Shown: in pieces, positions 1 through 64,000 of the stretch | Position numbering within the stretch: the first letter of the stretch is position 1 | How the letters are laid out: each line of letters starts with the position of its first letter | From: Amycolatopsis bullii | Lineage (GTDB): Bacteria; Actinomycetota; Actinomycetes; Mycobacteriales; Pseudonocardiaceae | Assembly (NCBI RefSeq): GCF_014654205.1 | Contig: NZ_BNAW01000051.1 | Location: 1 to 64,000 of the forward strand | Reading direction: 5' to 3' | Length of the DNA stretch: 64,000 bases | Made by a program: the position numbers and the translations under genes | The notes under the pieces: generated by a model | Seen by the model: only the letters and a program-made list of their open reading frames with translations | The model's database searches: none | What the model was told of the DNA's origin: nothing

Positions 1-5165
<5,165 letters not shown>

Positions 5166-5169
<4 letters not shown>

Positions 5170-6272
5170 ACCGCACCAGGAAGAGGATCCCGGTGCTGCC
5201 GACGATTCCGGGCGACCGGCCCGAACCGGAGCAGGTGTCGTTCCGCGAGGACGCGGAAAGCGGGCTGAAGGCGATCATCGTGGTGCACTCCACCGCGCTC
5301 GGCCCGGCACTGGGCGGCACCCGGTTCCACCCGTACCCGAGCGAGCGGGACGCGCTGGCCGACGTGCTGCGGCTGGCCGAAGGGATGGCGTACAAGAGCG
5401 CACTCGCCGGCCTGCCGCTCGGCGGCGGCAAGGCGGTGATCATCGGCGACCCGCGGACGGACAAGTCGGAGCAGCTGCTCCGCGCCTACGGCCGGTTCGT
5501 CGGCGAGCACGGCGGCCGCTACATCACCGCCTGCGACGTCGGCACGTTCCCGGAGGACATGGACGTGGTGGCCGCGGAGTGCGCATTCGTCACCGGCCGT
5601 TCCGCGGCCGGCGGCGGCGCGGGCGACTCCGCGATCCTGACCGCGGCCGGCGTGCTCGAAGGACTGGCCGCCGCGGCCCGGCACCGCTGGGGCACGGCCG
5701 AGCTGGCCGGACGGCGGATCGGTGTCGAAGGCGTCGGCAAGGTCGGCCGCCGGGTCGTGGCGCAGCTCCTCGCGGCCGGAGCCGTCGTGATCGCGTCCGA
5801 TGTGGACGAAACGGCACTGGCGGCGCTGCCACCGGCCGTGGAGATCGCGGCCGGCCGCGACGAGCTGGCCGCCGCGGACCTCGACGTCTACTGCCCGTGC
5901 GCCCTCGGCGGCGTGCTCACCGCCCGGCTGGCGGAGACCCTCACGGCGAAGATCGTCTGCGGAGCGGCGAACAACCAGCTCGCCGAGCCGGAGGTGGCCG
6001 GGCTGCTCGACGAGGCCGGCATCCTGTACGCCCCGGACTACGTGGTCAACGCGGGAGGCTTGATCCAGGTGGCGGAGGAACTCGGCGGGTTCGACTTCAC
6101 CCGCGCCGCGGCGCGGGTCCAGGAGATCCGCCGCACCACCGGATCGATCCTCGAGCTCGCGAAGGAGCAAGCCACGACACCCGTCGCCGCGGCGGACGCG
6201 CTGGCCGAGCGGTTGATGGCCGAGGCGGGCCACGGAACTTCTCGCGCCGGTTTGCGGGTGGTGTCCCCGTGA
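5166..6272 (+). CDS. Leu/Val-type amino-acid dehydrogenase (Glu/Leu/Phe/Val dehydrogenase family)
   Basis: 368 aa, GTG start overlapping the PKS stop (GTGA), so translation is probably coupled. The family deaminates branched-chain amino acids with NAD+. Catalytic features are intact: Lys77 (AYKSA), Lys89 in the glycine-rich PLGGGKAV, and Asp124 (ACDVGT), with the 12- and 35-residue spacings seen in leucine dehydrogenase. A Rossmann GVGKVG lies near residue 190. Valine deamination leads through isobutyryl-CoA to methylmalonyl-CoA, the extender implied by the upstream AT, or to a branched starter. That metabolic link is inference from context. Leucine versus valine preference cannot be decided from sequence alone. 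Confidence 0.9.
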
Positions 6273-6286
6273 GGCGCGTGCGCCTC
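6271..6286. terminator. Hairpin between convergent genes
   Basis: GAGGCG-CGTG-CGCCTC forms a 6-bp GC stem with a 4-nt loop directly at the stop of the dehydrogenase gene and before a convergent gene. There is no T-run, so terminator function is only plausible. Confidence 0.4.
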
Positions 6287-6393
6287 GGTCGCGAACCGGA
6301 GTCTGCTGGGGGCTGGGGCGTTCGGCGTGGAGGACGCCGGTCCGGCGGTGTCAGCGTCCCGGCCGGTCCCGATCCGGGTGGCAGGGGCGGCGA

Positions 6394-6975
6394 TCACCGC
6401 GTGCTCGGCCGCGCGGCGGTCACGTCGGCCGATGCGCCGGTGGCCGAGACGCTGCGGGCCAGCCACACCAGCGCTCCGCCGGCGACGACGTGCACGATGC
6501 TGGTGAGCGGGGTGTCCGGCAGCCGTGCCGCGAGCGCCGGTGCGGGCAGCGCCACGAGGTACGCCGCCGGGATGCGGGGGTGGATCCCGGCTCGGAGGAG
6601 GGACGCGCCGAACAACACCGCGCCGGTGGCGAAGACCAGCGCGCTGCCCAGCAGGGCCACCCTCGTCGGGCCGCGCAGCAGGTTCCCGGCCACCGCGTCG
6701 TCGAGGGAGAACAGGGCCAGGTTCAGGGTGAAGGCCGCGCCGCCGAACAGGCCGAGGCCGACCGCGTTCACCGTGTAGGCGACCGCGCCGAACGTGCCGG
6801 CCGCCGTGGCCTGCTGCAGGTGGAGGACGGTCAGGAGCGGGACCGCGAACGCCGGGGACAGGCCGAGCACGAAGCTCGTCGGGGCGGTTTCGCCGGTGAA
6901 CGCCTCGATCAGGCCGGGCACCGCGATGGCGAGGCCGGTGAGCACGCCGCACCAGGCGCCCAGTCGGGTCAGCAT
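6394..6975 (-). CDS. Integral membrane protein of unknown function
   Basis: 193 aa, ATG start at 6975. At least four to five hydrophobic segments are visible (residues about 5-25, 38-55, 63-85, 105-125 and 150-175), separated by short loops, with no recognisable catalytic motif. The protein ends in a short polar tail. Its start overlaps the stop of the upstream gene (ATGCTGA), so the two minus-strand genes are probably translated together. It resembles small DoxX/DUF-type actinobacterial membrane proteins in layout, but I do not recognise the family. Confidence 0.7.
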   Translation of the reverse strand: MLTRLGAWCGVLTGLAIAVPGLIEAFTGETAPTSFVLGLSPAFAVPLLTVLHLQQATAAGTFGAVAYTVNAVGLGLFGGAAFTLNLALFSLDDAVAGNLLRGPTRVALLGSALVFATGAVLFGASLLRAGIHPRIPAAYLVALPAPALAARLPDTPLTSIVHVVAGGALVWLARSVSATGASADVTAARPSTR

Positions 6976-7517
6976 GGGAATCTCTCTGGCGAGTAAGGGT
7001 TTTCCCCGAACGGTAGGAACTCCGCCGGCCCGCGGGAAGTGCCGGCCGGTGTCGCGTGGCCGGACGGCACGTGCCGTCCGGCCGAAGTGGGCCATAGCAG
7101 CCGCGAACCGCCGTATAGCAACAGGTCGTCGTCCGCGTCCGGCATCTTCGCGGCGGCCTCGGTCAGCACCCCGAACGCGGCGTCGAGAGCATCCGGTTCG
7201 CGCAGGTCGTGATGGCACTGACGCAGGTAGTTGCCGAGGTTGTTCAGCAACGCGGGATGCCGGTCCAGGTTGACGGCGGTTTCGTAGGCGGTCCGGGCGC
7301 GGCGCAGATCGGAGGCCTCGCCGCCGCTGTCGTACCGGTCCATCAGCGCGTTGCCGAGTTCGTCGTGGTAGTCCGCCGCACCTTCGATCGCCACGATCGC
7401 CGCCCACCGGTGGACAGCGTCGTCGGCATCCTGCCACCGTCCGGTGCGCGCGTGAGCGTCCCTTGCCTCATCAGCTCGCCGGATCATCGCCGCGAGGTCG
7501 ATCGCGTCCGTCGACAT
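6969..7517 (-). CDS. TPR-like protein, apparently truncated
   Basis: 182 aa from ATG 7517. Residues about 1-115 are helical with a tetratricopeptide-like unit (LRRARTAYETAV followed by PALLNNLGNYLRQC), as found at the N-terminus of actinobacterial TPR/CHAT proteins. After about residue 130 the sequence turns into a Pro/Gly/Arg-rich tail ending in PYSPERFPC that looks like readthrough into non-coding sequence. The family is usually much longer, so this is probably a clipped gene whose new stop lies inside the start of the downstream membrane gene. Function unknown. Confidence 0.55.
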   Translation of the reverse strand: MSTDAIDLAAMIRRADEARDAHARTGRWQDADDAVHRWAAIVAIEGAADYHDELGNALMDRYDSGGEASDLRRARTAYETAVNLDRHPALLNNLGNYLRQCHHDLREPDALDAAFGVLTEAAAKMPDADDDLLLYGGSRLLWPTSAGRHVPSGHATPAGTSRGPAEFLPFGENPYSPERFPC

Positions 7518-7653
7518 GCAGTCACACCTCGTCAGTCCTCGTCTTCGGGCTCTCGAAGGCTGTGGCGTACTGAGCCGGTTCGCCAGGCCGGATTCGGCGT
7601 CAGCGTCGATCCCGAGACGCATCGGAGACCACCCCGCCGAGCGCTGATCAGGT

Positions 7654-7971
7654 TCAGGACTTCGCCCGGACGGGTGGGACGAACGAATCCGGGCCGGAAC
7701 GCTCGAACTCCTGAAGGAGGTTGTCCTTCAGCATCTTCGAGTTGGTGATCCGGCTCTGCAAGCCTTCACCGAGGCAGCGTTCGGCCAGCGTGTCGAGGGA
7801 GCCGAAGGTGACGACCTTCGTCAGTTTCTGGGCGTCTCGTTGATCTATTTCCGCCATCTTGTGGCGGTACTCCTCGTCGCGGCCCGGGTGTTCCCGCTGC
7901 AGGTCGGCGATCTGGTTCTCCAAGGCTTCACGCTGAGGCCTCATCTCGTTCTCGGAGGGCGTCGGCATCAT
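7654..7971 (-). CDS. Small helical protein of unknown function
   Basis: 105 aa, with two adjacent ATGs at 7971 and 7968. The product is highly charged and predicted helical (QREALENQIADLQREH, then DEEYRHKMAEIDQRDAQK), possibly a short coiled coil, with no signal or membrane segment. Its 5' end overlaps by about 17 bp, in antisense, the first surviving codons of the truncated AdhP gene. This suggests the DNA to the left of about 7954 arrived, or was exposed, by the deletion that removed the adhP start. I do not recognise the family. Confidence 0.5.
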   Translation of the reverse strand: MMPTPSENEMRPQREALENQIADLQREHPGRDEEYRHKMAEIDQRDAQKLTKVVTFGSLDTLAERCLGEGLQSRITNSKMLKDNLLQEFERSGPDSFVPPVRAKS

Positions 7972-8782
7972 CGAACGCGTCGGTGCCGGCGTGCCGGAGA
8001 GCCGGATCGGGCAGCGGGTGGCGCTGCCGTGGCTCGGTTCGGCCTGTGGTGAGTGCGGCTTCTGCGTCTCCGGCTGGGAGACGCTGTGCGAGGCTCAGCA
8101 GAACACCGGCTATTCGATCGACGGCGGCTACGCCGAGTACGCCGTCGCGAACGCCCACTACGCGGTCCTCGTGCCCGAAGGTGTCCCGCCGATCGAGGCG
8201 TCCCCGCTGACGTGCGCAGGCGTGACGACCTACAAGGCCGTCAAGGTCGGGGACGTCCGCCCGGCGGACCGGGTCGCGATCTTCGGCGTCGGCGGCCTCG
8301 GTCACCTCGCCATCCAGTACGCGCGCATCGCGGGTGGCTTCGTCACGGCGGTCGACATCGAGCCCGGAAAGCTCGACCTCGCCCGCGAGCTCGGTGCGGA
8401 CCGGGTCGTCGACGCGAGCGCGGGCGACCCGGCCGAAGCCATTCAGGCGCAGGGTGGAGCGGACGTGGCGATCGTGCTGGCCGCGGCGCCGAGTGCGTTC
8501 GAACAGGCTCTGCGCTCCTTGCGTCGCGGCGGCCGGCTGGTGTGCGTCGGCATCCCTGCGGGCGGGGTCCTGCCGGTCCCGATCTTCGAGACCGTGATCA
8601 AGGGCATCTCGGTGATCGGCTCGATCGTCGGCACGCGCAAGGACCTGGCGGAGGTGTTCGCGCTGCACGCCGCCGGCCGGACAACCGTGACGGCCGAGGC
8701 GCGGAAGCTGGAGGACGTCAATGACGCCTTCGAGGAGGTGCTGGCCAACCGCGTCCCGGCGCGCTTGGTGATCGAGTTCTGA
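7955..8782 (+). pseudogene. adhP: AdhP-type zinc alcohol dehydrogenase lacking its N-terminus
   Basis: The readable frame begins at EGVGIIERVGAGVPESR and then matches zinc-dependent alcohol dehydrogenase (AdhP) to its natural end. It has the structural-zinc cysteines (CGECGFC and the following WETLC), NTGYSIDGGYAEY, LTCAGVTTYK, and the Rossmann GVGGLGHLAIQYA. The family normally has about 60 more residues in front, carrying the catalytic-zinc ligands CGVCHTD and GHE; these are gone. An in-frame TGA lies just upstream, at 7934-7936, and the only late start is ATG 7991. The protein could not bind catalytic zinc normally, so it is a 5'-deleted pseudogene. Confidence 0.85.
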
Positions 8783-8789
8783 CTTCGCA

Positions 8790-9051
8790 GCAGCAGGCGG
8801 GCGGGGGTACCACGGTGTGCGTGCTCGCGTGCGGCAGTCCGAAGCTGCCCCCGAGCACGTGGCAGAGCTTGGTGCAGGCCCATCACCGCCGAGGCCAGGC
8901 ACATTCCGGCCAGCCACGCGCCTCGGAGCAGGTCCGATCGCGCCTCGAGGCCGTCCGGCTCGCCGGCGAGCCGGCTCAGCCCGTTCGCGATGCCCGAGAT
9001 CGCGTCGAGCGCCCAGCCGTCGACGATCGGGTTGGCCTCGCCGAATACAGC
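8790..9051 (-). pseudogene. Maleylacetate reductase fragment with frameshift
   Basis: The minus strand reads NPIVDGWALDAISGIANG, then DLLRGAWLAGMCLASAVMGLH in one frame, then KLCHVLGGSFGLPHASTHTVV after a one-base slip near 8887. Together these match the conserved iron-type alcohol dehydrogenase core of maleylacetate reductases (GLHHKLCH and the LPHAxTH metal-ligand region). Both ends of the gene are missing. Maleylacetate reductase acts late in aromatic-ring catabolism, so this may be a relic of such a cluster, like its neighbours. Identification is from family motifs recalled, not from a search. Confidence 0.7.
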
Positions 9052-9184
9052 GCGTCAGCGGCTCGCCCGGCGACCTGCCCGATGACTCGCCCATTGCGCC
9101 GACCTCCTTGGGCGTCACGCCGGGCCGGCCGAGGTGTTCTTGCCGGCCATCGCGGGGGAGATGGCCGGCATCACTGGTCGGAGA

Positions 9185-9754
9185 CTACGTCCAGGCGGGA
9201 TCGCGGCCGGTCAGGCCGATGATGCGGGCCAAGGTAGGTGCGTCGGCCGGCACCGCGACCTCCGGTCCGTACATGCCCATCGCCCGACCCTGCTCGACGC
9301 CGGCGAACACCGTGTCGTGCAGGTGCGCCAGCAGGTCGGCGGGCAGTTCCAGCCGCTGGCCGGTGGCGACCGCCAGGTCCCAGCCGTGCACGGCCAGCTC
9401 GCCGATGATCATGTCGCCCATGACCGGCGCGGGCAGCATGTGCGGCGTGCCCATGCTCGTCTCGCCCTCCCAGGCGCTCGGCGGTGCCCAGGACGACGTG
9501 ATGTCGTCGAGCAGGGCGAGCAGGCGGCCGCGCCAGTCGCCGGCCGTCAGGTCCACATCGGACTCGGTGGCCGCCGGCTGGGGGACGGGCTCCTTGCGGC
9601 CGGCGCCGGCGAGCGACGGTCCCCAGAACAGGAGGTGGTTGACCAGTGAGCGGACGTCGTACTCCGTGCACGGAGTCTTGTTGGCGAGCTGGTCGTCGGT
9701 GATGGTGCGGGCGACTGCGGCCACGGCCTCGGCCGTGGTGGACAGGTGTGACAT
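9185..9754 (-). CDS. TIGR03086-type (DinB/mycothiol-dependent maleylpyruvate isomerase-like) protein
   Basis: 189 aa, ATG at 9754. The N-terminal four-helix DinB-like fold is suggested by TPCTEYDVRSLVNHLLFWG (family motif TPC.EWDVRALLNHL) and by the later ELAVHGWDLAVATGQ, which supplies the conserved His/Asp of the metal site. Members are often annotated as TIGR03086 family metal-binding proteins and may use mycothiol; the substrate is unknown. It is transcribed divergently from the AraC-type gene at 9818, with only 63 bp between them, so that regulator is the likely controller. Confidence 0.85.
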   Translation of the reverse strand: MSHLSTTAEAVAAVARTITDDQLANKTPCTEYDVRSLVNHLLFWGPSLAGAGRKEPVPQPAATESDVDLTAGDWRGRLLALLDDITSSWAPPSAWEGETSMGTPHMLPAPVMGDMIIGELAVHGWDLAVATGQRLELPADLLAHLHDTVFAGVEQGRAMGMYGPEVAVPADAPTLARIIGLTGRDPAWT

Positions 9755-9817
9755 GACGGCAACGCTAGGTGGCGCGGGCCGGAGGGTATTGGACAAAGAC
9801 GACGTACACTCTGCGCT

Positions 9818-10561
9818 GTGGGGCGGGACGTTCGTGAGCTGCGGAGTGCGTGGACCAAGTATCAGCACCACGCGTTCCACGAGCCGTCGCCGGCGCTCGC
9901 GCCGTGGGTGGAGCGGTATTGGGAGGCTCGCTGGGATTACGTCGAGCCCTACCGGCAGAAGATCGTGCCGTACCCGAACGTGCACCTGGTGTTCGGCGGC
10001 GGCCGCGCGGACGTCAACGGCGTCCGCAGCGGCTACCAGCTCAGGGTCCTCGAAGGACGCGATCGCGTGTTCGGCGTCGCGTTCCGGCCGGGCTGTTTCC
10101 GCCCGTTCCTCGGTGCCTCCGTCTCGACGATCACCGACCGCGTCGTCCCGGCGGCCGAGGTGTTCGGCCCGGACCTGCCGACGACGCTCGACGTGCCGGC
10201 CGTGGAGGCGTTCCTGCTGGAACACCTGCCGGACGACGACCCCCGGGTGCGGCAGGCGGTGGCCGCGGTCGAGCTGATCGCCGGGGACAAGGCCGTGACC
10301 AGGGTCGAACGTCTCGCCGGCGAGCTGGGGCTGAGCGTGCGGGGGCTGCAACGGCTGTTCGCGGAGTACGTCGGCATCGGGCCCAAGTGGGTGATCCGCC
10401 GCTACCGCCTGCACGAGGTGACCGCACGCATGGCCGCCGGCGGGGTGATCGATTGGGCCGCGCTGGCGGCGGACCTCGGCTACGTCGACCAGGGCCACTT
10501 CATCCGCGACTTCAAGAGCATGTTCGGCGAGCCACCGACCTGGTACGCGCAGCGTTATTAG
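9818..10561 (+). CDS. AraC-family transcriptional regulator (DUF6597-type N-terminus)
   Basis: 247 aa, GTG start. Residues about 20-120 resemble the AraC-associated N-terminal domain (YRQKIVPYPNVHLVFG followed by GVAFRPGCFRPFLG). Residues 160-245 carry the double helix-turn-helix (VERLAGELGLSVRGLQRLF, then WAALAADLGYVDQGHFIRDFK), ending in the usual PPTWYAQRY. It is divergent from the DinB-like gene and probably controls that gene and itself from the shared 63-bp interval. The effector is unknown. Confidence 0.9.
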   Translation: MGRDVRELRSAWTKYQHHAFHEPSPALAPWVERYWEARWDYVEPYRQKIVPYPNVHLVFGGGRADVNGVRSGYQLRVLEGRDRVFGVAFRPGCFRPFLGASVSTITDRVVPAAEVFGPDLPTTLDVPAVEAFLLEHLPDDDPRVRQAVAAVELIAGDKAVTRVERLAGELGLSVRGLQRLFAEYVGIGPKWVIRRYRLHEVTARMAAGGVIDWAALAADLGYVDQGHFIRDFKSMFGEPPTWYAQRY

Positions 10562-10630
10562 GCCGCCTCCCCGGATTCGAGTGTGGGCCGCGTCCCGGCG
10601 CGGGTCCGAGGGAAGGTGCTGCGTAACTGA

Positions 10631-10816
10631 ACGGCGCGTTTGCACGATCTTTCACCGGCAGAGTTGAGCCACCCGGACGAGGCCGTCGCGCAGATCAAGC
10701 CGTACCTGGACGCGGGGCTGAACCACCTGGTCTTCCACGGCCCGGGCCACGACCAGGAGCGCTTCCTGACCCAGTTCTCCGAGGACGTGCTGCCGAAGCT
10801 GCGCGCCCGGGCTTGA
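10631..10816 (+). pseudogene. C-terminal fragment of an F420-dependent glucose-6-phosphate dehydrogenase-like enzyme
   Basis: A 61-codon open stretch encodes [20 protein letters not shown], then [20 protein letters not shown], and stops. This is the characteristic extreme C-terminus of LLM-class F420-dependent dehydrogenases (Fgd/TIGR03557 type). Nothing upstream in any frame continues the barrel; an in-frame TGA lies at 10628. It is therefore a 3' relic of a gene normally about 330 codons long. Confidence 0.75.
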
Positions 10817-10853
10817 TCGTAACGACGACCCCGACCCGCGCGACTCACCGGGA

Positions 10854-12002
10854 GTGAGCCAGTCGATCTTCAGAGCGAGGAGGCGGACGCCCGGGTCAGC
10901 GGCCGTGCAGGTTATCGCGGCTTCGCTGGCGATCGTCGCGGTGGGCTCCGGCTTCGCGTACCTGTTCCAGGTCGAAGACATCGACCATTCGAAGACGTCG
11001 GTCGGCCTCGAGGTTCAACGTCCCGACGTTGGCATCCCGGGCCCTTCACTGCGGTTCCTGGTGACGGCGAACAGCCTTGATCCGGTTGAGCGAAAGCTGA
11101 AGGCCACTTTGTCCATCGTCCCCACTCCGCTTGAGAACCGCCCGGAGTTCGTCGACAGGAATTCGCAGCCGGTGGTCGATGCCACGACAGGCAAGCTACG
11201 CCCGGAGTTCGCCGACTCGAAGCTGAGGATCCGGATCACGAACCTTTGGGTCGAAGACGTCGAGGTCTTGTACCCGCTGGCCAAGGTCGTGGATCCGCGC
11301 GGTGTGCCGGATACCGTCGAAGTCGGGTTCTCCGTTCCCGCGATCGTCGACCCGGCCGACTTCCCGAACGAGACGTACTCCCTCGACCTCGGCATGTTCG
11401 TCTTTTTGCCCGAAGGCATATCCGCTGTAAAGCAGTGGCGTGGTGTGGCACCTGTCCCGTTCGTGTTCGGCGTCGCTGCCGCAGATCAGCTCGGGCACTG
11501 GACGATCGATACCGATCGGGTCGTCTCCCAGGGAAAGTCGAAGTACGGACTGCCGCTGATCGCTGTCAAGTTCGCCCGTGGCTGGCCGTACTGGGCGTTC
11601 GTCTACGCGATCAGCCTCATGCCAGGAGTCATCGGCCTGAGCTTTGCCGTACGGACACGTCGGCGACGCGGCTCGACCGGGGAGGACACGTCCGCGGCCA
11701 TGGAACTTGCCGCCGCGCTGCTCGCGCTCATCGCCTTGCGCCAAGTCTTCGTGCCCACGGACGTCTCAGGACTGACCCGACTGGACATCCTGCTCGGCGG
11801 ACAACTGCTCGTCGTGTGCTGGCTGATGGCGGCTGCATACGTACGTACACCGGCCGAGACACCGGCGCCCGAGGCTGCCCCGCCGAAGCCGAGCACAGTC
11901 CGGCGAGCTTCCATCCGTCTGCGAGGGCACGTTCCCCGCTTACCGGACGGCGCCGCGAGCCGGTACCGCTCAGCCGACGGGAGCCGATCGGACACCGGCT
12001 GA
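10854..12002 (+). CDS. DUF4436-like membrane protein
   Basis: 382 aa, GTG start. One membrane segment lies near residues 18-38, followed by a large extracytoplasmic region of about 200 residues without cysteines. Then come three closely spaced membrane segments (about 245-262, 283-300 and 308-325) and a Pro/Arg-rich cytoplasmic tail. This topology and the N-terminal layout resemble DUF4436 proteins of actinobacteria, which have no established function. No operon partner is evident. Confidence 0.7.
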   Translation: MSQSIFRARRRTPGSAAVQVIAASLAIVAVGSGFAYLFQVEDIDHSKTSVGLEVQRPDVGIPGPSLRFLVTANSLDPVERKLKATLSIVPTPLENRPEFVDRNSQPVVDATTGKLRPEFADSKLRIRITNLWVEDVEVLYPLAKVVDPRGVPDTVEVGFSVPAIVDPADFPNETYSLDLGMFVFLPEGISAVKQWRGVAPVPFVFGVAAADQLGHWTIDTDRVVSQGKSKYGLPLIAVKFARGWPYWAFVYAISLMPGVIGLSFAVRTRRRRGSTGEDTSAAMELAAALLALIALRQVFVPTDVSGLTRLDILLGGQLLVVCWLMAAAYVRTPAETPAPEAAPPKPSTVRRASIRLRGHVPRLPDGAASRYRSADGSRSDTG

Positions 12003-12362
12003 GGAGGTCGAACTCGCGACAAGCCCGGGGAAGGCGCCTAAATGGAGGTGCCGGCCGCTCTTGGCCATCGCGCGGAACGGCGGCTTGGGCAGGCGAGCGC
12101 CGCGTCATCTCAGTCCCGCTTGCCCGGCTACCGAGGCTGCCCGCCGAGCTGTGGGGCGGCAGGGACAGGAGCCGGGCGCGCCGAGAGCCCCGGCCTGGTG
12201 GCGCGGTGGCAGGGCGCGCACGCCGGCACCGACGTCGCCGGGCTGCCCGGCAATGAACGGCTTCCCCGGGTTCCGGCGGACCCGGAAGTGACACGCTGTA
12301 TCGGTGTTCAGTACATAAGCTGATAGTACGTGCTAGTGTTAAGTGTCCATTAGTCTGCCTCC
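12003..12362. other. Intergenic stretch without a convincing gene
   Basis: 360 bp. Short open frames here have poor codon bias. The last 60 bp are AT-rich for this genome and contain two GTAC-bearing motifs (AGTACATAAG and TAGTACGTGC) 13 bp apart, just before the broken gene at 12363. They could be a promoter or operator. Confidence 0.4.
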
Positions 12363-13153
12363 ATGTCAGAAGTCGATGAAGTGCCTTTCGTGCGGGGCGA
12401 CATGGTGTGAGTTCGTTGGCCGTGGAGCGGCGAATGGATCTCTGGCCGTGTTCTCGGCGTTGTTCAGTCTCGCTGGCTCGTGGACGGGATCGCGGTACGG
12501 ACTGCGGTCAGTGCTCCGGAAGAGTTCTGGATCGGCTCCAGTGTTCGTCTCGTTCCCGTTGGTACGCCGGTTACTTGGGAGTTTCCGCTTGACTGTGTTC
12601 GGTTGGTCGAGCGTGACCCTGACTGGGATCCGTATGTCGCCGAACCTTTCCTGGTTCCGGACGAGTATGCGTTCATCGCCGGAGCACCGGGCTTCCCGCG
12701 AAAGGTCTATGGCGTATCCCATGTCGGCGCCTACCAGGGTGTATCAGACTATCGGGCGAACGACCCGGTGTGGGTGTGGGAAGAGGCTTGGAGACCCGCT
12801 GTGGTCATCGACGCTGGGGAAAAGTGGATCCGCGTGCGGTATTGGGGCGGCTTCAAGACCGCAAGGGTAGTTCGTCCAAGGCGTACCGCTCGACACGCGT
12901 CTGGCCGGTAATCTGCGATTTCCCAGAACCTGTTCGCGTCGTCACGATCGAGTCGCATCTTCGTCGGCTGACTCCGCAGGAAGCGTACGACTGGGGACTG
13001 TGGGATGGGTGCCGGGACCCGAGTTCGATCGCCCGGCACTGCGCTCGTGCATGGGGCCGGGAAGCAGGTGACTTCGTCGCGCATGACCACCTGCTGGTGC
13101 GGCACTCAGACGGCACCTTCATCTACCTAAACGCGCAAGCGGATGGCCAGTAG
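12363..13153 (+). pseudogene. Unknown gene with in-frame stop and frameshift
   Basis: From ATG 12363 the frame reads MSEVDEVPFVRGDMV, hits TGA at 12408-12410, and stays open in the same frame (WSGEWISGRVLG, then DGIAVRTAVSAPEEFWIGSS) to 12911. The sensible sequence then jumps to another frame near 12870-12900 (FPEPVRVVTIESHLRRLTPQ, then GDFVAHDHLLVRH) to stop at 13153. The first part could also be used from GTG 12480 as a 143-residue protein. Codon use is less GC-biased than that of neighbours. I do not recognise the family; the two lesions make a pseudogene likely. Confidence 0.5.
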
Positions 13154-13161
13154 GGATCGGC

Positions 13162-13518
13162 GTGATCGGTTTATGGCTCCTGCTTGCGTCGGGCACGGTG
13201 TTGTTTGGTGGGCTTGCGCTGGTGGCTGTCCTATTGACGAAGCTCGACGGCCACCAGCGGTTGCGTTCGATCAAGCTTGAGGCCCGTCTGGGCCGTCGGA
13301 TTGGGGTCGATGTTCGCCTCGAGCGATGCAGTGAGGATCCAAAGGTGGAAGTGGTCACACGGTCTCATGAGCTCGGCAGGCCCTCGTGTCCGTTCGGCGC
13401 AGAATCACCCGGACCGCGCGTTCCAGACACGCTGTCGGCCGTTGAGGCAAGGGGATGCCCAGTACCTCGACTGCCAGCCGGATGTAGTCGTCCGAAGCAT
13501 GAACCGCGTTGCCTGTAG
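13162..13518 (+). CDS. Small single-pass membrane protein, uncertain
   Basis: GTG start. Residues 1-26 form a clear transmembrane segment (GLWLLLASGTVLFGGLALVA), followed by a basic stretch to about residue 60 (RLRSIKLEARLGRRIGVDV). The remaining half is Pro/Cys/Arg-rich and may be readthrough. It follows the broken gene by 8 bp and may once have been its operon partner. Function unknown. Confidence 0.35.
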   Translation: MIGLWLLLASGTVLFGGLALVAVLLTKLDGHQRLRSIKLEARLGRRIGVDVRLERCSEDPKVEVVTRSHELGRPSCPFGAESPGPRVPDTLSAVEARGCPVPRLPAGCSRPKHEPRCL

Positions 13519-13617
13519 CGCGTGACCATCCGAATCCCGCTGCTGTAGGGCATCGTGACACTTGCCGCACCGTGACCTCCCATGCCTCGGCAAGAACCCG
13601 GCTGGTATCTGGCCGCT

Positions 13618-13720
13618 GTCCGGCGGTATGGTCTGGTGCATGAACACGCATCCCGCGCAGGGATGCCACGCACATGTGTTCGAGTCCCCCCTCGGACACA
13701 AATACGTGGGAGATCTCCCA
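13618..13720. repeat. Degenerate tRNA-Leu-like 3' end plus palindromic motif (copy 1)
   Basis: 13676-13700 carries TTCGAGT-CCCCCC-TCGGACACA, the T-loop and acceptor 3' strand expected of an actinobacterial tRNA-Leu. The 5' T-stem is lost, the loop at the anticodon position lacks U33, and the fold is broken. A GTCCG at 13618 could be the acceptor 5' strand. Immediately after comes AAATACGTGGGAGATCTCCC (13700-13719), containing a perfect palindrome. The same two modules recur in direct orientation but opposite order at 52763-52808. Confidence 0.5.
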
Positions 13721-13838
13721 AACCACAGAGTAACTGGCCCGCCACGGCGGGTCTTTCTCGCGTTCAGCTCCCGCCGATCTCGGCTACGCTGATCTTGACC
13801 GCGCCCTCCCCTCGCGCAGCACGTCGGGGAGGTGTCGC

Positions 13839-14270
13839 ATGACAGGCATCCCCTCCTTGGCCCTGCCCAACCGGATCACGGCGCCTGACCTGGGACGCGT
13901 GGCTTCGTTGCCTGTGCCGATGGGCTTGCCGCCGTTGCGTGATCTCGGTGCGGCGGATGGTCCGCGGCTGTCGATCGCGTTGATGGAGGGGGGAGGGCGG
14001 CTGCAGGATCGCGGCGCAGTCGCGGCCCTCGGCTGGAGTGCAGGTGATCGCTTGCTGACCACCCTCGTCCGGACCTCGGTGGTGATCCGGCGGCGTCCGG
14101 ACGGGGTGTTCGTCATGCCCCGCAAACCCTACGTCACGCTCCCGGCTCCGGTACGCCGCAGCTGCGGAGCCCTGGCGGACAGCCGGCTGCTGCTGGTCGC
14201 CGACCCTCTCCACGACGTGCTCATCGTCCACCCGGAAGCCGCCATGCAGGCGATGCTGCGTCAATGCTGA
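13839..14270 (+). CDS. AbrB/MazE/SpoVT-type DNA-binding domain protein
   Basis: 143 aa, ATG preceded by GGGGAGG. The middle of the protein has the swapped-hairpin-like pattern of the actinobacterial AbrB-like family (DRGAVAALGWSAGDRLLTTL, then VIRRRPDGVFVMPRKPYVTL) and the C-terminal half repeats it (LPAPVRRSCGALADSRLLLV, DPLHDVLIVHPEAAMQAML). Such genes commonly sit beside site-specific recombinases in integrative elements. Here it directly follows a tRNA-like scar, which fits a remnant of that kind, although no integrase is present. Confidence 0.7.
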   Translation: MTGIPSLALPNRITAPDLGRVASLPVPMGLPPLRDLGAADGPRLSIALMEGGGRLQDRGAVAALGWSAGDRLLTTLVRTSVVIRRRPDGVFVMPRKPYVTLPAPVRRSCGALADSRLLLVADPLHDVLIVHPEAAMQAMLRQC

Positions 14271-14876
14271 CGGCCTGCTGCGTTGTTTCAAGCAGAGTGG
14301 CCACGTCGCACCTTTCTTGGCATAGTGAACGAGCCGGGTGACAAGCTCCCGATCAGCACCCGGAAACGGTGCGTTCAACACCCGATTACGAAGGGCGAAT
14401 CACCGCGAGCCGATCGTGCATCCACCATGCGATGCCGTCAACCAGCCTTGATCATCACTGGTCGCAGAAAAAGGCGACAACCATACCCGGAAGCATGACA
14501 CCTGCCGACAAATGGGCACGCTAGCCATGTACGAAGCGTTATCTAGCCATCCCGCGCCCGGCGCGCGGCCGGCAAACCCAGCCATTCGACGGAACTGAAG
14601 CGAAGTCCGGTGCGGGCTGGTTCCACAAGTGGTCGAGGCCTCGATCCCGACGTACGACCGCGATGAGCCGGTCATCACCGAGCACGGTGCCAACGCCCAG
14701 TCGGTACCTATGTGGAGCGGCAAGCCACGGCCGGCGTGCTCCGCCGTCTCGACGGGTGAAATCGCACGCACACCCGTGGCCGCTCCACCACTCGGCAGCG
14801 CCGGCTCGACCAGTGCGTCGGCTGATCGTTATGCTCGGAGAACGATCGAACGAACAGCCGACGGACGAAGGCCGAG
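14271..14876. other. Intergenic region upstream of the sugar regulator
   Basis: 606 bp with no gene I can support; open frames on both strands lack codon bias and recognisable motifs. The distal end carries the inverted repeat listed at 14824-14847. Confidence 0.5.
14824..14847. promoter_or_regulatory. Inverted repeat upstream of the DeoR/LacI-type regulator
   Basis: GATCGTT, 10 nt, AACGATC: perfect 7-bp arms ending 29 bp before the regulator start. This is a good candidate autoregulatory operator. A further GAACGAAC follows immediately. Binding by the downstream protein is inference. Confidence 0.45.
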
Positions 14877-15953
14877 ATGCGGGAGTCGGGTGCGGACCGG
14901 CGAAGGCGGATCCTGGCCGTGGTGGAGGCGCGCGGCCAGGCGCGGGTCACCGAACTCGCCACGGAGCTGGCGGTCTCGGTGATCACCGTGCGCCGGGACG
15001 TCGAGGAGCTGGCCAGGGCCGGGCGGCTGCGGCGGGGCCACGGCGTCGTCCGCTCGCTGGTTCCGCGGCGGCCGGAGCCGGCGCCCGCGGCGGCCGGTGG
15101 CGGGCCGGTGGTGCTGGTCGTTCCCGAGCGCCACGCTTACCTCACCGAGGTCCTGCACGGGGCCCGTGGCGCGCTGGAGGAGGCTGACGTCCGGGTCGTG
15201 CTGCACCCGGCGCCGCAGGTTCCCGGCGCCGAGCGGCTGATCGTCGAGCGGCTGCTCGCCGACGACGCCGGGGGTGTGCTCATCGCGCCGCGCTGGCGCA
15301 GCGTGGGCACCGAGGAGGCGGACGACGGCTGGCTGGCCGCCGCCGACGTCCCGGTCGTCCTGATGGAACGGCGGCCGCGGCCGGGAAGTGCGTTGCACGC
15401 CCGGGATTCCGTCTGCACTGACCACTGGTACGGCGTCCACCTCGCCGTGACGCACCTGCTTGCGCTGGGCCACCGGAGGATCGTCCTGGCCGCGCGCGAC
15501 GACAGCCCGACCGCGCGGGCGCTGCGCGCGGCGTTCACCGGCATCTGCACCGGACGGCCCGAAATCGAGGACTGGACCGTGGTGCTCAGCGCGCCGGGCG
15601 CCGGTCAGGAGCCGGTGCGAGACCTCGAGCCGCTCGCCGATGTGCTGCGCGAGCACGCCGCGACGGGCGTGATCATGCACGGCGACGTCGATGCCCTGAT
15701 GCTCGTCCAGCAGCTGGCGGACGCGGGGATCATGGTGCCCGACGACTGTTCGGTGGTGGCCTACGACGACGTCGTGGCCGCGTTGGGCAGCACGCCGTTG
15801 ACCGCGATCGCGCCGCCCAAGGCCGAGGTCGGCAGGCTGGCCGCGGGGCTGCTGCTGGAGCGGCTGCGCGGACCGGCGGGACGGCCGCCGCGGCGGATCG
15901 CCGTGCTGCCTGAGCTGAAGGTGCGTGGGTCGACGCGGCCGCTGATCGATTGA
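14877..15953 (+). CDS. Sugar-responsive regulator: DeoR-type HTH joined to LacI-type sensor
   Basis: 358 aa, ATG start. Residues 5-60 form a DeoR winged helix (RRRRILAVVEARGQARVTEL, then SVITVRRDVEELARAGRL). Residues about 80-350 are a LacI/periplasmic-binding-protein sensor (HLLALGHRRIVL, then DCSVVAYDDVVAALGSTPLT). The DeoR-reader/LacI-sensor combination is known in actinobacteria and usually binds a sugar. It lies directly upstream of and co-directional with the ABC importer operon, which it presumably controls. Ligand unknown; an oligosaccharide from arabinogalactan or pectin is the contextual guess. Confidence 0.9.
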   Translation: MRESGADRRRRILAVVEARGQARVTELATELAVSVITVRRDVEELARAGRLRRGHGVVRSLVPRRPEPAPAAAGGGPVVLVVPERHAYLTEVLHGARGALEEADVRVVLHPAPQVPGAERLIVERLLADDAGGVLIAPRWRSVGTEEADDGWLAAADVPVVLMERRPRPGSALHARDSVCTDHWYGVHLAVTHLLALGHRRIVLAARDDSPTARALRAAFTGICTGRPEIEDWTVVLSAPGAGQEPVRDLEPLADVLREHAATGVIMHGDVDALMLVQQLADAGIMVPDDCSVVAYDDVVAALGSTPLTAIAPPKAEVGRLAAGLLLERLRGPAGRPPRRIAVLPELKVRGSTRPLID

Positions 15954-15978
15954 CCGAGTTGGTCGGGGCTATTGACCG
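15949..15978. promoter_or_regulatory. Direct repeat ATTGACCG x2 before the ABC operon
   Basis: ATTGACCG occurs at 15949-15956 and 15971-15978, spaced 22 bp (two helical turns), spanning the regulator stop and the 79-bp gap before the binding-protein gene. Regular spacing suggests an operator or activator site; no binding evidence. Confidence 0.35.
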
Positions 15979-16032
15979 GAATTCGTTCAGGCGCCCAAAC
16001 TGCGGGGAGTTCGCGACCCGCAGGAGGCATCG

Positions 16033-17340
16033 ATGCCTGTCCGACCCAGCCGCCGGACCGTGCTCGCCGCGGGTCTCGCCTGGCCGCTGGCTGCCGCGTG
16101 CTCGAGCGCCGGCGGGGACGCTCCGCGTGGTGCCACCCGGATCACCTTCTGGTCGGCGCTGCGGGGCAGCCAGCAGGTCGTGGACGCGTTCAACCGCTCG
16201 CAGAACCGGATCCACGTCGTGTTCCAGCAGATCCCGTCCGGAGACCAGGGCGGGTACGCGAAGCTGAGCAATGCGGTCCGCGCGGGCAACGCCCCGGACA
16301 TCGCCACCATCGAATACCCGCAGGTGCCCGGGTTCGCCATCGACGGCGTGGCCAGGGACATCACCGATCTCGTCTCCGAGCGCCTGCGTGCGAAGCTCCT
16401 CCCGCAGGCACTGCGCCTGACGACGTTCGCCGGGCGCGTGTTCACCGTGCCGCTGGACGTCGAGCCGATGGTGCTGCACTACCGCACCGATCTGTTCGCC
16501 CGGCACGGTTCGGGCCCGCCGCGCACGTGGGACGAGTTCACGGCGGTGGCCCGCAAGGTCCGCGACGACCGGCGCCGGCTGGTGGCCTTCGCGACCGACG
16601 GGGCGACCCAGTTCGCGGCGGTCTCCTGGCAGGCGGGCGCGCAGTGGTTCGACACCGCGGGCGGTGCTTGGAACGTCTCGCTCGCCGACGCCGCGACCCG
16701 CCGCGTGGCCGGGTACTGGCAAGGCTTGATCGACGAAGGTCTCGTGTTCGCGAACGGCGTGCAGGGCAGGCAAGGGGACGCGCAGATCGGGCAGGGGCTG
16801 GTGCTGGCCCGGCTCAGCGGCGCCTGGGACGCGGGCGCGCAGATGAAGGCCCGGCCGGGCCAGAAGGGCCAGTGGGCGATCGCGCCGCTGCCCCAGTGGG
16901 ATCCCGCGGACCCGGCGGTCGGGACGCACGGCGGCTCGACCTTCGCCGTCACCCGCGACAGCGCGCATCCGGAAGCCGCGATGGAGTTCATCGAATGGCA
17001 GGTGTCGCACCCCGACGCGTTGCGCGCCCGGCTCTCCAGCGGCACCAGCAGCCAGTACCCCGCCGCGCCGGACCTGGTCGAGGTCGGTCGGAAGGCGTTC
17101 GACCGCCGCTACTACGGCGGCCAGGACGTCTACCGGCTGTTCGAGGCCGAGGCCGCGAAGATCCGGGACGGCTGGACGTGGGGACCGCGGATGAGCGCGA
17201 CCCAGCGAGTCCTGCAGGACGGGTTCGCCCGGGCGAGCGCCGGCCAGGGCACCCTCCTGGAAGCCGTCCGCGACGCCCAGCGCGCCACCATGCCGGACCT
17301 GATCGCCCTGGGGCTGGCGACCACCGAGCACAGCAGCTGA
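16033..17340 (+). CDS. Sugar ABC transporter substrate-binding lipoprotein
   Basis: 435 aa, ATG with GGAGG 8 bp upstream. A Tat/Sec-like leader (RRTVLAAG) ends in a lipobox with Cys23 (PLAAACSS), so the protein should be lipid-anchored outside the membrane. The body matches family 1 extracellular binding proteins (ITFWSALRGSQQVVDAFN, NAPDIATIEYPQVP, then TWDEFTAVARKV). It is first in an operon with two permeases (12-bp gap). No ATPase gene is in the operon, as usual for actinobacterial CUT1 importers that share an MsiK-type ATPase. The substrate is probably an oligosaccharide released by the enzymes downstream. Confidence 0.93.
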   Translation: MPVRPSRRTVLAAGLAWPLAAACSSAGGDAPRGATRITFWSALRGSQQVVDAFNRSQNRIHVVFQQIPSGDQGGYAKLSNAVRAGNAPDIATIEYPQVPGFAIDGVARDITDLVSERLRAKLLPQALRLTTFAGRVFTVPLDVEPMVLHYRTDLFARHGSGPPRTWDEFTAVARKVRDDRRRLVAFATDGATQFAAVSWQAGAQWFDTAGGAWNVSLADAATRRVAGYWQGLIDEGLVFANGVQGRQGDAQIGQGLVLARLSGAWDAGAQMKARPGQKGQWAIAPLPQWDPADPAVGTHGGSTFAVTRDSAHPEAAMEFIEWQVSHPDALRARLSSGTSSQYPAAPDLVEVGRKAFDRRYYGGQDVYRLFEAEAAKIRDGWTWGPRMSATQRVLQDGFARASAGQGTLLEAVRDAQRATMPDLIALGLATTEHSS

Positions 17341-17352
17341 CGAAGGAGACCG

Positions 17353-18303
17353 ATGACGACGACACTCGCGCGTCCGGAAAGCGCTTCCCGGACGCCCGCG
17401 CCGCGTGTCCGGAAGAGAAACCGGCAGGGCGCCGCCTGTGCTGTGTTGATGGCCCCCTTCTTCGTGCTGCTGGTGGTGGTCTTCCTGGTCCCGGCCGGGA
17501 CGGCGCTGTGGCTGAGCTTCTTCGGCGCCGACGAACCGGGTCTCGGGTTCGGCCCGGAGCACACGATCTTCGTGGGCTTGCGCAGCTACGTCGCCGTGCT
17601 GGCCGATCCGACGTTCCTCAATGGACTGTGGGTCGTCGCGCTGTACTGCCTGCTGTACCTGCCGCTGCTGGTCGTCGCCTCCCTCGGCCTGGCGCTGCTG
17701 CTCGACTCGGGAGCCGCGCGGCTGCGGGCGTGGGCGCGGCTCGCGCTGTTCCTGCCGCACGCGGTGCCCGGTATCATCGCCGCGATCATCTGGCTCTACC
17801 TCTACATCCCGGGCCTGAGCCCGGTGGTGGACCTGTTCGGCCGGGCCGGGATCACGATCGACTTCCTCGGCGTCCACACGGTCATCCCGTCGATGGTGAA
17901 CATCGCGTTGTGGAGCAATCTCGGCTACAACGTCGTCGTCTTCTACGCCGCTTTGCAGGCCGTGCCGCGCGAGGTGATCGAGGCGGCGGTGGTGGACGGC
18001 GCCGGCGGTGTCCGCAGCGCGCTGTGGATCAAGACGCCGATGATCCGCGCGTCGATCGTGATGGTCGTGCTGTTCACGCTGATCTGGTCACTGCAGCTGT
18101 TCACCGAGCCGATGCTGCTCTCACAGGCCACGCCGATGATCACCGCGCGGTTCTCGCCGAGCATGTACATCTACGACGCCGCGTTCACCCGCAACAACTA
18201 CGGGCTCGCCGCGGCCGCGTCGGTGATCCTGCTGGCCTGCACGATTGCGCTGTCCTACGGCGTCACGCGCTGGGCCAACCGCACCCGGAAGGTGGCCGCG
18301 TGA
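17353..18303 (+). CDS. Sugar ABC transporter permease (MalF/UgpA type)
   Basis: 316 aa. Six membrane segments are visible, and the cytoplasmic EAA loop reads EVIEAAVVDGAGGVRSALWI, which docks the ATPase. ATG 17353 has AAGGAGA upstream. A near-palindromic 22-bp sequence centred on AAGCGCTT (about 17372-17393) lies inside the first codons and resembles the LacI-type operators found elsewhere in this locus. The gene overlaps the next permease by 4 bp (GTGA). Confidence 0.93.
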   Translation: MTTTLARPESASRTPAPRVRKRNRQGAACAVLMAPFFVLLVVVFLVPAGTALWLSFFGADEPGLGFGPEHTIFVGLRSYVAVLADPTFLNGLWVVALYCLLYLPLLVVASLGLALLLDSGAARLRAWARLALFLPHAVPGIIAAIIWLYLYIPGLSPVVDLFGRAGITIDFLGVHTVIPSMVNIALWSNLGYNVVVFYAALQAVPREVIEAAVVDGAGGVRSALWIKTPMIRASIVMVVLFTLIWSLQLFTEPMLLSQATPMITARFSPSMYIYDAAFTRNNYGLAAAASVILLACTIALSYGVTRWANRTRKVAA

Positions 18304-19142
18304 ACCCGCCGAAGCTCCTCGGCCGCGCGGCCGTCAACACCGTCGTCGCGATCTCCGTGCTCTACACCCTGCTGCCGGCGTTGTGGCTGGTGCTCGCCGC
18401 GGCAAAGGACCGGGACGCGTTGTTCGGCAGTAACATCCTTTCGCTGCAGGGATTCTCGCCGCTGAAGAACCTGCAGGACCTGTTCGCCATGGACAAGGGG
18501 ATCTACGGCCGCTGGTACCTCAACAGCCTGCTCTACGCGGTCGGCGGCGCCGCGGTCGGCGCGCTGGCGAGCATCGCCTGCGGCTACGCGTTCGACAAGT
18601 ACCACTTCCGGCACAAGGAAAAGCTGTTCGGGCTGGTCCTCGCCGCGGTCATGGTGCCGCAGACCGTGCTCGCGCTCCCGCTGTACCTGCTCGCCTCCCG
18701 CACCGGCGTCGTCGACACGGTGTGGGCGGTGCTCGTCCCGGTGCTGTTCAACCCCTTCGGCGTCTACCTCAGCCGCGTGTTCAGCCAGGGCTACGTGCCC
18801 GGCGAGGTTCTGGAGGCGGCGCGGATTGACGGCGCGGGGGAGCTGGCGACCTACTTCAAGGTCTCGCTGCGGATGCTCGGCCCCGGCGTGGTCACCGTGT
18901 TCCTGTTCCAGCTCACCGCCATCTGGAACAACTTCTTCCTGCCCATGGTGATGCTCTCCACCCAGAAGCTGTACCCCGTCAGCCTCGGCCTCTACAGCTG
19001 GAACAGCGCGGCCACGACGTCGCCCGAGTACTACCCGGTGGTGATCATGGGCTCGCTGCTGGCGGTCCTGCCGCTGGTGCTGGCGTTCGCGCTGCTGCAG
19101 CGGTTCTGGCGCTCGGGGCTGACGGCGGGGGCGGTCAAGTGA
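18300..19142 (+). CDS. Sugar ABC transporter permease (MalG/UgpE type)
   Basis: 280 aa from GTG 18300, overlapping the previous stop. It has six hydrophobic segments and the EAA loop EVLEAARIDGAGELATYFKV, typical of the second CUT1 permease. The C-terminus overlaps the next gene by 4 bp (GTGA), so the operon is translated as a tight unit. With the preceding permease it would form the import channel. Confidence 0.93.
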   Translation: MNPPKLLGRAAVNTVVAISVLYTLLPALWLVLAAAKDRDALFGSNILSLQGFSPLKNLQDLFAMDKGIYGRWYLNSLLYAVGGAAVGALASIACGYAFDKYHFRHKEKLFGLVLAAVMVPQTVLALPLYLLASRTGVVDTVWAVLVPVLFNPFGVYLSRVFSQGYVPGEVLEAARIDGAGELATYFKVSLRMLGPGVVTVFLFQLTAIWNNFFLPMVMLSTQKLYPVSLGLYSWNSAATTSPEYYPVVIMGSLLAVLPLVLAFALLQRFWRSGLTAGAVK

Positions 19143-20143
19143 GCCGTGCCCGCGCCGCGATCGCGATGGCTCCCCGGACCGCGGCGGCAGTGCTCGACGA
19201 CGGCGCGATGACGGCGTTGCGCCGCGTCTGCGACCTCGCCGACGGAGTGCTCGACGACTTCGCGAGCCCCTCGGCCCCCGCCGTCTTACACGACGTCGAG
19301 CTGCTGGTCACCGGCTGGGGCTGTCCGCCGCTGGGCCCGGCCGTGCTCGCTCGCGCGCCGCGGCTGCGGGCCGTCGTGCACACCGCCGGCTCGGTCCGCG
19401 GGCACGTCACCGAAGCGTGCTGGGAGCGGGGGATCGCGGTGACGTCCGCCGCGGCGGCCAACGCGGTGCCGGTGGCCGAGTACGCCGTGGCGATGATCCT
19501 GCTCTCCGGCAAACGCGTCCTGGAGCGGGCGCGCGACTACCGGGCGGCCCGCCGCCGCGACGACCCCCTGGCCGTGCCGCGGCACCTGGGCAACCACGGC
19601 CGGACCGTCGGAATCCTGTCGGCGTCGATGATCGGACGGCGGGTGATCGGCCTGCTGCACCCGCACGACTTCCGCGTCCTCGTGCACGATCCCCACCTGA
19701 ACGCCGCGGAGGCGGCTGAGCTCGGCGCGGAAGCGGTGAGCCTGGCCGAGCTGTTCGCCCGCAGCGACGTCGTCAGCGTGCACACCCCACTGCTGCCCGA
19801 AACCCGCGGGCTGGTCGGGCGCGAGCTGATCGCTTCGATGCGGCCGGACGCCGTGCTGATCAACACCGCCCGCGGGGCCGTCCTCGACCAGGACGCGCTG
19901 GCCGAGGCGACCGGGACCGGCCGGATCCGGGCGATCCTCGACGTCACCGACCCGGAAGTACTGCCACCGGGACATCCCCTGTGGACGGACGACAACGTGC
20001 TGATCACCCCGCACCTGGCCGGCTCGCAGGGCAACGAGCTGCGGCGGCTCGCCGAGCTGGCCGTCGCCGAGGTCACCCGCTGGGCGGCTGGGCAGGCCTT
20101 CGCCCACCCCGTCCACCGCGAACGCCTGGGGATGATCGCGTGA
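19139..20143 (+). CDS. D-2-hydroxyacid dehydrogenase, NAD(P)-binding
   Basis: 334 aa, GTG start inside the permease stop. It follows the D-isomer-specific 2-hydroxyacid dehydrogenase plan: an N-terminal catalytic half, then the NAD-binding core (TVGILSASMIGRRVIGLL), INTARGAVLDQDALAEA, and the C-terminal catalytic His in LITPHLAGSQGNELRR. The nucleotide motif lacks the canonical GxGxxG third glycine (GILSASMIG), seen in some divergent members of sugar operons. It probably reduces or oxidises a sugar-derived acid; the substrate is not predictable. Confidence 0.85.
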   Translation: MSRARAAIAMAPRTAAAVLDDGAMTALRRVCDLADGVLDDFASPSAPAVLHDVELLVTGWGCPPLGPAVLARAPRLRAVVHTAGSVRGHVTEACWERGIAVTSAAAANAVPVAEYAVAMILLSGKRVLERARDYRAARRRDDPLAVPRHLGNHGRTVGILSASMIGRRVIGLLHPHDFRVLVHDPHLNAAEAAELGAEAVSLAELFARSDVVSVHTPLLPETRGLVGRELIASMRPDAVLINTARGAVLDQDALAEATGTGRIRAILDVTDPEVLPPGHPLWTDDNVLITPHLAGSQGNELRRLAELAVAEVTRWAAGQAFAHPVHRERLGMIA

Positions 20144-21996
20144 AGCTGCCCGGCGAAGACCGCACGCTGAGCCCGTACACCGGGTACACGCGCGACCACT
20201 GGGTCGCCGTGGCGGACGGCCTCCTGACGGCGGCGTGGCACTGGGCCACCCCGGGTGGTGCCCGGCTCGACCTGCCGGGGCCGCCGTCGGGCAGCGGCGT
20301 CCGCTCGGACGGCCTGGAAGGCTTCGCCCGGACCTTCCTCGCCGCCGCCTTCCGCGTCACCGGGGAGGACGGGAAGGACCCGCACGGCTGGCTCGAGCGG
20401 TACGCCGGGGGACTCGACGCGGGCACCCGCACGCCGGGCCGCGACGACGCCGAGTCGTGGCCGGTCATCGGCGACCACCACGTCGCCGGCCAGCCGATGG
20501 TCGAGTCGGCGTCGGTCGCCCTCGGGCTCCGGCTGACCCGGCCCTGGCTGTGGGACAACCTCGCGCCCGCCGTGCAGGACCGGATCGAGGCGTGGCTGCG
20601 CGGCGCGCTGCGCCACGTCCCAGCGCCGAACAACTGGTACCTGTTCCCCTTCACCGTGGCCGGGTTCCTCGCCTCGGTGGGGCGCGGCGAGACCGAGACG
20701 GCTCGAGCCCGCGACCGGGCGCTGGAGCTGCTGGAGAGCTGGTACCGCGGGGACGGCTGGTACGCCGACGGCGACGGCCGCGCCTTCGACCACTACAACG
20801 GCTGGGCGTTGCACCTGTACCCGGTGCTGGACGCCCACCTCGCCGGCGAGGAGACCCGGTTCGGCCCCCGGCTGAGGGAGCACCTGGACAGCTTCGGGCT
20901 GTGGTTCGGCGGCGACGGCGCGCCGCTCCACTTCGGACGATCGTTGACCTACCGCTTCGCGGCCGCGTCGGCGGTCGGCCTCGGCGCCGTCACCGGGAAC
21001 ACGCCGTTACGGCCGGGCGTGTCACGACGGCTGATCAGCGGGGCGCTGCGCTACTTCCTCGACCGCGGCGCCGTCGACGAGCACGGACTGCTGAGCCTCG
21101 GCTGGCACGGACCGCACGCGCACACGGTGCAGTACTACTCCGGACCGGGCTCGCCCTACTGGGCGTCGAAGGCGTTCGTGTGCCTGCTCGCACCCCCGGA
21201 TCATCCACTGTGGACGGCGACCGAGGAACCGGCGCCGAGCGAGACCGCCGACGCGGTGCTCGCCCTGCCGGCGCCGGGCCTGCTGCTGCAGTCGACCCGC
21301 AGGGACGGCGTCGTCCGGCTGCACAACCACGGCAGCGACCACGTCCGGCCGCACGAAGCCGAGTCGGCGGCCGAGGACAACCCGCACTACGGCCGGTTCG
21401 CCTACTCGACCCGGACCGGGCCGACCGCGCGGGGCAACCCGGCGGACAACCACTTCGCGGTCGTCGTCGCCGGCGTGCGCAGCGTCCGGCGGCGGGTCCA
21501 CCCGCTCGGGGTGGGCCAGGCCGGAGGCTGGGGCTGGGCGGCGTCCTGGCACCGTCCGGTGTTCGGCCGCGGCCCGGCGACGGTACCCGGCCTGCGCGTC
21601 GAGAGCGTCACCGTCGTCCGCGGATCGGACGAGCTGCGGGTACACCGCGTCCTCGGCGCCCCTCCCGGCGCCCGCGTCGAGCAGACGGGCTGGGCGACCG
21701 CGCCCGGTGAGTCCGTGCTCCGGCCGCTGTCCGGCTGGACAGGCCGGGACGAAGTCCGCGCTCCGCACGGCACGGCCTTCCTCCCGTGGGTGTCACTCCC
21801 ACGGCTCACCGGGGACGTCCACGGCACGGCGGTCGTCGTCGCGCTGGCCGCGTTGGGTGCCGAGCCGCGCGACCCGGTTGCCTCGGTCACCGAAGAAGGA
21901 GCCGAGATCGGGTGGCCGGACGGGTTCGCGGTGCAGATCCGGTTCGGACCGCTGCGCGTGCGCGTGGACCCGGTGCGGTCAATGCCAGGGGGTTGA
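20140..21996 (+). CDS. DUF2264 family protein
   Basis: 618 aa, GTG start overlapping the previous stop by 4 bp. Residues about 10-360 match the DUF2264 alpha/alpha-barrel-like domain (WPVIGDHHVAGQPMVESAS, PNNWYLFPFTVAGFLA, then GWYADGDGRAFDHYNGWALH). A C-terminal beta-rich part follows, reminiscent of polysaccharide lyases and GH88/105-type helpers. No signal peptide is visible, so it likely acts on imported oligosaccharides in the cytoplasm. DUF2264 genes recur in glycan-use loci but have no settled activity; lyase or unsaturated-uronyl hydrolase activity is speculation. Confidence 0.85.
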   Translation: MKLPGEDRTLSPYTGYTRDHWVAVADGLLTAAWHWATPGGARLDLPGPPSGSGVRSDGLEGFARTFLAAAFRVTGEDGKDPHGWLERYAGGLDAGTRTPGRDDAESWPVIGDHHVAGQPMVESASVALGLRLTRPWLWDNLAPAVQDRIEAWLRGALRHVPAPNNWYLFPFTVAGFLASVGRGETETARARDRALELLESWYRGDGWYADGDGRAFDHYNGWALHLYPVLDAHLAGEETRFGPRLREHLDSFGLWFGGDGAPLHFGRSLTYRFAAASAVGLGAVTGNTPLRPGVSRRLISGALRYFLDRGAVDEHGLLSLGWHGPHAHTVQYYSGPGSPYWASKAFVCLLAPPDHPLWTATEEPAPSETADAVLALPAPGLLLQSTRRDGVVRLHNHGSDHVRPHEAESAAEDNPHYGRFAYSTRTGPTARGNPADNHFAVVVAGVRSVRRRVHPLGVGQAGGWGWAASWHRPVFGRGPATVPGLRVESVTVVRGSDELRVHRVLGAPPGARVEQTGWATAPGESVLRPLSGWTGRDEVRAPHGTAFLPWVSLPRLTGDVHGTAVVVALAALGAEPRDPVASVTEEGAEIGWPDGFAVQIRFGPLRVRVDPVRSMPGG

Positions 21997-22688
21997 GAAA
22001 GCGATTACAAAGGTGGTATCGGGAGAGTGTCGTCGCGGTGATGTTCGGCCAGCAGGTCGGCCGTGCTGTGCGAGCCGGAGGCACACGCCCCTTGGGCGCC
22101 GAACACCTTCTACCTCTACCTCCGCGGCCCCCGGCAGGCACCGCTTCGAGCGGTCGCCAGGGTCCGCGTCAGCGCACGCTGAGCCGTGTCGGCAGGCGAG
22201 GCATGGCCGTCTAGGTCGGCGATCGCTCGTCTTCAGCGACACGCTCCTAAATAGCGTCAGGCCAGTCTGCTGCGGCTGGCCGAGGTCGTGGGCAGTGTCG
22301 ACCATCCGAGCCGTGCCGCGCCTACACCGATCGGTCCACCCAGTGGCGGCGCACCGTGTCGACGTGGCAGGCGTCGTTGGTCGCTCGCGAAGCCGGCCAG
22401 CCTCCCGAGGCGGGATCGAGGTTGTGCCCGGCGAGCGTCTTGGCCTGCCGACGGATCGCCTCGGGGTAGGTCGTCCAGTAGAGCGCCGATAGCAGCACTT
22501 CGCCGCCGACATCGAGCAGGACGACCCGGTGTGGCGGGGGAAGTTGGGCAACTTCTTGCACTGGTGGACTCCGCGGTCGCGCTGTCGGCCCGGGCGGCCA
22601 ATGGTACGAGGAATTCGCGCGACGCTCCGGCGTGGGACTTGAGCTTTCGGCGTCGATCTGGTCAAGTCCGTCACGGTCGAGTAGCGCC
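21997..22688. other. Gene-poor stretch with possible remnants
   Basis: 692 bp. On the plus strand, 22060-22182 encodes PWAPNTFYLYLRGPRQAPLR before a stop, which vaguely resembles a LysR C-terminus. On the minus strand, 22322-22561 could encode 79 residues (VVLLDVGGEVLLSALYWTTY) with reasonable codon use but no recognised family. A degenerate operator-like AGAAAGCGATTACA sits at about 21999. Nothing here is certain. Confidence 0.35.
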
Positions 22689-24101
22689 TCAGCCGAGCCG
22701 GAAGTCGGCCACCCGGATCGGCGAGGGTGTCGTCCCGCTCGAGTTCTGCTGGTACAGCACGGAGATCACGCCGTCGGTGGCCAGCCGCGAGTCGTCGACG
22801 TCGACCTCGCCGAACGCGTTCAGGTCCGGGCTGTACACCGTCTTCCAGTCCGTCCAGCCGCTCGCCTTGGTGGCCGCGACGATCCGCCCGTACGGCATGA
22901 CGAGGTAGGCGTTGTCGCCGCGGTCGAAGACCAGCTTGGTCCGCTGGGTGGATTCGGGCGCGACCGGCACCTCGCGCTTGGTCCAGCTGCCGTCGGCCGC
23001 CCGGCTGAGGAAGAAGGTCCGGCCGTACTGCTTGCGCTGCGCGGAGTAGTTCGTGACGCACTGGGTGAACCGGCCGGGGACGTAGCTGATCACCGCGTGC
23101 GGCTGCCCGGCGGAGTCGACGGCCTGGCTCTCCTGGTTCATCAGCGCGTGGTCGACGCCGAGCGGGTCGACCACCGTTCCCGGCGACGACACGGACACCG
23201 GCGTGCCACCCGTCGTCGCGACGACCGCGCCGGCGTTGGTGCGCCAGGTCCGGCCCCGGTCGTCGCTGTAGACGTAGCCGGTCTCGTGGTTGGCCAGCCC
23301 GCCGGAGTGGCACAGCACGCCGGAGTTGCCTTCGCGCCAGGTGAAGGTGGCGTGCAGCCGCCCGCCGGGTCCGTAGGTGATGCCGTGCAGGTACATGTTG
23401 CGCGTGGTGCTGGTGACGCTGTTGCCCGACGTCCACGCGCCGGTCGCCGACGACCACTTCCCCAGCTTGCGCCAGCTGCCCCCGCTGAACTCCGCGAGCT
23501 CGTTGGTGCCGTTGCCCGAGGCGCCGGTCCGGTAGCTGAGCTGCAGCTTGCGCTCCGGAGTGACGACGAACTGCGGGTAGGTGATCGCCCCGAGGTCGAC
23601 GCCGTTCAACGTCCGCTGCACCGGCCCGAACGCCGACGACGTCCAGGCGTGCGCCGCGGGCGCGGACAGCAGCCCGGCCACCGACTCGGCGTAGTAGACC
23701 TGGTTGCCGTGGGTGTCCATGGCCACGTGCAGCCGGCCGTCCTCCGGCGAGACACCCATCGAGATGACGTTGTGGGAGTCATCCACGGTCAGCTTGTGCG
23801 GCAGCGCGACGGTCTGCCACGCACCCGCGCCCGCGGCCCGCCGGGCGACCACGGCGCTGCGGTCGGCGGTGTACCAGGCCGCGTACTGGTAGCCCGCGTA
23901 GGTGAAGATGCCGCTCTGCTGGAAGGAGTCGTTGTTCACCAGCCCGTCGTAGGAGACGAAGTACAGCGCCTTGGCGTCGAGCTGGGTGTCGGCGATCTTG
24001 ACGACGGACACGGCCGCCTCGGCGGGCGCGGCGGGCAGCAGCGGCAGCGCCGCGGCCGCCAGCACGCCCAGCATGCGAGAAAACGCCTTCTTGGCAGCCA
24101 T
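22689..24101 (-). CDS. Secreted BNR_4 beta-propeller protein (PL24/PL42/GH145-like fold)
   Basis: 470 aa. ATG 24101 is preceded by AAGGAG. A Sec signal peptide (residues 1-29, ending PAEAA) precedes a single propeller domain with the BNR_4 hallmarks (DDSHNVISMGVSPEDGRLHV and MDTHGNQVYYAES, then ITYPQFVVTP and YRTGASGNGTNELAEF). Characterised relatives act on rhamnose-glucuronate linkages: ulvan lyases, a gum-arabic rhamnose-glucuronate lyase, and GH145 rhamnosidases. In a locus aimed at arabinogalactan, removing terminal Rha-GlcA caps is a sensible but unproven role. It lies downstream of GH30 with a 303-bp gap. Confidence 0.8.
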   Translation of the reverse strand: MAAKKAFSRMLGVLAAAALPLLPAAPAEAAVSVVKIADTQLDAKALYFVSYDGLVNNDSFQQSGIFTYAGYQYAAWYTADRSAVVARRAAGAGAWQTVALPHKLTVDDSHNVISMGVSPEDGRLHVAMDTHGNQVYYAESVAGLLSAPAAHAWTSSAFGPVQRTLNGVDLGAITYPQFVVTPERKLQLSYRTGASGNGTNELAEFSGGSWRKLGKWSSATGAWTSGNSVTSTTRNMYLHGITYGPGGRLHATFTWREGNSGVLCHSGGLANHETGYVYSDDRGRTWRTNAGAVVATTGGTPVSVSSPGTVVDPLGVDHALMNQESQAVDSAGQPHAVISYVPGRFTQCVTNYSAQRKQYGRTFFLSRAADGSWTKREVPVAPESTQRTKLVFDRGDNAYLVMPYGRIVAATKASGWTDWKTVYSPDLNAFGEVDVDDSRLATDGVISVLYQQNSSGTTPSPIRVADFRLG

Positions 24102-24117
24102 GACAACTCCTTCATGA

Positions 24118-24131
24118 TGTTAACGCGAACA
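24118..24131. promoter_or_regulatory. LacI-type palindrome in the 5' region of the BNR_4 gene
   Basis: TGTTAACGCGAACA has inverted TGTT/AACA arms around a central CG, close to the LacI-family operator pattern. It lies 17 bp upstream of the start codon and so could block transcription or initiation. Candidate only. Confidence 0.35.
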
Positions 24132-24404
24132 GTTGATTCCGGGCACTACCGTCGTCCTTTATGGCGCCAAAGGCGCCGGCCGCGATCGCGGCAGCCACCG
24201 TGACTGCGCGGCTCGGCATCGTGGGCGACGGCCGGCCTGACCTCTGTCTCGGTCAGTCCGGTACCCGCACCGGCACCGGCACCAGGACGGGCGCCCGGTG
24301 CACGTCCACAACTCTGGGAACCGGCAGGCGGGCGTCCCCGGCGGTGCGGCAATCCTTCGGGGGCCGGGGACGTGCGGGTTTGCCACCGCCTGAACGCCGC
24401 CGCG

Positions 24405-25877
24405 TCAGGCGGTGACTTCGTCGAGTTGGAATGTCTGTACTTGGCCGGCTGCGAAGGGGGCTCGGAGCGTTTTGCCGTTGAGGCGGGTGTCGGTGCGTTG
24501 GGCGTATCGGTCGCTGCCGCTGCTTGTCGAGGTGGACCAGCGGGTGATGAGGCCGATGGGCAGGGTGGTGAAGCGGGACAGGTCGAAGGTCATCGTCTGG
24601 GCGGAGGTGGCGGTGTTGACCGCGACGAGAACCAGGCGGCCGGTTGCGGGGTCGTAGGCGACGGCTGCGTTGCCGGTCGAGGTACCGAGGATTTGCATGC
24701 CCGGCCGGATGTGGCGGGTGAACTGGGCCAGGACGTAGAGCTTATTCTGCACGGCGCCGGCTTGCAGGGTGTCGGGGTTGTAGCTGATGAGTGCCCATGC
24801 CGGGGTGGGGTCCATGACCTGCCAGTAGCACCAGGCTGTGGGGTGCAGTGAGTGCAGGTCGAGGCAGAGGTTGCCGGCCATCGAGAGTCCGGTGGCTTCG
24901 CGGTCGCCGTATTCGGAGTTCCACAGGACCTTGCCTGCTGCGCGGGCGTCGGCGTAGACGAGGTCCCGGCGGCCGCCGGAGCCTTGGTAGCCGTGGACGT
25001 TGATCTGGTTCACGAGGGACTTGGTGGTGGCGTCGAAGGAGTTCCACGTGCTGTGGGCGAGGTCGTAGCTGGTCTCGTCGGAGGCGGCGATGCGCGTGCC
25101 GGACAGGCCGCGGCGGTCGAGTTCTTCCCGCAGGTAGCGCAGGATGGCCCGCTGGGAGGAGGCGCCGATGTGGCAGCCCTCTTGTTTCCCGGTGGCCGGC
25201 CAGTAGGGGGACGAGGGTTCGTTGAAGGGTTCGACGGTGCGGAAGGTGACGCCGAAGCGGTCGCGGAACTGGCGGGCGACTTCGGCCAGGTGGATGCCGT
25301 GGTCGCGGTAGTGCTCGGCTTTCAGGTTGTCGTTGGCTGCGTTGGCTGCGCCGGAGGGGTTGTGGTTGGCGCACATCCACCACACTGGCGAGTTGGCGAA
25401 CAATTCGGTGGTGGCGCCGCGCGCGGTGGCCTTGACCACCGCCGCTCGTTGCTTGGCGTCGGCGGTCCATTTCCACGCCGCCGAGGCCGGGTCGCTGTTG
25501 CGCCAGTCTTGCCAGTAGGCCTCGATTTGCTTGAAGCGGGGGATGTTCGGGGAGGCGACCATGGTCTGGCCGTCGACGGAGTTCCAGGTGGACGCGCCGA
25601 GGTTGTAGCGGGCGATGGTCAGCCCGAGGCCGGGAAGCGCTTTCCCGTTGTAGGTTACGGTCTTGGTGGTGAACCACAGATCGGCGAAGTCGTCGCGGTC
25701 GCCGAAGACGTTGGCCCACCAGGCGAGCGAGGTGCCCCAGCCTTCCCAGATCCCGTAGCCGGTGCGCGGGTCGACGGTGATGGTCTGGTCCGCGTGCGCG
25801 ACGCCCGCGCCCGCGCCCACTGCCGCCGCCGCGACCGCGGCCGCGGTTCCGGACAGCATCGTCCTGCGTGTGATCAT
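24405..25877 (-). CDS. Secreted GH30 glycosidase, endo-beta-1,6-galactanase type
   Basis: 490 aa, ATG 25877 with AGGAGA upstream. A Tat-type leader (ITRRTMLSG, cleavage near AHAD) precedes a (beta/alpha)8 barrel with flanking beta domain. GYGIWEGWGTSLAWWANVFG is typical of bacterial/fungal beta-1,6-galactanases (GH30_5). Acid/base Glu220 lies in VEPFNEPSSPYW and nucleophile Glu322 in VLWNSEYGD. The expected substrate is the beta-1,6-galactan side chain of type II arabinogalactan. It is in the minus-strand enzyme set, 30 bp after the SGNH gene. A near-palindrome centred on AAGCGCTTT lies inside the coding region at 25631-25647. Confidence 0.9.
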   Translation of the reverse strand: MITRRTMLSGTAAAVAAAAVGAGAGVAHADQTITVDPRTGYGIWEGWGTSLAWWANVFGDRDDFADLWFTTKTVTYNGKALPGLGLTIARYNLGASTWNSVDGQTMVASPNIPRFKQIEAYWQDWRNSDPASAAWKWTADAKQRAAVVKATARGATTELFANSPVWWMCANHNPSGAANAANDNLKAEHYRDHGIHLAEVARQFRDRFGVTFRTVEPFNEPSSPYWPATGKQEGCHIGASSQRAILRYLREELDRRGLSGTRIAASDETSYDLAHSTWNSFDATTKSLVNQINVHGYQGSGGRRDLVYADARAAGKVLWNSEYGDREATGLSMAGNLCLDLHSLHPTAWCYWQVMDPTPAWALISYNPDTLQAGAVQNKLYVLAQFTRHIRPGMQILGTSTGNAAVAYDPATGRLVLVAVNTATSAQTMTFDLSRFTTLPIGLITRWSTSTSSGSDRYAQRTDTRLNGKTLRAPFAAGQVQTFQLDEVTA

Positions 25878-25907
25878 GAATTTCTCCTGCGGTAATCGGC
25901 CGGCACT

Positions 25908-27146
25908 TCAGTAGCGCAGGGCGGCCAGGTTGACGGCGTTCGCCATGGCCTGGTAGCCGCGGTCGCCTGGGTGCAGGTGGTCGCCGCTGTCGTAGGTGGG
26001 CAGGATGCGGGTGGTCTCGGCGGGGTCGCGGATTGCTGCGTCGAAGTCGGCTACGCCGTCGAAGGTGCCGCTGGTCCTGATCCACTTGTTGACGGCTTGG
26101 CGGATGTTTTCGCGTCCTGTGGTGTAGCCGCTGAAGTGGCCGAACGGGGTGATGGTGCCGCCGTAGACGGCCACTCCGGCTTGGTGGGCCTGGGTGATGA
26201 GTGTCTGGTAGGCGTCGGTGAGTTGCTTGGCCGTGAGTGTGCTGTTGGTGGTGATGTCGTTGATTCCTTCGAGGAGGATGACGTCTTTGACGTTCGGTTG
26301 GGCGAGCGCGTCGTGCGCGAAGCGGTGGAGCGCGCTGTTCCCGTTGGTGCTTCCGGCGTCGGTGAGTACCCGGTTGCCACTGATCCCGGCGTTGACGACG
26401 CCGAGTTGTGGGCCGCCGATCACGGTGGCGAGGCGGCGGGCCAGGTAGTCCGGGTAGCGCCGGTTGGTCCCCTTTGACGACTTCAGTCCGTCGGTGATGG
26501 AGTCGCCGAAGGCGACCAGTGTGCCTGTTGCGGTGGTGCTGGTCACCTCGAGGCCGGAGAGGAAGTGCCAGGAGTTCTTTGTCGAGGGATAGCGGCTGGT
26601 GCTGTCGTCTGTGGCGTGGTCTCCGGTGGTGGAAACGTAGGTCGTGTCGGCCGAGCTGGGGTGCCAGGTCGATGCGCCGGTCGTTCCTGGGACGTAGACG
26701 CTCACCAGCAGGTTCTGGTTGGTGTTCACGGTCATGGATACGGGGTCGCTGAGCTGTTCGCGGCCGGGTTGGATGGTCGCTGAGGTGGAGCCGGCGAAGG
26801 TGACCTGGTGGTGGGTGCCGGTCGTTGCGGTGCCTGCGGTGGCCTGTGTGGCGAGGTCGACGTGGCCGATGGTGAGTGGGGTGGTGCCGTGCAGGTTGGA
26901 CAGTCGTAGCCGGGGGGCTGTTCCGCCGGCTGATACGTGCACTACTTGCCGGATGGTCTGGTTGGTGAATCCGGGGCCCCCGGCGTTGACGCCGGGTCCC
27001 CAGCTGCCCACCGTGGTCGTGGCTGCCGGCGCCGCGACCGCGGTGACGGTCGCGCTCGCCGTGACGAGAACCGCCGAGGTGGCCACGGCCAGCAAGCGAA
27101 GCGTGCGGTGACGGCTCGTAGTGCTGTGTTCGTGCAGTGTGGTCAC
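25908..27146 (-). CDS. Secreted SGNH/GDSL hydrolase
   Basis: 412 aa from GTG 27146, with GGAG 6 bp upstream. The signal peptide (residues about 17-42) is followed by a beta-rich N-terminal domain (to about residue 195). The SGNH domain then shows GDS (VAFGDSITDG), the Gly block (NAGISGNRVL), the Asn block (LLEGINDI) and the catalytic Asp/His pair (SGDHLHPGDRGY). Such enzymes deacylate polysaccharides or oligosaccharides; in this operon an acetyl-galactan or acetyl-pectin esterase is likely, with exact substrate unknown. Confidence 0.9.
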   Translation of the reverse strand: MTTLHEHSTTSRHRTLRLLAVATSAVLVTASATVTAVAAPAATTTVGSWGPGVNAGGPGFTNQTIRQVVHVSAGGTAPRLRLSNLHGTTPLTIGHVDLATQATAGTATTGTHHQVTFAGSTSATIQPGREQLSDPVSMTVNTNQNLLVSVYVPGTTGASTWHPSSADTTYVSTTGDHATDDSTSRYPSTKNSWHFLSGLEVTSTTATGTLVAFGDSITDGLKSSKGTNRRYPDYLARRLATVIGGPQLGVVNAGISGNRVLTDAGSTNGNSALHRFAHDALAQPNVKDVILLEGINDITTNSTLTAKQLTDAYQTLITQAHQAGVAVYGGTITPFGHFSGYTTGRENIRQAVNKWIRTSGTFDGVADFDAAIRDPAETTRILPTYDSGDHLHPGDRGYQAMANAVNLAALRY

Positions 27147-27190
27147 GAGCGCTCCTTCGTCGGCGAACGAACTCGAACGGCGAGGGCGGC

Positions 27191-28261
27191 TCAGCCCCAG
27201 CGTTGCAGGAGCCGGTCGTACTCGGCCTGGGTGATCGGCAGGACGGTGCCGTGGCGCGGCTTGCCGGGCATGGTGTAGCCGGAGACGGGTGACCATTGCC
27301 GGGTGTTCAGGTCGGTGGTGGTGAACGGGACGTAGCCCCGGCCGCCGTATTCGTCGATGAACAGGTACCAGCGTTCGTCGGTGTTCGATTTGAAGACCAG
27401 CGGGCCCTCGCCTTGGCTGATCGCGTTCTTCCCGAGGCAGTCGGCGACGAACGAGTAGTTCCGGTTGAGGACGGTTGTCGACTTCTCTGCGAGGACCAGC
27501 TTGCCGCACGGGGTTTGCGACGGGCTCCGCTCGTCCTTGGTGAAGCGGTAATAGGTGCCGTTGTGCTTGATGAGCGTCGAGTCGATCGTCGAGTAGCCCG
27601 TGTCGACCCAGACCTGCGCGGGACTGAAGGTCCGGAAGTCGGATGTCGTGGCGTACATCATCCGGTTGTAGGTGGTGCCGGTGTGGTTCGGGTCGCTGGT
27701 GGAGTAGAGCTTCGACGCCCAGAACACGACGTACTGGCCGAGTCCCTCGTCGTAGTAGGCCTCGGGTGCCCACGTGTTGCCTGCCGTGTCCGGCGCGACG
27801 CGGGCCAGGCGCGGCGGGCTCCAGTTCACCAGGTCGGCCGACTCCCGGACCACGATGGACTTGCTGCCCGTCCGCTGGGCCTGGTCCCAGTTGCCGTTGC
27901 CGTACATCCGCAGGTCGGTGGCGATCTGGTAGAACTTGTCGCCCTGGGGTGACCGGATGACGAACGGGTCGCGCACGCCGCGGGTTCCCACGGTCGAGGT
28001 CAGCACCGGGTTGCCGCCGTTGAGCTGCCGCCACCGGGTCGGGTCGTTGCCCTGGCTGAGCGCGAAGTAGACCTGTTCGCCGGTGGAGGTGTTCTCGCCG
28101 GTGAAGTAGGTGAACAGGTAGCCGGCGTATTTCGGGGCCGGTGCCGCGCCGGCCGGCGGTCCGGCGGTCAGCGCGGCGAGCAGTGCGCCGACGAGAGCGA
28201 TTACGGTGCGGTGCCGGCGCGGACGTCTCGGTGGGACCGGATCGCGGGAAGGCTGTGTCAT
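27191..28261 (-). CDS. Secreted GH43-like glycosidase
   Basis: 356 aa. A long basic N-region and hydrophobic core (HRTVIALVGALLAALTAGPP) form a signal peptide. The five-blade propeller pattern of GH43 is visible: RGVRDPFVIRSPQGDKFY, NTWAPEAYYDEGLGQYVVFW, STIDSTLIKHNGTYYRFTKD and ISQGEGPLVFKSN carry the expected acidic residues. GH43 members cleave arabinose, xylose or galactose residues; here an arabinofuranosidase or galactosidase acting on side chains fits. It is in the middle of the minus-strand operon (44 bp before the SGNH gene). Confidence 0.85.
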   Translation of the reverse strand: MTQPSRDPVPPRRPRRHRTVIALVGALLAALTAGPPAGAAPAPKYAGYLFTYFTGENTSTGEQVYFALSQGNDPTRWRQLNGGNPVLTSTVGTRGVRDPFVIRSPQGDKFYQIATDLRMYGNGNWDQAQRTGSKSIVVRESADLVNWSPPRLARVAPDTAGNTWAPEAYYDEGLGQYVVFWASKLYSTSDPNHTGTTYNRMMYATTSDFRTFSPAQVWVDTGYSTIDSTLIKHNGTYYRFTKDERSPSQTPCGKLVLAEKSTTVLNRNYSFVADCLGKNAISQGEGPLVFKSNTDERWYLFIDEYGGRGYVPFTTTDLNTRQWSPVSGYTMPGKPRHGTVLPITQAEYDRLLQRWG

Positions 28262-28336
28262 GGAACCCGTCCAATGTGGTTGCGTGGTCGGACGCGGTGG
28301 GCCACCAGGGCGTCGGCGGGCCCCGCCACGGACGGG

Positions 28337-29227
28337 TCAGCCCAGCTGGGTTTCCCATTTGGTCTTGGTGCCGGATGCGTCGGCGGGGAGGCGGTCCCGT
28401 GCGGTGGTGTCGCCGTACATGGTCCAGCGGGCCCAGTCGACGACGGTGGTGGGGAAGCGTTTGTCGCTCCAGAAGCTGGTGTGGGTGCCGCCGATGAAGG
28501 TGAGGAAGGCCTTGGGCCATTTGATTTCGTTGTAGGCCTGGCGGGCTGAGGAGTAGGCGCAGGTGGGGTCTTTGTCGCCGTGGACGAACAGGACCTTGGC
28601 GGTGACGGAGGCGGCGGGGTTGCCCATGTCGACGCAGGATTGGGGGTTGGCGGAGATGATCCGGCTGTCGGGCCAGGAGGTGAGCAGGCCGTGGGTGACC
28701 ATGCCGCCGAGGGAGTGGCCGGAGACGCCGACGCCGATGCTGGTGTTGATGTGTCCGGCGAGTGGTCCGGTGGTGTTGAGGGCGAGGGTGTTGGTGAGGA
28801 TCTGGGAGACGTCTTTGGAGGTGTTGCCGTTGTTGACGTCGGTGAAGTTGTGGTTGAAGTGGGGGGCGGGGACGATGAAGCCTGCTGCGGCGAGGGCTCG
28901 GATGATGAACAGGGAGTTCTGTGGGCTGCTGCCGTAGCCGTGGGTGAAGTTGTAGACGGGGAAGACGCCGTTGGCGGTGGGGGCGTTGGTCACCGGGTTG
29001 CCGCCGGCGGTGCCGGTGGCGGGGTAGTAGACGTAGGTGGTGCAGGGGCGGCTGCCGCGTTTCCAGTCGTACTTGCGTACGCCGACGGCGAAGGGGGTGG
29101 TGGGTGCGGTGCCCAGCGGTCCGAGGGTGGCCAGTGCCGGTCCGGCGCCGAGCAGGGCCAGGCCCGCGCCCGCCGCGCCGACGGCGGTCAGGCTGAGGAA
29201 CTTCCGTCGTTGCATGGTCATGATCAC
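28337..29227 (-). CDS. Tat-secreted alpha/beta hydrolase (chlorophyllase/cutinase-like)
   Basis: 296 aa. A twin-arginine leader (QRRKFLSLTAVGAAGAG) is followed by an alpha/beta-hydrolase core with nucleophile elbow GHSLGG, a dienelactone-hydrolase-like NFTHGYGSS oxyanion region, HGDKDPTC (Asp) and GGTHTSFW (His). Related secreted enzymes hydrolyse esters of polymers. In this operon it may remove acyl or feruloyl groups; this is inference. It follows the GH59 gene by 18 bp. Confidence 0.85.
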   Translation of the reverse strand: MIMTMQRRKFLSLTAVGAAGAGLALLGAGPALATLGPLGTAPTTPFAVGVRKYDWKRGSRPCTTYVYYPATGTAGGNPVTNAPTANGVFPVYNFTHGYGSSPQNSLFIIRALAAAGFIVPAPHFNHNFTDVNNGNTSKDVSQILTNTLALNTTGPLAGHINTSIGVGVSGHSLGGMVTHGLLTSWPDSRIISANPQSCVDMGNPAASVTAKVLFVHGDKDPTCAYSSARQAYNEIKWPKAFLTFIGGTHTSFWSDKRFPTTVVDWARWTMYGDTTARDRLPADASGTKTKWETQLG

Positions 29228-29245
29228 TCCTTGGGTGTGGAATGG

Positions 29246-32034
29246 CTAGCCGGCGACGGCGACCGCGTCGACGACCAGGGCGCCGCTGCGTACCTTGATT
29301 TGAATGGTGTGTCTGCCATACGTGAGCCCGCGAAGGCTGAAGGTCTGGGAGAACTCGGCCGACGCCGTCGTGCGGGCCGAGCTGTCGGCGATGCGCCCGT
29401 CGACGGTCGTCTCGAGCACGGCCGAGCCGTCGTTGGGGCCGGTGATGTCGAGTCCGGTTCCCGTGAAGGTGTAGCTCAGCGTCGAGCCGGATCCCTGGCT
29501 GGTGGACAGCGTCCGCTGGTAGGTGTACATGCTCTTGCCGCTTTCGTGAGCCCACTGCCCGCTGTAGACGAGCTTGGTGGCGGGCGGGGAGTTCAGGTCG
29601 GTCGTCTCCAGGTTGTCGAGCAGTTCGCTGTAGTACGGCGTGAAGCCGGCGAGGGTGCGGACTCGGAGGTTGTCGAACCTGGTGTGGTAGTAGCCGCTGC
29701 CGAGCTCGACGCGGCCGGGGAGCCGGGGAGCCGGATCGGTGTACCTGGCGAGGGTGACACCGTCCAGGGATGCGGTCACCTCACTGCCGGCGGCTTTGAG
29801 GGCGAGCTTGTGCCAGGCGTTGTAGGTGGTGTCGAAGCCGGCAATCCCGACGCCGCCGGAGCCACTGACCACGTTGCCGCCGGCTGCCGGCTTGTTGTCG
29901 ACGATCAGCTGCCAGCCGCCGTCGAACGTGAACTTCAGCTTGTAGGGCGCGCCGACGTCGCCGTGCTGCTGCCGGACCCCGAGGACCGCGTAGTTCGCGC
30001 CGTCCTGGAGAGCATCCTTTTCGAACGAGACGTCGATGGCGGCCTCGTAGTTCAGCCACCGGCCGTCACCGATCCGGGTGACCGGATCGCCGCCGTTCCA
30101 AGCGTCGCCGAGCCCGTCGACCGACTTGTCGAGCTGCTGGCGGAGGACGTAGTTGCTCGACCGCTCCGGCCGATAGGCCTCGAAGGCACCGTTGCGATCG
30201 CTGGTGTACCGCGGTATTGCGCTCTCGGATCCGCCGCGGGCCGCGACGAAGTCCTCGCTTCCCACGATCGCGCCGCCGGTCCCGAGCACCGGAGTTCGCT
30301 TGCCGGTGTAGTCGAAGCCGTCCGCGTACAAGGTGTCGTCCCCGGGGTGGTCACCCGAACCGGAAGTGTCGGTGTCCAGCACGGTTCGCGCGCCCTCCAC
30401 CGGCAGCGGTGCCCGGTACGCCGGGTTCGTGTGCCGCGCCAATGTCGTCACGGTGACCACCGAGTACGGCTTGACCGTGACGGTGTACCCGCCGTCGGAG
30501 CCGGGGGTGACGTGGCCGAGGTACTTCAGGTAGTTGACGTTGAAGGCCTGACCGGGATCCGCCGCCCGCGTCTCCCACGTTTCCAGGGCCGGCGTCCCGG
30601 CGCAGGCCATGTTGACGGTGCTGATGCGGTAGGCCTGCGGGTACTCGCTGTCGTTCATGAAGACCGTCGAGAAGTTCCGCTTGTCCGGAGCGGCCAGCGT
30701 CAGGTAGCTGGGGGTGCCGTTGCGCCCGTTGACGGGGTTCGTGCCCGCCGCCCCGGTGTGGCTCGCCTGAGGGACGGCTCGCCAGACTCCCGCGGTGTTG
30801 CCGGGGTTCTCCCAGCCGGTCTTCGCGAACCAGCTGAAGTGCCGCAAGATGTCGATGCCCACGTCGTAGTGCAGCCAGCCCGACCACGGGTCTCGCGCGC
30901 TGACGAGTTCCTTGAAGCCGTACTGCCCGCCTTCGTAGAAGGAACCGACGGCCGGCTGGTAGATGAAATTCGTCCGGTTGGAGTTGGTGAACCCCTTGAT
31001 GATGGTGTTGCCCATCTCCAGCGCGCTGTTCTTCCCGCCGATGCCGGTGCCCGCGACGGTCGGATCCTTCGTGTTGTTGTTCGGCCGGAAGGCCGAGTTG
31101 CCGAAGGTGGCCTGCGCTTCGCTGTTCCAGACCTCCTTGTCGAACACCTGCGCCAGTCGCTTGAAGTTTCCCGCGCTGTCGTCGTCCGGGTTGTAGTGGT
31201 ACCCGGCCACCGCGACGGCGTTGCGCAGCGCGGCGTCGTCCACCATCGCCCCGCCGAAGCTGCCCAGCCCGGCCTCGTCCGAGATCACCACCTGAATGCG
31301 GTTGTACTGTGCCCGTTCGGCGCCGTTGGCGAAGCCGGCTGCGTCCGTCCTGACCAGACTGGCGTACCGCTCGCTCCAGGTCAGGTCGGGTGGGTGTTCG
31401 TTGAGCCCCGGGTTGACGTAGTCGACCATGAATCCGTAGGTGCGGTACGCCTCGAGGATCGTCTTCTTGTACCAGGTGTAGACCTTGTCGTTGTCGGTCA
31501 CCCATGCGGGTGCGTTCCAGCGCAGCAGGCTCACCTTGAGCGCGGGGTTCACCTTCTTCGCGTCCGCCGCCAGCTGGAACCCCTGATCCCGCTTGACGTT
31601 CGGCTTCTCGCCTTCCGTCCGCATGGTGGCCGGATCCGGCCCGGTGGAATTGTTCCGGTCGTTGCCCATCTCGATCTTCACGTTCGTCAGTACCGGACTC
31701 GGTCCGCCGAACAAGATCCGGAGGAGCTCTGCGTAATTGCCCGGATGCTGGGCCTTGTAGTCCATCAGCAGCTCGCTCGTGCTGTTCGCGCTGAGCATGC
31801 CGAACCCTTGAAGGTGAGGCCGTTGACGTTCCCGGCCTTGATGTCGTTCCCGTCGAGTACGATCCCGGTGCCTGCCTCGGCCGCGCTCACCGGCGTGTCG
31901 ATCACCGGCCCGGCGATGACGGCCGCCACGAAGAGCGCCGACGCACACAGCACCGCGCGGGGAAGGCGGACGAGAGCCGCCGGGACTCGGGCGGATCCGC
32001 GGTCCGGCGGAGCTGAAGCGGGTCGGCGGTGCAC
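29246..32034 (-). pseudogene. GH59 galactosidase-like enzyme with a single-base frameshift
   Basis: GTG 32034 (GGAG upstream) starts a signal peptide (AVLCASALFVAAVIAG, cleavage near VSAAEAG) and reads to VNGLTFKG. At about 31803-31806 one T is missing, and the frame must shift to read FGMLSANSTSELLMDYK onward, continuing for about 850 residues. The body matches GH59 galactocerebrosidase-like proteins: VKIEMGND, acid/base Glu in NPGLNEHPPD, nucleophile Glu in KEVWNSEAQATF, ARDPWSGWLHYDV, then beta-jelly-roll/lectin-like domains. Without the shift only about 90 residues are made. It is first in the minus-strand operon. A sequencing error is possible; otherwise it is inactive. Confidence 0.8.
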
Positions 32035-32208
32035 AGTCGGGTCTCCGATCGATGTGGGGTGCCGGTACCGGCCGGTCACCACGATCCGGTGGAGCACGGC
32101 TGGCCGGGTCGGCGGTCCCGGCCGTCCGGCTCGACGCCACGCGGGAGCGCTGGACGGGGCTGGGCCGGGCGCCGGAGATGGTGCCGGGTGGGCGCGGTGG
32201 CGCTTCTA

Positions 32209-32222
32209 GGAAAGCGCTTTCA
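32209..32222. promoter_or_regulatory. LacI-type operator upstream of the minus-strand enzyme operon
   Basis: GAAAGCGCTTTC (32210-32221) is a perfect 12-bp palindrome of the kind bound by LacI-family carbohydrate regulators. It lies 176 bp upstream of the GH59 start. A matching, longer site occurs at 33765-33778 before the plus-strand set. Confidence 0.6.
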
Positions 32223-32405
32223 ATCGTCGAGCACAAGAGGTCGTCTCGTCGATGCTCCGATTCGGCACGGCCGTCGTCGAACTTTCGATCAACCGGCCCA
32301 GTGCCCGCGGGGCTTCCACCTGCCGGTGACCATTCGAAGAATTCGATCGCCGGGCACCGGCTCGGCCGCGGCGGCCGCGTGCCGCCAAAGCTGTGCGGCG
32401 TCTTT

Positions 32406-32425
32406 CGTTTGTGACCGTTTGTGAT
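32406..32425. promoter_or_regulatory. Tandem 10-bp repeat in the divergent control region
   Basis: CGTTTGTGAC followed directly by CGTTTGTGAT, about 370 bp upstream of the GH59 start. Tandem spacing of one helical turn suggests a protein-binding site; the factor is unknown. Confidence 0.3.
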
Positions 32426-32698
32426 CGATTTGGACGCAAGTGGTTGACTCCCGCCGCGACGCAGACCGAAGGTGACAGGCATCACTGCGACGGAGGAAGC
32501 GATGAGGCTTCGGGGATCGCCGGCCCAGCCCCGCCGGACGTTCGTGCCCGCCACTGCCCGGGCCCCCGTGAGCGGCGCCCGTCACCTCGCTCAGCCGTGT
32601 CCGCGACCTGCCCGGACGCCACCACGTTCGCGCTCGAAACCCTTCCACCGGCCGAAAACCGGACCGACGAGGGGTGACGCCGTGGCCGAGGAGGTCCG

Positions 32699-33330
32699 AT
32701 GAGCGTGCCGGGAGACCGTTCCGCGGTGGGGTGGCCACGCCGGACGCTGCCGGTCGGTGCGGGTGCGGTGATCGCCGCCGCCGGTTCGGCGGCGCTGTCG
32801 TCCGGCACCGCCGGCGCGGCAACGCGACATCGGGTGATCGCCGGGCACCACGCCGACCCGTGGGTGACGCGCTTCGGTGATCGGTACTCCCTCTCTCCGG
32901 CCACGGACGGCGCCCGGGCTTGGCGGGGACGTCGGTCCATTCCTCTCCGATCGATCCCTCGGTGTTCGCCGACGCGAACGGCAGCCCGGACCTGTACTTC
33001 GGCAACGGAACCTGCTTCGTCGTCCGGCTCGGGCCGGAGATGCTGTTCTTGAGCGGCAGCCCACCCGCAACGGCGTCTACTCCCTGATTTGGTCCGGGGA
33101 CGCCAGCCAAGGCCACCGGGAACCCCGTGGTCAAGCGGAACCCGTCGGCGGGCATCCTCGCCACTGGCAGCAGCTGTGCCTTCCGGCGGCCCGGGGCCGA
33201 CGAGTGGTCCATCGCCTGCCACCGGTTCAAAAACCCGGGCGGAGACGGGCAGCGCCGGAAAGTCGGCAATCGACCGCCTCTTCTTCTTCGACGCCGGCGG
33301 CAGCATCAAGCCGGTCGTGTCCCCCATTGA
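32699..33330 (+). pseudogene. Broken GH43-type glycosidase gene
   Basis: ATG 32699 starts a Tat-like leader (RRTLPVGAGAVIAAAG) and VIAGHHADPWVTRFGDRYSL. The sense then moves between frames: PSVFADANGSPDLYFGNGT, then NPSAGILATGSSCAFRRPGA, WSIACHRFKNPGGDGQRR and IDRLFFFDAGGSIKPVV. These are successive conserved blocks of GH43 enzymes, with roughly a hundred residues missing and at least three frame changes. It points away from the minus-strand operon and is surely non-functional. Confidence 0.75.
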
Positions 33331-33593
33331 CTCTGTGAGAAGGCCGACGTGCTCGGAAGGCCCGGCGGCCGGGGGAGATCACCCATGCCGCTCGGCTGGT
33401 TGCACGTGCCTGCAGTAGTCATTCACTCGGCGGCCGATGGTGTTACTTCAAGGCCTTCGTCGAAAAGATTCGAATCAGTGTTCCGGGGCAGTGTCCAGGC
33501 CGATCGAATGATCGCATGATCGTGTGACCGGTTCGCTCCCCGTATTTCGTGACCGAAATTTCGTCGCTGCCTGTGCAGTTGCCGGATGACGAC

Positions 33594-33671
33594 GTTGACA
33601 GTCTTGAAAAAATCCTGGTGATGAGGTTCCATCTTCACAAGTGAAGTCGGTAGTTGGTGGTGAACGTTCAC
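33594..33671. promoter_or_regulatory. Promoter-like element and palindrome upstream of the CE12 gene
   Basis: TTGACAGTCTTGAAAA and then GAGGTTCCATCTTCAC (33596-33638) resemble a block upstream of GH53 (38213-38260: ACAGCCTTGAAAA, then GCGGTTCCAATCATTCAC). A perfect palindrome GTGAACGTTCAC follows at 33660-33671; a one-mismatch copy GTGGACGTTCAC is at 38192-38203. The sharing suggests a common regulator. Confidence 0.45.
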
Positions 33672-33764
33672 GATCGACTCCTCCCTTTCTGCAGCTCGCC
33701 ACGCCGTCGGTCAAGGGAGATCGAATGACCGAATGCATCAGACCGGGTATTGGCGGTCGGCTTA

Positions 33765-33778
33765 AGAAAGCGCTTTCT
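33765..33778. promoter_or_regulatory. LacI-type operator upstream of the plus-strand enzyme set
   Basis: AGAAAGCGCTTTCT is a perfect 14-bp palindrome 157 bp before the CE12 start, sharing its 12-bp core with 32210-32221. It probably gives coordinated repression of both enzyme sets. Confidence 0.65.
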
Positions 33779-33935
33779 GTTGGCTCCGGAACGATGAGGC
33801 AGCCTCGCCGGTCTGCCGCCGCACCGCCGAGCGGGAGTCCGTCCGGTGAAGCACCTGTGCTCGGCAAGTCGCCTGCTCGCCGGTCGTAGAGCGGGCAGCC
33901 GCTATCCACATACAGCAAACCCGACAGGAGAATCC

Positions 33936-34988
33936 ATGTCTCTCAAACGCCAAGCCGTCGTTCTGGCCGGGATGGCGGTAGTCGCCCTGGCGCCGGTTCC
34001 GTCGGCGGTGGCAGCGCCGTCGGCGTTGCCAGCGCAGTGTTCGGGGACGGCGCCGATCAAGTGCCACTTCGACGTCTCGCCGGGCAACTACGACGTCACC
34101 GTCGGGCTCGGCAGCTCCGCGAAGTCGGCGAACACGTCGATGTCGGTCGAGGCACGCCGGCAGATCCTGAACGCCGTCTCGACGAGCGCGGGCGAGGTGG
34201 TCCCGACCACGGTGACGGTCAACGTGCGCAACCCCGAGGGACAGCCCACCGGCCAGGGCGGCACCGGGACGCCAGGCCTGGACATCACCTTCGCCGGCAG
34301 CGCGCCCGCGATCACCTCGTTGACGGTGACCGCGGCCACGTCACCGCTGGTCGCGTACATCGCGGGCGACTCGACGGTGTGTGACCAGATGCTCGCGCCG
34401 TGGACGGGGTGGGGGCAGGAGTTGCCGGCGAATGTCCGCAACGGTGCCGTGGTCGCGAACTACTCGGACTCCGGCGAGAGCTCGGGGAGCTTCCTGTCCA
34501 ACAGTGCGTTGTTCCCGCGGATGAAACCGTTGATCAAGAGCAAGGATCTGGTGTTCATCCAGTTCGGGCACAACGACAAGCAGACGACGGCGACGGCGTT
34601 CCGGGACAACCTGACCAAGCTGGTCAACGGGGTGCGGGAACGTGGTGGGGTGCCGGTGCTGGTGACGCCGCCGGTGCGACGGCAGTTCAGCGGGACCAAG
34701 CTGACTCCGACCGCGTTGCACGTCAACGGCAAGGGTGTGGACCTGCCCGCGGTGATCCGGGCGCTGGGCAGCAGTGCGAACGTGCCGGTGATCGACCTGA
34801 CGGCCAAGAGCAAGGCCCTCGTGGAGTCGCTCGACCCGTCCGCGTCGCAGAAACTCTACCTGACCCAGGCCACGGACGGCGTCAAGGACAACACGCACTT
34901 CTCGGTGTACGGCGCGACGCAGATGGCGAACCTGGTCTTGGAGGGCATCCGCGAAAAGAACCTTTCTCTCGTCGCCTACCTCCGCTGA
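33936..34988 (+). CDS. Secreted rhamnogalacturonan acetylesterase (CE12 type)
   Basis: 350 aa; ATG 33936 was chosen because AGGAG lies 6 bp upstream. Signal peptide 1-26 (cleavage near AVAAPSA). Residues 30-135 form the beta-sandwich extension often seen in bacterial enzymes. The SGNH domain has Ser146 in AGDSTV, the FGHND block (210-214) and a C-terminal DNTHFSVYGA with the catalytic Asp/His pair. It removes acetyl groups from rhamnogalacturonan I or related pectin, exposing the backbone. First gene of the plus-strand set. Confidence 0.9.
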   Translation: MSLKRQAVVLAGMAVVALAPVPSAVAAPSALPAQCSGTAPIKCHFDVSPGNYDVTVGLGSSAKSANTSMSVEARRQILNAVSTSAGEVVPTTVTVNVRNPEGQPTGQGGTGTPGLDITFAGSAPAITSLTVTAATSPLVAYIAGDSTVCDQMLAPWTGWGQELPANVRNGAVVANYSDSGESSGSFLSNSALFPRMKPLIKSKDLVFIQFGHNDKQTTATAFRDNLTKLVNGVRERGGVPVLVTPPVRRQFSGTKLTPTALHVNGKGVDLPAVIRALGSSANVPVIDLTAKSKALVESLDPSASQKLYLTQATDGVKDNTHFSVYGATQMANLVLEGIREKNLSLVAYLR

Positions 34989-35010
34989 ACGAAAATTCTG
35001 GAGTGAACGA

Positions 35011-36345
35011 ATGAAACCCGTTGTCCTGGGCCGGACCCTCGTGTTTTCGGTGGCTGTGGTGGCCGCTGCCGCGATCGCCGGCACTCCGGTGGCCGCCGCT
35101 GGGCCCGCGGCCGCGACCACCTACTACGTCGCGCCGTCGGGCAGCGACAGCGCCGCCGGGACGCAGGCCGCCCCGTGGGCATCGATGGCCCACGCCCAGG
35201 CCGTCGCGAAGCCGGGCGACACGGTCTACCTCCGGGGTGGCACCTACGTGTACTCGCGCGCGAACAAGAGCTGTGCCAGTCAGACCGACCGGGTGGACGC
35301 GATCACCCTGAACAAGAGCGGCAGCTCGGGCAGCCCGATCCGGTACTGGGCCTATCCGGGGGAGAAGCCGGTGTTCGACTTCTCCCGGATGAAGGACGAC
35401 TGCCGGATCGAGGGTTTCGACGTCACCGGCAGCTGGATCCACCTCAAGGGCCTGGAAGCCAAGGGCGTGCCCCAGAACAACAACCGCAACCACGAGTCGT
35501 GGGGCATCTGGATCTCGGGCAGCAACAACACCTTCGAGTTGATCGAAAGCCACCACCACATGGGGGCCGGTCTGTTCATCCAGAACGGCGGCCACAACCT
35601 CGTCCTCAACTCCGACTCGCACGACAACTACGACCTCCGCACCTCCAACGGCGCAGGGGAGAGCGGTGACGGATTCGGCGCGCACATCTCCGCCGGCAAC
35701 CCCGGCAACGTGTTCCGCGGATGCCGGGCGTGGTGGAACTCCGACGACGGGTTCGACCTGATCAGCGCCTACTCGCCGGTGACCATCGAGAACTCCTGGG
35801 CGTGGCGCAACGGGTACGTGCCGGGGACCACCACGGCCGCGGGCAACGGAAACGGCTTCAAGGCGGGCGGCTACGGCGGCAACTACGACTCCGGAGCCGT
35901 CAAGCACACCGTCCGCAACTCGGTGGCGTTCCTCAATAAGGCGGCGGGCTTCTACGCCAACCACCACCCTCTCGCCAACGACTACTTCAACAACACCGGT
36001 TACGGCAACAATCCCGACTTCAACATGCTCGGTGTCAGCACCAGCGGCGCGGCCGTCGGACGGGGCAACCTGCGCAACAACATCGCCTACACGGGCACCC
36101 TCACGTCCAACATGAACGGCACGAACGCCGCGAACAACTCCTGGAACCTCGGCATCGCCCTGTCGGACGCGCAGTTCCAGAGCGTGTCGACGACCGGCTG
36201 GGAGTCGGCACGCCAAGCCGACGGCAGCCTGCCCGTGCGGCCCGGCCTCCGGCTCGCCGCGAGCAGCAGCCTGATCGACAAGGGCACCGACGTCGGATTG
36301 CCGTACAACGGGAAGGCGCCGGACCTGGGTGCCTTCGAATCCTGA
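35011..36345 (+). CDS. Secreted pectate lyase-type beta-helix (PL9)
   Basis: 444 aa, 22 bp after CE12. Signal peptide about 1-35. A right-handed parallel beta-helix follows, starting TTYYVAPSGSDSAAGTQAAP. The PL9 active-site pattern is present: Ca2+ ligands Asp220, Asp245, Asp246 and Asp249 (SGDGFG and WNSDDGFD) and the catalytic Lys284 in NGNGFKAGGYGG, with spacings close to those of characterised PL9 enzymes. It would cleave polygalacturonate or rhamnogalacturonan by beta-elimination outside the cell. Confidence 0.88.
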   Translation: MKPVVLGRTLVFSVAVVAAAAIAGTPVAAAGPAAATTYYVAPSGSDSAAGTQAAPWASMAHAQAVAKPGDTVYLRGGTYVYSRANKSCASQTDRVDAITLNKSGSSGSPIRYWAYPGEKPVFDFSRMKDDCRIEGFDVTGSWIHLKGLEAKGVPQNNNRNHESWGIWISGSNNTFELIESHHHMGAGLFIQNGGHNLVLNSDSHDNYDLRTSNGAGESGDGFGAHISAGNPGNVFRGCRAWWNSDDGFDLISAYSPVTIENSWAWRNGYVPGTTTAAGNGNGFKAGGYGGNYDSGAVKHTVRNSVAFLNKAAGFYANHHPLANDYFNNTGYGNNPDFNMLGVSTSGAAVGRGNLRNNIAYTGTLTSNMNGTNAANNSWNLGIALSDAQFQSVSTTGWESARQADGSLPVRPGLRLAASSSLIDKGTDVGLPYNGKAPDLGAFES

Positions 36346-36413
36346 ACCGGTACACCGGGAGCGCGGAAGGCCGGATGAATCGCCGATTGTCCGTCCCAAA
36401 CGAAGGATACGAA

Positions 36414-37931
36414 ATGGTGATCAAAATTTCCCAGCGAATGATCGTCTCGGCGCTGGTTCCGCTGGTACTGGCGCTGACGCCGGTCGGCGGCTCCGCCAGT
36501 GCCACCGCGGCGACTCCGGCGCCGCAGGTGGCCGCGGCGGCCACGATCCAGAACGACGTGTTCTGGAAGGACACCGCCGGGAACCCGATCTATTCCCAGG
36601 GCGGAGGTGTGCTGAAGGTCGGCGACACGTACTACTGGTACGGGGCGAAGTACAACGGCGCGGTCACGTACTACAACAACCCCTCCGCCGGGAAAAACGG
36701 CAACACTTCCTTGAGCGCGATCACGATCTATTCGTCCACCGATCTGGCCAACTGGAAGTTCGAAGGCAACGCGATGACCGCCTCGGACCTCGGGGGAGCG
36801 GGCTGGGTCGGCCGGATCGGGGTCGCGCGCAACCCCAACACGGGCAAGTACGTGCTGATCTCCCAGCTCAACAGCGAGCTGGTGTTCGCCACGAGCAGCA
36901 CGCCGAACGGCCACTTCACCCGGGCGGCCACCCAGTCGAACATCGCCAACGTCACCACCGGCATGTCCGGTGACCAGTCGGTCTTCGTCGACGACGACGG
37001 AAAGGCCTACCTGGCCTTCAGCAACAAGAGCGGCCGGTCGCACCTGTACGTCGCGGCGCTGCGGCCGTCGGACTACCTGCAGGTCGAACCCGCCGCGAAC
37101 ATCTACAACAGCTCCGCGGGCGGGCGTGAAGGCAACATCATGTTCAAGTACAACGGCACCTACTACTTCTGTTCCTCGGACCTGCACGGCTGGAACGCGT
37201 CCCACACGTACTGCAACACGTCGAAGAAGGTGTCGAGCGGATACGGCCCGGAGTTCGTGATGCAGGGCACGGACGCCGACTTCTCGCACGTGACGCAGAC
37301 CGGCCTGGCGTTCACGGTGACCGGCTCGCAGGGGTCGTTCGTGATGTTCGGCGGGGACCGCTGGAGCGACTTCGCCGGCAACGGCATCGGCTACAACGAC
37401 TGGGTGCCGGTGACGTTCAACGGCTCGACGCCGGTGTTCCACTCGCTCAGCCAGTGGAACGTCGACGCGGCCGCGGGCACGTGGTCGGTCGGCAGCGGCA
37501 ACAACTACGTGCTGAACCCGAGTGCGGAGGCCGACCGGGTGGCCCAGAACGACCTCGCCGGCTGGACCACCACCGGCGGTGCGGTGAACAGTAACAAGCA
37601 GGGCGGGCACACCGGGCGCTGGGCGTTCGCGCAGAGTTCGTCGTCGGCGTACAACGCCAGCAGGTACCAGAACATCTCGCTGCCGAACGGGACGTACACG
37701 CTGTCGGCGTGGGTGAAGAGCAGTGGCGGGCAGAAGAAGGCGACCATCTTCGCGAAGAACTTCGGAGGCAGTGAGCTGAGCTCGTCGATCAACCGGTCGA
37801 TCGGTAGTTGGACGAAGGTGACGATCTCCGGCATCACGGTGACCAACGGGTCGATCCAGGTGGGCGTGTCCTCCGACGCGAACGCGGGCAACTGGGTGAA
37901 CGTCGACGACTTCAGCCTGGTGCAGGGCTAG
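36414..37931 (+). CDS. Secreted GH43_24-type exo-beta-1,3-galactanase with C-terminal CBM-like domain
   Basis: 505 aa. ATG 36414 is preferred over ATG 36375 because GAAGGA sits just upstream. Signal peptide about 1-32. The five-blade propeller carries the signatures of galactan 1,3-beta-galactosidases (GDTYYWYGAKYNG, GREGNIMFKYNGTYYFCSSD and the following LHGWNAS). Residues about 365-505 form a beta-sandwich with NYVLNPSAEAD and an ending WVNVDDFSLVQG, typical of CBM4/9/CBM35-like modules. The expected role is to strip galactose from the beta-1,3 backbone of arabinogalactan, bypassing side chains. Confidence 0.88.
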   Translation: MVIKISQRMIVSALVPLVLALTPVGGSASATAATPAPQVAAAATIQNDVFWKDTAGNPIYSQGGGVLKVGDTYYWYGAKYNGAVTYYNNPSAGKNGNTSLSAITIYSSTDLANWKFEGNAMTASDLGGAGWVGRIGVARNPNTGKYVLISQLNSELVFATSSTPNGHFTRAATQSNIANVTTGMSGDQSVFVDDDGKAYLAFSNKSGRSHLYVAALRPSDYLQVEPAANIYNSSAGGREGNIMFKYNGTYYFCSSDLHGWNASHTYCNTSKKVSSGYGPEFVMQGTDADFSHVTQTGLAFTVTGSQGSFVMFGGDRWSDFAGNGIGYNDWVPVTFNGSTPVFHSLSQWNVDAAAGTWSVGSGNNYVLNPSAEADRVAQNDLAGWTTTGGAVNSNKQGGHTGRWAFAQSSSSAYNASRYQNISLPNGTYTLSAWVKSSGGQKKATIFAKNFGGSELSSSINRSIGSWTKVTISGITVTNGSIQVGVSSDANAGNWVNVDDFSLVQG

Positions 37932-37969
37932 CCGGGTCGCCGCACGCCGCCGTTCCGCCGGCGGTGAAC

Positions 37970-38027
37970 CCACCCGATGTGGCGTTCGGTGCGCTGGGAG
38001 GGACACACGGGACGCCACATCGGGTGG
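37970..38027. terminator. Long perfect inverted repeat after the GH43_24 gene
   Basis: CCACCCGATGTGGCGT (37970-37985) pairs with 38012-38027 over 16 bp across a 26-nt loop, 38 bp after the stop. It is probably a terminator or an intergenic palindromic repeat; such CGATGTGGCGT palindromes look like a dispersed element. Confidence 0.6.
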
Positions 38028-38191
38028 TGAGCCGGGAGCCGTTGCCTTGTCCAGCACGGCCTCGAGGCCGTCCGCGGCCAGGCGCGTCGAGGCGTGCCAC
38101 GCCCGCGCCGTGGCTGAGCGGGTTGCGCGCCACCGCCTGGCCGTCGGCCGCCGGCCCGTCTCCACAGGACTAGGCGTGGATCTTGCCTGAC

Positions 38192-38260
38192 TGTGGACGT
38201 TCACGGGAAATTGTCGAACAGCCTTGAAAATTTCCCACCGGTGCGGTTCCAATCATTCAC
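38192..38260. promoter_or_regulatory. Control element upstream of GH53, partly shared with CE12
   Basis: GTGGACGTTCAC (38192-38203, one mismatch from a palindrome) is followed by ACAGCCTTGAAAA and GCGGTTCCAATCATTCAC. These blocks recur at 33594-33671 with the palindrome on the other side. Confidence 0.4.
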
Positions 38261-38339
38261 CCCGACCCTATGTAGCCGATTGTTTGCATTCATCGCGTAT
38301 CGTTCCCGCATTGTCACGTCGTCGATCAGGGGAGATCGA

Positions 38340-38637
38340 ATGACCGCGTACCGCACCGGCCGCACCGCGAAGTCCGCCGTGTTCCTGGCGGCGGTCATCC
38401 TTTCCGTGGTGCTCCCCGCACCCGCCGCTTCGGCGGCGAACACGCTCACCGTACTGGGCGCAGACGTCTCGACCGCCCAACGAGCGCTCGATTCCGGTGC
38501 GAAGTACTCCGACGCGAACGGAATTGCGGGAGATCCGCTCGACATCCTCAAGGGTGCCGGCGTGAACTACGTGCGCCTGCGCGTCTGGAACAACCCGCGC
38601 AGCGGCTACAACAACAAGGCCAAGCTGCTGCAGCTGG
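38340..38637 (+). pseudogene. GH53 endo-beta-1,4-galactanase, N-terminal stub
   Basis: ATG 38340 after GGGGAGA. A signal peptide (residues 1-33, ASAANT) is followed by LGADVSTAQRALDSGAKYSD, DPLDILKGAGVNYVRLRVWN and SGYNNKAKLLQ, the conserved start of GH53 barrels. Both catalytic Glu residues should come later, but similarity stops at about 38637, where DNA of a conjugative element begins in antisense. The gene is cut after about 100 of roughly 350 residues. An upstream promoter region remains. Confidence 0.85.
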
Positions 38638-38644
38638 CGGTCGC

Positions 38645-38960
38645 GGCCGTCTGGAGCAGCTCGTCCAGCTCCGCCGTCACGGTCTCATCCAGCTCCTCCA
38701 GCATCGCGTGCATGCCGAAGGCGTCCTCGAGGGCGCCTCGAACGGGTTGTTCCGGAAGATCACCAAGCGGACCTGACGCGGCTCGGTCTTGACCTTCGCG
38801 ACCTGGAGCTGTTCGGCGTTGAGCGCCGGGGCCAGCTCGTCGACGGAAGCGAGGAACTTGCGGTGGGAAACACCGAGAGGCAGCTGAACGGTCAGCACGT
38901 CGATCGACGGCGACACGACACGCAGCTTGCGCACACGCGGCCAGTGCACGAGGCCGACAG
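38645..38960 (-). pseudogene. FtsK/SpoIIIE-like conjugal transfer protein fragment
   Basis: The minus strand reads RKLRVVSPSIDVLTVQLPLG, VDELAPALNAEQLQVAKVKT and VRLVIFRNNPFE, then after a frame change ALEDAFGMHAMLEELDETVT. This resembles the N-terminal part of actinomycete integrative-element DNA translocases. Both ends are missing and there is a frameshift near 38755. It abuts and interrupts GH53. Family assignment is from memory of such proteins and is moderate. Confidence 0.5.
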
Positions 38961-38981
38961 GCCACCAGGTGCATGTCCGAG

Positions 38982-39523
38982 TCAGTACTTCGTCCACACC
39001 TGCTCGCGACCCGAGTTGCAGGGCCACACGATGAGGCCGATGCCGTTGGCTTTCCACGCATGCGGAACAGCGAGACATAGATGTTGACCACCGGGATAGG
39101 TACTCGCAAACAGGACCAGTCGACCGGCCTTGTCCCAGGACCACAACGACGAGCAAGTGGACTGTCGTACCGGGTCGCCTGCTGCTGGATTGCCGGGCTC
39201 AAAGTCACCCACACACAGGCGACTTGCTTCATTTCGGAGGGTCACTATGGGATTGCCCCACGAGTCCATCCCCTGCGGCTCTGGGTAGAAGCGCTTCGCT
39301 GGTCCGTTCGGTTCGCAGTCGAACTGCGTCGCTTGTACGCCGTCAGTCGTGGAGCCACCCGGGATGGACATACATGATTCACTGTGGCTGACGAGGATTC
39401 GGTAGCCGTCACCGCGGCTAGCGCTCTGTCGGCTGCCTGCCGGCCCGGCGAGGCGCTCGCCCCCGTGGCCGACAAAGCCAACACCATCGCAGCGGTCGCG
39501 CTGATGTAGAGCATCTTCCTCAT
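38982..39523 (-). pseudogene. Secreted ricin-B-like lectin, frameshifted
   Basis: ATG 39523 (GGGAGAG upstream) begins a clean signal peptide (ISATAAMVLALSATGASASP). Near 39410-39440 the sense moves to another frame, which reads ILVSHSESCMSIPGGSTTDG, then VQATQFDC, SRLCVGDFEPGNPAAGDPV and QHLCLAVPHAWKANGIGLIV, stopping at 38982. The Cys spacing and the GIGLIVWPC/QW-like repeats fit a ricin B (beta-trefoil) carbohydrate-binding protein of about 180 residues. As read it is not translatable in one frame. Confidence 0.65.
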
Positions 39524-39637
39524 GGTTCTCTCCCCGTCATCGTAGTGGTCCAAGGCGACGCCTCGACAGAACACTTGCGGGAGGCAGAACGGGTTTAGTC
39601 GACGCAAGCGGTCGTCACAGGTCTGCCGCCGTTCGAG

Positions 39638-39760
39638 TCACGACTCGCAGCCGATCAGGCGCCCGTCGTGAAGGTTCACCAGTGGCTGATGTGCTGGCAC
39701 TGTCTCCAGGAACCTCTGGCAGCGCGGACAGGTTTCATGGTGCTGGGCGATGGCGGTCAT
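39638..39760 (-). CDS. Very small protein with a CPRC motif
   Basis: 40 aa, ATG 39760 overlapping the stop of the preceding minus-strand frame as TGATG, so translation is probably coupled. The product includes AQHHETCPRCQRFLETVPAH and LVNLHDGRLIGCES. A CxxC pair suggests metal binding. It looks like the small proteins of integrative elements; no function known. Confidence 0.5.
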   Translation of the reverse strand: MTAIAQHHETCPRCQRFLETVPAHQPLVNLHDGRLIGCES

Positions 39761-39925
39761 CACCTGGGCCGGAACGGGGCGTCGCACTGCCAGTCACGAA
39801 CTTCGGGCGGCAGGTCGGGGCAGTCCCGCCCCCGCAGCGCCAGGTGCAGCATGCGGAAGTCCGAGCGCAGCCGCGCCTTGGCCCGCGACACGGCCGCAGC
39901 CACTGCCGTGACGCTGACCCGTTTC
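39760..39925 (-). pseudogene. C-terminal part of an unknown mobile-element-type protein
   Basis: This frame reads VSVTAVAAAVSRAKARLRSD, then FRMLHLALRGRDCPDLPPEV and RDWQCDAPFRPR before TGA. The start is a helix-turn-helix-like segment. It joins abruptly, in a different frame, to the broken 2Fe-2S gene at about 39925, so the N-terminus is missing. It is coupled to the 40-residue gene downstream. Confidence 0.4.
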
Positions 39926-40411
39926 CGCTCATCCACTCCCGGATCTCCGCCGCGGAACCCGCGTGACCCTCGTCGATACACGCCACCGCGGACATGATCT
40001 GACCGGGCGTGCAGCCGCCGCACTGGAACGCGTCATGCCGGATGAACGCTTCCTGCACCGGGTGCAGCTGCTCACCACGCGCCAGCCCTTCCACGGTGGT
40101 GATCTCGTCGTCCTGCCGCATCACGGCCAGGGTCAGGCAGGACTTGATCCGCTGCCCGTCGGCCAGGACGGTGCACGCACCGCACTCGCCCCGGTCGCAG
40201 CCCTTCTTCGTGACGGTCAGTCCGAGCCGCTCGCGCAGCGCGTCGAGCAGCGTGACCCTCGGCTCGACGCGCCGCCGGCGACCGGGCGCGCGGGTTCGGC
40301 CGTGGCCTGGGCGACGGACGCGAGCTGGGCGGCCGCGACGGTGCCGGCCGCGGACTTCAGGACGGCACGTCGTGTATGCGTGGTTTCCTGGGGTGCTGAG
40401 TCGTCTGTCAT
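39925..40411 (-). pseudogene. 2Fe-2S subunit of a xanthine/aldehyde-dehydrogenase-type enzyme, broken
   Basis: ATG 40411 overlaps the SDR stop (ATGA) and starts a Tat leader (HTRRAVLKSAAGTVAAA). After about 45 residues the sense jumps to another frame: VEPRVTLLDALRERLGLT, then KKGCDRGECGACTVLADGQR (the plant-type 2Fe-2S ligands) and DAFQCGGCTPGQIMSAVACI. The segment carrying the first ferredoxin strands is missing, and the gene stops at MSGN, just before the expected LCRCG second-cluster ligands. It resembles YagT-type periplasmic subunits. Non-functional. Confidence 0.8.
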
Positions 40412-41280
40412 CGGCTTCTCCCGCCGGCTGGACGGCCGGCGTTGTCACCGGGATCCCCGTATGCGCGGGTCGTCAGGTGCTCCCACGCGGCCCACTCCTT
40501 CAGGCGCCGGTCGTAGCTGCCGCGTACGAGCTCGGGTGTGGGCACGCCGAACAGCGCCCCGAACAGCACCCGCAGTGGTGGCTGCTCGGCGTCGACGACC
40601 TCGAGCAACGCTCGCGCGGCGGCGGCCGGGTCCCCGGGCACACTCGCACGGCGGCGGGCTGCCAGCTCCTCGCGCATCGTGTCGTAGGCCGGCAACGGGT
40701 TGCTGTGCCGCGCCGAGGATCCGGAGAAGTCAGTGGCATACCCGCCCGGCTCCACGAGGGTGACGTGCACGCCGAACCTGGCGACCTCCGCGGCAAGGGA
40801 CTCGCTGAGCGCCTCGAGCGCCCACTTCGAGGCGTGGTAGGCGCCCACGCTGGGGAACGCCAGCACGCCGCCGATCGAGGAAACCTGGACGATGTGCCCG
40901 CTGCCACGTTCGCGCATCCCGGGAAGGACGGCCCGGACGACGCGATGGGCGCCGAGGACGTTCGTCTCCAGCTGGTCGCGCAGTTCGGCGTCGGTCACCT
41001 CCTCCACGGCGGCGATGTGCCCGTAGCCGGCGTTGTTGACCACGACGTCGAGCCGGCCGAAGTGTTCCTCCGCTTCCGCGACCCGGTCGCGGACCGCGTC
41101 GGCGTCGGTGACGTCGAGTGAGAGTGCGAGCAGCCCGGGGTGTTCGTCACGGAGATCCCGCAGGGACGAGATGTCGCGGGCGGTCGCGGCGACACGGTCA
41201 CCGCGATCGAGCGCGGCCTTGGCGAACTCCCGGCCGAAGCCGCGCGAGGCGCCGGTGATCAGCCATGTCTTGTTGTTCAT
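40408..41280 (-). CDS. Short-chain dehydrogenase/reductase
   Basis: 290 aa, ATG 41280. It is a classical SDR: TGASRGFG cofactor motif at residues 9-16, NNAG near 87, and catalytic Ser in VSSIGG with YHASK. The C-terminal part is longer than usual and ends in an Arg/Gly-rich tail. It overlaps the broken 2Fe-2S gene by 4 bp and is divergent from the TetR gene, with the operator in between, so it is probably the repressed target. Substrate unknown. Confidence 0.93.
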   Translation of the reverse strand: MNNKTWLITGASRGFGREFAKAALDRGDRVAATARDISSLRDLRDEHPGLLALSLDVTDADAVRDRVAEAEEHFGRLDVVVNNAGYGHIAAVEEVTDAELRDQLETNVLGAHRVVRAVLPGMRERGSGHIVQVSSIGGVLAFPSVGAYHASKWALEALSESLAAEVARFGVHVTLVEPGGYATDFSGSSARHSNPLPAYDTMREELAARRRASVPGDPAAAARALLEVVDAEQPPLRVLFGALFGVPTPELVRGSYDRRLKEWAAWEHLTTRAYGDPGDNAGRPAGGRSR

Positions 41281-41300
41281 GACCGTACCTCCAGTTAGGA

Positions 41301-41319
41301 TGTGAACAACTCGTTCACA
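41301..41319. promoter_or_regulatory. TetR-type operator
   Basis: TGTGAACAACTCGTTCACA has perfect 7-bp arms around AACTC. A degenerate second copy (TGAACAATCCGTCTACAT) lies at 41338-41355, 36 bp further, close to the regulator start. They sit between the divergent SDR and TetR genes. Confidence 0.7.
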
Positions 41320-41367
41320 TACAAGTTACGCCCGAAATGAACAATCCGTCTACATGTGGGATGGTCA

Positions 41368-42012
41368 ATGTCCGAGAACATTCCCAGCCGGCCGGGCCGA
41401 GGCCGGCGACCGGCCGCCGAGGTGCGTGCCGCCGTGCTCGCGGCCGCGGGGCGCATCCTGCTGCGAGACGGCATGCGAGCGGTCACGTTCGACCGGGTGG
41501 CGACAGAGGCGGGAGCGAGCAAGACAACCTTGTACCGGTGGTGGCCGTCACCGGGCGCGCTCGCGGCCGAGGCGTACTTCGCAAGGAGCCTGCGCGTGCT
41601 GGAGTTCCCCGACACCGGCGACATCCGCGCCGATCTGATCAGCCAGCTCGGCGCGTTCGTCCGCTGGCTGAAGGACGAAGGCGCCGAGCGGCCCATGTCG
41701 GAGCTCGTCGGCGCGGCCCAGATGGACCCCGAACTCGCTCGAGCCTGGTCGGAGACCTACGCACAGCCGCGCCGCGAGCTCGCGCGTGAGCGCCTGCGCG
41801 TCGCGCAGCGACAGGGGCAGCTGCGCGAGGACGCCGACCTCGACATCATCGTGGACCAGCTGTGGGGCGCCTGCTACCACCGGCTACTCGTACTCAAGGT
41901 GCCCTTCGACGAATCGATCGCCACGCGCCTGGTCGACCACGCGCTCTACGGATCGTCACCGCGCACAGCCGACCACCCGGAACCTGCTGCGGCACGGCGC
42001 CATCACGGCTGA
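41368..42012 (+). CDS. TetR/AcrR-family repressor
   Basis: 214 aa from ATG 41368 (GTG 41356 in frame is less likely because it sits at the operator). The HTH is clear (RAAVLAAAGRILLRDGMRAV, then FDRVATEAGASKTTLYRWW), followed by a helical ligand domain. The divergent SDR gene and the paired inverted repeats upstream make it the likely autorepressor and controller of that operon. Confidence 0.92.
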   Translation: MSENIPSRPGRGRRPAAEVRAAVLAAAGRILLRDGMRAVTFDRVATEAGASKTTLYRWWPSPGALAAEAYFARSLRVLEFPDTGDIRADLISQLGAFVRWLKDEGAERPMSELVGAAQMDPELARAWSETYAQPRRELARERLRVAQRQGQLREDADLDIIVDQLWGACYHRLLVLKVPFDESIATRLVDHALYGSSPRTADHPEPAAARRHHG

Positions 42013-42015
42013 CCG

Positions 42016-43062
42016 TCAGGCTGGTTGGCGACGCTCGTGGGCGGCTGTGAGGTGGCCGGTAAGGCGCTGCCAGTTGCCGGACCCGATCGCGGCTTTCTCT
42101 TCGTCGGTAAACGGTGCGTGTTCGAGGAAGGATCGGGCGGTGCCACCGCTGGTGTCCAGGTACGGGAAGCCGCCCGGCCGGGTGCCGAAGGTGTAGGGGT
42201 AGTCGGTCGAGTAGAGCATCCGGTCGGTCCCGACGACCTCGGCCGTCCAGCGCAGGTAGCGCTCGCTGACGGTGCCGCTGCCGGCCACCCAGAAGTTCTG
42301 GCGGAAGTAGTCGGCGAGCGGCCGGCGCAAGTCGGCCATGCCCTGCAGGACGCCGATGTGGTCGAGGTAGAACAAGATGACCTCACCCCAGTGCCCGGCG
42401 ATCACCTGCAGTTCGGGATGACGGTCGAACACCCCGGAGAAGATCATCCGCAGGTACTGCACGCCGAGGTCGTAGTACCAACCGAGCCCGGCGGTCGCCA
42501 GCGCCGGCCCCACTCCGTGCGGCAGGCCGGAGTAGTAAGCCTGCTGGACGGCCTGCACTGGGGCCTGTGGGTGGAAGTGCAGCGGGACGCGCAGCCGTTC
42601 GGCGGTGGCGTAGAGGTCGTCGAACTCCGGCGCGTCGGCGAGTGTGTCGCCGGTGCGGCCGTACAGCATCGCGCCGCGGAAGCCGAGTCGGGTGACTACC
42701 CGCTCCAACTCCGCCGCGGCGGCTTCGGGCGCGGAAGTCGGGATGGCGGCGAATGCCTGGAACCGCAAGGGGTTGGCGTCGACGATGTCGGCAAGCGCGT
42801 CGTTGGCCTCGCGCGCGACGCGCACGGCGTCGGCCGCCGGGAGGTTCTGCACCCCAGGCGTGGCCAGTGACAGCACCGCGACGTCGATGCCCTGGTCGTC
42901 CATGTCGGCGAGGCGTCGATCGCCGACGTCACGCAGCCGTTGTGTGACCGGGTGGTCGTCGCCGTAGCCGTGTGGCTGGACTCCCGCCATAGCCCACGCG
43001 TCGAGCAGGACCGGGAGGACCACGTGTTCCTCGAGGCCGATGATGTGCAGTTTCTCGGACAT
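42016..43062 (-). CDS. Amidohydrolase-family (ACMSD/resorcylate-decarboxylase-like) enzyme
   Basis: 348 aa from ATG 43062, GGGAG 10 bp upstream. TIM-barrel metal-dependent hydrolase of the amidohydrolase-2 group: GLEEHVVLP (modified HxH), PLHFHPQAP, VIAGHWGE, and STDYPYTFG with the conserved Asp. Relatives are decarboxylases of hydroxybenzoates or hydrolases. The gene converges with the TetR gene (3-bp gap). Upstream, several GATA-containing inverted motifs (for example GTATCgttGATAC at 43143-43155) may be operators. Confidence 0.88.
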   Translation of the reverse strand: MSEKLHIIGLEEHVVLPVLLDAWAMAGVQPHGYGDDHPVTQRLRDVGDRRLADMDDQGIDVAVLSLATPGVQNLPAADAVRVAREANDALADIVDANPLRFQAFAAIPTSAPEAAAAELERVVTRLGFRGAMLYGRTGDTLADAPEFDDLYATAERLRVPLHFHPQAPVQAVQQAYYSGLPHGVGPALATAGLGWYYDLGVQYLRMIFSGVFDRHPELQVIAGHWGEVILFYLDHIGVLQGMADLRRPLADYFRQNFWVAGSGTVSERYLRWTAEVVGTDRMLYSTDYPYTFGTRPGGFPYLDTSGGTARSFLEHAPFTDEEKAAIGSGNWQRLTGHLTAAHERRQPA

Positions 43063-43148
43063 GTCGCGAACTCCCACGCTGCCGTTTCCAGTGATACGCA
43101 CACAAAGATATCACAGATAGCATCACCGGAAACAGAAACGCTGTATCG

Positions 43149-43833
43149 TTGATACGCCAGCTCCGCAACCAGATCGCTTGGCAAGTGGATCAGTGGATCT
43201 CGTTCGAGACCGAGGTCGACCACAGCACATACTGCTGCCGCCAGGGCGAGTGGTTCCGCATCGGCGAGCAGTTCGTCGAGCAGATCCGCACCCAGGTCGC
43301 CGAGCTCTTGACCCATCGCCCCGACCTCGACCTCCCGACCTGGGTGCTGACCGGCAAGCAGGACGACGAGCACCGCTACTGCGAACTGGTCGCCGAACAG
43401 GCCGGATTCGAGTGCCTCGACCGGGACATGGCGAAAACCCGATTCAATCGAAGGCTGGAACTCGGCGACTTGCTCGGCCCCGGTCGACCAAGCTGATCCA
43501 CGTCAAATGGCTCTCCCAGGCCACCGCGGCCAGTCACCTGTTCGTTCAGGCCGTCAGTGCCTCCTGGTCGCTTCGCGCGGAGCTGGAATCCCTCGAACAG
43601 CTGCGGGCCAAGGGTGCGTGCGGCGGCACCGGAACGCGAGTTAGGCGCCGTCGTCAGTGGTCCTGGTCGTGGCTGGGCGACCGTGGACGGTCGAGAAGTT
43701 GTTTACCTTGTCGCAGATCGGGCTGCTGCGCCTCAACGCCGAAGCACGTTTCCTTGACACGAAGCTGGAGTTCGCCGAAACCCCGTTGGTGGACAAGAAG
43801 ACGGCTAAGCAGCTGCGTGAGAATGCGGCCTAG
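43149..43833 (+). pseudogene. TIGR04141/DUF6119-like sporadically distributed protein, broken
   Basis: Successive pieces in different frames resemble the TIGR04141 family: SFETEVDHSTYCCRQGEWFR and HRYCELVAEQAGFECLDRDM, then LGDLLGP; after a frame change LIHVKWLSQATAASHLFVQA; then WATVDGREVVYLVADR; and finally KLFTLSQIGLLRLNAEARFL. At least three frame changes occur and the N-terminal half is missing. The family has a patchy, mobile distribution and no proven function. Assignment is moderate. Confidence 0.55.
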
Positions 43834-43837
43834 AGCC

Positions 43838-43922
43838 GAGCGCCATCGCCACCTGCTTCGGCAAGACCGCCACCTCCTACCGAGGCCTGATCGACCTGGC
43901 CTCCCTGCTCATCTGGCTTTGA
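43838..43922 (+). mobile_element. 3' end of an IS5-type transposase
   Basis: The frame ends IATCFGKTATSYRGLIDLAS, LLIWL and TGA, matching the extreme C-terminus of IS5-family DDE transposases (normally ATRYDKLAxTYRA, then a hydrophobic stretch). Nothing of the rest remains, so only an IS scar is left beside the broken TIGR04141-like gene. Confidence 0.6.
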
Positions 43923-44083
43923 GGGCAGGCCCTACAAGGGCTCGACCTTTACGTCAGACCAATGGGATGGTGAGCAGGTGCGCCATCGTCGTGTCCGACG
44001 CCTCGCCGAGTACTGCGCGCGGCGATGCAGAGCTCAAAGGAATCGACCCCTGACTTCTCACTGCCAGCCGGAACCGGTGCGCC

Positions 44084-44443
44084 TCATCTCGGGCCGTCTT
44101 CCGTCATGTGCCGGATGGATTCCCCGCCCTTGCGGTGGTCCGCCCGTCCGGACTGGGTGTCGAGCACGCTTTCGAGCTTGCGGATGGCGCCGTGGCACGC
44201 CTCGTCCACCGAGCCCGCGTGGTGGGTGACCGCGACCGTCGGCCTGCCTTCCGGGCGCGCCTCGATCACGCACCGCCGGTCCACGCTCGCCGCACCCGTC
44301 GATACTTCGTCACTCAGGTGGACTTCCAGGCGGGTGATGTGGTCGCTGAACCGCGACAGCGTCGACTGGAGTTCGGCCTCGAGCCGCTGGATCAATTCCT
44401 TGCTGCCGTGGACGTTTTTGTCCGTGCTGATCTGGATTTGCAC
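44084..44443 (-). CDS. HPF/RaiA-type ribosome-associated protein
   Basis: 119 aa from GTG 44443, chosen because GAAGGGAA lies 7 bp upstream; an in-frame ATG at 44476 would add 11 residues. The pattern (VQIQISTDKNVHGSKELIQR, ITRLEVHLSDE, CVIEARPEGRPTVAVTHHAG, ACHGAIRKLESVLD) is that of short hibernation-promoting factors that bind 30S subunits in stress or stationary phase. It lacks the long-form C-terminal dimer domain. It sits in a stress-type gene group. Confidence 0.8.
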   Translation of the reverse strand: MQIQISTDKNVHGSKELIQRLEAELQSTLSRFSDHITRLEVHLSDEVSTGAASVDRRCVIEARPEGRPTVAVTHHAGSVDEACHGAIRKLESVLDTQSGRADHRKGGESIRHMTEDGPR

Positions 44444-44753
44444 GCGGTGTTCCCTTCGAAGGCCGGTCTGGTTCACCGCCGAAGTTCAGCGGTTCGGGGC
44501 GTGACTACGCTGGCCAGGACGACGGGAAAGTATGTCGGCGAGGATGCGCGGGCGATGTCGATCAACCGGGCGTTGTGCCGGTGAGCTTACATGTCCGGGA
44601 CCGGGGGTGCCGGACGACACGCTCCTGGCCGGCGCCAGATCCGCGCGGCCGAAGCCGTCATGGTCGACACCGGCGAGCTCAGCCGTCTGTCGAGCCGGCT
44701 CGCTGGTCGGTACACCGTTTTGTGGGGTAGCCGCGGCGCTTTGTGTCGCGGCG

Positions 44754-44945
44754 TCAGACCGTCGTGACCTTGCTCTTGTCGTAGAACTTCACTTCCCCGG
44801 TGGCCGGGAAATGGATGCCGACACAATAAACGTGGGCGTTGCCGGAGCCAAAGCTTTTGCCTTCGTCGACGACCAAGCCGATATCGTCACGGTCGAGGAC
44901 CTTGACTTGCCGCGGCCCCTGTCGTTCTTCGCTGGCAAACTGCAT
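44754..44945 (-). CDS. Small conserved-looking protein, unknown
   Basis: 63 aa, ATG 44945. The sequence is beta-rich (RQVKVLDRDDIGLVVDEGKS, then AHVYCVGIHFPATGEVKFYD) with good codon bias and no membrane or signal segment, consistent with a real small cytoplasmic protein. Neighbouring genes are stress-related; no function can be given. Confidence 0.6.
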   Translation of the reverse strand: MQFASEERQGPRQVKVLDRDDIGLVVDEGKSFGSGNAHVYCVGIHFPATGEVKFYDKSKVTTV

Positions 44946-45153
44946 GGCGTCTCCCGTTCAACGAGGCGTGCTTGGCGATAGCACACTACGTGATCACCAC
45001 GCCCCGCGGAACAGCGAAGAGACCGGCGCCGGCCGAGGACCGGTTAGCCGGGCCGCCTGCCGGGAATCCCCGCCAGGCGGCTGACATCCCGGGCAGCCTG
45101 GAGCAGGCGTCCTTGCGGGGACGAGCAGCGACATCACGGGAAGGCCGACGCAC

Positions 45154-46251
45154 ATGACAGCCGATCAGCGGGTGAGCCGGGAGAAGGAATCCTCGGGGGA
45201 GGTCGTGTCCGCGGTTCCCTACGGACTCCGGGTCGCGGCCGCCGTCTCCTGGCGCGCGCTGGTCGTCGCGGGTGCCCTGACCGTCGTGGGGTTCCTGGCC
45301 GTCAAGCTGGCCTCCGTGGTGGTCCCTGTAGCCGTGGCCCTGTTGCTGGCCGGTCTGTTCTCGCCTGCGGTTTCCTTGTTGACGCGCAAGAAGGTCCCAC
45401 GCGGGCTCGCCACCGCGATCGTGCTCGTCGTCGGCATCGCACTGGCCGGCGGCGTTGTCACGTTCGTGGTCATCGCCGTCACGGCGGGCATGCCCGGGCT
45501 TATCGATCAGGTCACCGTGAGCGTGACGGACCTGCACACCTGGCTGCGTACCGGGCCGTTGCACCTGAGCCAGGGCCAGCTCGACGAGATGCTCGGCAAC
45601 CTGACCGCCATGCTCGGCCGGAACAAGTCGGTCATCGCCTCCGGGGCGCTCACCACGGCGGTGACCGTGGGCGAGCTGCTTGCCGAGTTCGTGCTGGTGG
45701 TGTTCTGCCCGATCTTCTTCCTCGCCCAGGGGCGGGCAATCTGGATGTTCGTGCTGCGGGCCGTGCCGGCACGGCTCCGCGATCGCGTAGACCTTGCCGG
45801 GCGAAGCGGGTTCACCACGCTGGCGCACTACATCCGCGGCACGGCGGCCGTCGCGTTCGTCGACGCCGCCGGCATCGGCCTCGGGCTGGTGATCATCGGG
45901 GTCCCGCTGGCGGCTCCGTTGAGCACGCTGGTCTTCCTGGGCGCGTTCGTCCCGGTCATCGGCTCGGTGATCGCCGGCGCGGTCGCCGTCCTTGTGGCCC
46001 TGGTGACCAACGGCGCTTGGTCCGCTGTCATCGTGCTCGCCGTCGTCGTGGGCGTGATGCAGGTCGAAAGCCATGTCTTGCAACCACTGCTGCTCGGGCG
46101 AGCGGTCCGGCTGCATCCGCTGGCGGTCGTCCTCGCTCTCGCGGCCGGGCTCGTCGTCGCCGGCGTCATCGGGGCCTTGCTCGCTGTGCCGCTGGTGGCG
46201 GTCTTCAGTTCGGGCGTGCGGAGCTTGACCGCTCCGCCGGAACCGGATTGA
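45154..46251 (+). CDS. AI-2E family (TqsA/PerM-type) membrane transporter
   Basis: 365 aa, ATG 45154. About eight membrane segments in the AI-2E family layout: two N-terminal pairs, a soluble amphipathic loop (about 125-165), then a long C-terminal hydrophobic block containing FVPVIGSVIAGAVAVLVALV and ESHVLQPLLLGRAVRLHPLA, the family signature. Members export small molecules or ions; quorum-signal export should not be assumed. It ends at a strong bidirectional hairpin. Confidence 0.92.
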   Translation: MTADQRVSREKESSGEVVSAVPYGLRVAAAVSWRALVVAGALTVVGFLAVKLASVVVPVAVALLLAGLFSPAVSLLTRKKVPRGLATAIVLVVGIALAGGVVTFVVIAVTAGMPGLIDQVTVSVTDLHTWLRTGPLHLSQGQLDEMLGNLTAMLGRNKSVIASGALTTAVTVGELLAEFVLVVFCPIFFLAQGRAIWMFVLRAVPARLRDRVDLAGRSGFTTLAHYIRGTAAVAFVDAAGIGLGLVIIGVPLAAPLSTLVFLGAFVPVIGSVIAGAVAVLVALVTNGAWSAVIVLAVVVGVMQVESHVLQPLLLGRAVRLHPLAVVLALAAGLVVAGVIGALLAVPLVAVFSSGVRSLTAPPEPD

Positions 46252-46302
46252 CCGTCAGCACCCGTCCGGCACGACGTACAGGACGGACCTCGGCGGTCCG
46301 AT

Positions 46303-46339
46303 CGAGGTGTACCCCTCGCGGGCGCCGGGGTACACCTCG
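46303..46339. terminator. Strong bidirectional terminator hairpin
   Basis: CGAGGTGTACCCC (46303-46315) pairs perfectly with GGGGTACACCTCG (46327-46339), an 11-nt loop between, in the 93-bp gap of two convergent genes. Confidence 0.8.
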
Positions 46340-46344
46340 CGGGT

Positions 46345-46674
46345 TCAGTCGGAGGGTTGGGGACTGGCGTTGCGTCGTTGAGCTTCGTGGAGCTGGTCTT
46401 CCAGGGAGATGATGCGGCAGGCGGCGTCGATGGCCGTGCCCTCGTCGACGAGGTGCCGTACTCGTGCGGCGATGCGCAGCTGGTGGCGGGAGTAGCGCCG
46501 GTGGCCGCCGGCGGAGCGCTGCGGGGTGATCAAGCCGGCTTCGTCGAGGCTGCGCAAGAAGTTCTGCGAGGTGCCCAGCATTTCCGCGGCCCGGCCCATG
46601 GTGTAGCCGGGGTAGTGCTCGTCGTCGAACTTGTCGGCCGCGGGCGTGGCCGGGGCGTGTTGGTCAGGGATCAT
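46345..46674 (-). CDS. MerR-type HTH regulator
   Basis: 109 aa, ATG 46674. The winged helix is clear (YTMGRAAEMLGTSQNFLRSL, then ITPQRSAGGHRRYSRHQLRI), and a short dimerisation helix follows. There is no ligand domain, so it is of the minimal type (like those beside heat-shock genes). Possible targets are itself or the Hsp20/stress genes to the right; not provable. Confidence 0.85.
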   Translation of the reverse strand: MIPDQHAPATPAADKFDDEHYPGYTMGRAAEMLGTSQNFLRSLDEAGLITPQRSAGGHRRYSRHQLRIAARVRHLVDEGTAIDAACRIISLEDQLHEAQRRNASPQPSD

Positions 46675-47515
46675 TCCACCTCCGCATCACAAGGGACCCC
46701 GGGTGCCATGCACGGCACCCGGGGTCCCAGGGGTTTGGGTTTCACCATTGTCAACCGGCGCGACCGCCGGCTTCCTGTACTCGCGTCGCCCGGCCGAGAG
46801 GCGGACGAGGCGAGGATCGCTTACTCGTAACCGAGAACCACCTGCCAATCCGATGGGACTACGGTACCCGCGCGGCTTTACTGCCCGGCCGCTGCGGGCG
46901 ATCCAATGATGTGCCCTTTCCCTTCTTTCCTGTGTTTCCTTCTTGTTGCTGCGTACTGCTTCTGCGGTCATCACCGGCTGGAACCCTTCCACTGATCGGC
47001 CCCAGCACGCGTGACGCCGCGAGCCACTGCCCGGAACCCCTTACCTTGATCGGCCCCGGCCACCTGGCTCGCACTGCATACTGCGATCTAGCCAACTACG
47101 GGTACTGCTGATACTGCCAACTACCGAGTAATGCTCACTACCTTGCTCCGCGGGCGCATGAACACCGCCCACGTTCCGCACTGCTTCACTTCTCCGGGAC
47201 CGTTACTTCTGCCTTCGTCTTCACAACCCGGTCCCGGGCACTGCTCCGGCCACCAGCCGAGACCTGTTCACCGATTGGCCCCGTGCTGCCTGACCGCCTT
47301 GTCTCACCTCGCGGGTAGTTACGTCCTCTCCCGCGCCTGCTTGACGTTGTCTCTCTCGGTACGAGAAAGACTCTACACACGCCCGGCGGTGAATGTCTAC
47401 TTCGACCGACATAGATTTACTGCGCGACCCGATCGGGGTACCTCACCTCCGCGGAGGCGCAGGTGAGCGCCGGGGTCGATGCCCGCGGTGCACGGACAGG
47501 GGAGAGGGCAGTGCG
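46675..47515. other. Long non-coding stretch with repeated motif
   Basis: 841 bp, no convincing gene on either strand. It is unusually pyrimidine-rich on the plus strand (46910-46950) and carries three imperfect copies of GATCGGCCCC (at about 46996, 47051 and 47273). It could hold a leader RNA or regulatory region for the small gene at 47516; nothing specific is recognised. Confidence 0.4.
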
Positions 47516-47767
47516 ATGAGTGACCAGGTGGCCGGGCAGGAACCGTTCGAGCTCGCTGCGGTGCGCAACCGCGAGGACTACGCCGACGCCCTCACCCGGC
47601 TGATCGCGCGGGGGCGCCGGGAACGCTGCATCACCGTGTTGTCGGCCACCGAGGCCTACGCCGTGGCCGAACTGCTGGGGCAGTACGCCCAGCTCGACCC
47701 CGCGGACAGGCTGCACCAGCTCGCCGCGACGATGGCCAGCCGGATCTACAGTCGGCTCGGCGTCTGA
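47516..47767 (+). CDS. Small hypothetical helical protein
   Basis: 83 aa, ATG 47516 after GGGGAGAGGG. All-helical with good codon bias (FELAAVRNREDYADALTRLI, RERCITVLSATEAYAVAELL, DRLHQLAATMASRIYSRLGV). No known domain, signal or membrane segment. A very long leader precedes it. Confidence 0.65.
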   Translation: MSDQVAGQEPFELAAVRNREDYADALTRLIARGRRERCITVLSATEAYAVAELLGQYAQLDPADRLHQLAATMASRIYSRLGV

Positions 47768-47964
47768 GGCCGGAACTTTGACAGGGTCGCCGGAGGTCGG
47801 CCTGCTCGGAGCAGGGGATCGCCGGAGCGTCAGCTCCGCGGGATTGGTGATCCGCCGGTCGTGACGAGATCCTGCCGCGGCTGTCCGGTAGGGCGGCTGC
47901 TCGGGTCGAGGAACCGCCCACGCCGAGGTGCCCGCTGGGGATCGCGATTCCTCGGTGTTTCCGG

Positions 47965-48279
47965 TCACCGAGGGTGGAGGTAGGGCCGCAACCGCTCGGC
48001 CAGCGACTTGCGGGTCGCCACGGTTGCCGGGACGGGCCCCTCCTTGCTGGTGTGGCGGCCGGCGGCGGCGTCGGCGACGAACCGCGCGACCGCGTCCGGG
48101 CTCGGCACGAGGTCGTCACCGCCGTGGCGTGCGATGACGACCGGGTCTTCGGTCGGTTCGGTTTCCACTGCGAGCGACCAGCCCCGCCGTTCGCTCCACG
48201 CCAGCATGACGTCGTGATCGGGCCGGTCCAGCCACCGTCGGGGTAGCCCAAGGTAGGCGGACTTCCAGAATCACTCTGA
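47965..48279 (-). pseudogene. DUF6292-like protein, 5'-truncated
   Basis: From just after a TGA near 48280 the frame reads AYLGLPRRWLDRPDHDVMLA, WSERRGWSLAVETE, VIARHGGDDLVPSPDAVARF and VADAAAGR, close to the C-terminal two thirds of DUF6292 proteins, common in actinobacteria. The usual N-terminal helix bundle is absent. A protein could start at ATG 48207 (80 aa), but it would be incomplete. Confidence 0.5.
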
Positions 48280-48430
48280 TGGAGTATTGCCATGCTAGTT
48301 GGCCGAGGAAAACCGCTGGTGGTCGGTTGAGTCGAACACGCTCATGTTTGGGGAACATACGTGCAGGCTGGTTCGTCATAGGGGTGAGAGCACCACTCGT
48401 AGCCTGTCCGGATTTCTGGAGGTGGGACTG

Positions 48431-48796
48431 ATGACACTGACGGCTGTGCGATCGGTTTCCGCGCTGGACCGCTGGGACCCGTTCGGCGAGTTCGACGTGC
48501 GGGAAACGGACGACGCGTACCTGGTCGAGGTGCAGCTGCCCGGGTTCAAGCGGCGGGACGTCACGGTCGAGGTCACCGGGAGCGAGGTGGCCGTCAAGGG
48601 CGAGGCGGGGCGGCGGGGGCTGTTCCGGCGCCGGCCCCGCCGGGTCGGGGAGTTCGCCTGCCGCGTGACGCTGCCGGACGAGGTGGACACCGACGCCGTC
48701 TCGGCCGTCTTGGCCAAGGGCGTGCTGACCGTCCGGGCGCCGAAGCGGGAGTTCGCCCGGCGGCGGCGCATCGCCGTCACCAGCACCCGATCCTGA
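48431..48796 (+). CDS. Hsp20/alpha-crystallin small heat-shock protein
   Basis: 121 aa, ATG 48431 with GGAGGTGG upstream. The alpha-crystallin domain is nearly the whole protein: DDAYLVEVQLPGFKRRDVTV, FACRVTLPDEVDTDAVSAVL, then AKGVLTVRAPK (the conserved GVL motif) and a short basic C-terminus without the usual IxI tail. A cytoplasmic holdase chaperone. It is 22 bp before the general stress gene and likely co-transcribed. Confidence 0.9.
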   Translation: MTLTAVRSVSALDRWDPFGEFDVRETDDAYLVEVQLPGFKRRDVTVEVTGSEVAVKGEAGRRGLFRRRPRRVGEFACRVTLPDEVDTDAVSAVLAKGVLTVRAPKREFARRRRIAVTSTRS

Positions 48797-48818
48797 TCCA
48801 GCTGGGAGGTGAGAGCCG

Positions 48819-49388
48819 ATGACCACTTTTTCGCCCTTGCGTGAGCCGGCCGCGGTGCCGACGCCGCCCACCGGGTGGCCCATCGGCGTTTACGGTAGCT
48901 ACGCCGAAGCCCAGCACGCCGTGGAGCATCTGGCCGGCCACGACTTCCCTGTCCAGGACGTCACGATCGTCGGCGTCGAGCCGATGGTGGTCGAGCGCGT
49001 CACCGCCCGCCTGACCTGGGGACGGGTCCTGGCCGGCGGCGCGGCTTCCGGCGCCTGGTTCGGTCTTTTGCTGGGCCTGCTGCTCGGCTGGTTCGGTAAC
49101 GGGCTGTCGGCGGCGCTGATGTCGGCCGGGCTGGTGACCGGTGTTTTCGTGGGCCTGGCGTCCGCCGCGGTCGGCTATGCCGTGGTGAGGGGCCGACGGG
49201 ACTTCGCCACGACCACGCAGCTCGTCGCCCGGCGGTACGACGTGCTGTGCGAGCCCCGCAACGCCGAGCGGGGCCGGGATCTGCTGGCGAAACTCGCCGT
49301 GGCCGGATCACCGCGCCCCGACGAGCAAGGACACCCGGAGGCGAACGCGGCCGGAGGTGATCGAGGATTGCGTCCATCCCTGCCATGA
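48819..49388 (+). CDS. General stress protein (GSP17M/YflT-type N-terminus) with glycine-zipper membrane region
   Basis: 189 aa, ATG 48819. The N-terminus (GVYGSYAEAQHAVEHLAGHD, then FPVQDVTIVG) matches the heat-induced stress-protein YflT domain. Residues about 75-125 are two Gly/Ala/Leu-rich membrane-like hairpin segments, and the C-terminus is charged. Probably associated with the membrane during stress. Second gene after hsp20. Confidence 0.8.
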   Translation: MTTFSPLREPAAVPTPPTGWPIGVYGSYAEAQHAVEHLAGHDFPVQDVTIVGVEPMVVERVTARLTWGRVLAGGAASGAWFGLLLGLLLGWFGNGLSAALMSAGLVTGVFVGLASAAVGYAVVRGRRDFATTTQLVARRYDVLCEPRNAERGRDLLAKLAVAGSPRPDEQGHPEANAAGGDRGLRPSLP

Positions 49389-49483
49389 CGGCTCGGCGGA
49401 TCGACCAGTTCGCCGGTGCAGCCTCCGTCGTGGCCGGCCCGGCGCCGGACTCGGGGTTGGCCGAGCCGTCCGGCCGTGGCCGG

Positions 49484-49730
49484 TCACGACGGCCGCGGCA
49501 CCAGGATGAACCCGCTCTTCGACCGCCCTGGGACCCGCTGCAGGGAGACGCTCAGGTCCTGCTCGGGGACGTCGTAGTCGAGGGCGGCCAATCGCACGGC
49601 CAGCGTACGGACGATCCCGATCGAGAACGGTTCGCCCGGGCAGGTGTGGGGATCGCCACCGCCCTGCGGGACGAGCTCGTACGCGCCGATGTCATGGCCC
49701 AGGAACGCTCCGGGCGGGGCGCCCCACAGT
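49484..49730 (-). pseudogene. C-terminal fragment of a CYP152-type P450
   Basis: The minus strand reads YELVPQGGGDPHTCPGEPFS, then DYDVPEQDLSVSLQRVPGRS and KSGFILVPRPS before a stop. This is the end of CYP152 fatty-acid peroxygenases, whose heme loop normally reads QGGGDxxxGHRCPGE. Here the loop has lost about three residues (GHR) around the heme Cys, and the first three quarters of the gene are absent. Non-functional. Confidence 0.7.
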
Positions 49731-49905
49731 TCGGTATAGCCCTCGGCCAGGGCGAGCAGGCTGTTGTCCAGGAGAGCCCGGGGTCGTCGCATGGTGCGGG
49801 TTGCCCGGTCGCCCGTGGCCAAGCCGGCGACTACCCCGTTACGGACCACTTCGCCCGGCTTGCGGGCAACGGCGTAGCCCGGGAAGTGCGGGGTACCCGG
49901 CCGTA

Positions 49906-50436
49906 ATGATGAGACGCGCACTGTGGGAAGGCCTGGTCGCCGGGGCGGCCGGGGTCACGGCCATGACGATCGGCGAGAAACTGGAGCAGCGCCTCACCGG
50001 CCGGCCCGACTCCCACGTCCCCGCCCGGGTCCTGCGCCGGCTGACGGGACGTCCGGACGATCCCGGGCGGCCGTTGCCGGCGAACTGGGTGATGCACTTC
50101 GGCCAGGGCGTGGTGCTGGGCGTCCTGCGCTCGGTGATGGCGCAGGCGGGTCTGCGTGGTCCGTGGTCTTCGGCGAAATTCGCCGTGATCCGGCTGACCA
50201 ACGACCAGATCCTCGAGAACGCCACCGGTGTCGGTGCACCCCCGCCGACCTGGCCACGCGGCGAGCTCGTCGTCGACCTGCTGCACAAGGGCGTCTACGC
50301 CGCAGTAACCGGCGTCGTTGCCGACGCTCTCGCCGCCCGGTCCGGACCCGGGCCGGGACAGCGGCACGCCGCGGTGCTGCCGGGCCGGCATTCCGACGTG
50401 GGACCCCTGCCCCGTATCCCGGCGGGCAAGCGGTGA
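49906..50436 (+). CDS. Predicted membrane protein, unknown
   Basis: 176 aa, two adjacent ATGs at 49906 and 49909. N-terminal hydrophobic helix (ALWEGLVAGAAGVTAMTIGE), a second near residues 62-80 (MHFGQGVVLGVLRSVMAQAG) and a third near 130-150 (LHKGVYAAVTGVVADALAA), resembling DUF1440-type membrane proteins. The C-terminus is basic. No operon partner. Confidence 0.65.
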   Translation: MMRRALWEGLVAGAAGVTAMTIGEKLEQRLTGRPDSHVPARVLRRLTGRPDDPGRPLPANWVMHFGQGVVLGVLRSVMAQAGLRGPWSSAKFAVIRLTNDQILENATGVGAPPPTWPRGELVVDLLHKGVYAAVTGVVADALAARSGPGPGQRHAAVLPGRHSDVGPLPRIPAGKR

Positions 50437-50499
50437 ACGGAACGTGCCGCAATGGCGACACGGGTGGCGAGGAGCAGCCGCGGGATGGCGGCTGAGGCC

Positions 50500-50960
50500 A
50501 CCATCCTGTCTGAACACCGCCAGTACAGGGCACCGGGCCGTCCCCGAGGGCAGAGTGTCCACATCGGATCGCCCCGATGCCGGTCCGTCGGTGAAGCAGC
50601 GCAACGACGGCGGCAGAGACCGCGGCTCTTCGTCGAGTTCGAGCAGCCAGCCGAGGCAGTGGAAGATCACTTCGGCGATTTCGGCCGGATCACCTGACGT
50701 CGCGAGTTCCGCCTGCACGGCGGAGTCGAAAGGATCGTTGTTGAGCGCGGCCAGCACCGCGCGTACGGCACCCCGGAGGTGGGGCGGCAGGTGGTCGATC
50801 CCCACCGCTTCGGCTTGCTCGTTCTCGACCTGGGCCGTGTAGACCCGGTCCCTTGCGGTCGGCGAGCGGCCCGTGATCGCTTCCGCGCACAGGCCCGTCA
50901 GCTCGACCACCACGGCGGCGGGCAGCCGCGGCGACCGTGACCGGGCGACAGCGATGACCG
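50500..50960 (-). pseudogene. Unrecognised coding remnant
   Basis: This frame has strong GC3 bias and sensible protein (PAAVVVELTGLCAEAITGRS, VENEQAEAVGIDHLPPHLRG, NDPFDSAVQAELATSGDPAE, VIFHCLGWLLELDEEP) but no evident start, since it runs in from the IS110 remnant without a stop. It loses sense after about 50560 while staying open. Probably a gene clipped at the IS junction. No family recognised. Confidence 0.4.
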
Positions 50961-50999
50961 CGTCGGCCAGGTCGTCGTCCGCTCCGCTGCGGGCGTCCC

Positions 51000-51310
51000 T
51001 CCCCCGGAGTGCCGTCGAGAACCGGCGGCATTCCGGGGGAGGGACGCATCGCCAGGCCGGCCAGGTAGCCACCTGGTGCCCGGCGGCGCGGGGACCGCGA
51101 CCGGCAACGCCTCGATCGTGGGCTGGCTGGTCCACCACGACCAGCAGCTGCCCGTGCGCGGCGAGCTTGTCGAACAGCGCTCGCAGCTTCGGTTCGCTGT
51201 TGGGCAACGGCGCGTCATGCAGCCGCTTGCCGTCCGGGTCGAGCCCGATCGCGTGGTGAGCGTCCTTGCCGACGTAAGGCCGAGGGACACCCCGAAGCTG
51301 CTCATCCACC
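51000..51310 (-). mobile_element. IS110-type transposase fragment
   Basis: The minus strand reads YVGKDAHHAIGLDPDGKRLH, then PNSEPKLRALFDKLAAHGQL and LVVVDQP, the start of IS110-family DEDD transposases, after which the sense moves to another frame (TIEALPVAVP, then LAMR). The start codon and all of the C-terminal part are missing. A dead IS remnant. Confidence 0.7.
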
Positions 51311-51446
51311 ATGCCATTCGCTCGTCCTACGTGGTCACCGGTCGAGCATCGATGGCCGGCACCCACGTTACGACGGGATTTACCAGCCGATGCCGTGTCC
51401 CTATCAGCGGTCCCTCGATGCCACCAGACCGGTGACACCCCCCGGA

Positions 51447-51785
51447 TCATGCCTTCGACTGGGCCTGGGTCATGCCAGGCCTGGCGACCACAGCTCCTTG
51501 ATCAAGAACTACCAAGAAGGGTAACGGGGGCGAGGCGGTCGACGAAAATCCTGGTCGGCCCGTCGCCGTCGAGGGGCGCGAGCGCGACGATCGAGTCGGT
51601 GCCTTCGGTGACGGTCTGCCCAGGACACCGACGGTGATTGCTGGACCGCCTGCCTCCGCGCCCGGTGACCGTGGAGGCACGAAAATCAGCCGCGAATCCC
51701 CGGGTGGGGGAGTAGTTCCGGCCCGCCCGGGTACATGCACGATCGCTGATGGCGGTGATACGCGGTACGCGGCGGGGGAGTGGCG
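51447..51785. other. Stretch without a supported gene
   Basis: 339 bp. One minus-strand frame ends sensibly (EGTDSIVALAPLDGDGPTRI, then FVDRLAPVTLLGSS) at about 51497 and may be a 3' gene scrap, but nothing recognisable precedes it. The right end is the leader of the transporter gene, with GGCGGGGGAG as ribosome binding site. Confidence 0.35.
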
Positions 51786-52640
51786 ATGCGAGGCGGATCG
51801 ATTGACGAGGACCGAAGCGGGAACCTGCGGTCCCTGGCCGGGAGCCGGGACGAACCGGAGCTGGAGGAAGCGTTCGACCGGATCCTCGACGAAGGCCGGG
51901 ATCGGCTCGGCCGTCCGTTGCTGCCGCTGGTGGCGACCGGCTTGCTCGGCGGTGTCGACGTCGCGGTGGGAGTTTTGGCCTACCTGGTCGTCGAGCACGA
52001 GACCGGGCAACCGCTGCTGGCCTCCGCCGCGTTCACGATCGGGTTCATCGCGCTGCTGCTCGCGCGCAGCGAGCTGTTCACCGAGAACTTCCTGGTGCCG
52101 GTCACCGCACTGGCGTCCGGCATGGGCACCTGGCCACGGCTGCTGCGGCTGTGGCTGGTCACCTTGGTCGCAAACCTGGCCGGCGGATTCGCGATGGCCG
52201 GCATGATAGTTGTGGCACTTCCCGACCTCCGGAGTACCGCGGCCGCGAGCGGCCTGCACTACGCCACCCTGGGCACGTCGTGGCGCTCGTTGCTGCTGGC
52301 CGTCCTGGCCGGCGCGGTGATCACGCTCATGACACGGATGCAGCACTCGACCGACGACATGGGCGTCCAAGTTGTCGCCGCGGTAGCCATGTCCTTCCTC
52401 CTCGTCGGCGCGCAGCTGTTCCACTCGGTGCTCGACTCGATCATCATGTTCGCCGGCCTGCTCGGTGGCGTGGCGCACTACTCATGGGGCGACTGGGCCC
52501 TCGCACTGGCCTGGTCGTCGTTGGGCAACATCGTCGGCGGGATCGGCCTGGTCACCTCGCTCCGGCTGCTCCGGGTGTCGCACCGAGTCGAGGAAGCGCA
52601 GCACGATGCCCGCGAAGAATCCGGTGATCGAACCACTTGA
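51786..52640 (+). CDS. Formate/nitrite transporter-family (YfdC-like) protein
   Basis: 284 aa from ATG 51786; the in-frame GTG 51780 overlaps the GGGGGAG ribosome binding site, so ATG is preferred. A charged N-terminal tail (about 45 residues) precedes six membrane segments in FNT order, with SELFTENFLVPVTALASG (family motif ExFTxNxL) and a C-terminal NIVGGIGLVTSLRLLR. Long-tailed members of this group are often annotated YfdC. Substrate unknown. Confidence 0.85.
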   Translation: MRGGSIDEDRSGNLRSLAGSRDEPELEEAFDRILDEGRDRLGRPLLPLVATGLLGGVDVAVGVLAYLVVEHETGQPLLASAAFTIGFIALLLARSELFTENFLVPVTALASGMGTWPRLLRLWLVTLVANLAGGFAMAGMIVVALPDLRSTAAASGLHYATLGTSWRSLLLAVLAGAVITLMTRMQHSTDDMGVQVVAAVAMSFLLVGAQLFHSVLDSIIMFAGLLGGVAHYSWGDWALALAWSSLGNIVGGIGLVTSLRLLRVSHRVEEAQHDAREESGDRTT

Positions 52641-52762
52641 CCGACCGTCACCACCTACCGCGCACCGTCGGTCATCGCGACGATGTCAGTGGAAAGGCGC
52701 GGTGTCGACGCTCAATGGTGCGGACAAGGTGACCTGCGCTACCATGAGCGCATGATCTCCCC

Positions 52763-52808
52763 AAATACGGGAGATATCCCACGTGTGGGGGTTCAAGTCT
52801 CGGACACA
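52763..52808. repeat. Degenerate tRNA-Leu-like 3' end plus palindromic motif (copy 2)
   Basis: AAATACGGGAGATATCCC (52763-52780) is followed by GTGTGGGGGTTCAAGTC and TCGGACACA (52783-52808). The second part is a tRNA-Leu-like T-arm and acceptor end that has lost the CCCC of the 3' T-stem. Copy 1 at 13676-13719 has lost the GGGG side instead and has the two modules in the reverse order. The pair flanks about 39 kb. Confidence 0.5.
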
Positions 52809-52857
52809 GTATTACCCCACGGATCGCGAAACGCGATCTTGAAGCGGGGGAGATTCT

Positions 52858-53150
52858 AGCCAGCGAGATCACCATTTCGTCCACACCGCCCAAGCGTTTC
52901 TCTCGCTTGGTCACGATCTTCGGCTCGAAGCTGGCGTCCCGGTCCCACGGCACGTCGACCTGGAGAGGGCCGACGTCGGTGAGCACGGTCTTGGCGCCGG
53001 GTGCCGTTGCGGGAGTTGCCGGTCCCGCGGCTGGCCGGTCGTGCTTGTCCTAGCCGAGGTGGTCGGTGATCTCGCCCTCGAACGCAGAATCGACCAGCCG
53101 CTTGGTTAGCTGCGCCAGCACCCCGCCCTCACCGGTCAGCTGCAGCCTGC
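52858..53150 (-). mobile_element. IS256-type (mutator) transposase fragment
   Basis: The minus strand reads LTKRLVDSAFEGEITDHLG then a stop, followed in another frame by TVLTDVGPLQVDVPWDRDAS and FEPKIVTKREKRLGGVDEMV. This is the N-terminal region of IS256-family transposases (GEITDHLGY, then LTDVGPVEIDVPRDR). The catalytic DDE core is gone. Confidence 0.8.
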
Positions 53151-53160
53151 CGATCCTGGC

Positions 53161-53410
53161 TGGGCTCACCAGCTGCGCTGCGAACGCATGCTCACCGAAG
53201 CCCGCACTGCGGCGGCCAAGGTGGCGTCCGGCATCGGCGTCGAGGTCGCGGTTCGGTCCGAACGGCTTGCCGAGGCGTTGCCGGCTGAAGCGGACGGGGC
53301 GATGCTCGTGCTCGGCACTCCCGGGCTTGCGGCCCTCGGCCGGGTCCTGCCCGGGGCGGTGTCGGTCGCGCTGTCCTTGCACGTTCCGGTTCGCCGGTGT
53401 GCGCCCACAG
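53161..53410 (+). pseudogene. Universal-stress-protein C-terminal fragment
   Basis: The plus strand encodes RMLTEARTAAAKVASGIGVE, then EADGAMLVLGTPGLAALGRV and LPGAVSVALSLHVPV, the last helix-strand part of a UspA-like domain with a modified GxxGxxxxxxGS loop. It begins directly at the IS256 scar and lacks its N-terminal two thirds. Confidence 0.55.
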
Positions 53411-53445
53411 AAATCCCCGGATCGCGCGCCGTCCGGTTCGCCGCG

Positions 53446-54177
53446 TCACGGCCACAACAGGGGAAAGGCCTCGTAGAGCGCCCAGATGATCAGCGCGAGC
53501 CAGCCGGCGATCCAGACGAAGCCGGGGATGTGGGTTTCCGTCGCGAGGCTGGTGGCGTCGTCGCTGTCCTCGGAGCCGCCGCCGTGCAGGCGGATGGTGA
53601 CCAGGTTGGCGAGCCCAGCGAGCTCGCTGGTGAGCAGCAGCCACGCTTCGAGGTAGGCGATCGTGGTCTGCAGCCACGCCGGTGCCCAGGCGAGCGCGGC
53701 GAAGGCGACCGCGCCGATGCCGGCGACGACGGCGAAGGTGAGCAGGTCGGCGGACAGGAACAGCAGCAACGCGGCGGCGACCACGGTGAGGGCGAGCACG
53801 GCGGCGGCGTGCCCGCGGTGCAGTTGCACGGCCGCGCCCAGCCCGGCCAGGGGCGGCATCGCGTAACCGGCCGCGGAGCTGGCGATCGAAGAGAACCGTG
53901 AGCGGAACCAGATCCAGGTCATCCCGGAGTCCGGGGTGAAGATCGCGACCTGGTATACACCGCCGCCGGTCAGGACGTTCACCAGCGCGTGGCCGCCTTC
54001 ATGCACGAACGTTCCCAGCACGTTGAGCCGCGTCAGCAAGCGCCGCTGCCCGGTCACCAGCATGGACAACGAAGCCAGCGCCACGGCGGCGGCGGCCAGC
54101 CCGGTTGCGGCGACCAGCCACCAGCCGGGCGTCGGCACGGTCGCGTTCACGATCTCGTCGAGTTTTCCACGTTTCAC
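53446..54177 (-). CDS. M50-like membrane metalloprotease
   Basis: 243 aa, ATG 54177. A membrane helix (residues 20-42) is followed by TFVHEGGHALVNVLTGGGVY with the HExxH zinc motif, further helices (about 110-160) and an extracytoplasmic-looking loop, then a last helix (GWLALIIWALYEAFPLLW). The M50B-like family cleaves membrane or secreted substrates. Isolated gene. Confidence 0.85.
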   Translation of the reverse strand: MKRGKLDEIVNATVPTPGWWLVAATGLAAAAVALASLSMLVTGQRRLLTRLNVLGTFVHEGGHALVNVLTGGGVYQVAIFTPDSGMTWIWFRSRFSSIASSAAGYAMPPLAGLGAAVQLHRGHAAAVLALTVVAAALLLFLSADLLTFAVVAGIGAVAFAALAWAPAWLQTTIAYLEAWLLLTSELAGLANLVTIRLHGGGSEDSDDATSLATETHIPGFVWIAGWLALIIWALYEAFPLLWP

Positions 54178-54277
54178 ACATCGAGCTCACCATCCGTCGC
54201 GGGCGGGCGGAACCGCCGGATTGGCGTTGTCACGAAGCTGTCAACCGGGGAGCTTGGTCGCCGTTAGGACGGTAGCG

Positions 54278-54646
54278 CTAGGCGCTTGCCCTGCTGGCTC
54301 CGCGTTCAGAACCACCACGGCGGAAAGTCCGAACCGTCCGCCTACGGCAGTACGGGTGCGAACTCGCAGATTCTGCTCGGGGCGGGTCGGTATAGGTATA
54401 GATGCGCTGGGTTGTGGGATGTTCACTAGGGGCCAGAGTCCTGGGGGATGGGAGCTGGCGGAGGTGTTCGCGCAGCTCGACGATCTGTTGGGCGTGCTGC
54501 TCAGCGTCGGGTTGGCGGGCGGTATCAGCGGAGCGGAGTGTGGACAGGCTTTCCGGTGGGCGCCACGGGTTCGCATGCGCGTCGTAGTCCGTGCTGGAGC
54601 GCCGTGCGCGATACACGGTGGCGGCGTAGGCCCGTGCTCGGCGCAA
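54278..54646 (-). CDS. Integrative-element-type hypothetical protein
   Basis: About 122 aa if started at TTG 54646; the frame stays open further upstream without ATG/GTG. Arg/Ala-rich helical start (RARAYAATVYRARRSSTDYD, then AEQHAQQIVELREHLRQLPS) and a basic tail. It follows the small membrane gene at 54713 on the same strand, an arrangement seen in actinomycete conjugative elements. Weak support. Confidence 0.4.
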   Translation of the reverse strand: MRRARAYAATVYRARRSSTDYDAHANPWRPPESLSTLRSADTARQPDAEQHAQQIVELREHLRQLPSPRTLAPSEHPTTQRIYTYTDPPRAESASSHPYCRRRTVRTFRRGGSERGASRASA

Positions 54647-54712
54647 TCTGGCGGGGCGTATGGCGAGGTCGGCGGGCGAGTAGATCGGGGAGATACGGGG
54701 TGGTCGTCGTCG

Positions 54713-54898
54713 TCAGGCCTGCAGGAGTGCGCGGACGATCTTGGCAGTGAAGGTGTGCAGACGGGGAAGCCCTCCACCGGTGATGCCGACGATCGCGGCG
54801 GCGCCCGCGGTGATCAGCAATGCGGTCACCGGTGGGTAGCCGGTGCGCAGGAGCCAGCCGGTGAAGCCAAAGACCGCGATCACGGGAAACACCTGCAC
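54713..54898 (-). CDS. Small two-helix membrane protein (SpdB-like?)
   Basis: 61 aa, GTG 54898. Two hydrophobic segments (FPVIAVFGFTGWLLRTG and VTALLITAGAAAIVGITGGG) and a basic C-terminus. Small membrane proteins like this sit beside transfer genes (spread proteins) in actinomycete plasmids and integrative elements; the resemblance is only in size and layout. Confidence 0.45.
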   Translation of the reverse strand: MQVFPVIAVFGFTGWLLRTGYPPVTALLITAGAAAIVGITGGGLPRLHTFTAKIVRALLQA

Positions 54899-55138
54899 GA
54901 TCGTGGGCGGCCGCGTCGTCGGCGCGGAGTGTCGGGGTGCTCCGGGGCGGCGGCGGGGGTCCGGTTGTACTCAACGAGAATCTTCTCGGTGTCAGGTCGC
55001 CCTGTCCAGGACAGGGCGTGTGCTGGTGATGGTCAGCGTGCGTGGACTGGGCCGGGACGGATGAATCCCCGCGACGTCGGACCGGATGCAGTTGCCCGCC
55101 CAGGATGAAAACAGTGCCGTCTCACAAGACGACGGCGC

Positions 55139-55615
55139 CTACTCGTCATCAAGTACTCGCCCTGTACGCCAGATGGATATGCGGTACTTCTCGAGCTCGG
55201 CGGCACTGTTGGCGCTCTCGCGCAACTCTGTCGCAGAGTCAGCACCGTGCAATATCTCGCGATGACGTGCTGCCATGGCTGTACGCCCTTGATGGGTCAC
55301 CATCGCGCCGTACACTTCGGGCTCGATCTCGAGCGCTATTGCCTGACCAGTGGGTGAACCGAGCGCCAGTTGGCCGCTGGGGCATTCCAACTTGTAGGTG
55401 CCCGCTGAGGTGTATCCCTCAGCCGCTTCAGTGACAGCCTCGGCACTAAGCTCAACGAGCACCGAGACCGGCGCAATATCCTGGACACATTCGATGTACA
55501 GCTCATAGTCCGTGGACGCAGCGACCGAGTGATGAGCTCGTTCGATCGCTTCGTCGGCGCCGAGTGCCGCATCGTTGTCTTGATCACGCAGTGTGATAAG
55601 ACGGTAGGAGGGGAC
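55139..55615 (-). CDS. Unknown protein, N-terminus missing or undefined
   Basis: Sensible sequence starts near 55615 (VPSYRLITLRDQDNDAALGA, then YELYIECVQDIAPVSVLVEL) and runs to the stop at 55139 (KYRISIWRTGRVLDDE), about 158 residues. No ATG/GTG is in frame before GTG 55462, which would give 107 residues and cut the domain. DNA of an ALAS-like pseudogene lies just beyond, so the true start was probably lost at that junction. GC bias is lower than that of housekeeping genes. Family not recognised. Confidence 0.5.
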   Translation of the reverse strand, partial: VPSYRLITLRDQDNDAALGADEAIERAHHSVAASTDYELYIECVQDIAPVSVLVELSAEAVTEAAEGYTSAGTYKLECPSGQLALGSPTGQAIALEIEPEVYGAMVTHQGRTAMAARHREILHGADSATELRESANSAAELEKYRISIWRTGRVLDDE

Positions 55616-55739
55616 TGTGCGCGGCCGGGAGTGGCGACCAGAGCGGCTCCAGCCGCCACCCCCGGATCACGGCGCAGACCTGTCAGGGAACGGTGCTGAC
55701 CGTGAACGCGTCGCGGTCGAGGATCCGGTTGGCGCCGTA

Positions 55740-56710
55740 GAAGCCGCCGAGCGCAGAGATTGCCGAACTGCACCGGAAGGAGCGTGGACTGACCTTCATC
55801 ACCGGCTACGCCGCCACGAGGCCGCGCTGGGCGTCCTGGCCGGCGCCTGCCGGGATGCGTGGTCTTCTCCGATGAGTTCAACCACGCATAGATGATCATC
55901 GGCATGCAGCAGAGCGGAGCGGAAAAGCACGTGTTCGGCCACAACTACGTGGACCACCTCGACTTCCTCCTTCGATCGGTAAACCGCGACCGGCCGAAGG
56001 TAGTGGCGTTCGAGTCGATCAAATCCATGGACGGCGACCGGGCACCCATGGTAGAGCTGTGCTCCGTGGTCAAGAAGCACAACGCGCTGGTGTACGTGGA
56101 CGAGGCGCACACCGTGGCGATGTACGAACCCGAGGGCGCCGGGTTGGCGGCGCAGCTGGGCGTGGCCGATCAGGTCGACATCCTCATGGGCACCTTCGCC
56201 AAGGGGTACGGCACCGCCGGTGGCTACATCGTCGGTGCCGACGCCGTCCTGGATGCCATCCGCAGCTTCGCTCCTGCGTTCATCTTCACCTTGGCCATGC
56301 CGCCTTCCCTGGCGGCGGCCTTGACCAGCGTGCGACATCTGCGGCATTGCAACGAGGAACGTCGGCAGCTGAACGCACGTGCCGCGCAGCTCAGGGCGCG
56401 GTTCCACCAGGCCGGGATCCCGATGGTCTGCGATCAGAGCCACATCGTGCCCGTGCTGGTGGGCGATCCCCACCACTGCAAGCAATTGGCGGACACGTTG
56501 CTGATCGAGCACGCCATGTACGTGCAACCCATCAACTTCCCCAGCGTCGCAAGGGGAACTGAACGGCTGCGGGTCAACCCCTCACCGGTACACCACCCCG
56601 ACGAAGTCGGCCGCTTCGCCGACGCTGTCGATCTGGTGTGGACACAGCTGGGGTTGCCACGCACCCGGCACAGCACGGTCGCTGAGCGCACACTGCTCGA
56701 GACCCGATGA
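55740..56710 (+). pseudogene. 5-aminolevulinate synthase/AONS-type PLP enzyme, 5' end broken
   Basis: From ATG 55892 an intact 272-codon frame carries the second half of the alpha-oxoamine synthase fold (KVVAFESIKSMDGDRAPMVE, LVYVDEAHTVAMYEPEGAG, and the PLP lysine in GTFAKGYGTAGGYIVGA). Upstream, 55760-55890 still encodes EIAELHRKERGLTFITGYAA, EAALGVLAG and LPGCVVFSDEFNHA, but in three frames and ending in TAG directly before the ATG. About 150 N-terminal residues are thus unavailable. In antibiotic producers such genes can supply aminolevulinate for C5N units; here it is coupled (ATGA) to an exporter gene. Confidence 0.8.
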
Positions 56711-57942
56711 ACACCGGCAATGTCGCACCGCGGGAGCGCGCAGCCGCCGCTCCCGCGGTGCGGGTCGCCACGCCGTGGCTCCGGTTCGCGTTGCTGTACG
56801 CGGTGCTGTGCCTGATGGGAGTGGAAACGTTCCTCATTTCCCCTCTGCTCCCGACTATCGCCTCCGACCTGGGAGCCAGCACCCAAACGACTGCGACGGT
56901 GGTTACCGCCTACGTCCTGACCTATGCCATCGTGGGGCCTTTCGTCGGCGCGAGATCCGACCGCGCGCCTCGCCGCGTGTTCGTCACGGCCGGGCTGGGC
57001 TTGTTCCTGATCGGCAACCTGCTGTGCGGCCTCGCTCCCGGAATCGGCCTATTGATCGCGGCCCGGGCGCTGACCGGCCTCGGCGGTGCCATCGCCGCCC
57101 CGGCGATGTGGGCCTACTTCGCCGAGACGGCACGGCCCACGCATCGGGGAAAGGCCATCGGCTTGGGCGCCGCCTCCTACGCACTGGGCCAGGTCCTTGG
57201 TGTCCCCGTAGGCGCCACCGTGGCTCACGCAGCGAACTGGCGCTGGAACTTCTTCGCCGTCGCGGCTGGCTTGGTGCTCATCGTGCCGATCATCGCGTGG
57301 CGCCTGAGCGGGCCACGCCCCGAAGGGCACGCTTCCCTCGGTGGGTCCTTCCGCATCTGGCGGTCCCGACCGATCCGGTCGGCACTGCTGGCCACCGCCC
57401 TCCTGCAAGGCGGCAGGCTGGGCACCTACACCTACGCCGGAGCCCTGCTGACCCAACGATTCGGCCTTTCCGTCGGGCAACTGGGTCTGGTCGGCATGGT
57501 CGTCGGTGCCGCCTCATTGATCGGGTCGATGCTGGCCGGACCCCTGCTCGATCGGGCTCACCGCTTCGGCAACGCCAACGGCTGGCTGGCAGCCGCCTGG
57601 GCAGTGCTGTTCAGTGTTGCCGTTACCGTCGCATCGCTGAGCAACCACTTCGTCCTCAGCGTGACCGCCTTGGCGGTGTGGTTCGTGGCGGGCGGAGCAT
57701 TCTACACCACCCAGCAAACTTATCTCAGCTCGGCCGAGCCTCGACAACGCGCGTCCACGGTGTCCTGGAACAACGCCATGGAGAACGCGGGCGTCGCCGC
57801 GGCCACCTCGCTACTGGGCCTGTTCCCGCTGGGCGGTCTTGCCTTCACCGCCGCGGCGGCAGGCCTAGGATTGGGGGCCGCAGCAATCAGCGCCACGCGC
57901 GCACTCACCCGCAGCCACGCCTTCGAGCAAGCAAGCCGCTGA
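56707..57942 (+). CDS. MFS drug/small-molecule exporter (DHA1 type)
   Basis: 411 aa, ATG overlapping the preceding stop by 4 bp. Twelve membrane segments. The loop 2-3 motif A is visible as GPFVGARSDRAPRRVF, and motif C-like GALGQ-type residues lie near ASYALGQVLGVPVGATVAHA. It probably exported a product or drug linked with the upstream ALAS-like gene. The exporter itself looks intact, unlike its partner. Confidence 0.9.
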   Translation: MNTGNVAPRERAAAAPAVRVATPWLRFALLYAVLCLMGVETFLISPLLPTIASDLGASTQTTATVVTAYVLTYAIVGPFVGARSDRAPRRVFVTAGLGLFLIGNLLCGLAPGIGLLIAARALTGLGGAIAAPAMWAYFAETARPTHRGKAIGLGAASYALGQVLGVPVGATVAHAANWRWNFFAVAAGLVLIVPIIAWRLSGPRPEGHASLGGSFRIWRSRPIRSALLATALLQGGRLGTYTYAGALLTQRFGLSVGQLGLVGMVVGAASLIGSMLAGPLLDRAHRFGNANGWLAAAWAVLFSVAVTVASLSNHFVLSVTALAVWFVAGGAFYTTQQTYLSSAEPRQRASTVSWNNAMENAGVAAATSLLGLFPLGGLAFTAAAAGLGLGAAAISATRALTRSHAFEQASR

Positions 57943-57983
57943 ACCCGCGCAAAGTGAGGGGTAACAAGCCGATTTGCACGACG

Positions 57984-58486
57984 CTACTGGAAGAAGCCGA
58001 GGCCGCCTGGCCCGGCCGACGCATGGACACCGTCACCGCCAGCGACATCAAAACCCAAGCCGAGCTCATCCGCCGCACCGCCAGGGTCCGCTTCCGGCAG
58101 CGACCGGGCAACGGGGAAGGTCAACAGTCCGGGCCACCCGTCAGGATCAAGGCCGTCCTCGGTCATGGCGTCCGGGGGATATGCCAGCGCCAGCAGCCGC
58201 AGGTGATGCAGTACGGACTTGGCCGCGTTGCCGGCGGCGAACGTCGCGAAGTTCAGCAGGTTGTGGAACTCGTCGGGGTCCGCGTCCGTGGCACCCGAAG
58301 TCAGCCACGCGCCGCCTTGTCGCAGTTCTCGTCCAGGATCAGGTCAGACCAGGCGTCTCGCAGGCATTCGTACGCGTCGGTAAGGGAGTCCGGGGTGGAG
58401 GTCAAGCCGGGGGGTCCCTCTCCGGCAGCCGCCGTCCTGGCAGGATGCCCGGCGACCTGGGCGCGAGCAGCAGCTTCATCAGTCAT
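57984..58486 (-). pseudogene. Unknown protein with a frameshift
   Basis: ATG 58486 starts DEAAARAQVAGHPARTAAAG and TDAYECLRDAWSDLILDENC, then near 58306 the sense moves one frame to WLTSGATDADPDEFHNLLNF, AAKSVLHHLRLLALAYPPDA and MTEDGLDPDGWPGLLTF, ending at 57984. Both parts have good codon bias. About 160 residues in all; likely an integrative-element accessory protein. Sequencing error is an alternative explanation. Confidence 0.5.
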
Positions 58487-58499
58487 GACCGGTATTGAA

Positions 58500-59061
58500 C
58501 CCTGAGTGGCCGTCCAACGTCCGCGAGTTCAGAGCGTCGAACCTTGCTCCTTCAAAGTTGAGTATCAAAGGCACTGTAGCTCCGGCCATGATCGACGTTC
58601 TGCAATCCCGCTCGGTCGGCGAGGCGCCGCTCGTGGTACGCGCCGCCGCTCCGCTCCGAGTTACGCACCTGACGATTGACGACCCCGGTCGGGTGGGTAG
58701 GCCGTCAGCACGGGGACGTGATCTCGCGGATCAGGCGATGGCCCGCCGGGATGACCAGCTCCACCGCCGGGGCGGTGCAGGACAGTGAGGTCATTCCCGC
58801 AGACCGCCGTCGTCACATGCACAAATGACACCCTGAACCGCCGCCGAATCTTCTAGAATGCCACAGGTGCTGCGCAATGCGGGGCCGATCCGATTCGCGA
58901 GCGGTGTAGTGAAATTGCCCTCCCTTTGCGCAGGGCCTTGAGCTCACCGGTGTTTTCCAGTTCGGGTTAAAGCATAGCATATCGGGTTTTGAAGTCCAGT
59001 CTAATGGCTGCGCTGATGCTGCTGGACCCTGTTTAGTAAAGCCGCCTTTGGCTGGTGGGCG
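58500..59061. other. Non-coding stretch
   Basis: 562 bp with no supported gene. 58830-59040 is clearly lower in GC (for example GGTTAAAGCATAGCATATCG) and may be foreign DNA lying at the 3' side of the WhiB fusion gene. Confidence 0.4.
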
Positions 59062-59715
59062 CTACTTCTTCCTCCGGAGCCTCGACTGGCGTCGGCGGTT
59101 CCGCTCATAAGCAGAGTGGACAATGCGAAACGAGGTGCATCTGCAACGGTGCTTGCTATATCGAGGGTTTGTTCCGTGAGACGGCAGAATTCGGACAGCC
59201 TCAGGCCTCGCTAACTTCTCGCGTTCGCCTGGGGACAGTCCGCCCCATAGTCCCCATGGATCGTGATTGGCCAGGGCTAAGGCCAGGCAAGGCTCTCGCA
59301 CTTCGCAGCTGGTGCAGATCACGCGACACGATGCAAGTTGGTCTGGATCGGTGGAGTGCCAGTCGAGGTCGGGGCGGCTACGGCAGGCCGCCTTGTGATG
59401 CCACTGAGCCTCGTTGTTGGCCATGGGGCGCGTCAGTTGTTGGTTCCCCTGCGGGCGCGCGCGGGAGCTGAGCAGCGCCAAGCGTTGAAAGTGTGCTCTC
59501 TTTGCGGCATCTGCGCGCTGCCTCCGGGTCACTTCATCCAGGACGCCGTCAGGGTCAACCAATCGTTCGAATCGGGCCAGCGCGGCTCGGCGTGCTGGCG
59601 CCGTTCGCTCTGCCCGGTCTTCGGTGCGTGACCAGGACGTGTGTGCGGCGATGCGTGCTCGAATAGATCGCTGGGCCGGGGTTAGCCCGTGATCTTTTGA
59701 TGACTGATTTTCCAT
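59062..59715 (-). CDS. WhiB-like iron-sulfur protein fused to an element-type N-terminal domain
   Basis: 217 aa, ATG 59715 with GGGAG 8 bp upstream. Residues 8-88 (GLTPAQRSIRARIAAHTSWS, then DEVTRRQRADAAKRAHFQRL) match a short protein usually encoded alone in actinomycete mobile elements. Residues 100-170 are a WhiB domain with Cys111, Cys134, Cys137 and Cys143 for a 4Fe-4S cluster and the GLWGGLSPGER turn. Residues 179-210 (HGTNPRYSKHRCRC, then AYERNRRR) resemble another element-borne module. The protein is probably a redox-sensitive regulator of the element; loss of a stop codon could explain the fusion. Confidence 0.8.
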   Translation of the reverse strand: MENQSSKDHGLTPAQRSIRARIAAHTSWSRTEDRAERTAPARRAALARFERLVDPDGVLDEVTRRQRADAAKRAHFQRLALLSSRARPQGNQQLTRPMANNEAQWHHKAACRSRPDLDWHSTDPDQLASCRVICTSCEVREPCLALALANHDPWGLWGGLSPGEREKLARPEAVRILPSHGTNPRYSKHRCRCTSFRIVHSAYERNRRRQSRLRRKK

Positions 59716-59942
59716 TACTCACTCCCTCTGTTGATTGAGCCCAGGGGGAGGGCGCTCGTCGAACCCTGAATGGAGTTGCCGTTGCTTATCTGCCGCTACG
59801 AGGGCGGCCTGGTTAGAAGGGGCTGACAGGTTTGGTATGTATGCGACTTTCGTGCGCGTAGTGGCTTGTGGTGCCAGCGTGGCCTGGAAGTAGTTGAATC
59901 TTTCGTATCTGGAAGGAGTATGGAGCTGACCTTTTTTGTCAC

Positions 59943-60712
59943 CTACGCGACACTTGGATCCTTTGGTGGATTCTTGCGTGCCTGCACTTGGCCTCGTCGT
60001 GCGGCGATGCCACAACCTGAAGTGAGACTCGCGTGAGGTTCTATGGAGACGATCAAGGCGAATGCGTCGCAGTCTGTGCGTCCGCCCTCATATTGATGCA
60101 CTCGCTTGATAATCCCGAGCGTCAGAGCGACGTCTCGAGCCCGTCGGACGGTCTTGGGGTCGAGGCGTGCGTGCTCCGACCATCGGCGTACGGAGATCGA
60201 GCCTTGGGTCGTGGCGATGGCGTGCGCAAGCGCATCGAGCGCGGCGCGCAGGCTGCTGACGCGCACCCCACCGATCGTGTCGGCTCGCACCCTGGCCCTT
60301 GACAAGCGTTGGTCGAGGGCTGTTTGCAGCTCAGCTGAACCTGTCGAGCGAAGCGATATGGTGACTCTCGCCTGCCGTCGTCGTCGCAGCGAATCCCGAG
60401 CCGAAGCCGACGTGGCCTGCGTTCCTCTGCTTCCCTGAGCGCGGGCAAGCAGCGATCACGGCGCCACGCGTCACGTCCGATGTAAGCTGCCTGAGTTGGC
60501 GACGCTCTGTAGAAGTGGTCCCAGGCTTGCTGCTCAGTGAGAGTGGATTCGGCTGCGGCGATCGTGGTGGCCGGCGCCCAGAACCATCGTCGCCACGCCT
60601 TCTCGCCGATCTCGCGGGCTTTGGTGCCGGTGAGGTTGGCAAAGGCCCAAGCGTGCGCGGTGGTGTGGCCGGCGCGAGCAAGCGCGAGGGCGTGACCGTA
60701 CTCGGCCGAGCT
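59943..60712 (-). pseudogene. Integrative-element protein, 5'-truncated and frameshifted
   Basis: The 5' part reads GHALALARAGHTTAHAWAFA, NLTGTKAREIGEKAWRRWFW and WDHFYRASPTQAAYIGRDAW. After a frame change near 60440 it continues ELQTALDQRLSRARVRADTI, SSLRAALDALAHAIATTQGS and the helix-turn-helix-like HARLDPKTVRRARDVALTLG, ending at 59943 (a start at TTG 60305 would give 120 aa). The beginning is lost where it meets the FAH-family fragment at about 60713. It may be a replication-type protein; not identified. Confidence 0.45.
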
Positions 60713-60714
60713 CC

Positions 60715-61118
60715 GGTTCCGGCACGTTGTTGGCCGAATCGGCGCGGATGGCGATCGGCTCACCGTCGGTGACCACCCGCCACGCGGCCGACTTGAAGAA
60801 CAACTCCGGCCGCTTCGCGCGGTACACCCGCGCGTAGACGTCCTCATCGGCGCACTCCTCGCGTCGCGCCTCCTCGGACCGCAGATAGGTCACCCCGGCG
60901 GCCCACACCTCCATCCGCCCGTCCAGCGGCGGTAGCAGCCGCGTTCCGGCCGTGGACACGGGCTCGCCGGCGGCCTCGGCCAGCTCGCGGATCTCGGCTA
61001 CGGGGCGCCGCAGCAGGTCACTCGTCGATGCCACCGCGAGCGGTCGCAGCTGCTCACCGGTGAGCAGGCCGACGCGGACCGCGCCGGTTCCGTCGGCGAA
61101 CCGCACCAGATGGCTCAT
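60715..61118 (-). pseudogene. Fumarylacetoacetate hydrolase-family gene, N-terminal part only
   Basis: ATG 61118 (AGGAGG upstream). 135 residues match the sugar-acid-related FAH family: LLPPLDGRMEVWAAGVTYLR, SEEARREECADEDVYARVYR and RPELFFKSAAWRV, then ADSANNVPEPEL. The catalytic beta-fold with the metal-binding Glu/Asp should follow PEPEL but is replaced by mobile-element DNA. The start and promoter remain, so a useless 194-residue product could be made. Confidence 0.8.
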
Positions 61119-61236
61119 CCGGACCTCCTTCGTTCAGGGACGAACCTACGGAGTGCCGAGCGTGGCGGTCAACGAGTGCCGAACCGCCGGGAGCCGGGGC
61201 AGGCGGACGCGCCCGCCTGCCCCGCGTGCCCACCCG

Positions 61237-62697
61237 TCAGGGAACGATCTCCATCTGCGCCATCATGCCGAGGGTCGAGTGGTCGAGGAAGTGACAGTGG
61301 TACACGTACCGGCCGACGTAGTCGGTGAAGGTGGTCTGCAGCCGGACCCACTCACCCGGACCGAGGAAGACCGTGTCCTTGCGGCCCACGTCGTCCGGTC
61401 CCGGCGGGCCGCCGTTGCGGTCGAGCACGCGGAATTGCTCGAGGTGCAGGTGGAACGAGTGGGGCGCACCGAAGACGGTGTCGGTGTTGCGGACGGTCCA
61501 GATCTCGGTCGCGCCGCGCTTGACCTTGATGTCCACCCGGTTGGGGTCGTAGACCTGCTCGTTGACCAGGCCGACGAAGGTCGTCTCGTCGAACCGCATG
61601 GTGATTTCCCGCTGGACGGTCGCCGTCCCCGGCGCGGGCAACGGCCGCAACGTGGCGGGCACGCGGCTGCTGTCGGGCGCGAGGCGCGTCACGTCGAATC
61701 GGAGCACCGGTCCCGAGATGTCCTTGAGCACCAGGTGCGAACCCAGGGGCACCTGCGAGAAGTCGACCACGATGTCGACCCGCTCCGCGGATCCGAGCAG
61801 GATTTCCGACCGCGGCACCGGCGCGGGCAGCAGCCCGCCGTCGGAGGCGATCTGCGTCATCTGGACGCCGCCCAGGGTGAGGCGGAACTGCCGCTCGTTG
61901 GAGGTGTTGAGCAGCCGGAACCGGTACTTGCGGGCCGCGACCTGGAAGTACGGGTTCACCACACCGTTGGTGAGGATGGTGGTGCGGTCCGGGGGGAAGT
62001 TCGGGTAGACCATGGCCCCGTTGGCGTCGAGCTGGATGTCGCGGAGCATGATCGGCACGTCGTACTGTTCCGAAGGCAGGTTCAGGCCGCGCTCCGCCTC
62101 GTCGTCGAGGATGTAGAAGCCGTGGAGTCCCCGGTAGACGTTCTCGGCCTCGAGGTGGTGGGCGTGGTCGTGGTACCAGAGGGTCGCGCCCTGCTGGCGG
62201 TTCGGGTAGTGGTAAGTCCGGCTCTGCCCCGGGTCGAGCAGGTCCATCGGGTAGCCGTCGTCGGCCTGGGCGTTGTGCCCGCCGTGCAGGTGCACGTTGG
62301 ACGGGACGTCCAGCTGGTTGGTGAACGTCACCTCCACCGGCGTGCCGGTCCTGGCGCGGATCGTGGGCCCGACGAACTGGCCGCCGAACGAGCGCACCGG
62401 CGCCGGCTTGCCGGGCAGGAAGGCGTGCTGCGCCGCCTTGATCGGGATCTTGTACACGTCTACGCCGTCGCCGCGCCGCATCGGCGTCAGCTGCTGCGGT
62501 ATCGGCAGCCGCTGGGAGAACAAAACCCCCAGCCCCGCCGCCGGGCGGCCCCCGCCCGCCGCGGAGCCCGCGGCCGGGGCATGCCCGGTGTGTTCCGCGG
62601 CGCTCGGTTCCCGGGTCAGTGCCGAAGGCAGCAGCGCCGCCCCACCGACCACGCCTCCGGCCGTCGCCCACCCCAGTAGTTTTCTTCGGTTCAACAT
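61237..62697 (-). CDS. Tat-exported multicopper oxidase
   Basis: 486 aa from ATG 62697 (GAGGAG upstream). Twin-arginine leader (NRRKLLGWATAGGVVGGAAL). Three cupredoxin domains with all copper motifs: HLHGGHNAQADDGYP, WYHDHAHHLEA, HSFHLHLEQFRV and the T1/T2-T3 motif YHCHFLDHSTLGMMAQMEI with an axial Met. It resembles CotA/phenoxazinone-synthase/bilirubin-oxidase-type enzymes acting on phenols or metals outside the membrane. No copper chaperone or regulator nearby. Confidence 0.92.
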   Translation of the reverse strand: MLNRRKLLGWATAGGVVGGAALLPSALTREPSAAEHTGHAPAAGSAAGGGRPAAGLGVLFSQRLPIPQQLTPMRRGDGVDVYKIPIKAAQHAFLPGKPAPVRSFGGQFVGPTIRARTGTPVEVTFTNQLDVPSNVHLHGGHNAQADDGYPMDLLDPGQSRTYHYPNRQQGATLWYHDHAHHLEAENVYRGLHGFYILDDEAERGLNLPSEQYDVPIMLRDIQLDANGAMVYPNFPPDRTTILTNGVVNPYFQVAARKYRFRLLNTSNERQFRLTLGGVQMTQIASDGGLLPAPVPRSEILLGSAERVDIVVDFSQVPLGSHLVLKDISGPVLRFDVTRLAPDSSRVPATLRPLPAPGTATVQREITMRFDETTFVGLVNEQVYDPNRVDIKVKRGATEIWTVRNTDTVFGAPHSFHLHLEQFRVLDRNGGPPGPDDVGRKDTVFLGPGEWVRLQTTFTDYVGRYVYHCHFLDHSTLGMMAQMEIVP

Positions 62698-63088
62698 CAC
62701 CGCTCCTCGGAGCTCATTGTTGTTTTCGGCACCGGATTCCGGCGCTTCTCCCCGCAGCGATACTCTGTCGTGAGGAGCGAGCGGGCATCTCCCTAAATGC
62801 GAAATCTTCACCGCAAGGGTGAGAGTCCAAAGAAGGAATAGATCGGCTCGCCGACCGGGCGTGATGTTTAGGTCACTGTGCCGAACGGCCGATCCACCCT
62901 TTGGTCGCGGGTAATTTTCCCACCGGCGCGACCCGCTCACCAACTCGATCATTCAGTCAAAAGGGACAACCGCTGAATGTCGCGGAATATGGGGAAGTGC
63001 TCGAGGAGGTGATTCGGGATCAAGAGGCGATGCGGAAAGTAGCCAGGGGATCGCCTTGTGCAAGCGGAACGGGACGAGGCAACACAAA
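62698..63088. other. Stretch upstream of the oxidase, no gene seen
   Basis: 391 bp. Promoter region of the oxidase plus sequence up to a terminator. No frame has usable coding features; a moderately AT-rich block at 62930-63010 stands out. Confidence 0.4.
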
Positions 63089-63123
63089 GGGCCCGTGAGC
63101 GGCGGTGTGCTGCTCACGGGCCC
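63089..63123 (-). terminator. Terminator of a tRNA-Pro locus
   Basis: GGGCCCGTGAGC (63089-63100) pairs perfectly with 63112-63123 across 11 nt, 13 bp after the tRNA-Pro 3' end. On the minus strand it is followed by TTTGTGTT. Confidence 0.75.
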
Positions 63124-63136
63124 TGCAAGTGTGTCC

Positions 63137-63174
63137 GTCGGGCTGACAGGATTTGAACCTGCGACCCCTTGACC
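63137..63174 (-). repeat. tRNA-Pro 3' half (attachment-site scar)
   Basis: On the minus strand this is GGTCAAG, then GGGTC, the T-arm GCAGGTTCAAATCCTGT and the acceptor CAGCCCGA, the last 38 nt of an actinobacterial tRNA-Pro from the anticodon loop on. The 5' half is absent. Site-specific elements leave exactly such a 3' duplicate at one end. Confidence 0.75.
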
Positions 63175-63179
63175 TGCCG

Positions 63180-64000
63180 CCGAGACCGGGTCGGCAGGCA
63201 CGAGCGCCGGTGAGGGGACGGGCAAGCGTCCCGGCCATGGGCGGTCTTCGAGCACGGGGCGTCGGGGTTCGCCCCATGGAATGAGCCGGACGCGCTCGCC
63301 GGGGCCGCGGCCGCCGTCCAGCAGCGGAGTGTACACCGCGTCGGGGCCGAGCAGGCCCTGGATCCGTACCAGTGCCCGGCCGGCGCGCTCGGCGGCGTCG
63401 GCGTCCTGGCCGATCGCGCCGAGCTGCAGCTGCAGCGCCTGCCCGCCGACGACCTCCTCGGGATCGAGGGTCAGCCGCACGATCCCGGCGCTGGGGCGGT
63501 CGCCGTCGCGGACGGTGAGCCAGCCTTCGCATTGCCAGCGCACCCGGTCCGCAGGAGCGCGGGCGGTCAGTGGCTCGGCGCACCGCCACACTCGCACCCG
63601 CTGCTCACCGGCCTCGGTGAGCGCGGTGATCGTCAGCCGGGTGCAGGCGAGCCCGTGTCGGGCGAGTCCGGCGAAGAACCGTTCGCCGAGGGTCTTGGCG
63701 ACGAACGCGGCTTCGTCGACCCGCTGCAGCGGATGCTCGAAGGTCTCGGTGATCGCCAGATCCGGCGGGAGAGCTCGGCGGACCGGCGGTCGCTGCGTGA
63801 GGCCCCGGGCGAGCCGGTGCGCGATGATTGCGTCCCGTGGAAACCTGCCGGCGATCTCACGTTCGGTGAGCGCGGCGAACGCGCCGAGCGTGCGCAGGCC
63901 CAGCCGCTGCAGCAGCCCGACTAGTTCGTCCCGCTCCTCGCCCGGCTGGTCCGGTTCAGCGACCGGCAAGGGAGCCAGGAAGCCGGCTGCCCCTCCAGGC
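63180..64000 (-). pseudogene. ImuB/DNA polymerase Y-family-like gene, 3' end lost; 5' end beyond window
   Basis: The frame enters from the right edge (GFLAPLPVAEPDQPGEERDE) and matches ImuB-type Y-family polymerase-like proteins of the ImuA'-ImuB-DnaE2 mutasome (LLQRLGLRTLGAFAALTERE, then DEAAFVAKTLGERFFAGLAR, RVWRCAEP). The similarity stops at SPALVPADPV near 63190, where the tRNA-Pro scar begins; the usual further C-terminal region, including the clamp/ImuA' contact tail, is missing. Readthrough stays open to 62953 but is not sensible. DNA damage tolerance by this copy is probably lost. Confidence 0.75.

Follow-up and report, generated by a model that had tools for sequence, protein, structure and literature searches.

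The window, a stretch of 64,000 nucleotides from Amycolatopsis bullii, carries what looks like a plant arabinogalactan/pectin locus, in a relative of Amycolatopsis rifamycinica, where secreted enzymes are encoded together with a sugar importer and part of the set has decayed. As judged from sequence, this locus is likely to comprise a type II arabinogalactan arm and an adjoining pectin/galactan arm. The role is supported by the active sites of a BNR_4 and a DUF2264 protein, the match of a GH30 protein to a solved galactanase, the presence of a partial set in other actinobacteria, and a rare palindrome. The locus is also eroded, with a truncated GH53 gene, a decayed GH43-like gene, and a GH59 gene that is possibly broken. 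The sequence-only reading had proposed a joint attack on type I and II arabinogalactan and rhamnogalacturonan; sequence searches against Pfam, NCBIfam, and the PDB, by which the families were identified, uphold the arabinogalactan/pectin role in part, while the type I arabinogalactan portion is weak because the GH53 gene is a stump. In the open-access literature, no description of the locus was apparent from titles and abstract beginnings on its families and genes, and nothing was found on Amycolatopsis and gum arabic.

The arm acting on rhamnose/glucuronate-capped type II arabinogalactan would involve BNR_4, GH30, DUF2264, and the importer. The secreted BNR_4 protein would take the L-rhamnose caps off Rha-alpha-1,4-GlcA by beta-elimination, generating an unsaturated uronate, and side groups would be trimmed by GH43 and the esterases. 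The acidic oligosaccharides may then enter through the importer, and the remaining terminal glucuronate would be dehydrated in the cytoplasm by DUF2264. The pectin/galactan arm would combine a CE12-like esterase and a PL9 lyase with a GH43 that resembles a galactan-enzyme module at its C terminus. The importer operon is presumably under its own DeoR/LacI-type regulator, and both secreted sets are probably controlled by a LacI-type repressor acting on the palindrome GAAAGCGCTTTC.

The importer operon lies on the plus strand and opens with this regulator (14877–15953), which combines a DeoR-type helix-turn-helix (PF08220, 42.1 bits) and a LacI-type sugar-binding domain (Peripla_BP_3, PF13377, 106.7 bits). 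It is followed by a CUT1 solute-binding protein (16033–17340; SBP_bac_1, PF01547, 143.2 bits), two BPD_transp_1 permeases (PF00528; 17353–18303, 33.4 bits, and 18306–19142, 37.4 bits), a D-isomer 2-hydroxyacid dehydrogenase or HDH (19139–20143; PF02826, 157.6 bits), and DUF2264 (20140–21996; PF10022, 342.6 bits), so that every assignment made here from the letters alone was confirmed. The best solved chains for the solute-binding protein are 7vfq and the galacto-N-biose/lacto-N-biose binding protein 2z8d, at 126.6 bits. Locus L170 carries the importer operon at 65–81% identity, and the entire order from regulator through solute-binding protein, both permeases, and HDH to DUF2264 recurs in two of 80 BNR_4 loci (L014 and L017), both among the six of these loci that hold DUF2264. 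No palindrome that could serve as operator for this regulator is common to 31 upstream regions, the best candidate being present in five, of which four come from two places, each fetched twice. GAAAGCGCTTTC was not found before the importer operon.

The DUF2264 protein (family formerly GH154) is a predicted glucuronate dehydratase in which no signal peptide was seen by eye. Active-site residues of the beta-glucuronate dehydratase BcGDH are given in an excerpt of PMC12269599, and in an alignment with 9o4u all eight alignable ones (N176, N177, W178, F181, Y229, R285, Y289, and Y354) are kept, E74 and R78 falling outside the alignment. The surroundings of the family were followed in 54 of 78 places, namely the 53 with the highest scores plus the copy of this genome on contig C55. 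HDH is present in 24 of these 54 stretches and, among the matches listed (25 of 51 families), is the commonest family, with 12 cases in 70 scanned neighbours (67 of 90 direct neighbours, 23 being left out, and three second neighbours added by hand). GH88, searched with two queries, and BNR_4 were found in none of the 54; in genome G433 BNR_4 and DUF2264 lie 13 kb apart. As the gene caller used here recovered DUF2264 in 45 of the 54 stretches and clustered BNR_4 in 73 of the 80 loci, gene-based counts are lower bounds.

The secreted BNR_4 protein (22689–24101, minus strand; PF15892, 284.6 bits, in line with its first assignment) is predicted to be a PL42-type L-rhamnose-alpha-1,4-D-glucuronate lyase. 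Its best solved match is FoRham1, the PL42 enzyme of Fusarium oxysporum, from which this bacterial protein is remote (112 bits). Of the 11 FoRham1 active-site residues checked, with roles taken from an excerpt of PMC10951650, ten are kept (D83, H85, H105, Y150, R166, Y202, R220, N275, Q276, and R331), in an alignment counted by hand whose chain numbers are those of the paper plus 2; the exception is Tyr26, replaced by Phe. The His-His-Asp triad of PL42, together with Tyr150 and Arg166, is thus fully present. Hydrolysis of the GH145 type is disfavoured: His48 of BT3686, expected of a GH145-type posterior hydrolase (PMC8377490), was not found, the position of FoRham1 Tyr34 being Tyr here. The score against the NCBIfam BT3686 equivalog is below its curated cut-off (101.6 bits; cut-off 700).

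Unlike FoRham1, many relatives of this BNR_4 protein adjoin genes for L-rhamnose catabolism. An even class sample gave 25 strong BNR_4 places: 14 have the L-rhamnose isomerase RhaI no more than 10 kb away, and it was absent at that range from the other 11, the window's own included; among the 80 BNR_4 loci kept out of 118, it is present in 41. A broader scheme, to which we give a rather low probability, is that the BNR_4 proteins of actinobacteria are secreted lyases that free rhamnose to feed the L-rhamnose operon, with DUF2264 as intracellular dehydratase and HDH as its partner instead of a neighbouring GH88/GH105. If true, uronate-capped oligosaccharides would be unlocked in a way not described before, and a branch with GH59 would have been co-opted for plant galactan.

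Relatives of BNR_4 (GH145/PL42) and DUF2264 also occur together in the arabinogalactan-protein loci of Bacteroides (BT3686/BT3677; GH145, GH105, and GH43_24 in B. plebeius), where BT3677, of the DUF2264 family, is described as requiring that BT3686, of the BNR_4 family, first take off the rhamnose (excerpts of PMC12943147 and PMC8406133). The locus differs from these systems in having a CUT1 ABC importer and not SusC, in the HDH adjoining DUF2264, in that the two strong GH88/GH105 matches of the genome lie elsewhere, on contigs C9 and C69, with none found at the locus itself, and in also containing pectin enzymes. It points to an actinobacterial version of the gut arabinogalactan pathway in which the importer, and perhaps also the uronate step, would be different. 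The widespread actinobacterial BNR_4 family gains a specific and easily tested predicted activity.

Next on the minus strand is a secreted GH30 (24405–25877) with a twin-arginine-like N terminus by eye, predicted from its sequence to be an endo-beta-1,6-galactanase and a candidate member of subfamily GH30_5. Its family, already proposed, is confirmed by a match of 711 bits to the solved secreted endo-beta-1,6-galactanase 24td over residues 25–489, almost the entire protein, to which it is far closer than to other solved chains. Orthologues from genus g50 (probably Streptomyces; 62–65% identity) stand alone, no other window enzyme being found within about 8 kb in five of five fetched stretches. 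Among 120 relatives, G004 is the sole other genome of the genus with GH30, which two GH43-AbfB genes adjoin there, and GH30 accompanies a regulator of the DeoR/LacI kind in five of the 80 BNR_4 loci. The set continues with a secreted SGNH/GDSL esterase as anticipated (25908–27146, start codon uncertain; PF13472, 102.3 bits). Two further calls of the sequence-only reading found weaker backing: a secreted alpha-arabinofuranosidase-like GH43 (27191–28261; NF052546, 215.8 bits against a cut-off of 500, with no match in Pfam or the PDB) and a secreted alpha/beta hydrolase (28337–29227; chlorophyllase PF07224, 31.9 bits; cutinase 4cg3, E 6e-6).

The last member of the minus-strand set is GH59 (29246–32034). 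The family is clear (PF02057, 257.6 bits, cut-off 27), but no single open frame was found: the N-terminal part (32034–31804) is in one frame and the remainder in another, with the switch at 31804–31810, which may be a real frame change or an assembly error. GH59 was absent from all 80 BNR_4 loci, with flanks of up to 10 kb. Its solved relatives are galactocerebrosidase, and it is possible, if doubtful, that the protein is a glycolipid enzyme like the animal one and a mere neighbour of the locus; no plant-glycan neighbours were recognised in the GH59 loci L189 and L190. However, among four fetched relatives of the divergent type, L191 has GH59 near GH43-like stretches and a LacI-type gene (by eye), and L192 has it near DUF2264 and a regulator.

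Between the two enzyme sets lies a decayed GH43-like gene (about 32837–33264, plus strand) that the first reading had missed. It is spread over two frames with gaps and one stop, and matches L020:11486-12763 by blastx (E 1.2e-9 and 0.010), itself a PF04616 protein (210 bits); its pieces searched singly gave no Pfam match. The plus-strand set then begins with a secreted CE12-like SGNH esterase (33936–34988; PF13472, 48.9 bits), whose proposed CE12 membership is weakly borne out (2o14, E 7e-13; rhamnogalacturonan acetylesterase 1deo, E 1e-4 over 81 residues). The secreted PL9 pectate lyase (35011–36345) is firmer, with a Pel9A-like beta helix (PF22842, 225.5 bits) as expected of its family and an NCBIfam PelN score of 672.5 bits, below the cut-off of 740. 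The following secreted GH43 (36414–37931; 3vsf, 93.8 bits) had been called GH43_24-like. It is a GH43 and, like the exo-beta-1,3-galactanases 3vsf and Pc1,3Gal43A, keeps the catalytic acid Glu and the Gln base (residue roles from part of PMC7939473). Assignment to GH43_24 itself is rejected because the equivalents of Glu57 and Glu102, subsite -1 residues described as fully conserved there, are Ala and Gly here and in L004, and Val and Gly in L022 and L025, whereas eight other aligned relatives have Glu at both. The protein is thus placed in a clade beside GH43_24, and its C terminus (residues 360–503) resembles 2xom (44.3 bits). A GH43 with all checked GH43_24 residues sits outside the locus, on contig C12. 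The proposed GH53 (38340–38637) is an N-terminal remnant of about 100 residues covering positions 2–69 of 340 in PF07745, after which the reading continues into other sequence; with its catalytic domain incomplete, it is rejected as a working enzyme. No small precursor peptide or mobile-element gene is claimed beside it (by eye; one piece gave no Pfam match), and an intact GH53 is present on contig C11, where an adjoining LacI-type gene (by eye; L202) is a candidate for the regulator that acts on the palindrome.

The operator-like palindrome GAAAGCGCTTTC stands upstream of each divergent secreted set, at 32210–32221 (about 175 bases before the GH59 set) and 33766–33777 (about 160 bases before the CE12-like gene). 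These are two of five copies in the 9.38 Mb genome, where its reversed control occurs once, and of 60 palindromes built from these half-site letters no other occurs in the window. With up to three mismatches, the window has six matches against 0.86 expected, a number reached in none of 100 shuffles. Four palindromes were found in 148 other loci, which overlap in places and are not all independent; only the one in the matching A. rifamycinica stretch, the counterpart of the copy at 32210–32221, is clearly outside genes. The copies in L152 (inside DUF2264), L033 (at or just inside the called BNR_4 start), and L008 (inside an open frame) are rejected as promoter sites and no longer count as promoter evidence.

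The third genomic copy, standing about 60 bases ahead of a gene for a pectate lyase whose locus further includes GH43 and GH35, also fits a different and improbable reading, that of a mainly RG-I/pectin locus in which BNR_4 would free rhamnose from rhamnogalacturonan-derived ends, DUF2264 would act on galacturonate, and GH30 and GH59 would trim pectic galactan. The CE12-like and PL9 enzymes point the same way, as do CE12 near DUF2264 in five of the 54 stretches and one RhgB_N (PL4-type) among the 70 scanned neighbours. It is opposed by the proximity of GH30 to endo-beta-1,6-galactanase, by a best BNR_4 match that is a lyase for Rha-GlcA, and by a GH43 related to GH43_24 in six of the 54 DUF2264 stretches, the five aligned all having the canonical residues.

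A decaying historical assembly of unrelated enzymes without a single substrate is very unlikely. Such an assembly would fit the absence of the full set from all 80 related loci examined, the GH53 stump, the GH59 frame change, the decayed GH43-like gene, and the loss of the middle block in A. rifamycinica, where scars of it remain. Against it stand the rare palindrome found upstream of both secreted sets, of which A. rifamycinica retains one copy, and the partial combinations, which recur in other genera and are seen in L014, L017, L020, L022, L016, and L025. GAAAGCGCTTTC offers a handle on the regulon. The remaining two genomic copies lie ahead of genes for a Gfo/Idh/MocA and a DUF993 protein, neither clearly linked to the locus, and matches to the palindrome in the open-access literature include papers on the Bacillus subtilis cre-box and IolQ.

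The locus is carried on contig C51 of a 9.38-Mb genome and is organized in three units: an importer operon with its DeoR/LacI-type regulator (14877-21996, plus strand), a secreted set running from GH59 to BNR_4 (32034-22689, minus strand; GC skew is high, 0.16-0.22, and AT skew negative over 24001-30000), and a second secreted set beginning with a CE12-like gene (33936-38637, plus strand). Most entries in the gene list of the sequence-only reading were upheld by family and structure-sequence searches. Utilization of arabinogalactan and pectin is a plausible role, for which we infer both the substrates and the pathway order.

A strong sequence-based prediction of activity can be made for BNR_4, whose top solved match is FoRham1, an L-rhamnose-alpha-1,4-D-glucuronate lyase. 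Once the chain numbering is shifted by two residues, BNR_4 keeps D83, H85, H105, Y150, R166, Y202, R220, N275, Q276, and R331 of FoRham1 (residues from PMC10951650 and PMC8377490). Tyr26 of FoRham1 is replaced by Phe, and the posterior His48 of BT3686 by Tyr. Proteins 87-93% identical are found in Amycolatopsis rifamycinica, A. kentuckyensis, Amycolatopsis sp. MtRt-6, and A. pretoriensis, on which basis the genome is assigned to Amycolatopsis. An L-rhamnose isomerase (RhaI) cluster, whose representative scored 664 bits against a cut-off of 531, occurs in at least 41 of 80 related BNR_4 loci, and isomerase, RhaD or RhaS clusters in at least 43. Because these 80 were chosen by similarity, an even class sample of 345 genomes was also used. 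Of its 25 BNR_4 places with E no higher than 1e-60, 14 lie 0.3-8.4 kb from a RhaI match that passes the cut-off; the other 11, the window's own among them, have none within the 10-kb limit applied.

The prediction for DUF2264, also drawn from alignment, is good. The protein keeps N176, N177, W178, F181, Y229, R285, Y289, and Y354 of BcGDH, a beta-glucuronate dehydratase (PMC12269599); the same paper proposes dehydratase activity for what used to be family GH154. DUF2264 occurs in 56 of the 345 class-sample genomes, and its surroundings were searched by tblastn in 54 of 78 places (the 53 best scoring and a copy on contig C55). These hold a D-isomer 2-hydroxyacid dehydrogenase (24/54), the window-type regulator (24/54), permease 1 (27/54), permease 2 (26/54), and the solute-binding protein (10/54), with fewer cases of a GH43 related to GH43_24 (6/54), CE12 (5/54), GH30 (4/54), and GH59 (1/54). 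Neither BNR_4 nor GH88 (two queries) was found in the 54; in genome G433, BNR_4 lies 13 kb from DUF2264, beyond the fetched stretch. The commonest family among 70 scanned neighbors is 2-hydroxyacid dehydrogenase (12/70), and one related locus (L170) encodes regulator, solute-binding protein, permeases, dehydrogenase, and DUF2264 at 65-81% identity to those of the window. Contig C55 of the same genome carries a second such set, 36-55% identical.

Among the 80 BNR_4 loci, DUF2264 is present in at least six, GH30 with the window-type regulator in at least five, and a counterpart of the 36414-37931 GH43 in at least seven; GH59 was found in none. Streptomyces sp. SA15 (L022) combines a regulator with GH30, BNR_4, PL9, GH43, and a portion of the alpha/beta hydrolase. 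Few close relatives have GH30 (4/120, counting the window genome); in one genome of the same genus it adjoins two GH43-AbfB genes, and in genus g50 (probably Streptomyces) five fetched stretches revealed none of the other window enzymes beside it.

The case for the GH43s is weaker. The 36414-37931 protein, called GH43_24-like by the sequence-only reading, retains the catalytic acid Glu and the Gln base. Two further residues that PMC7939473 reports as conserved in this subfamily, Glu57 and Glu102, are replaced by Ala and Gly, as also in L004. Val and Gly stand there in L022 and L025, and both Glu are present in eight other aligned relatives. The C terminus gives a 44-bit match to 2xom. Elsewhere in the genome, C12:144125-145531 encodes a GH43 protein with all GH43_24 residues checked.

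The case for GH59 is also weaker. Class-sample GH59 scores fall at 335-405 bits (27 places), 214-272 bits (five places, including the window's), and 55 bits or less. Of the four other divergent GH59 genes, the one in L191 adjoins a LacI-type gene (by eye) and a pair of GH43-like stretches, and the one in L192 adjoins DUF2264 and a regulator; neither arrangement was found in L189 or L190.

The genome has five copies of the operator-like palindrome GAAAGCGCTTTC, against one of its reversed control. Two are in the window, at 32210-32221 (some 175 bases upstream of the GH59 set) and at 33766-33777 (some 160 bases upstream of the CE12-like gene). Of the remaining three, one stands roughly 60 bases ahead of a pectate lyase gene, one ahead of a Gfo/Idh/MocA gene, and one ahead of a DUF993 gene. 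Across 148 other loci (2.73 Mb) it appears four times, and 59 other palindromes with the same half-site letters 0 or 1 time each; since, of these four, the one in A. rifamycinica alone falls plainly in intergenic DNA, this comparison says little on promoters. The palindrome was not found upstream of the importer operon, so common regulation of the three units is at most a possibility. One of the five copies lies in another plant-glycan locus of this genome, on contig C7, where two pectate lyases accompany GH43 and GH35.

Signs of decay in the locus are clear. The GH53 listed by the sequence-only reading proved to be a stump matching positions 2-69 of the 340 in the model; an intact GH53 lies at C11:153517-154503, near a CE12-like copy (83% identity). 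GH59 has an apparent frame change at 31804-31810, either real or an assembly error; from there onward the downstream frame is the one matched by the relatives L189, L190, and L191, and L189 matches the upstream one as well. A decayed gene lies around 32837-33264; its fragments, spread over two frames and interrupted by a stop, align (E 1.2e-9 and 0.010) to a GH43 protein that adjoins BNR_4 in Actinopolyspora biskrensis; single pieces searched against Pfam gave no match.

The A. rifamycinica locus keeps the GH43, CE12-like, and BNR_4 proteins (91-96% identity) without the block between those genes. Its gap holds 390 bases 82% identical to the region upstream of the window's GH59, palindrome included, followed by a 70-base match to the alpha/beta hydrolase gene. 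A 55-base match to PL9 sits between the GH43 gene and the CE12-like gene of that locus. The simplest reading is that the middle block would have been lost in A. rifamycinica, not gained in the window genome.

Further fragments occur in the window: a modular polyketide synthase (1-5169, plus strand) running off its start, a ricin-type lectin domain (38988-39404, minus strand) with an apparent signal peptide seemingly in another frame (by eye), and a [2Fe-2S] domain (39975-40343, minus strand) resembling genes near BNR_4 in the Saccharothrix loci L015, L024, and L027.
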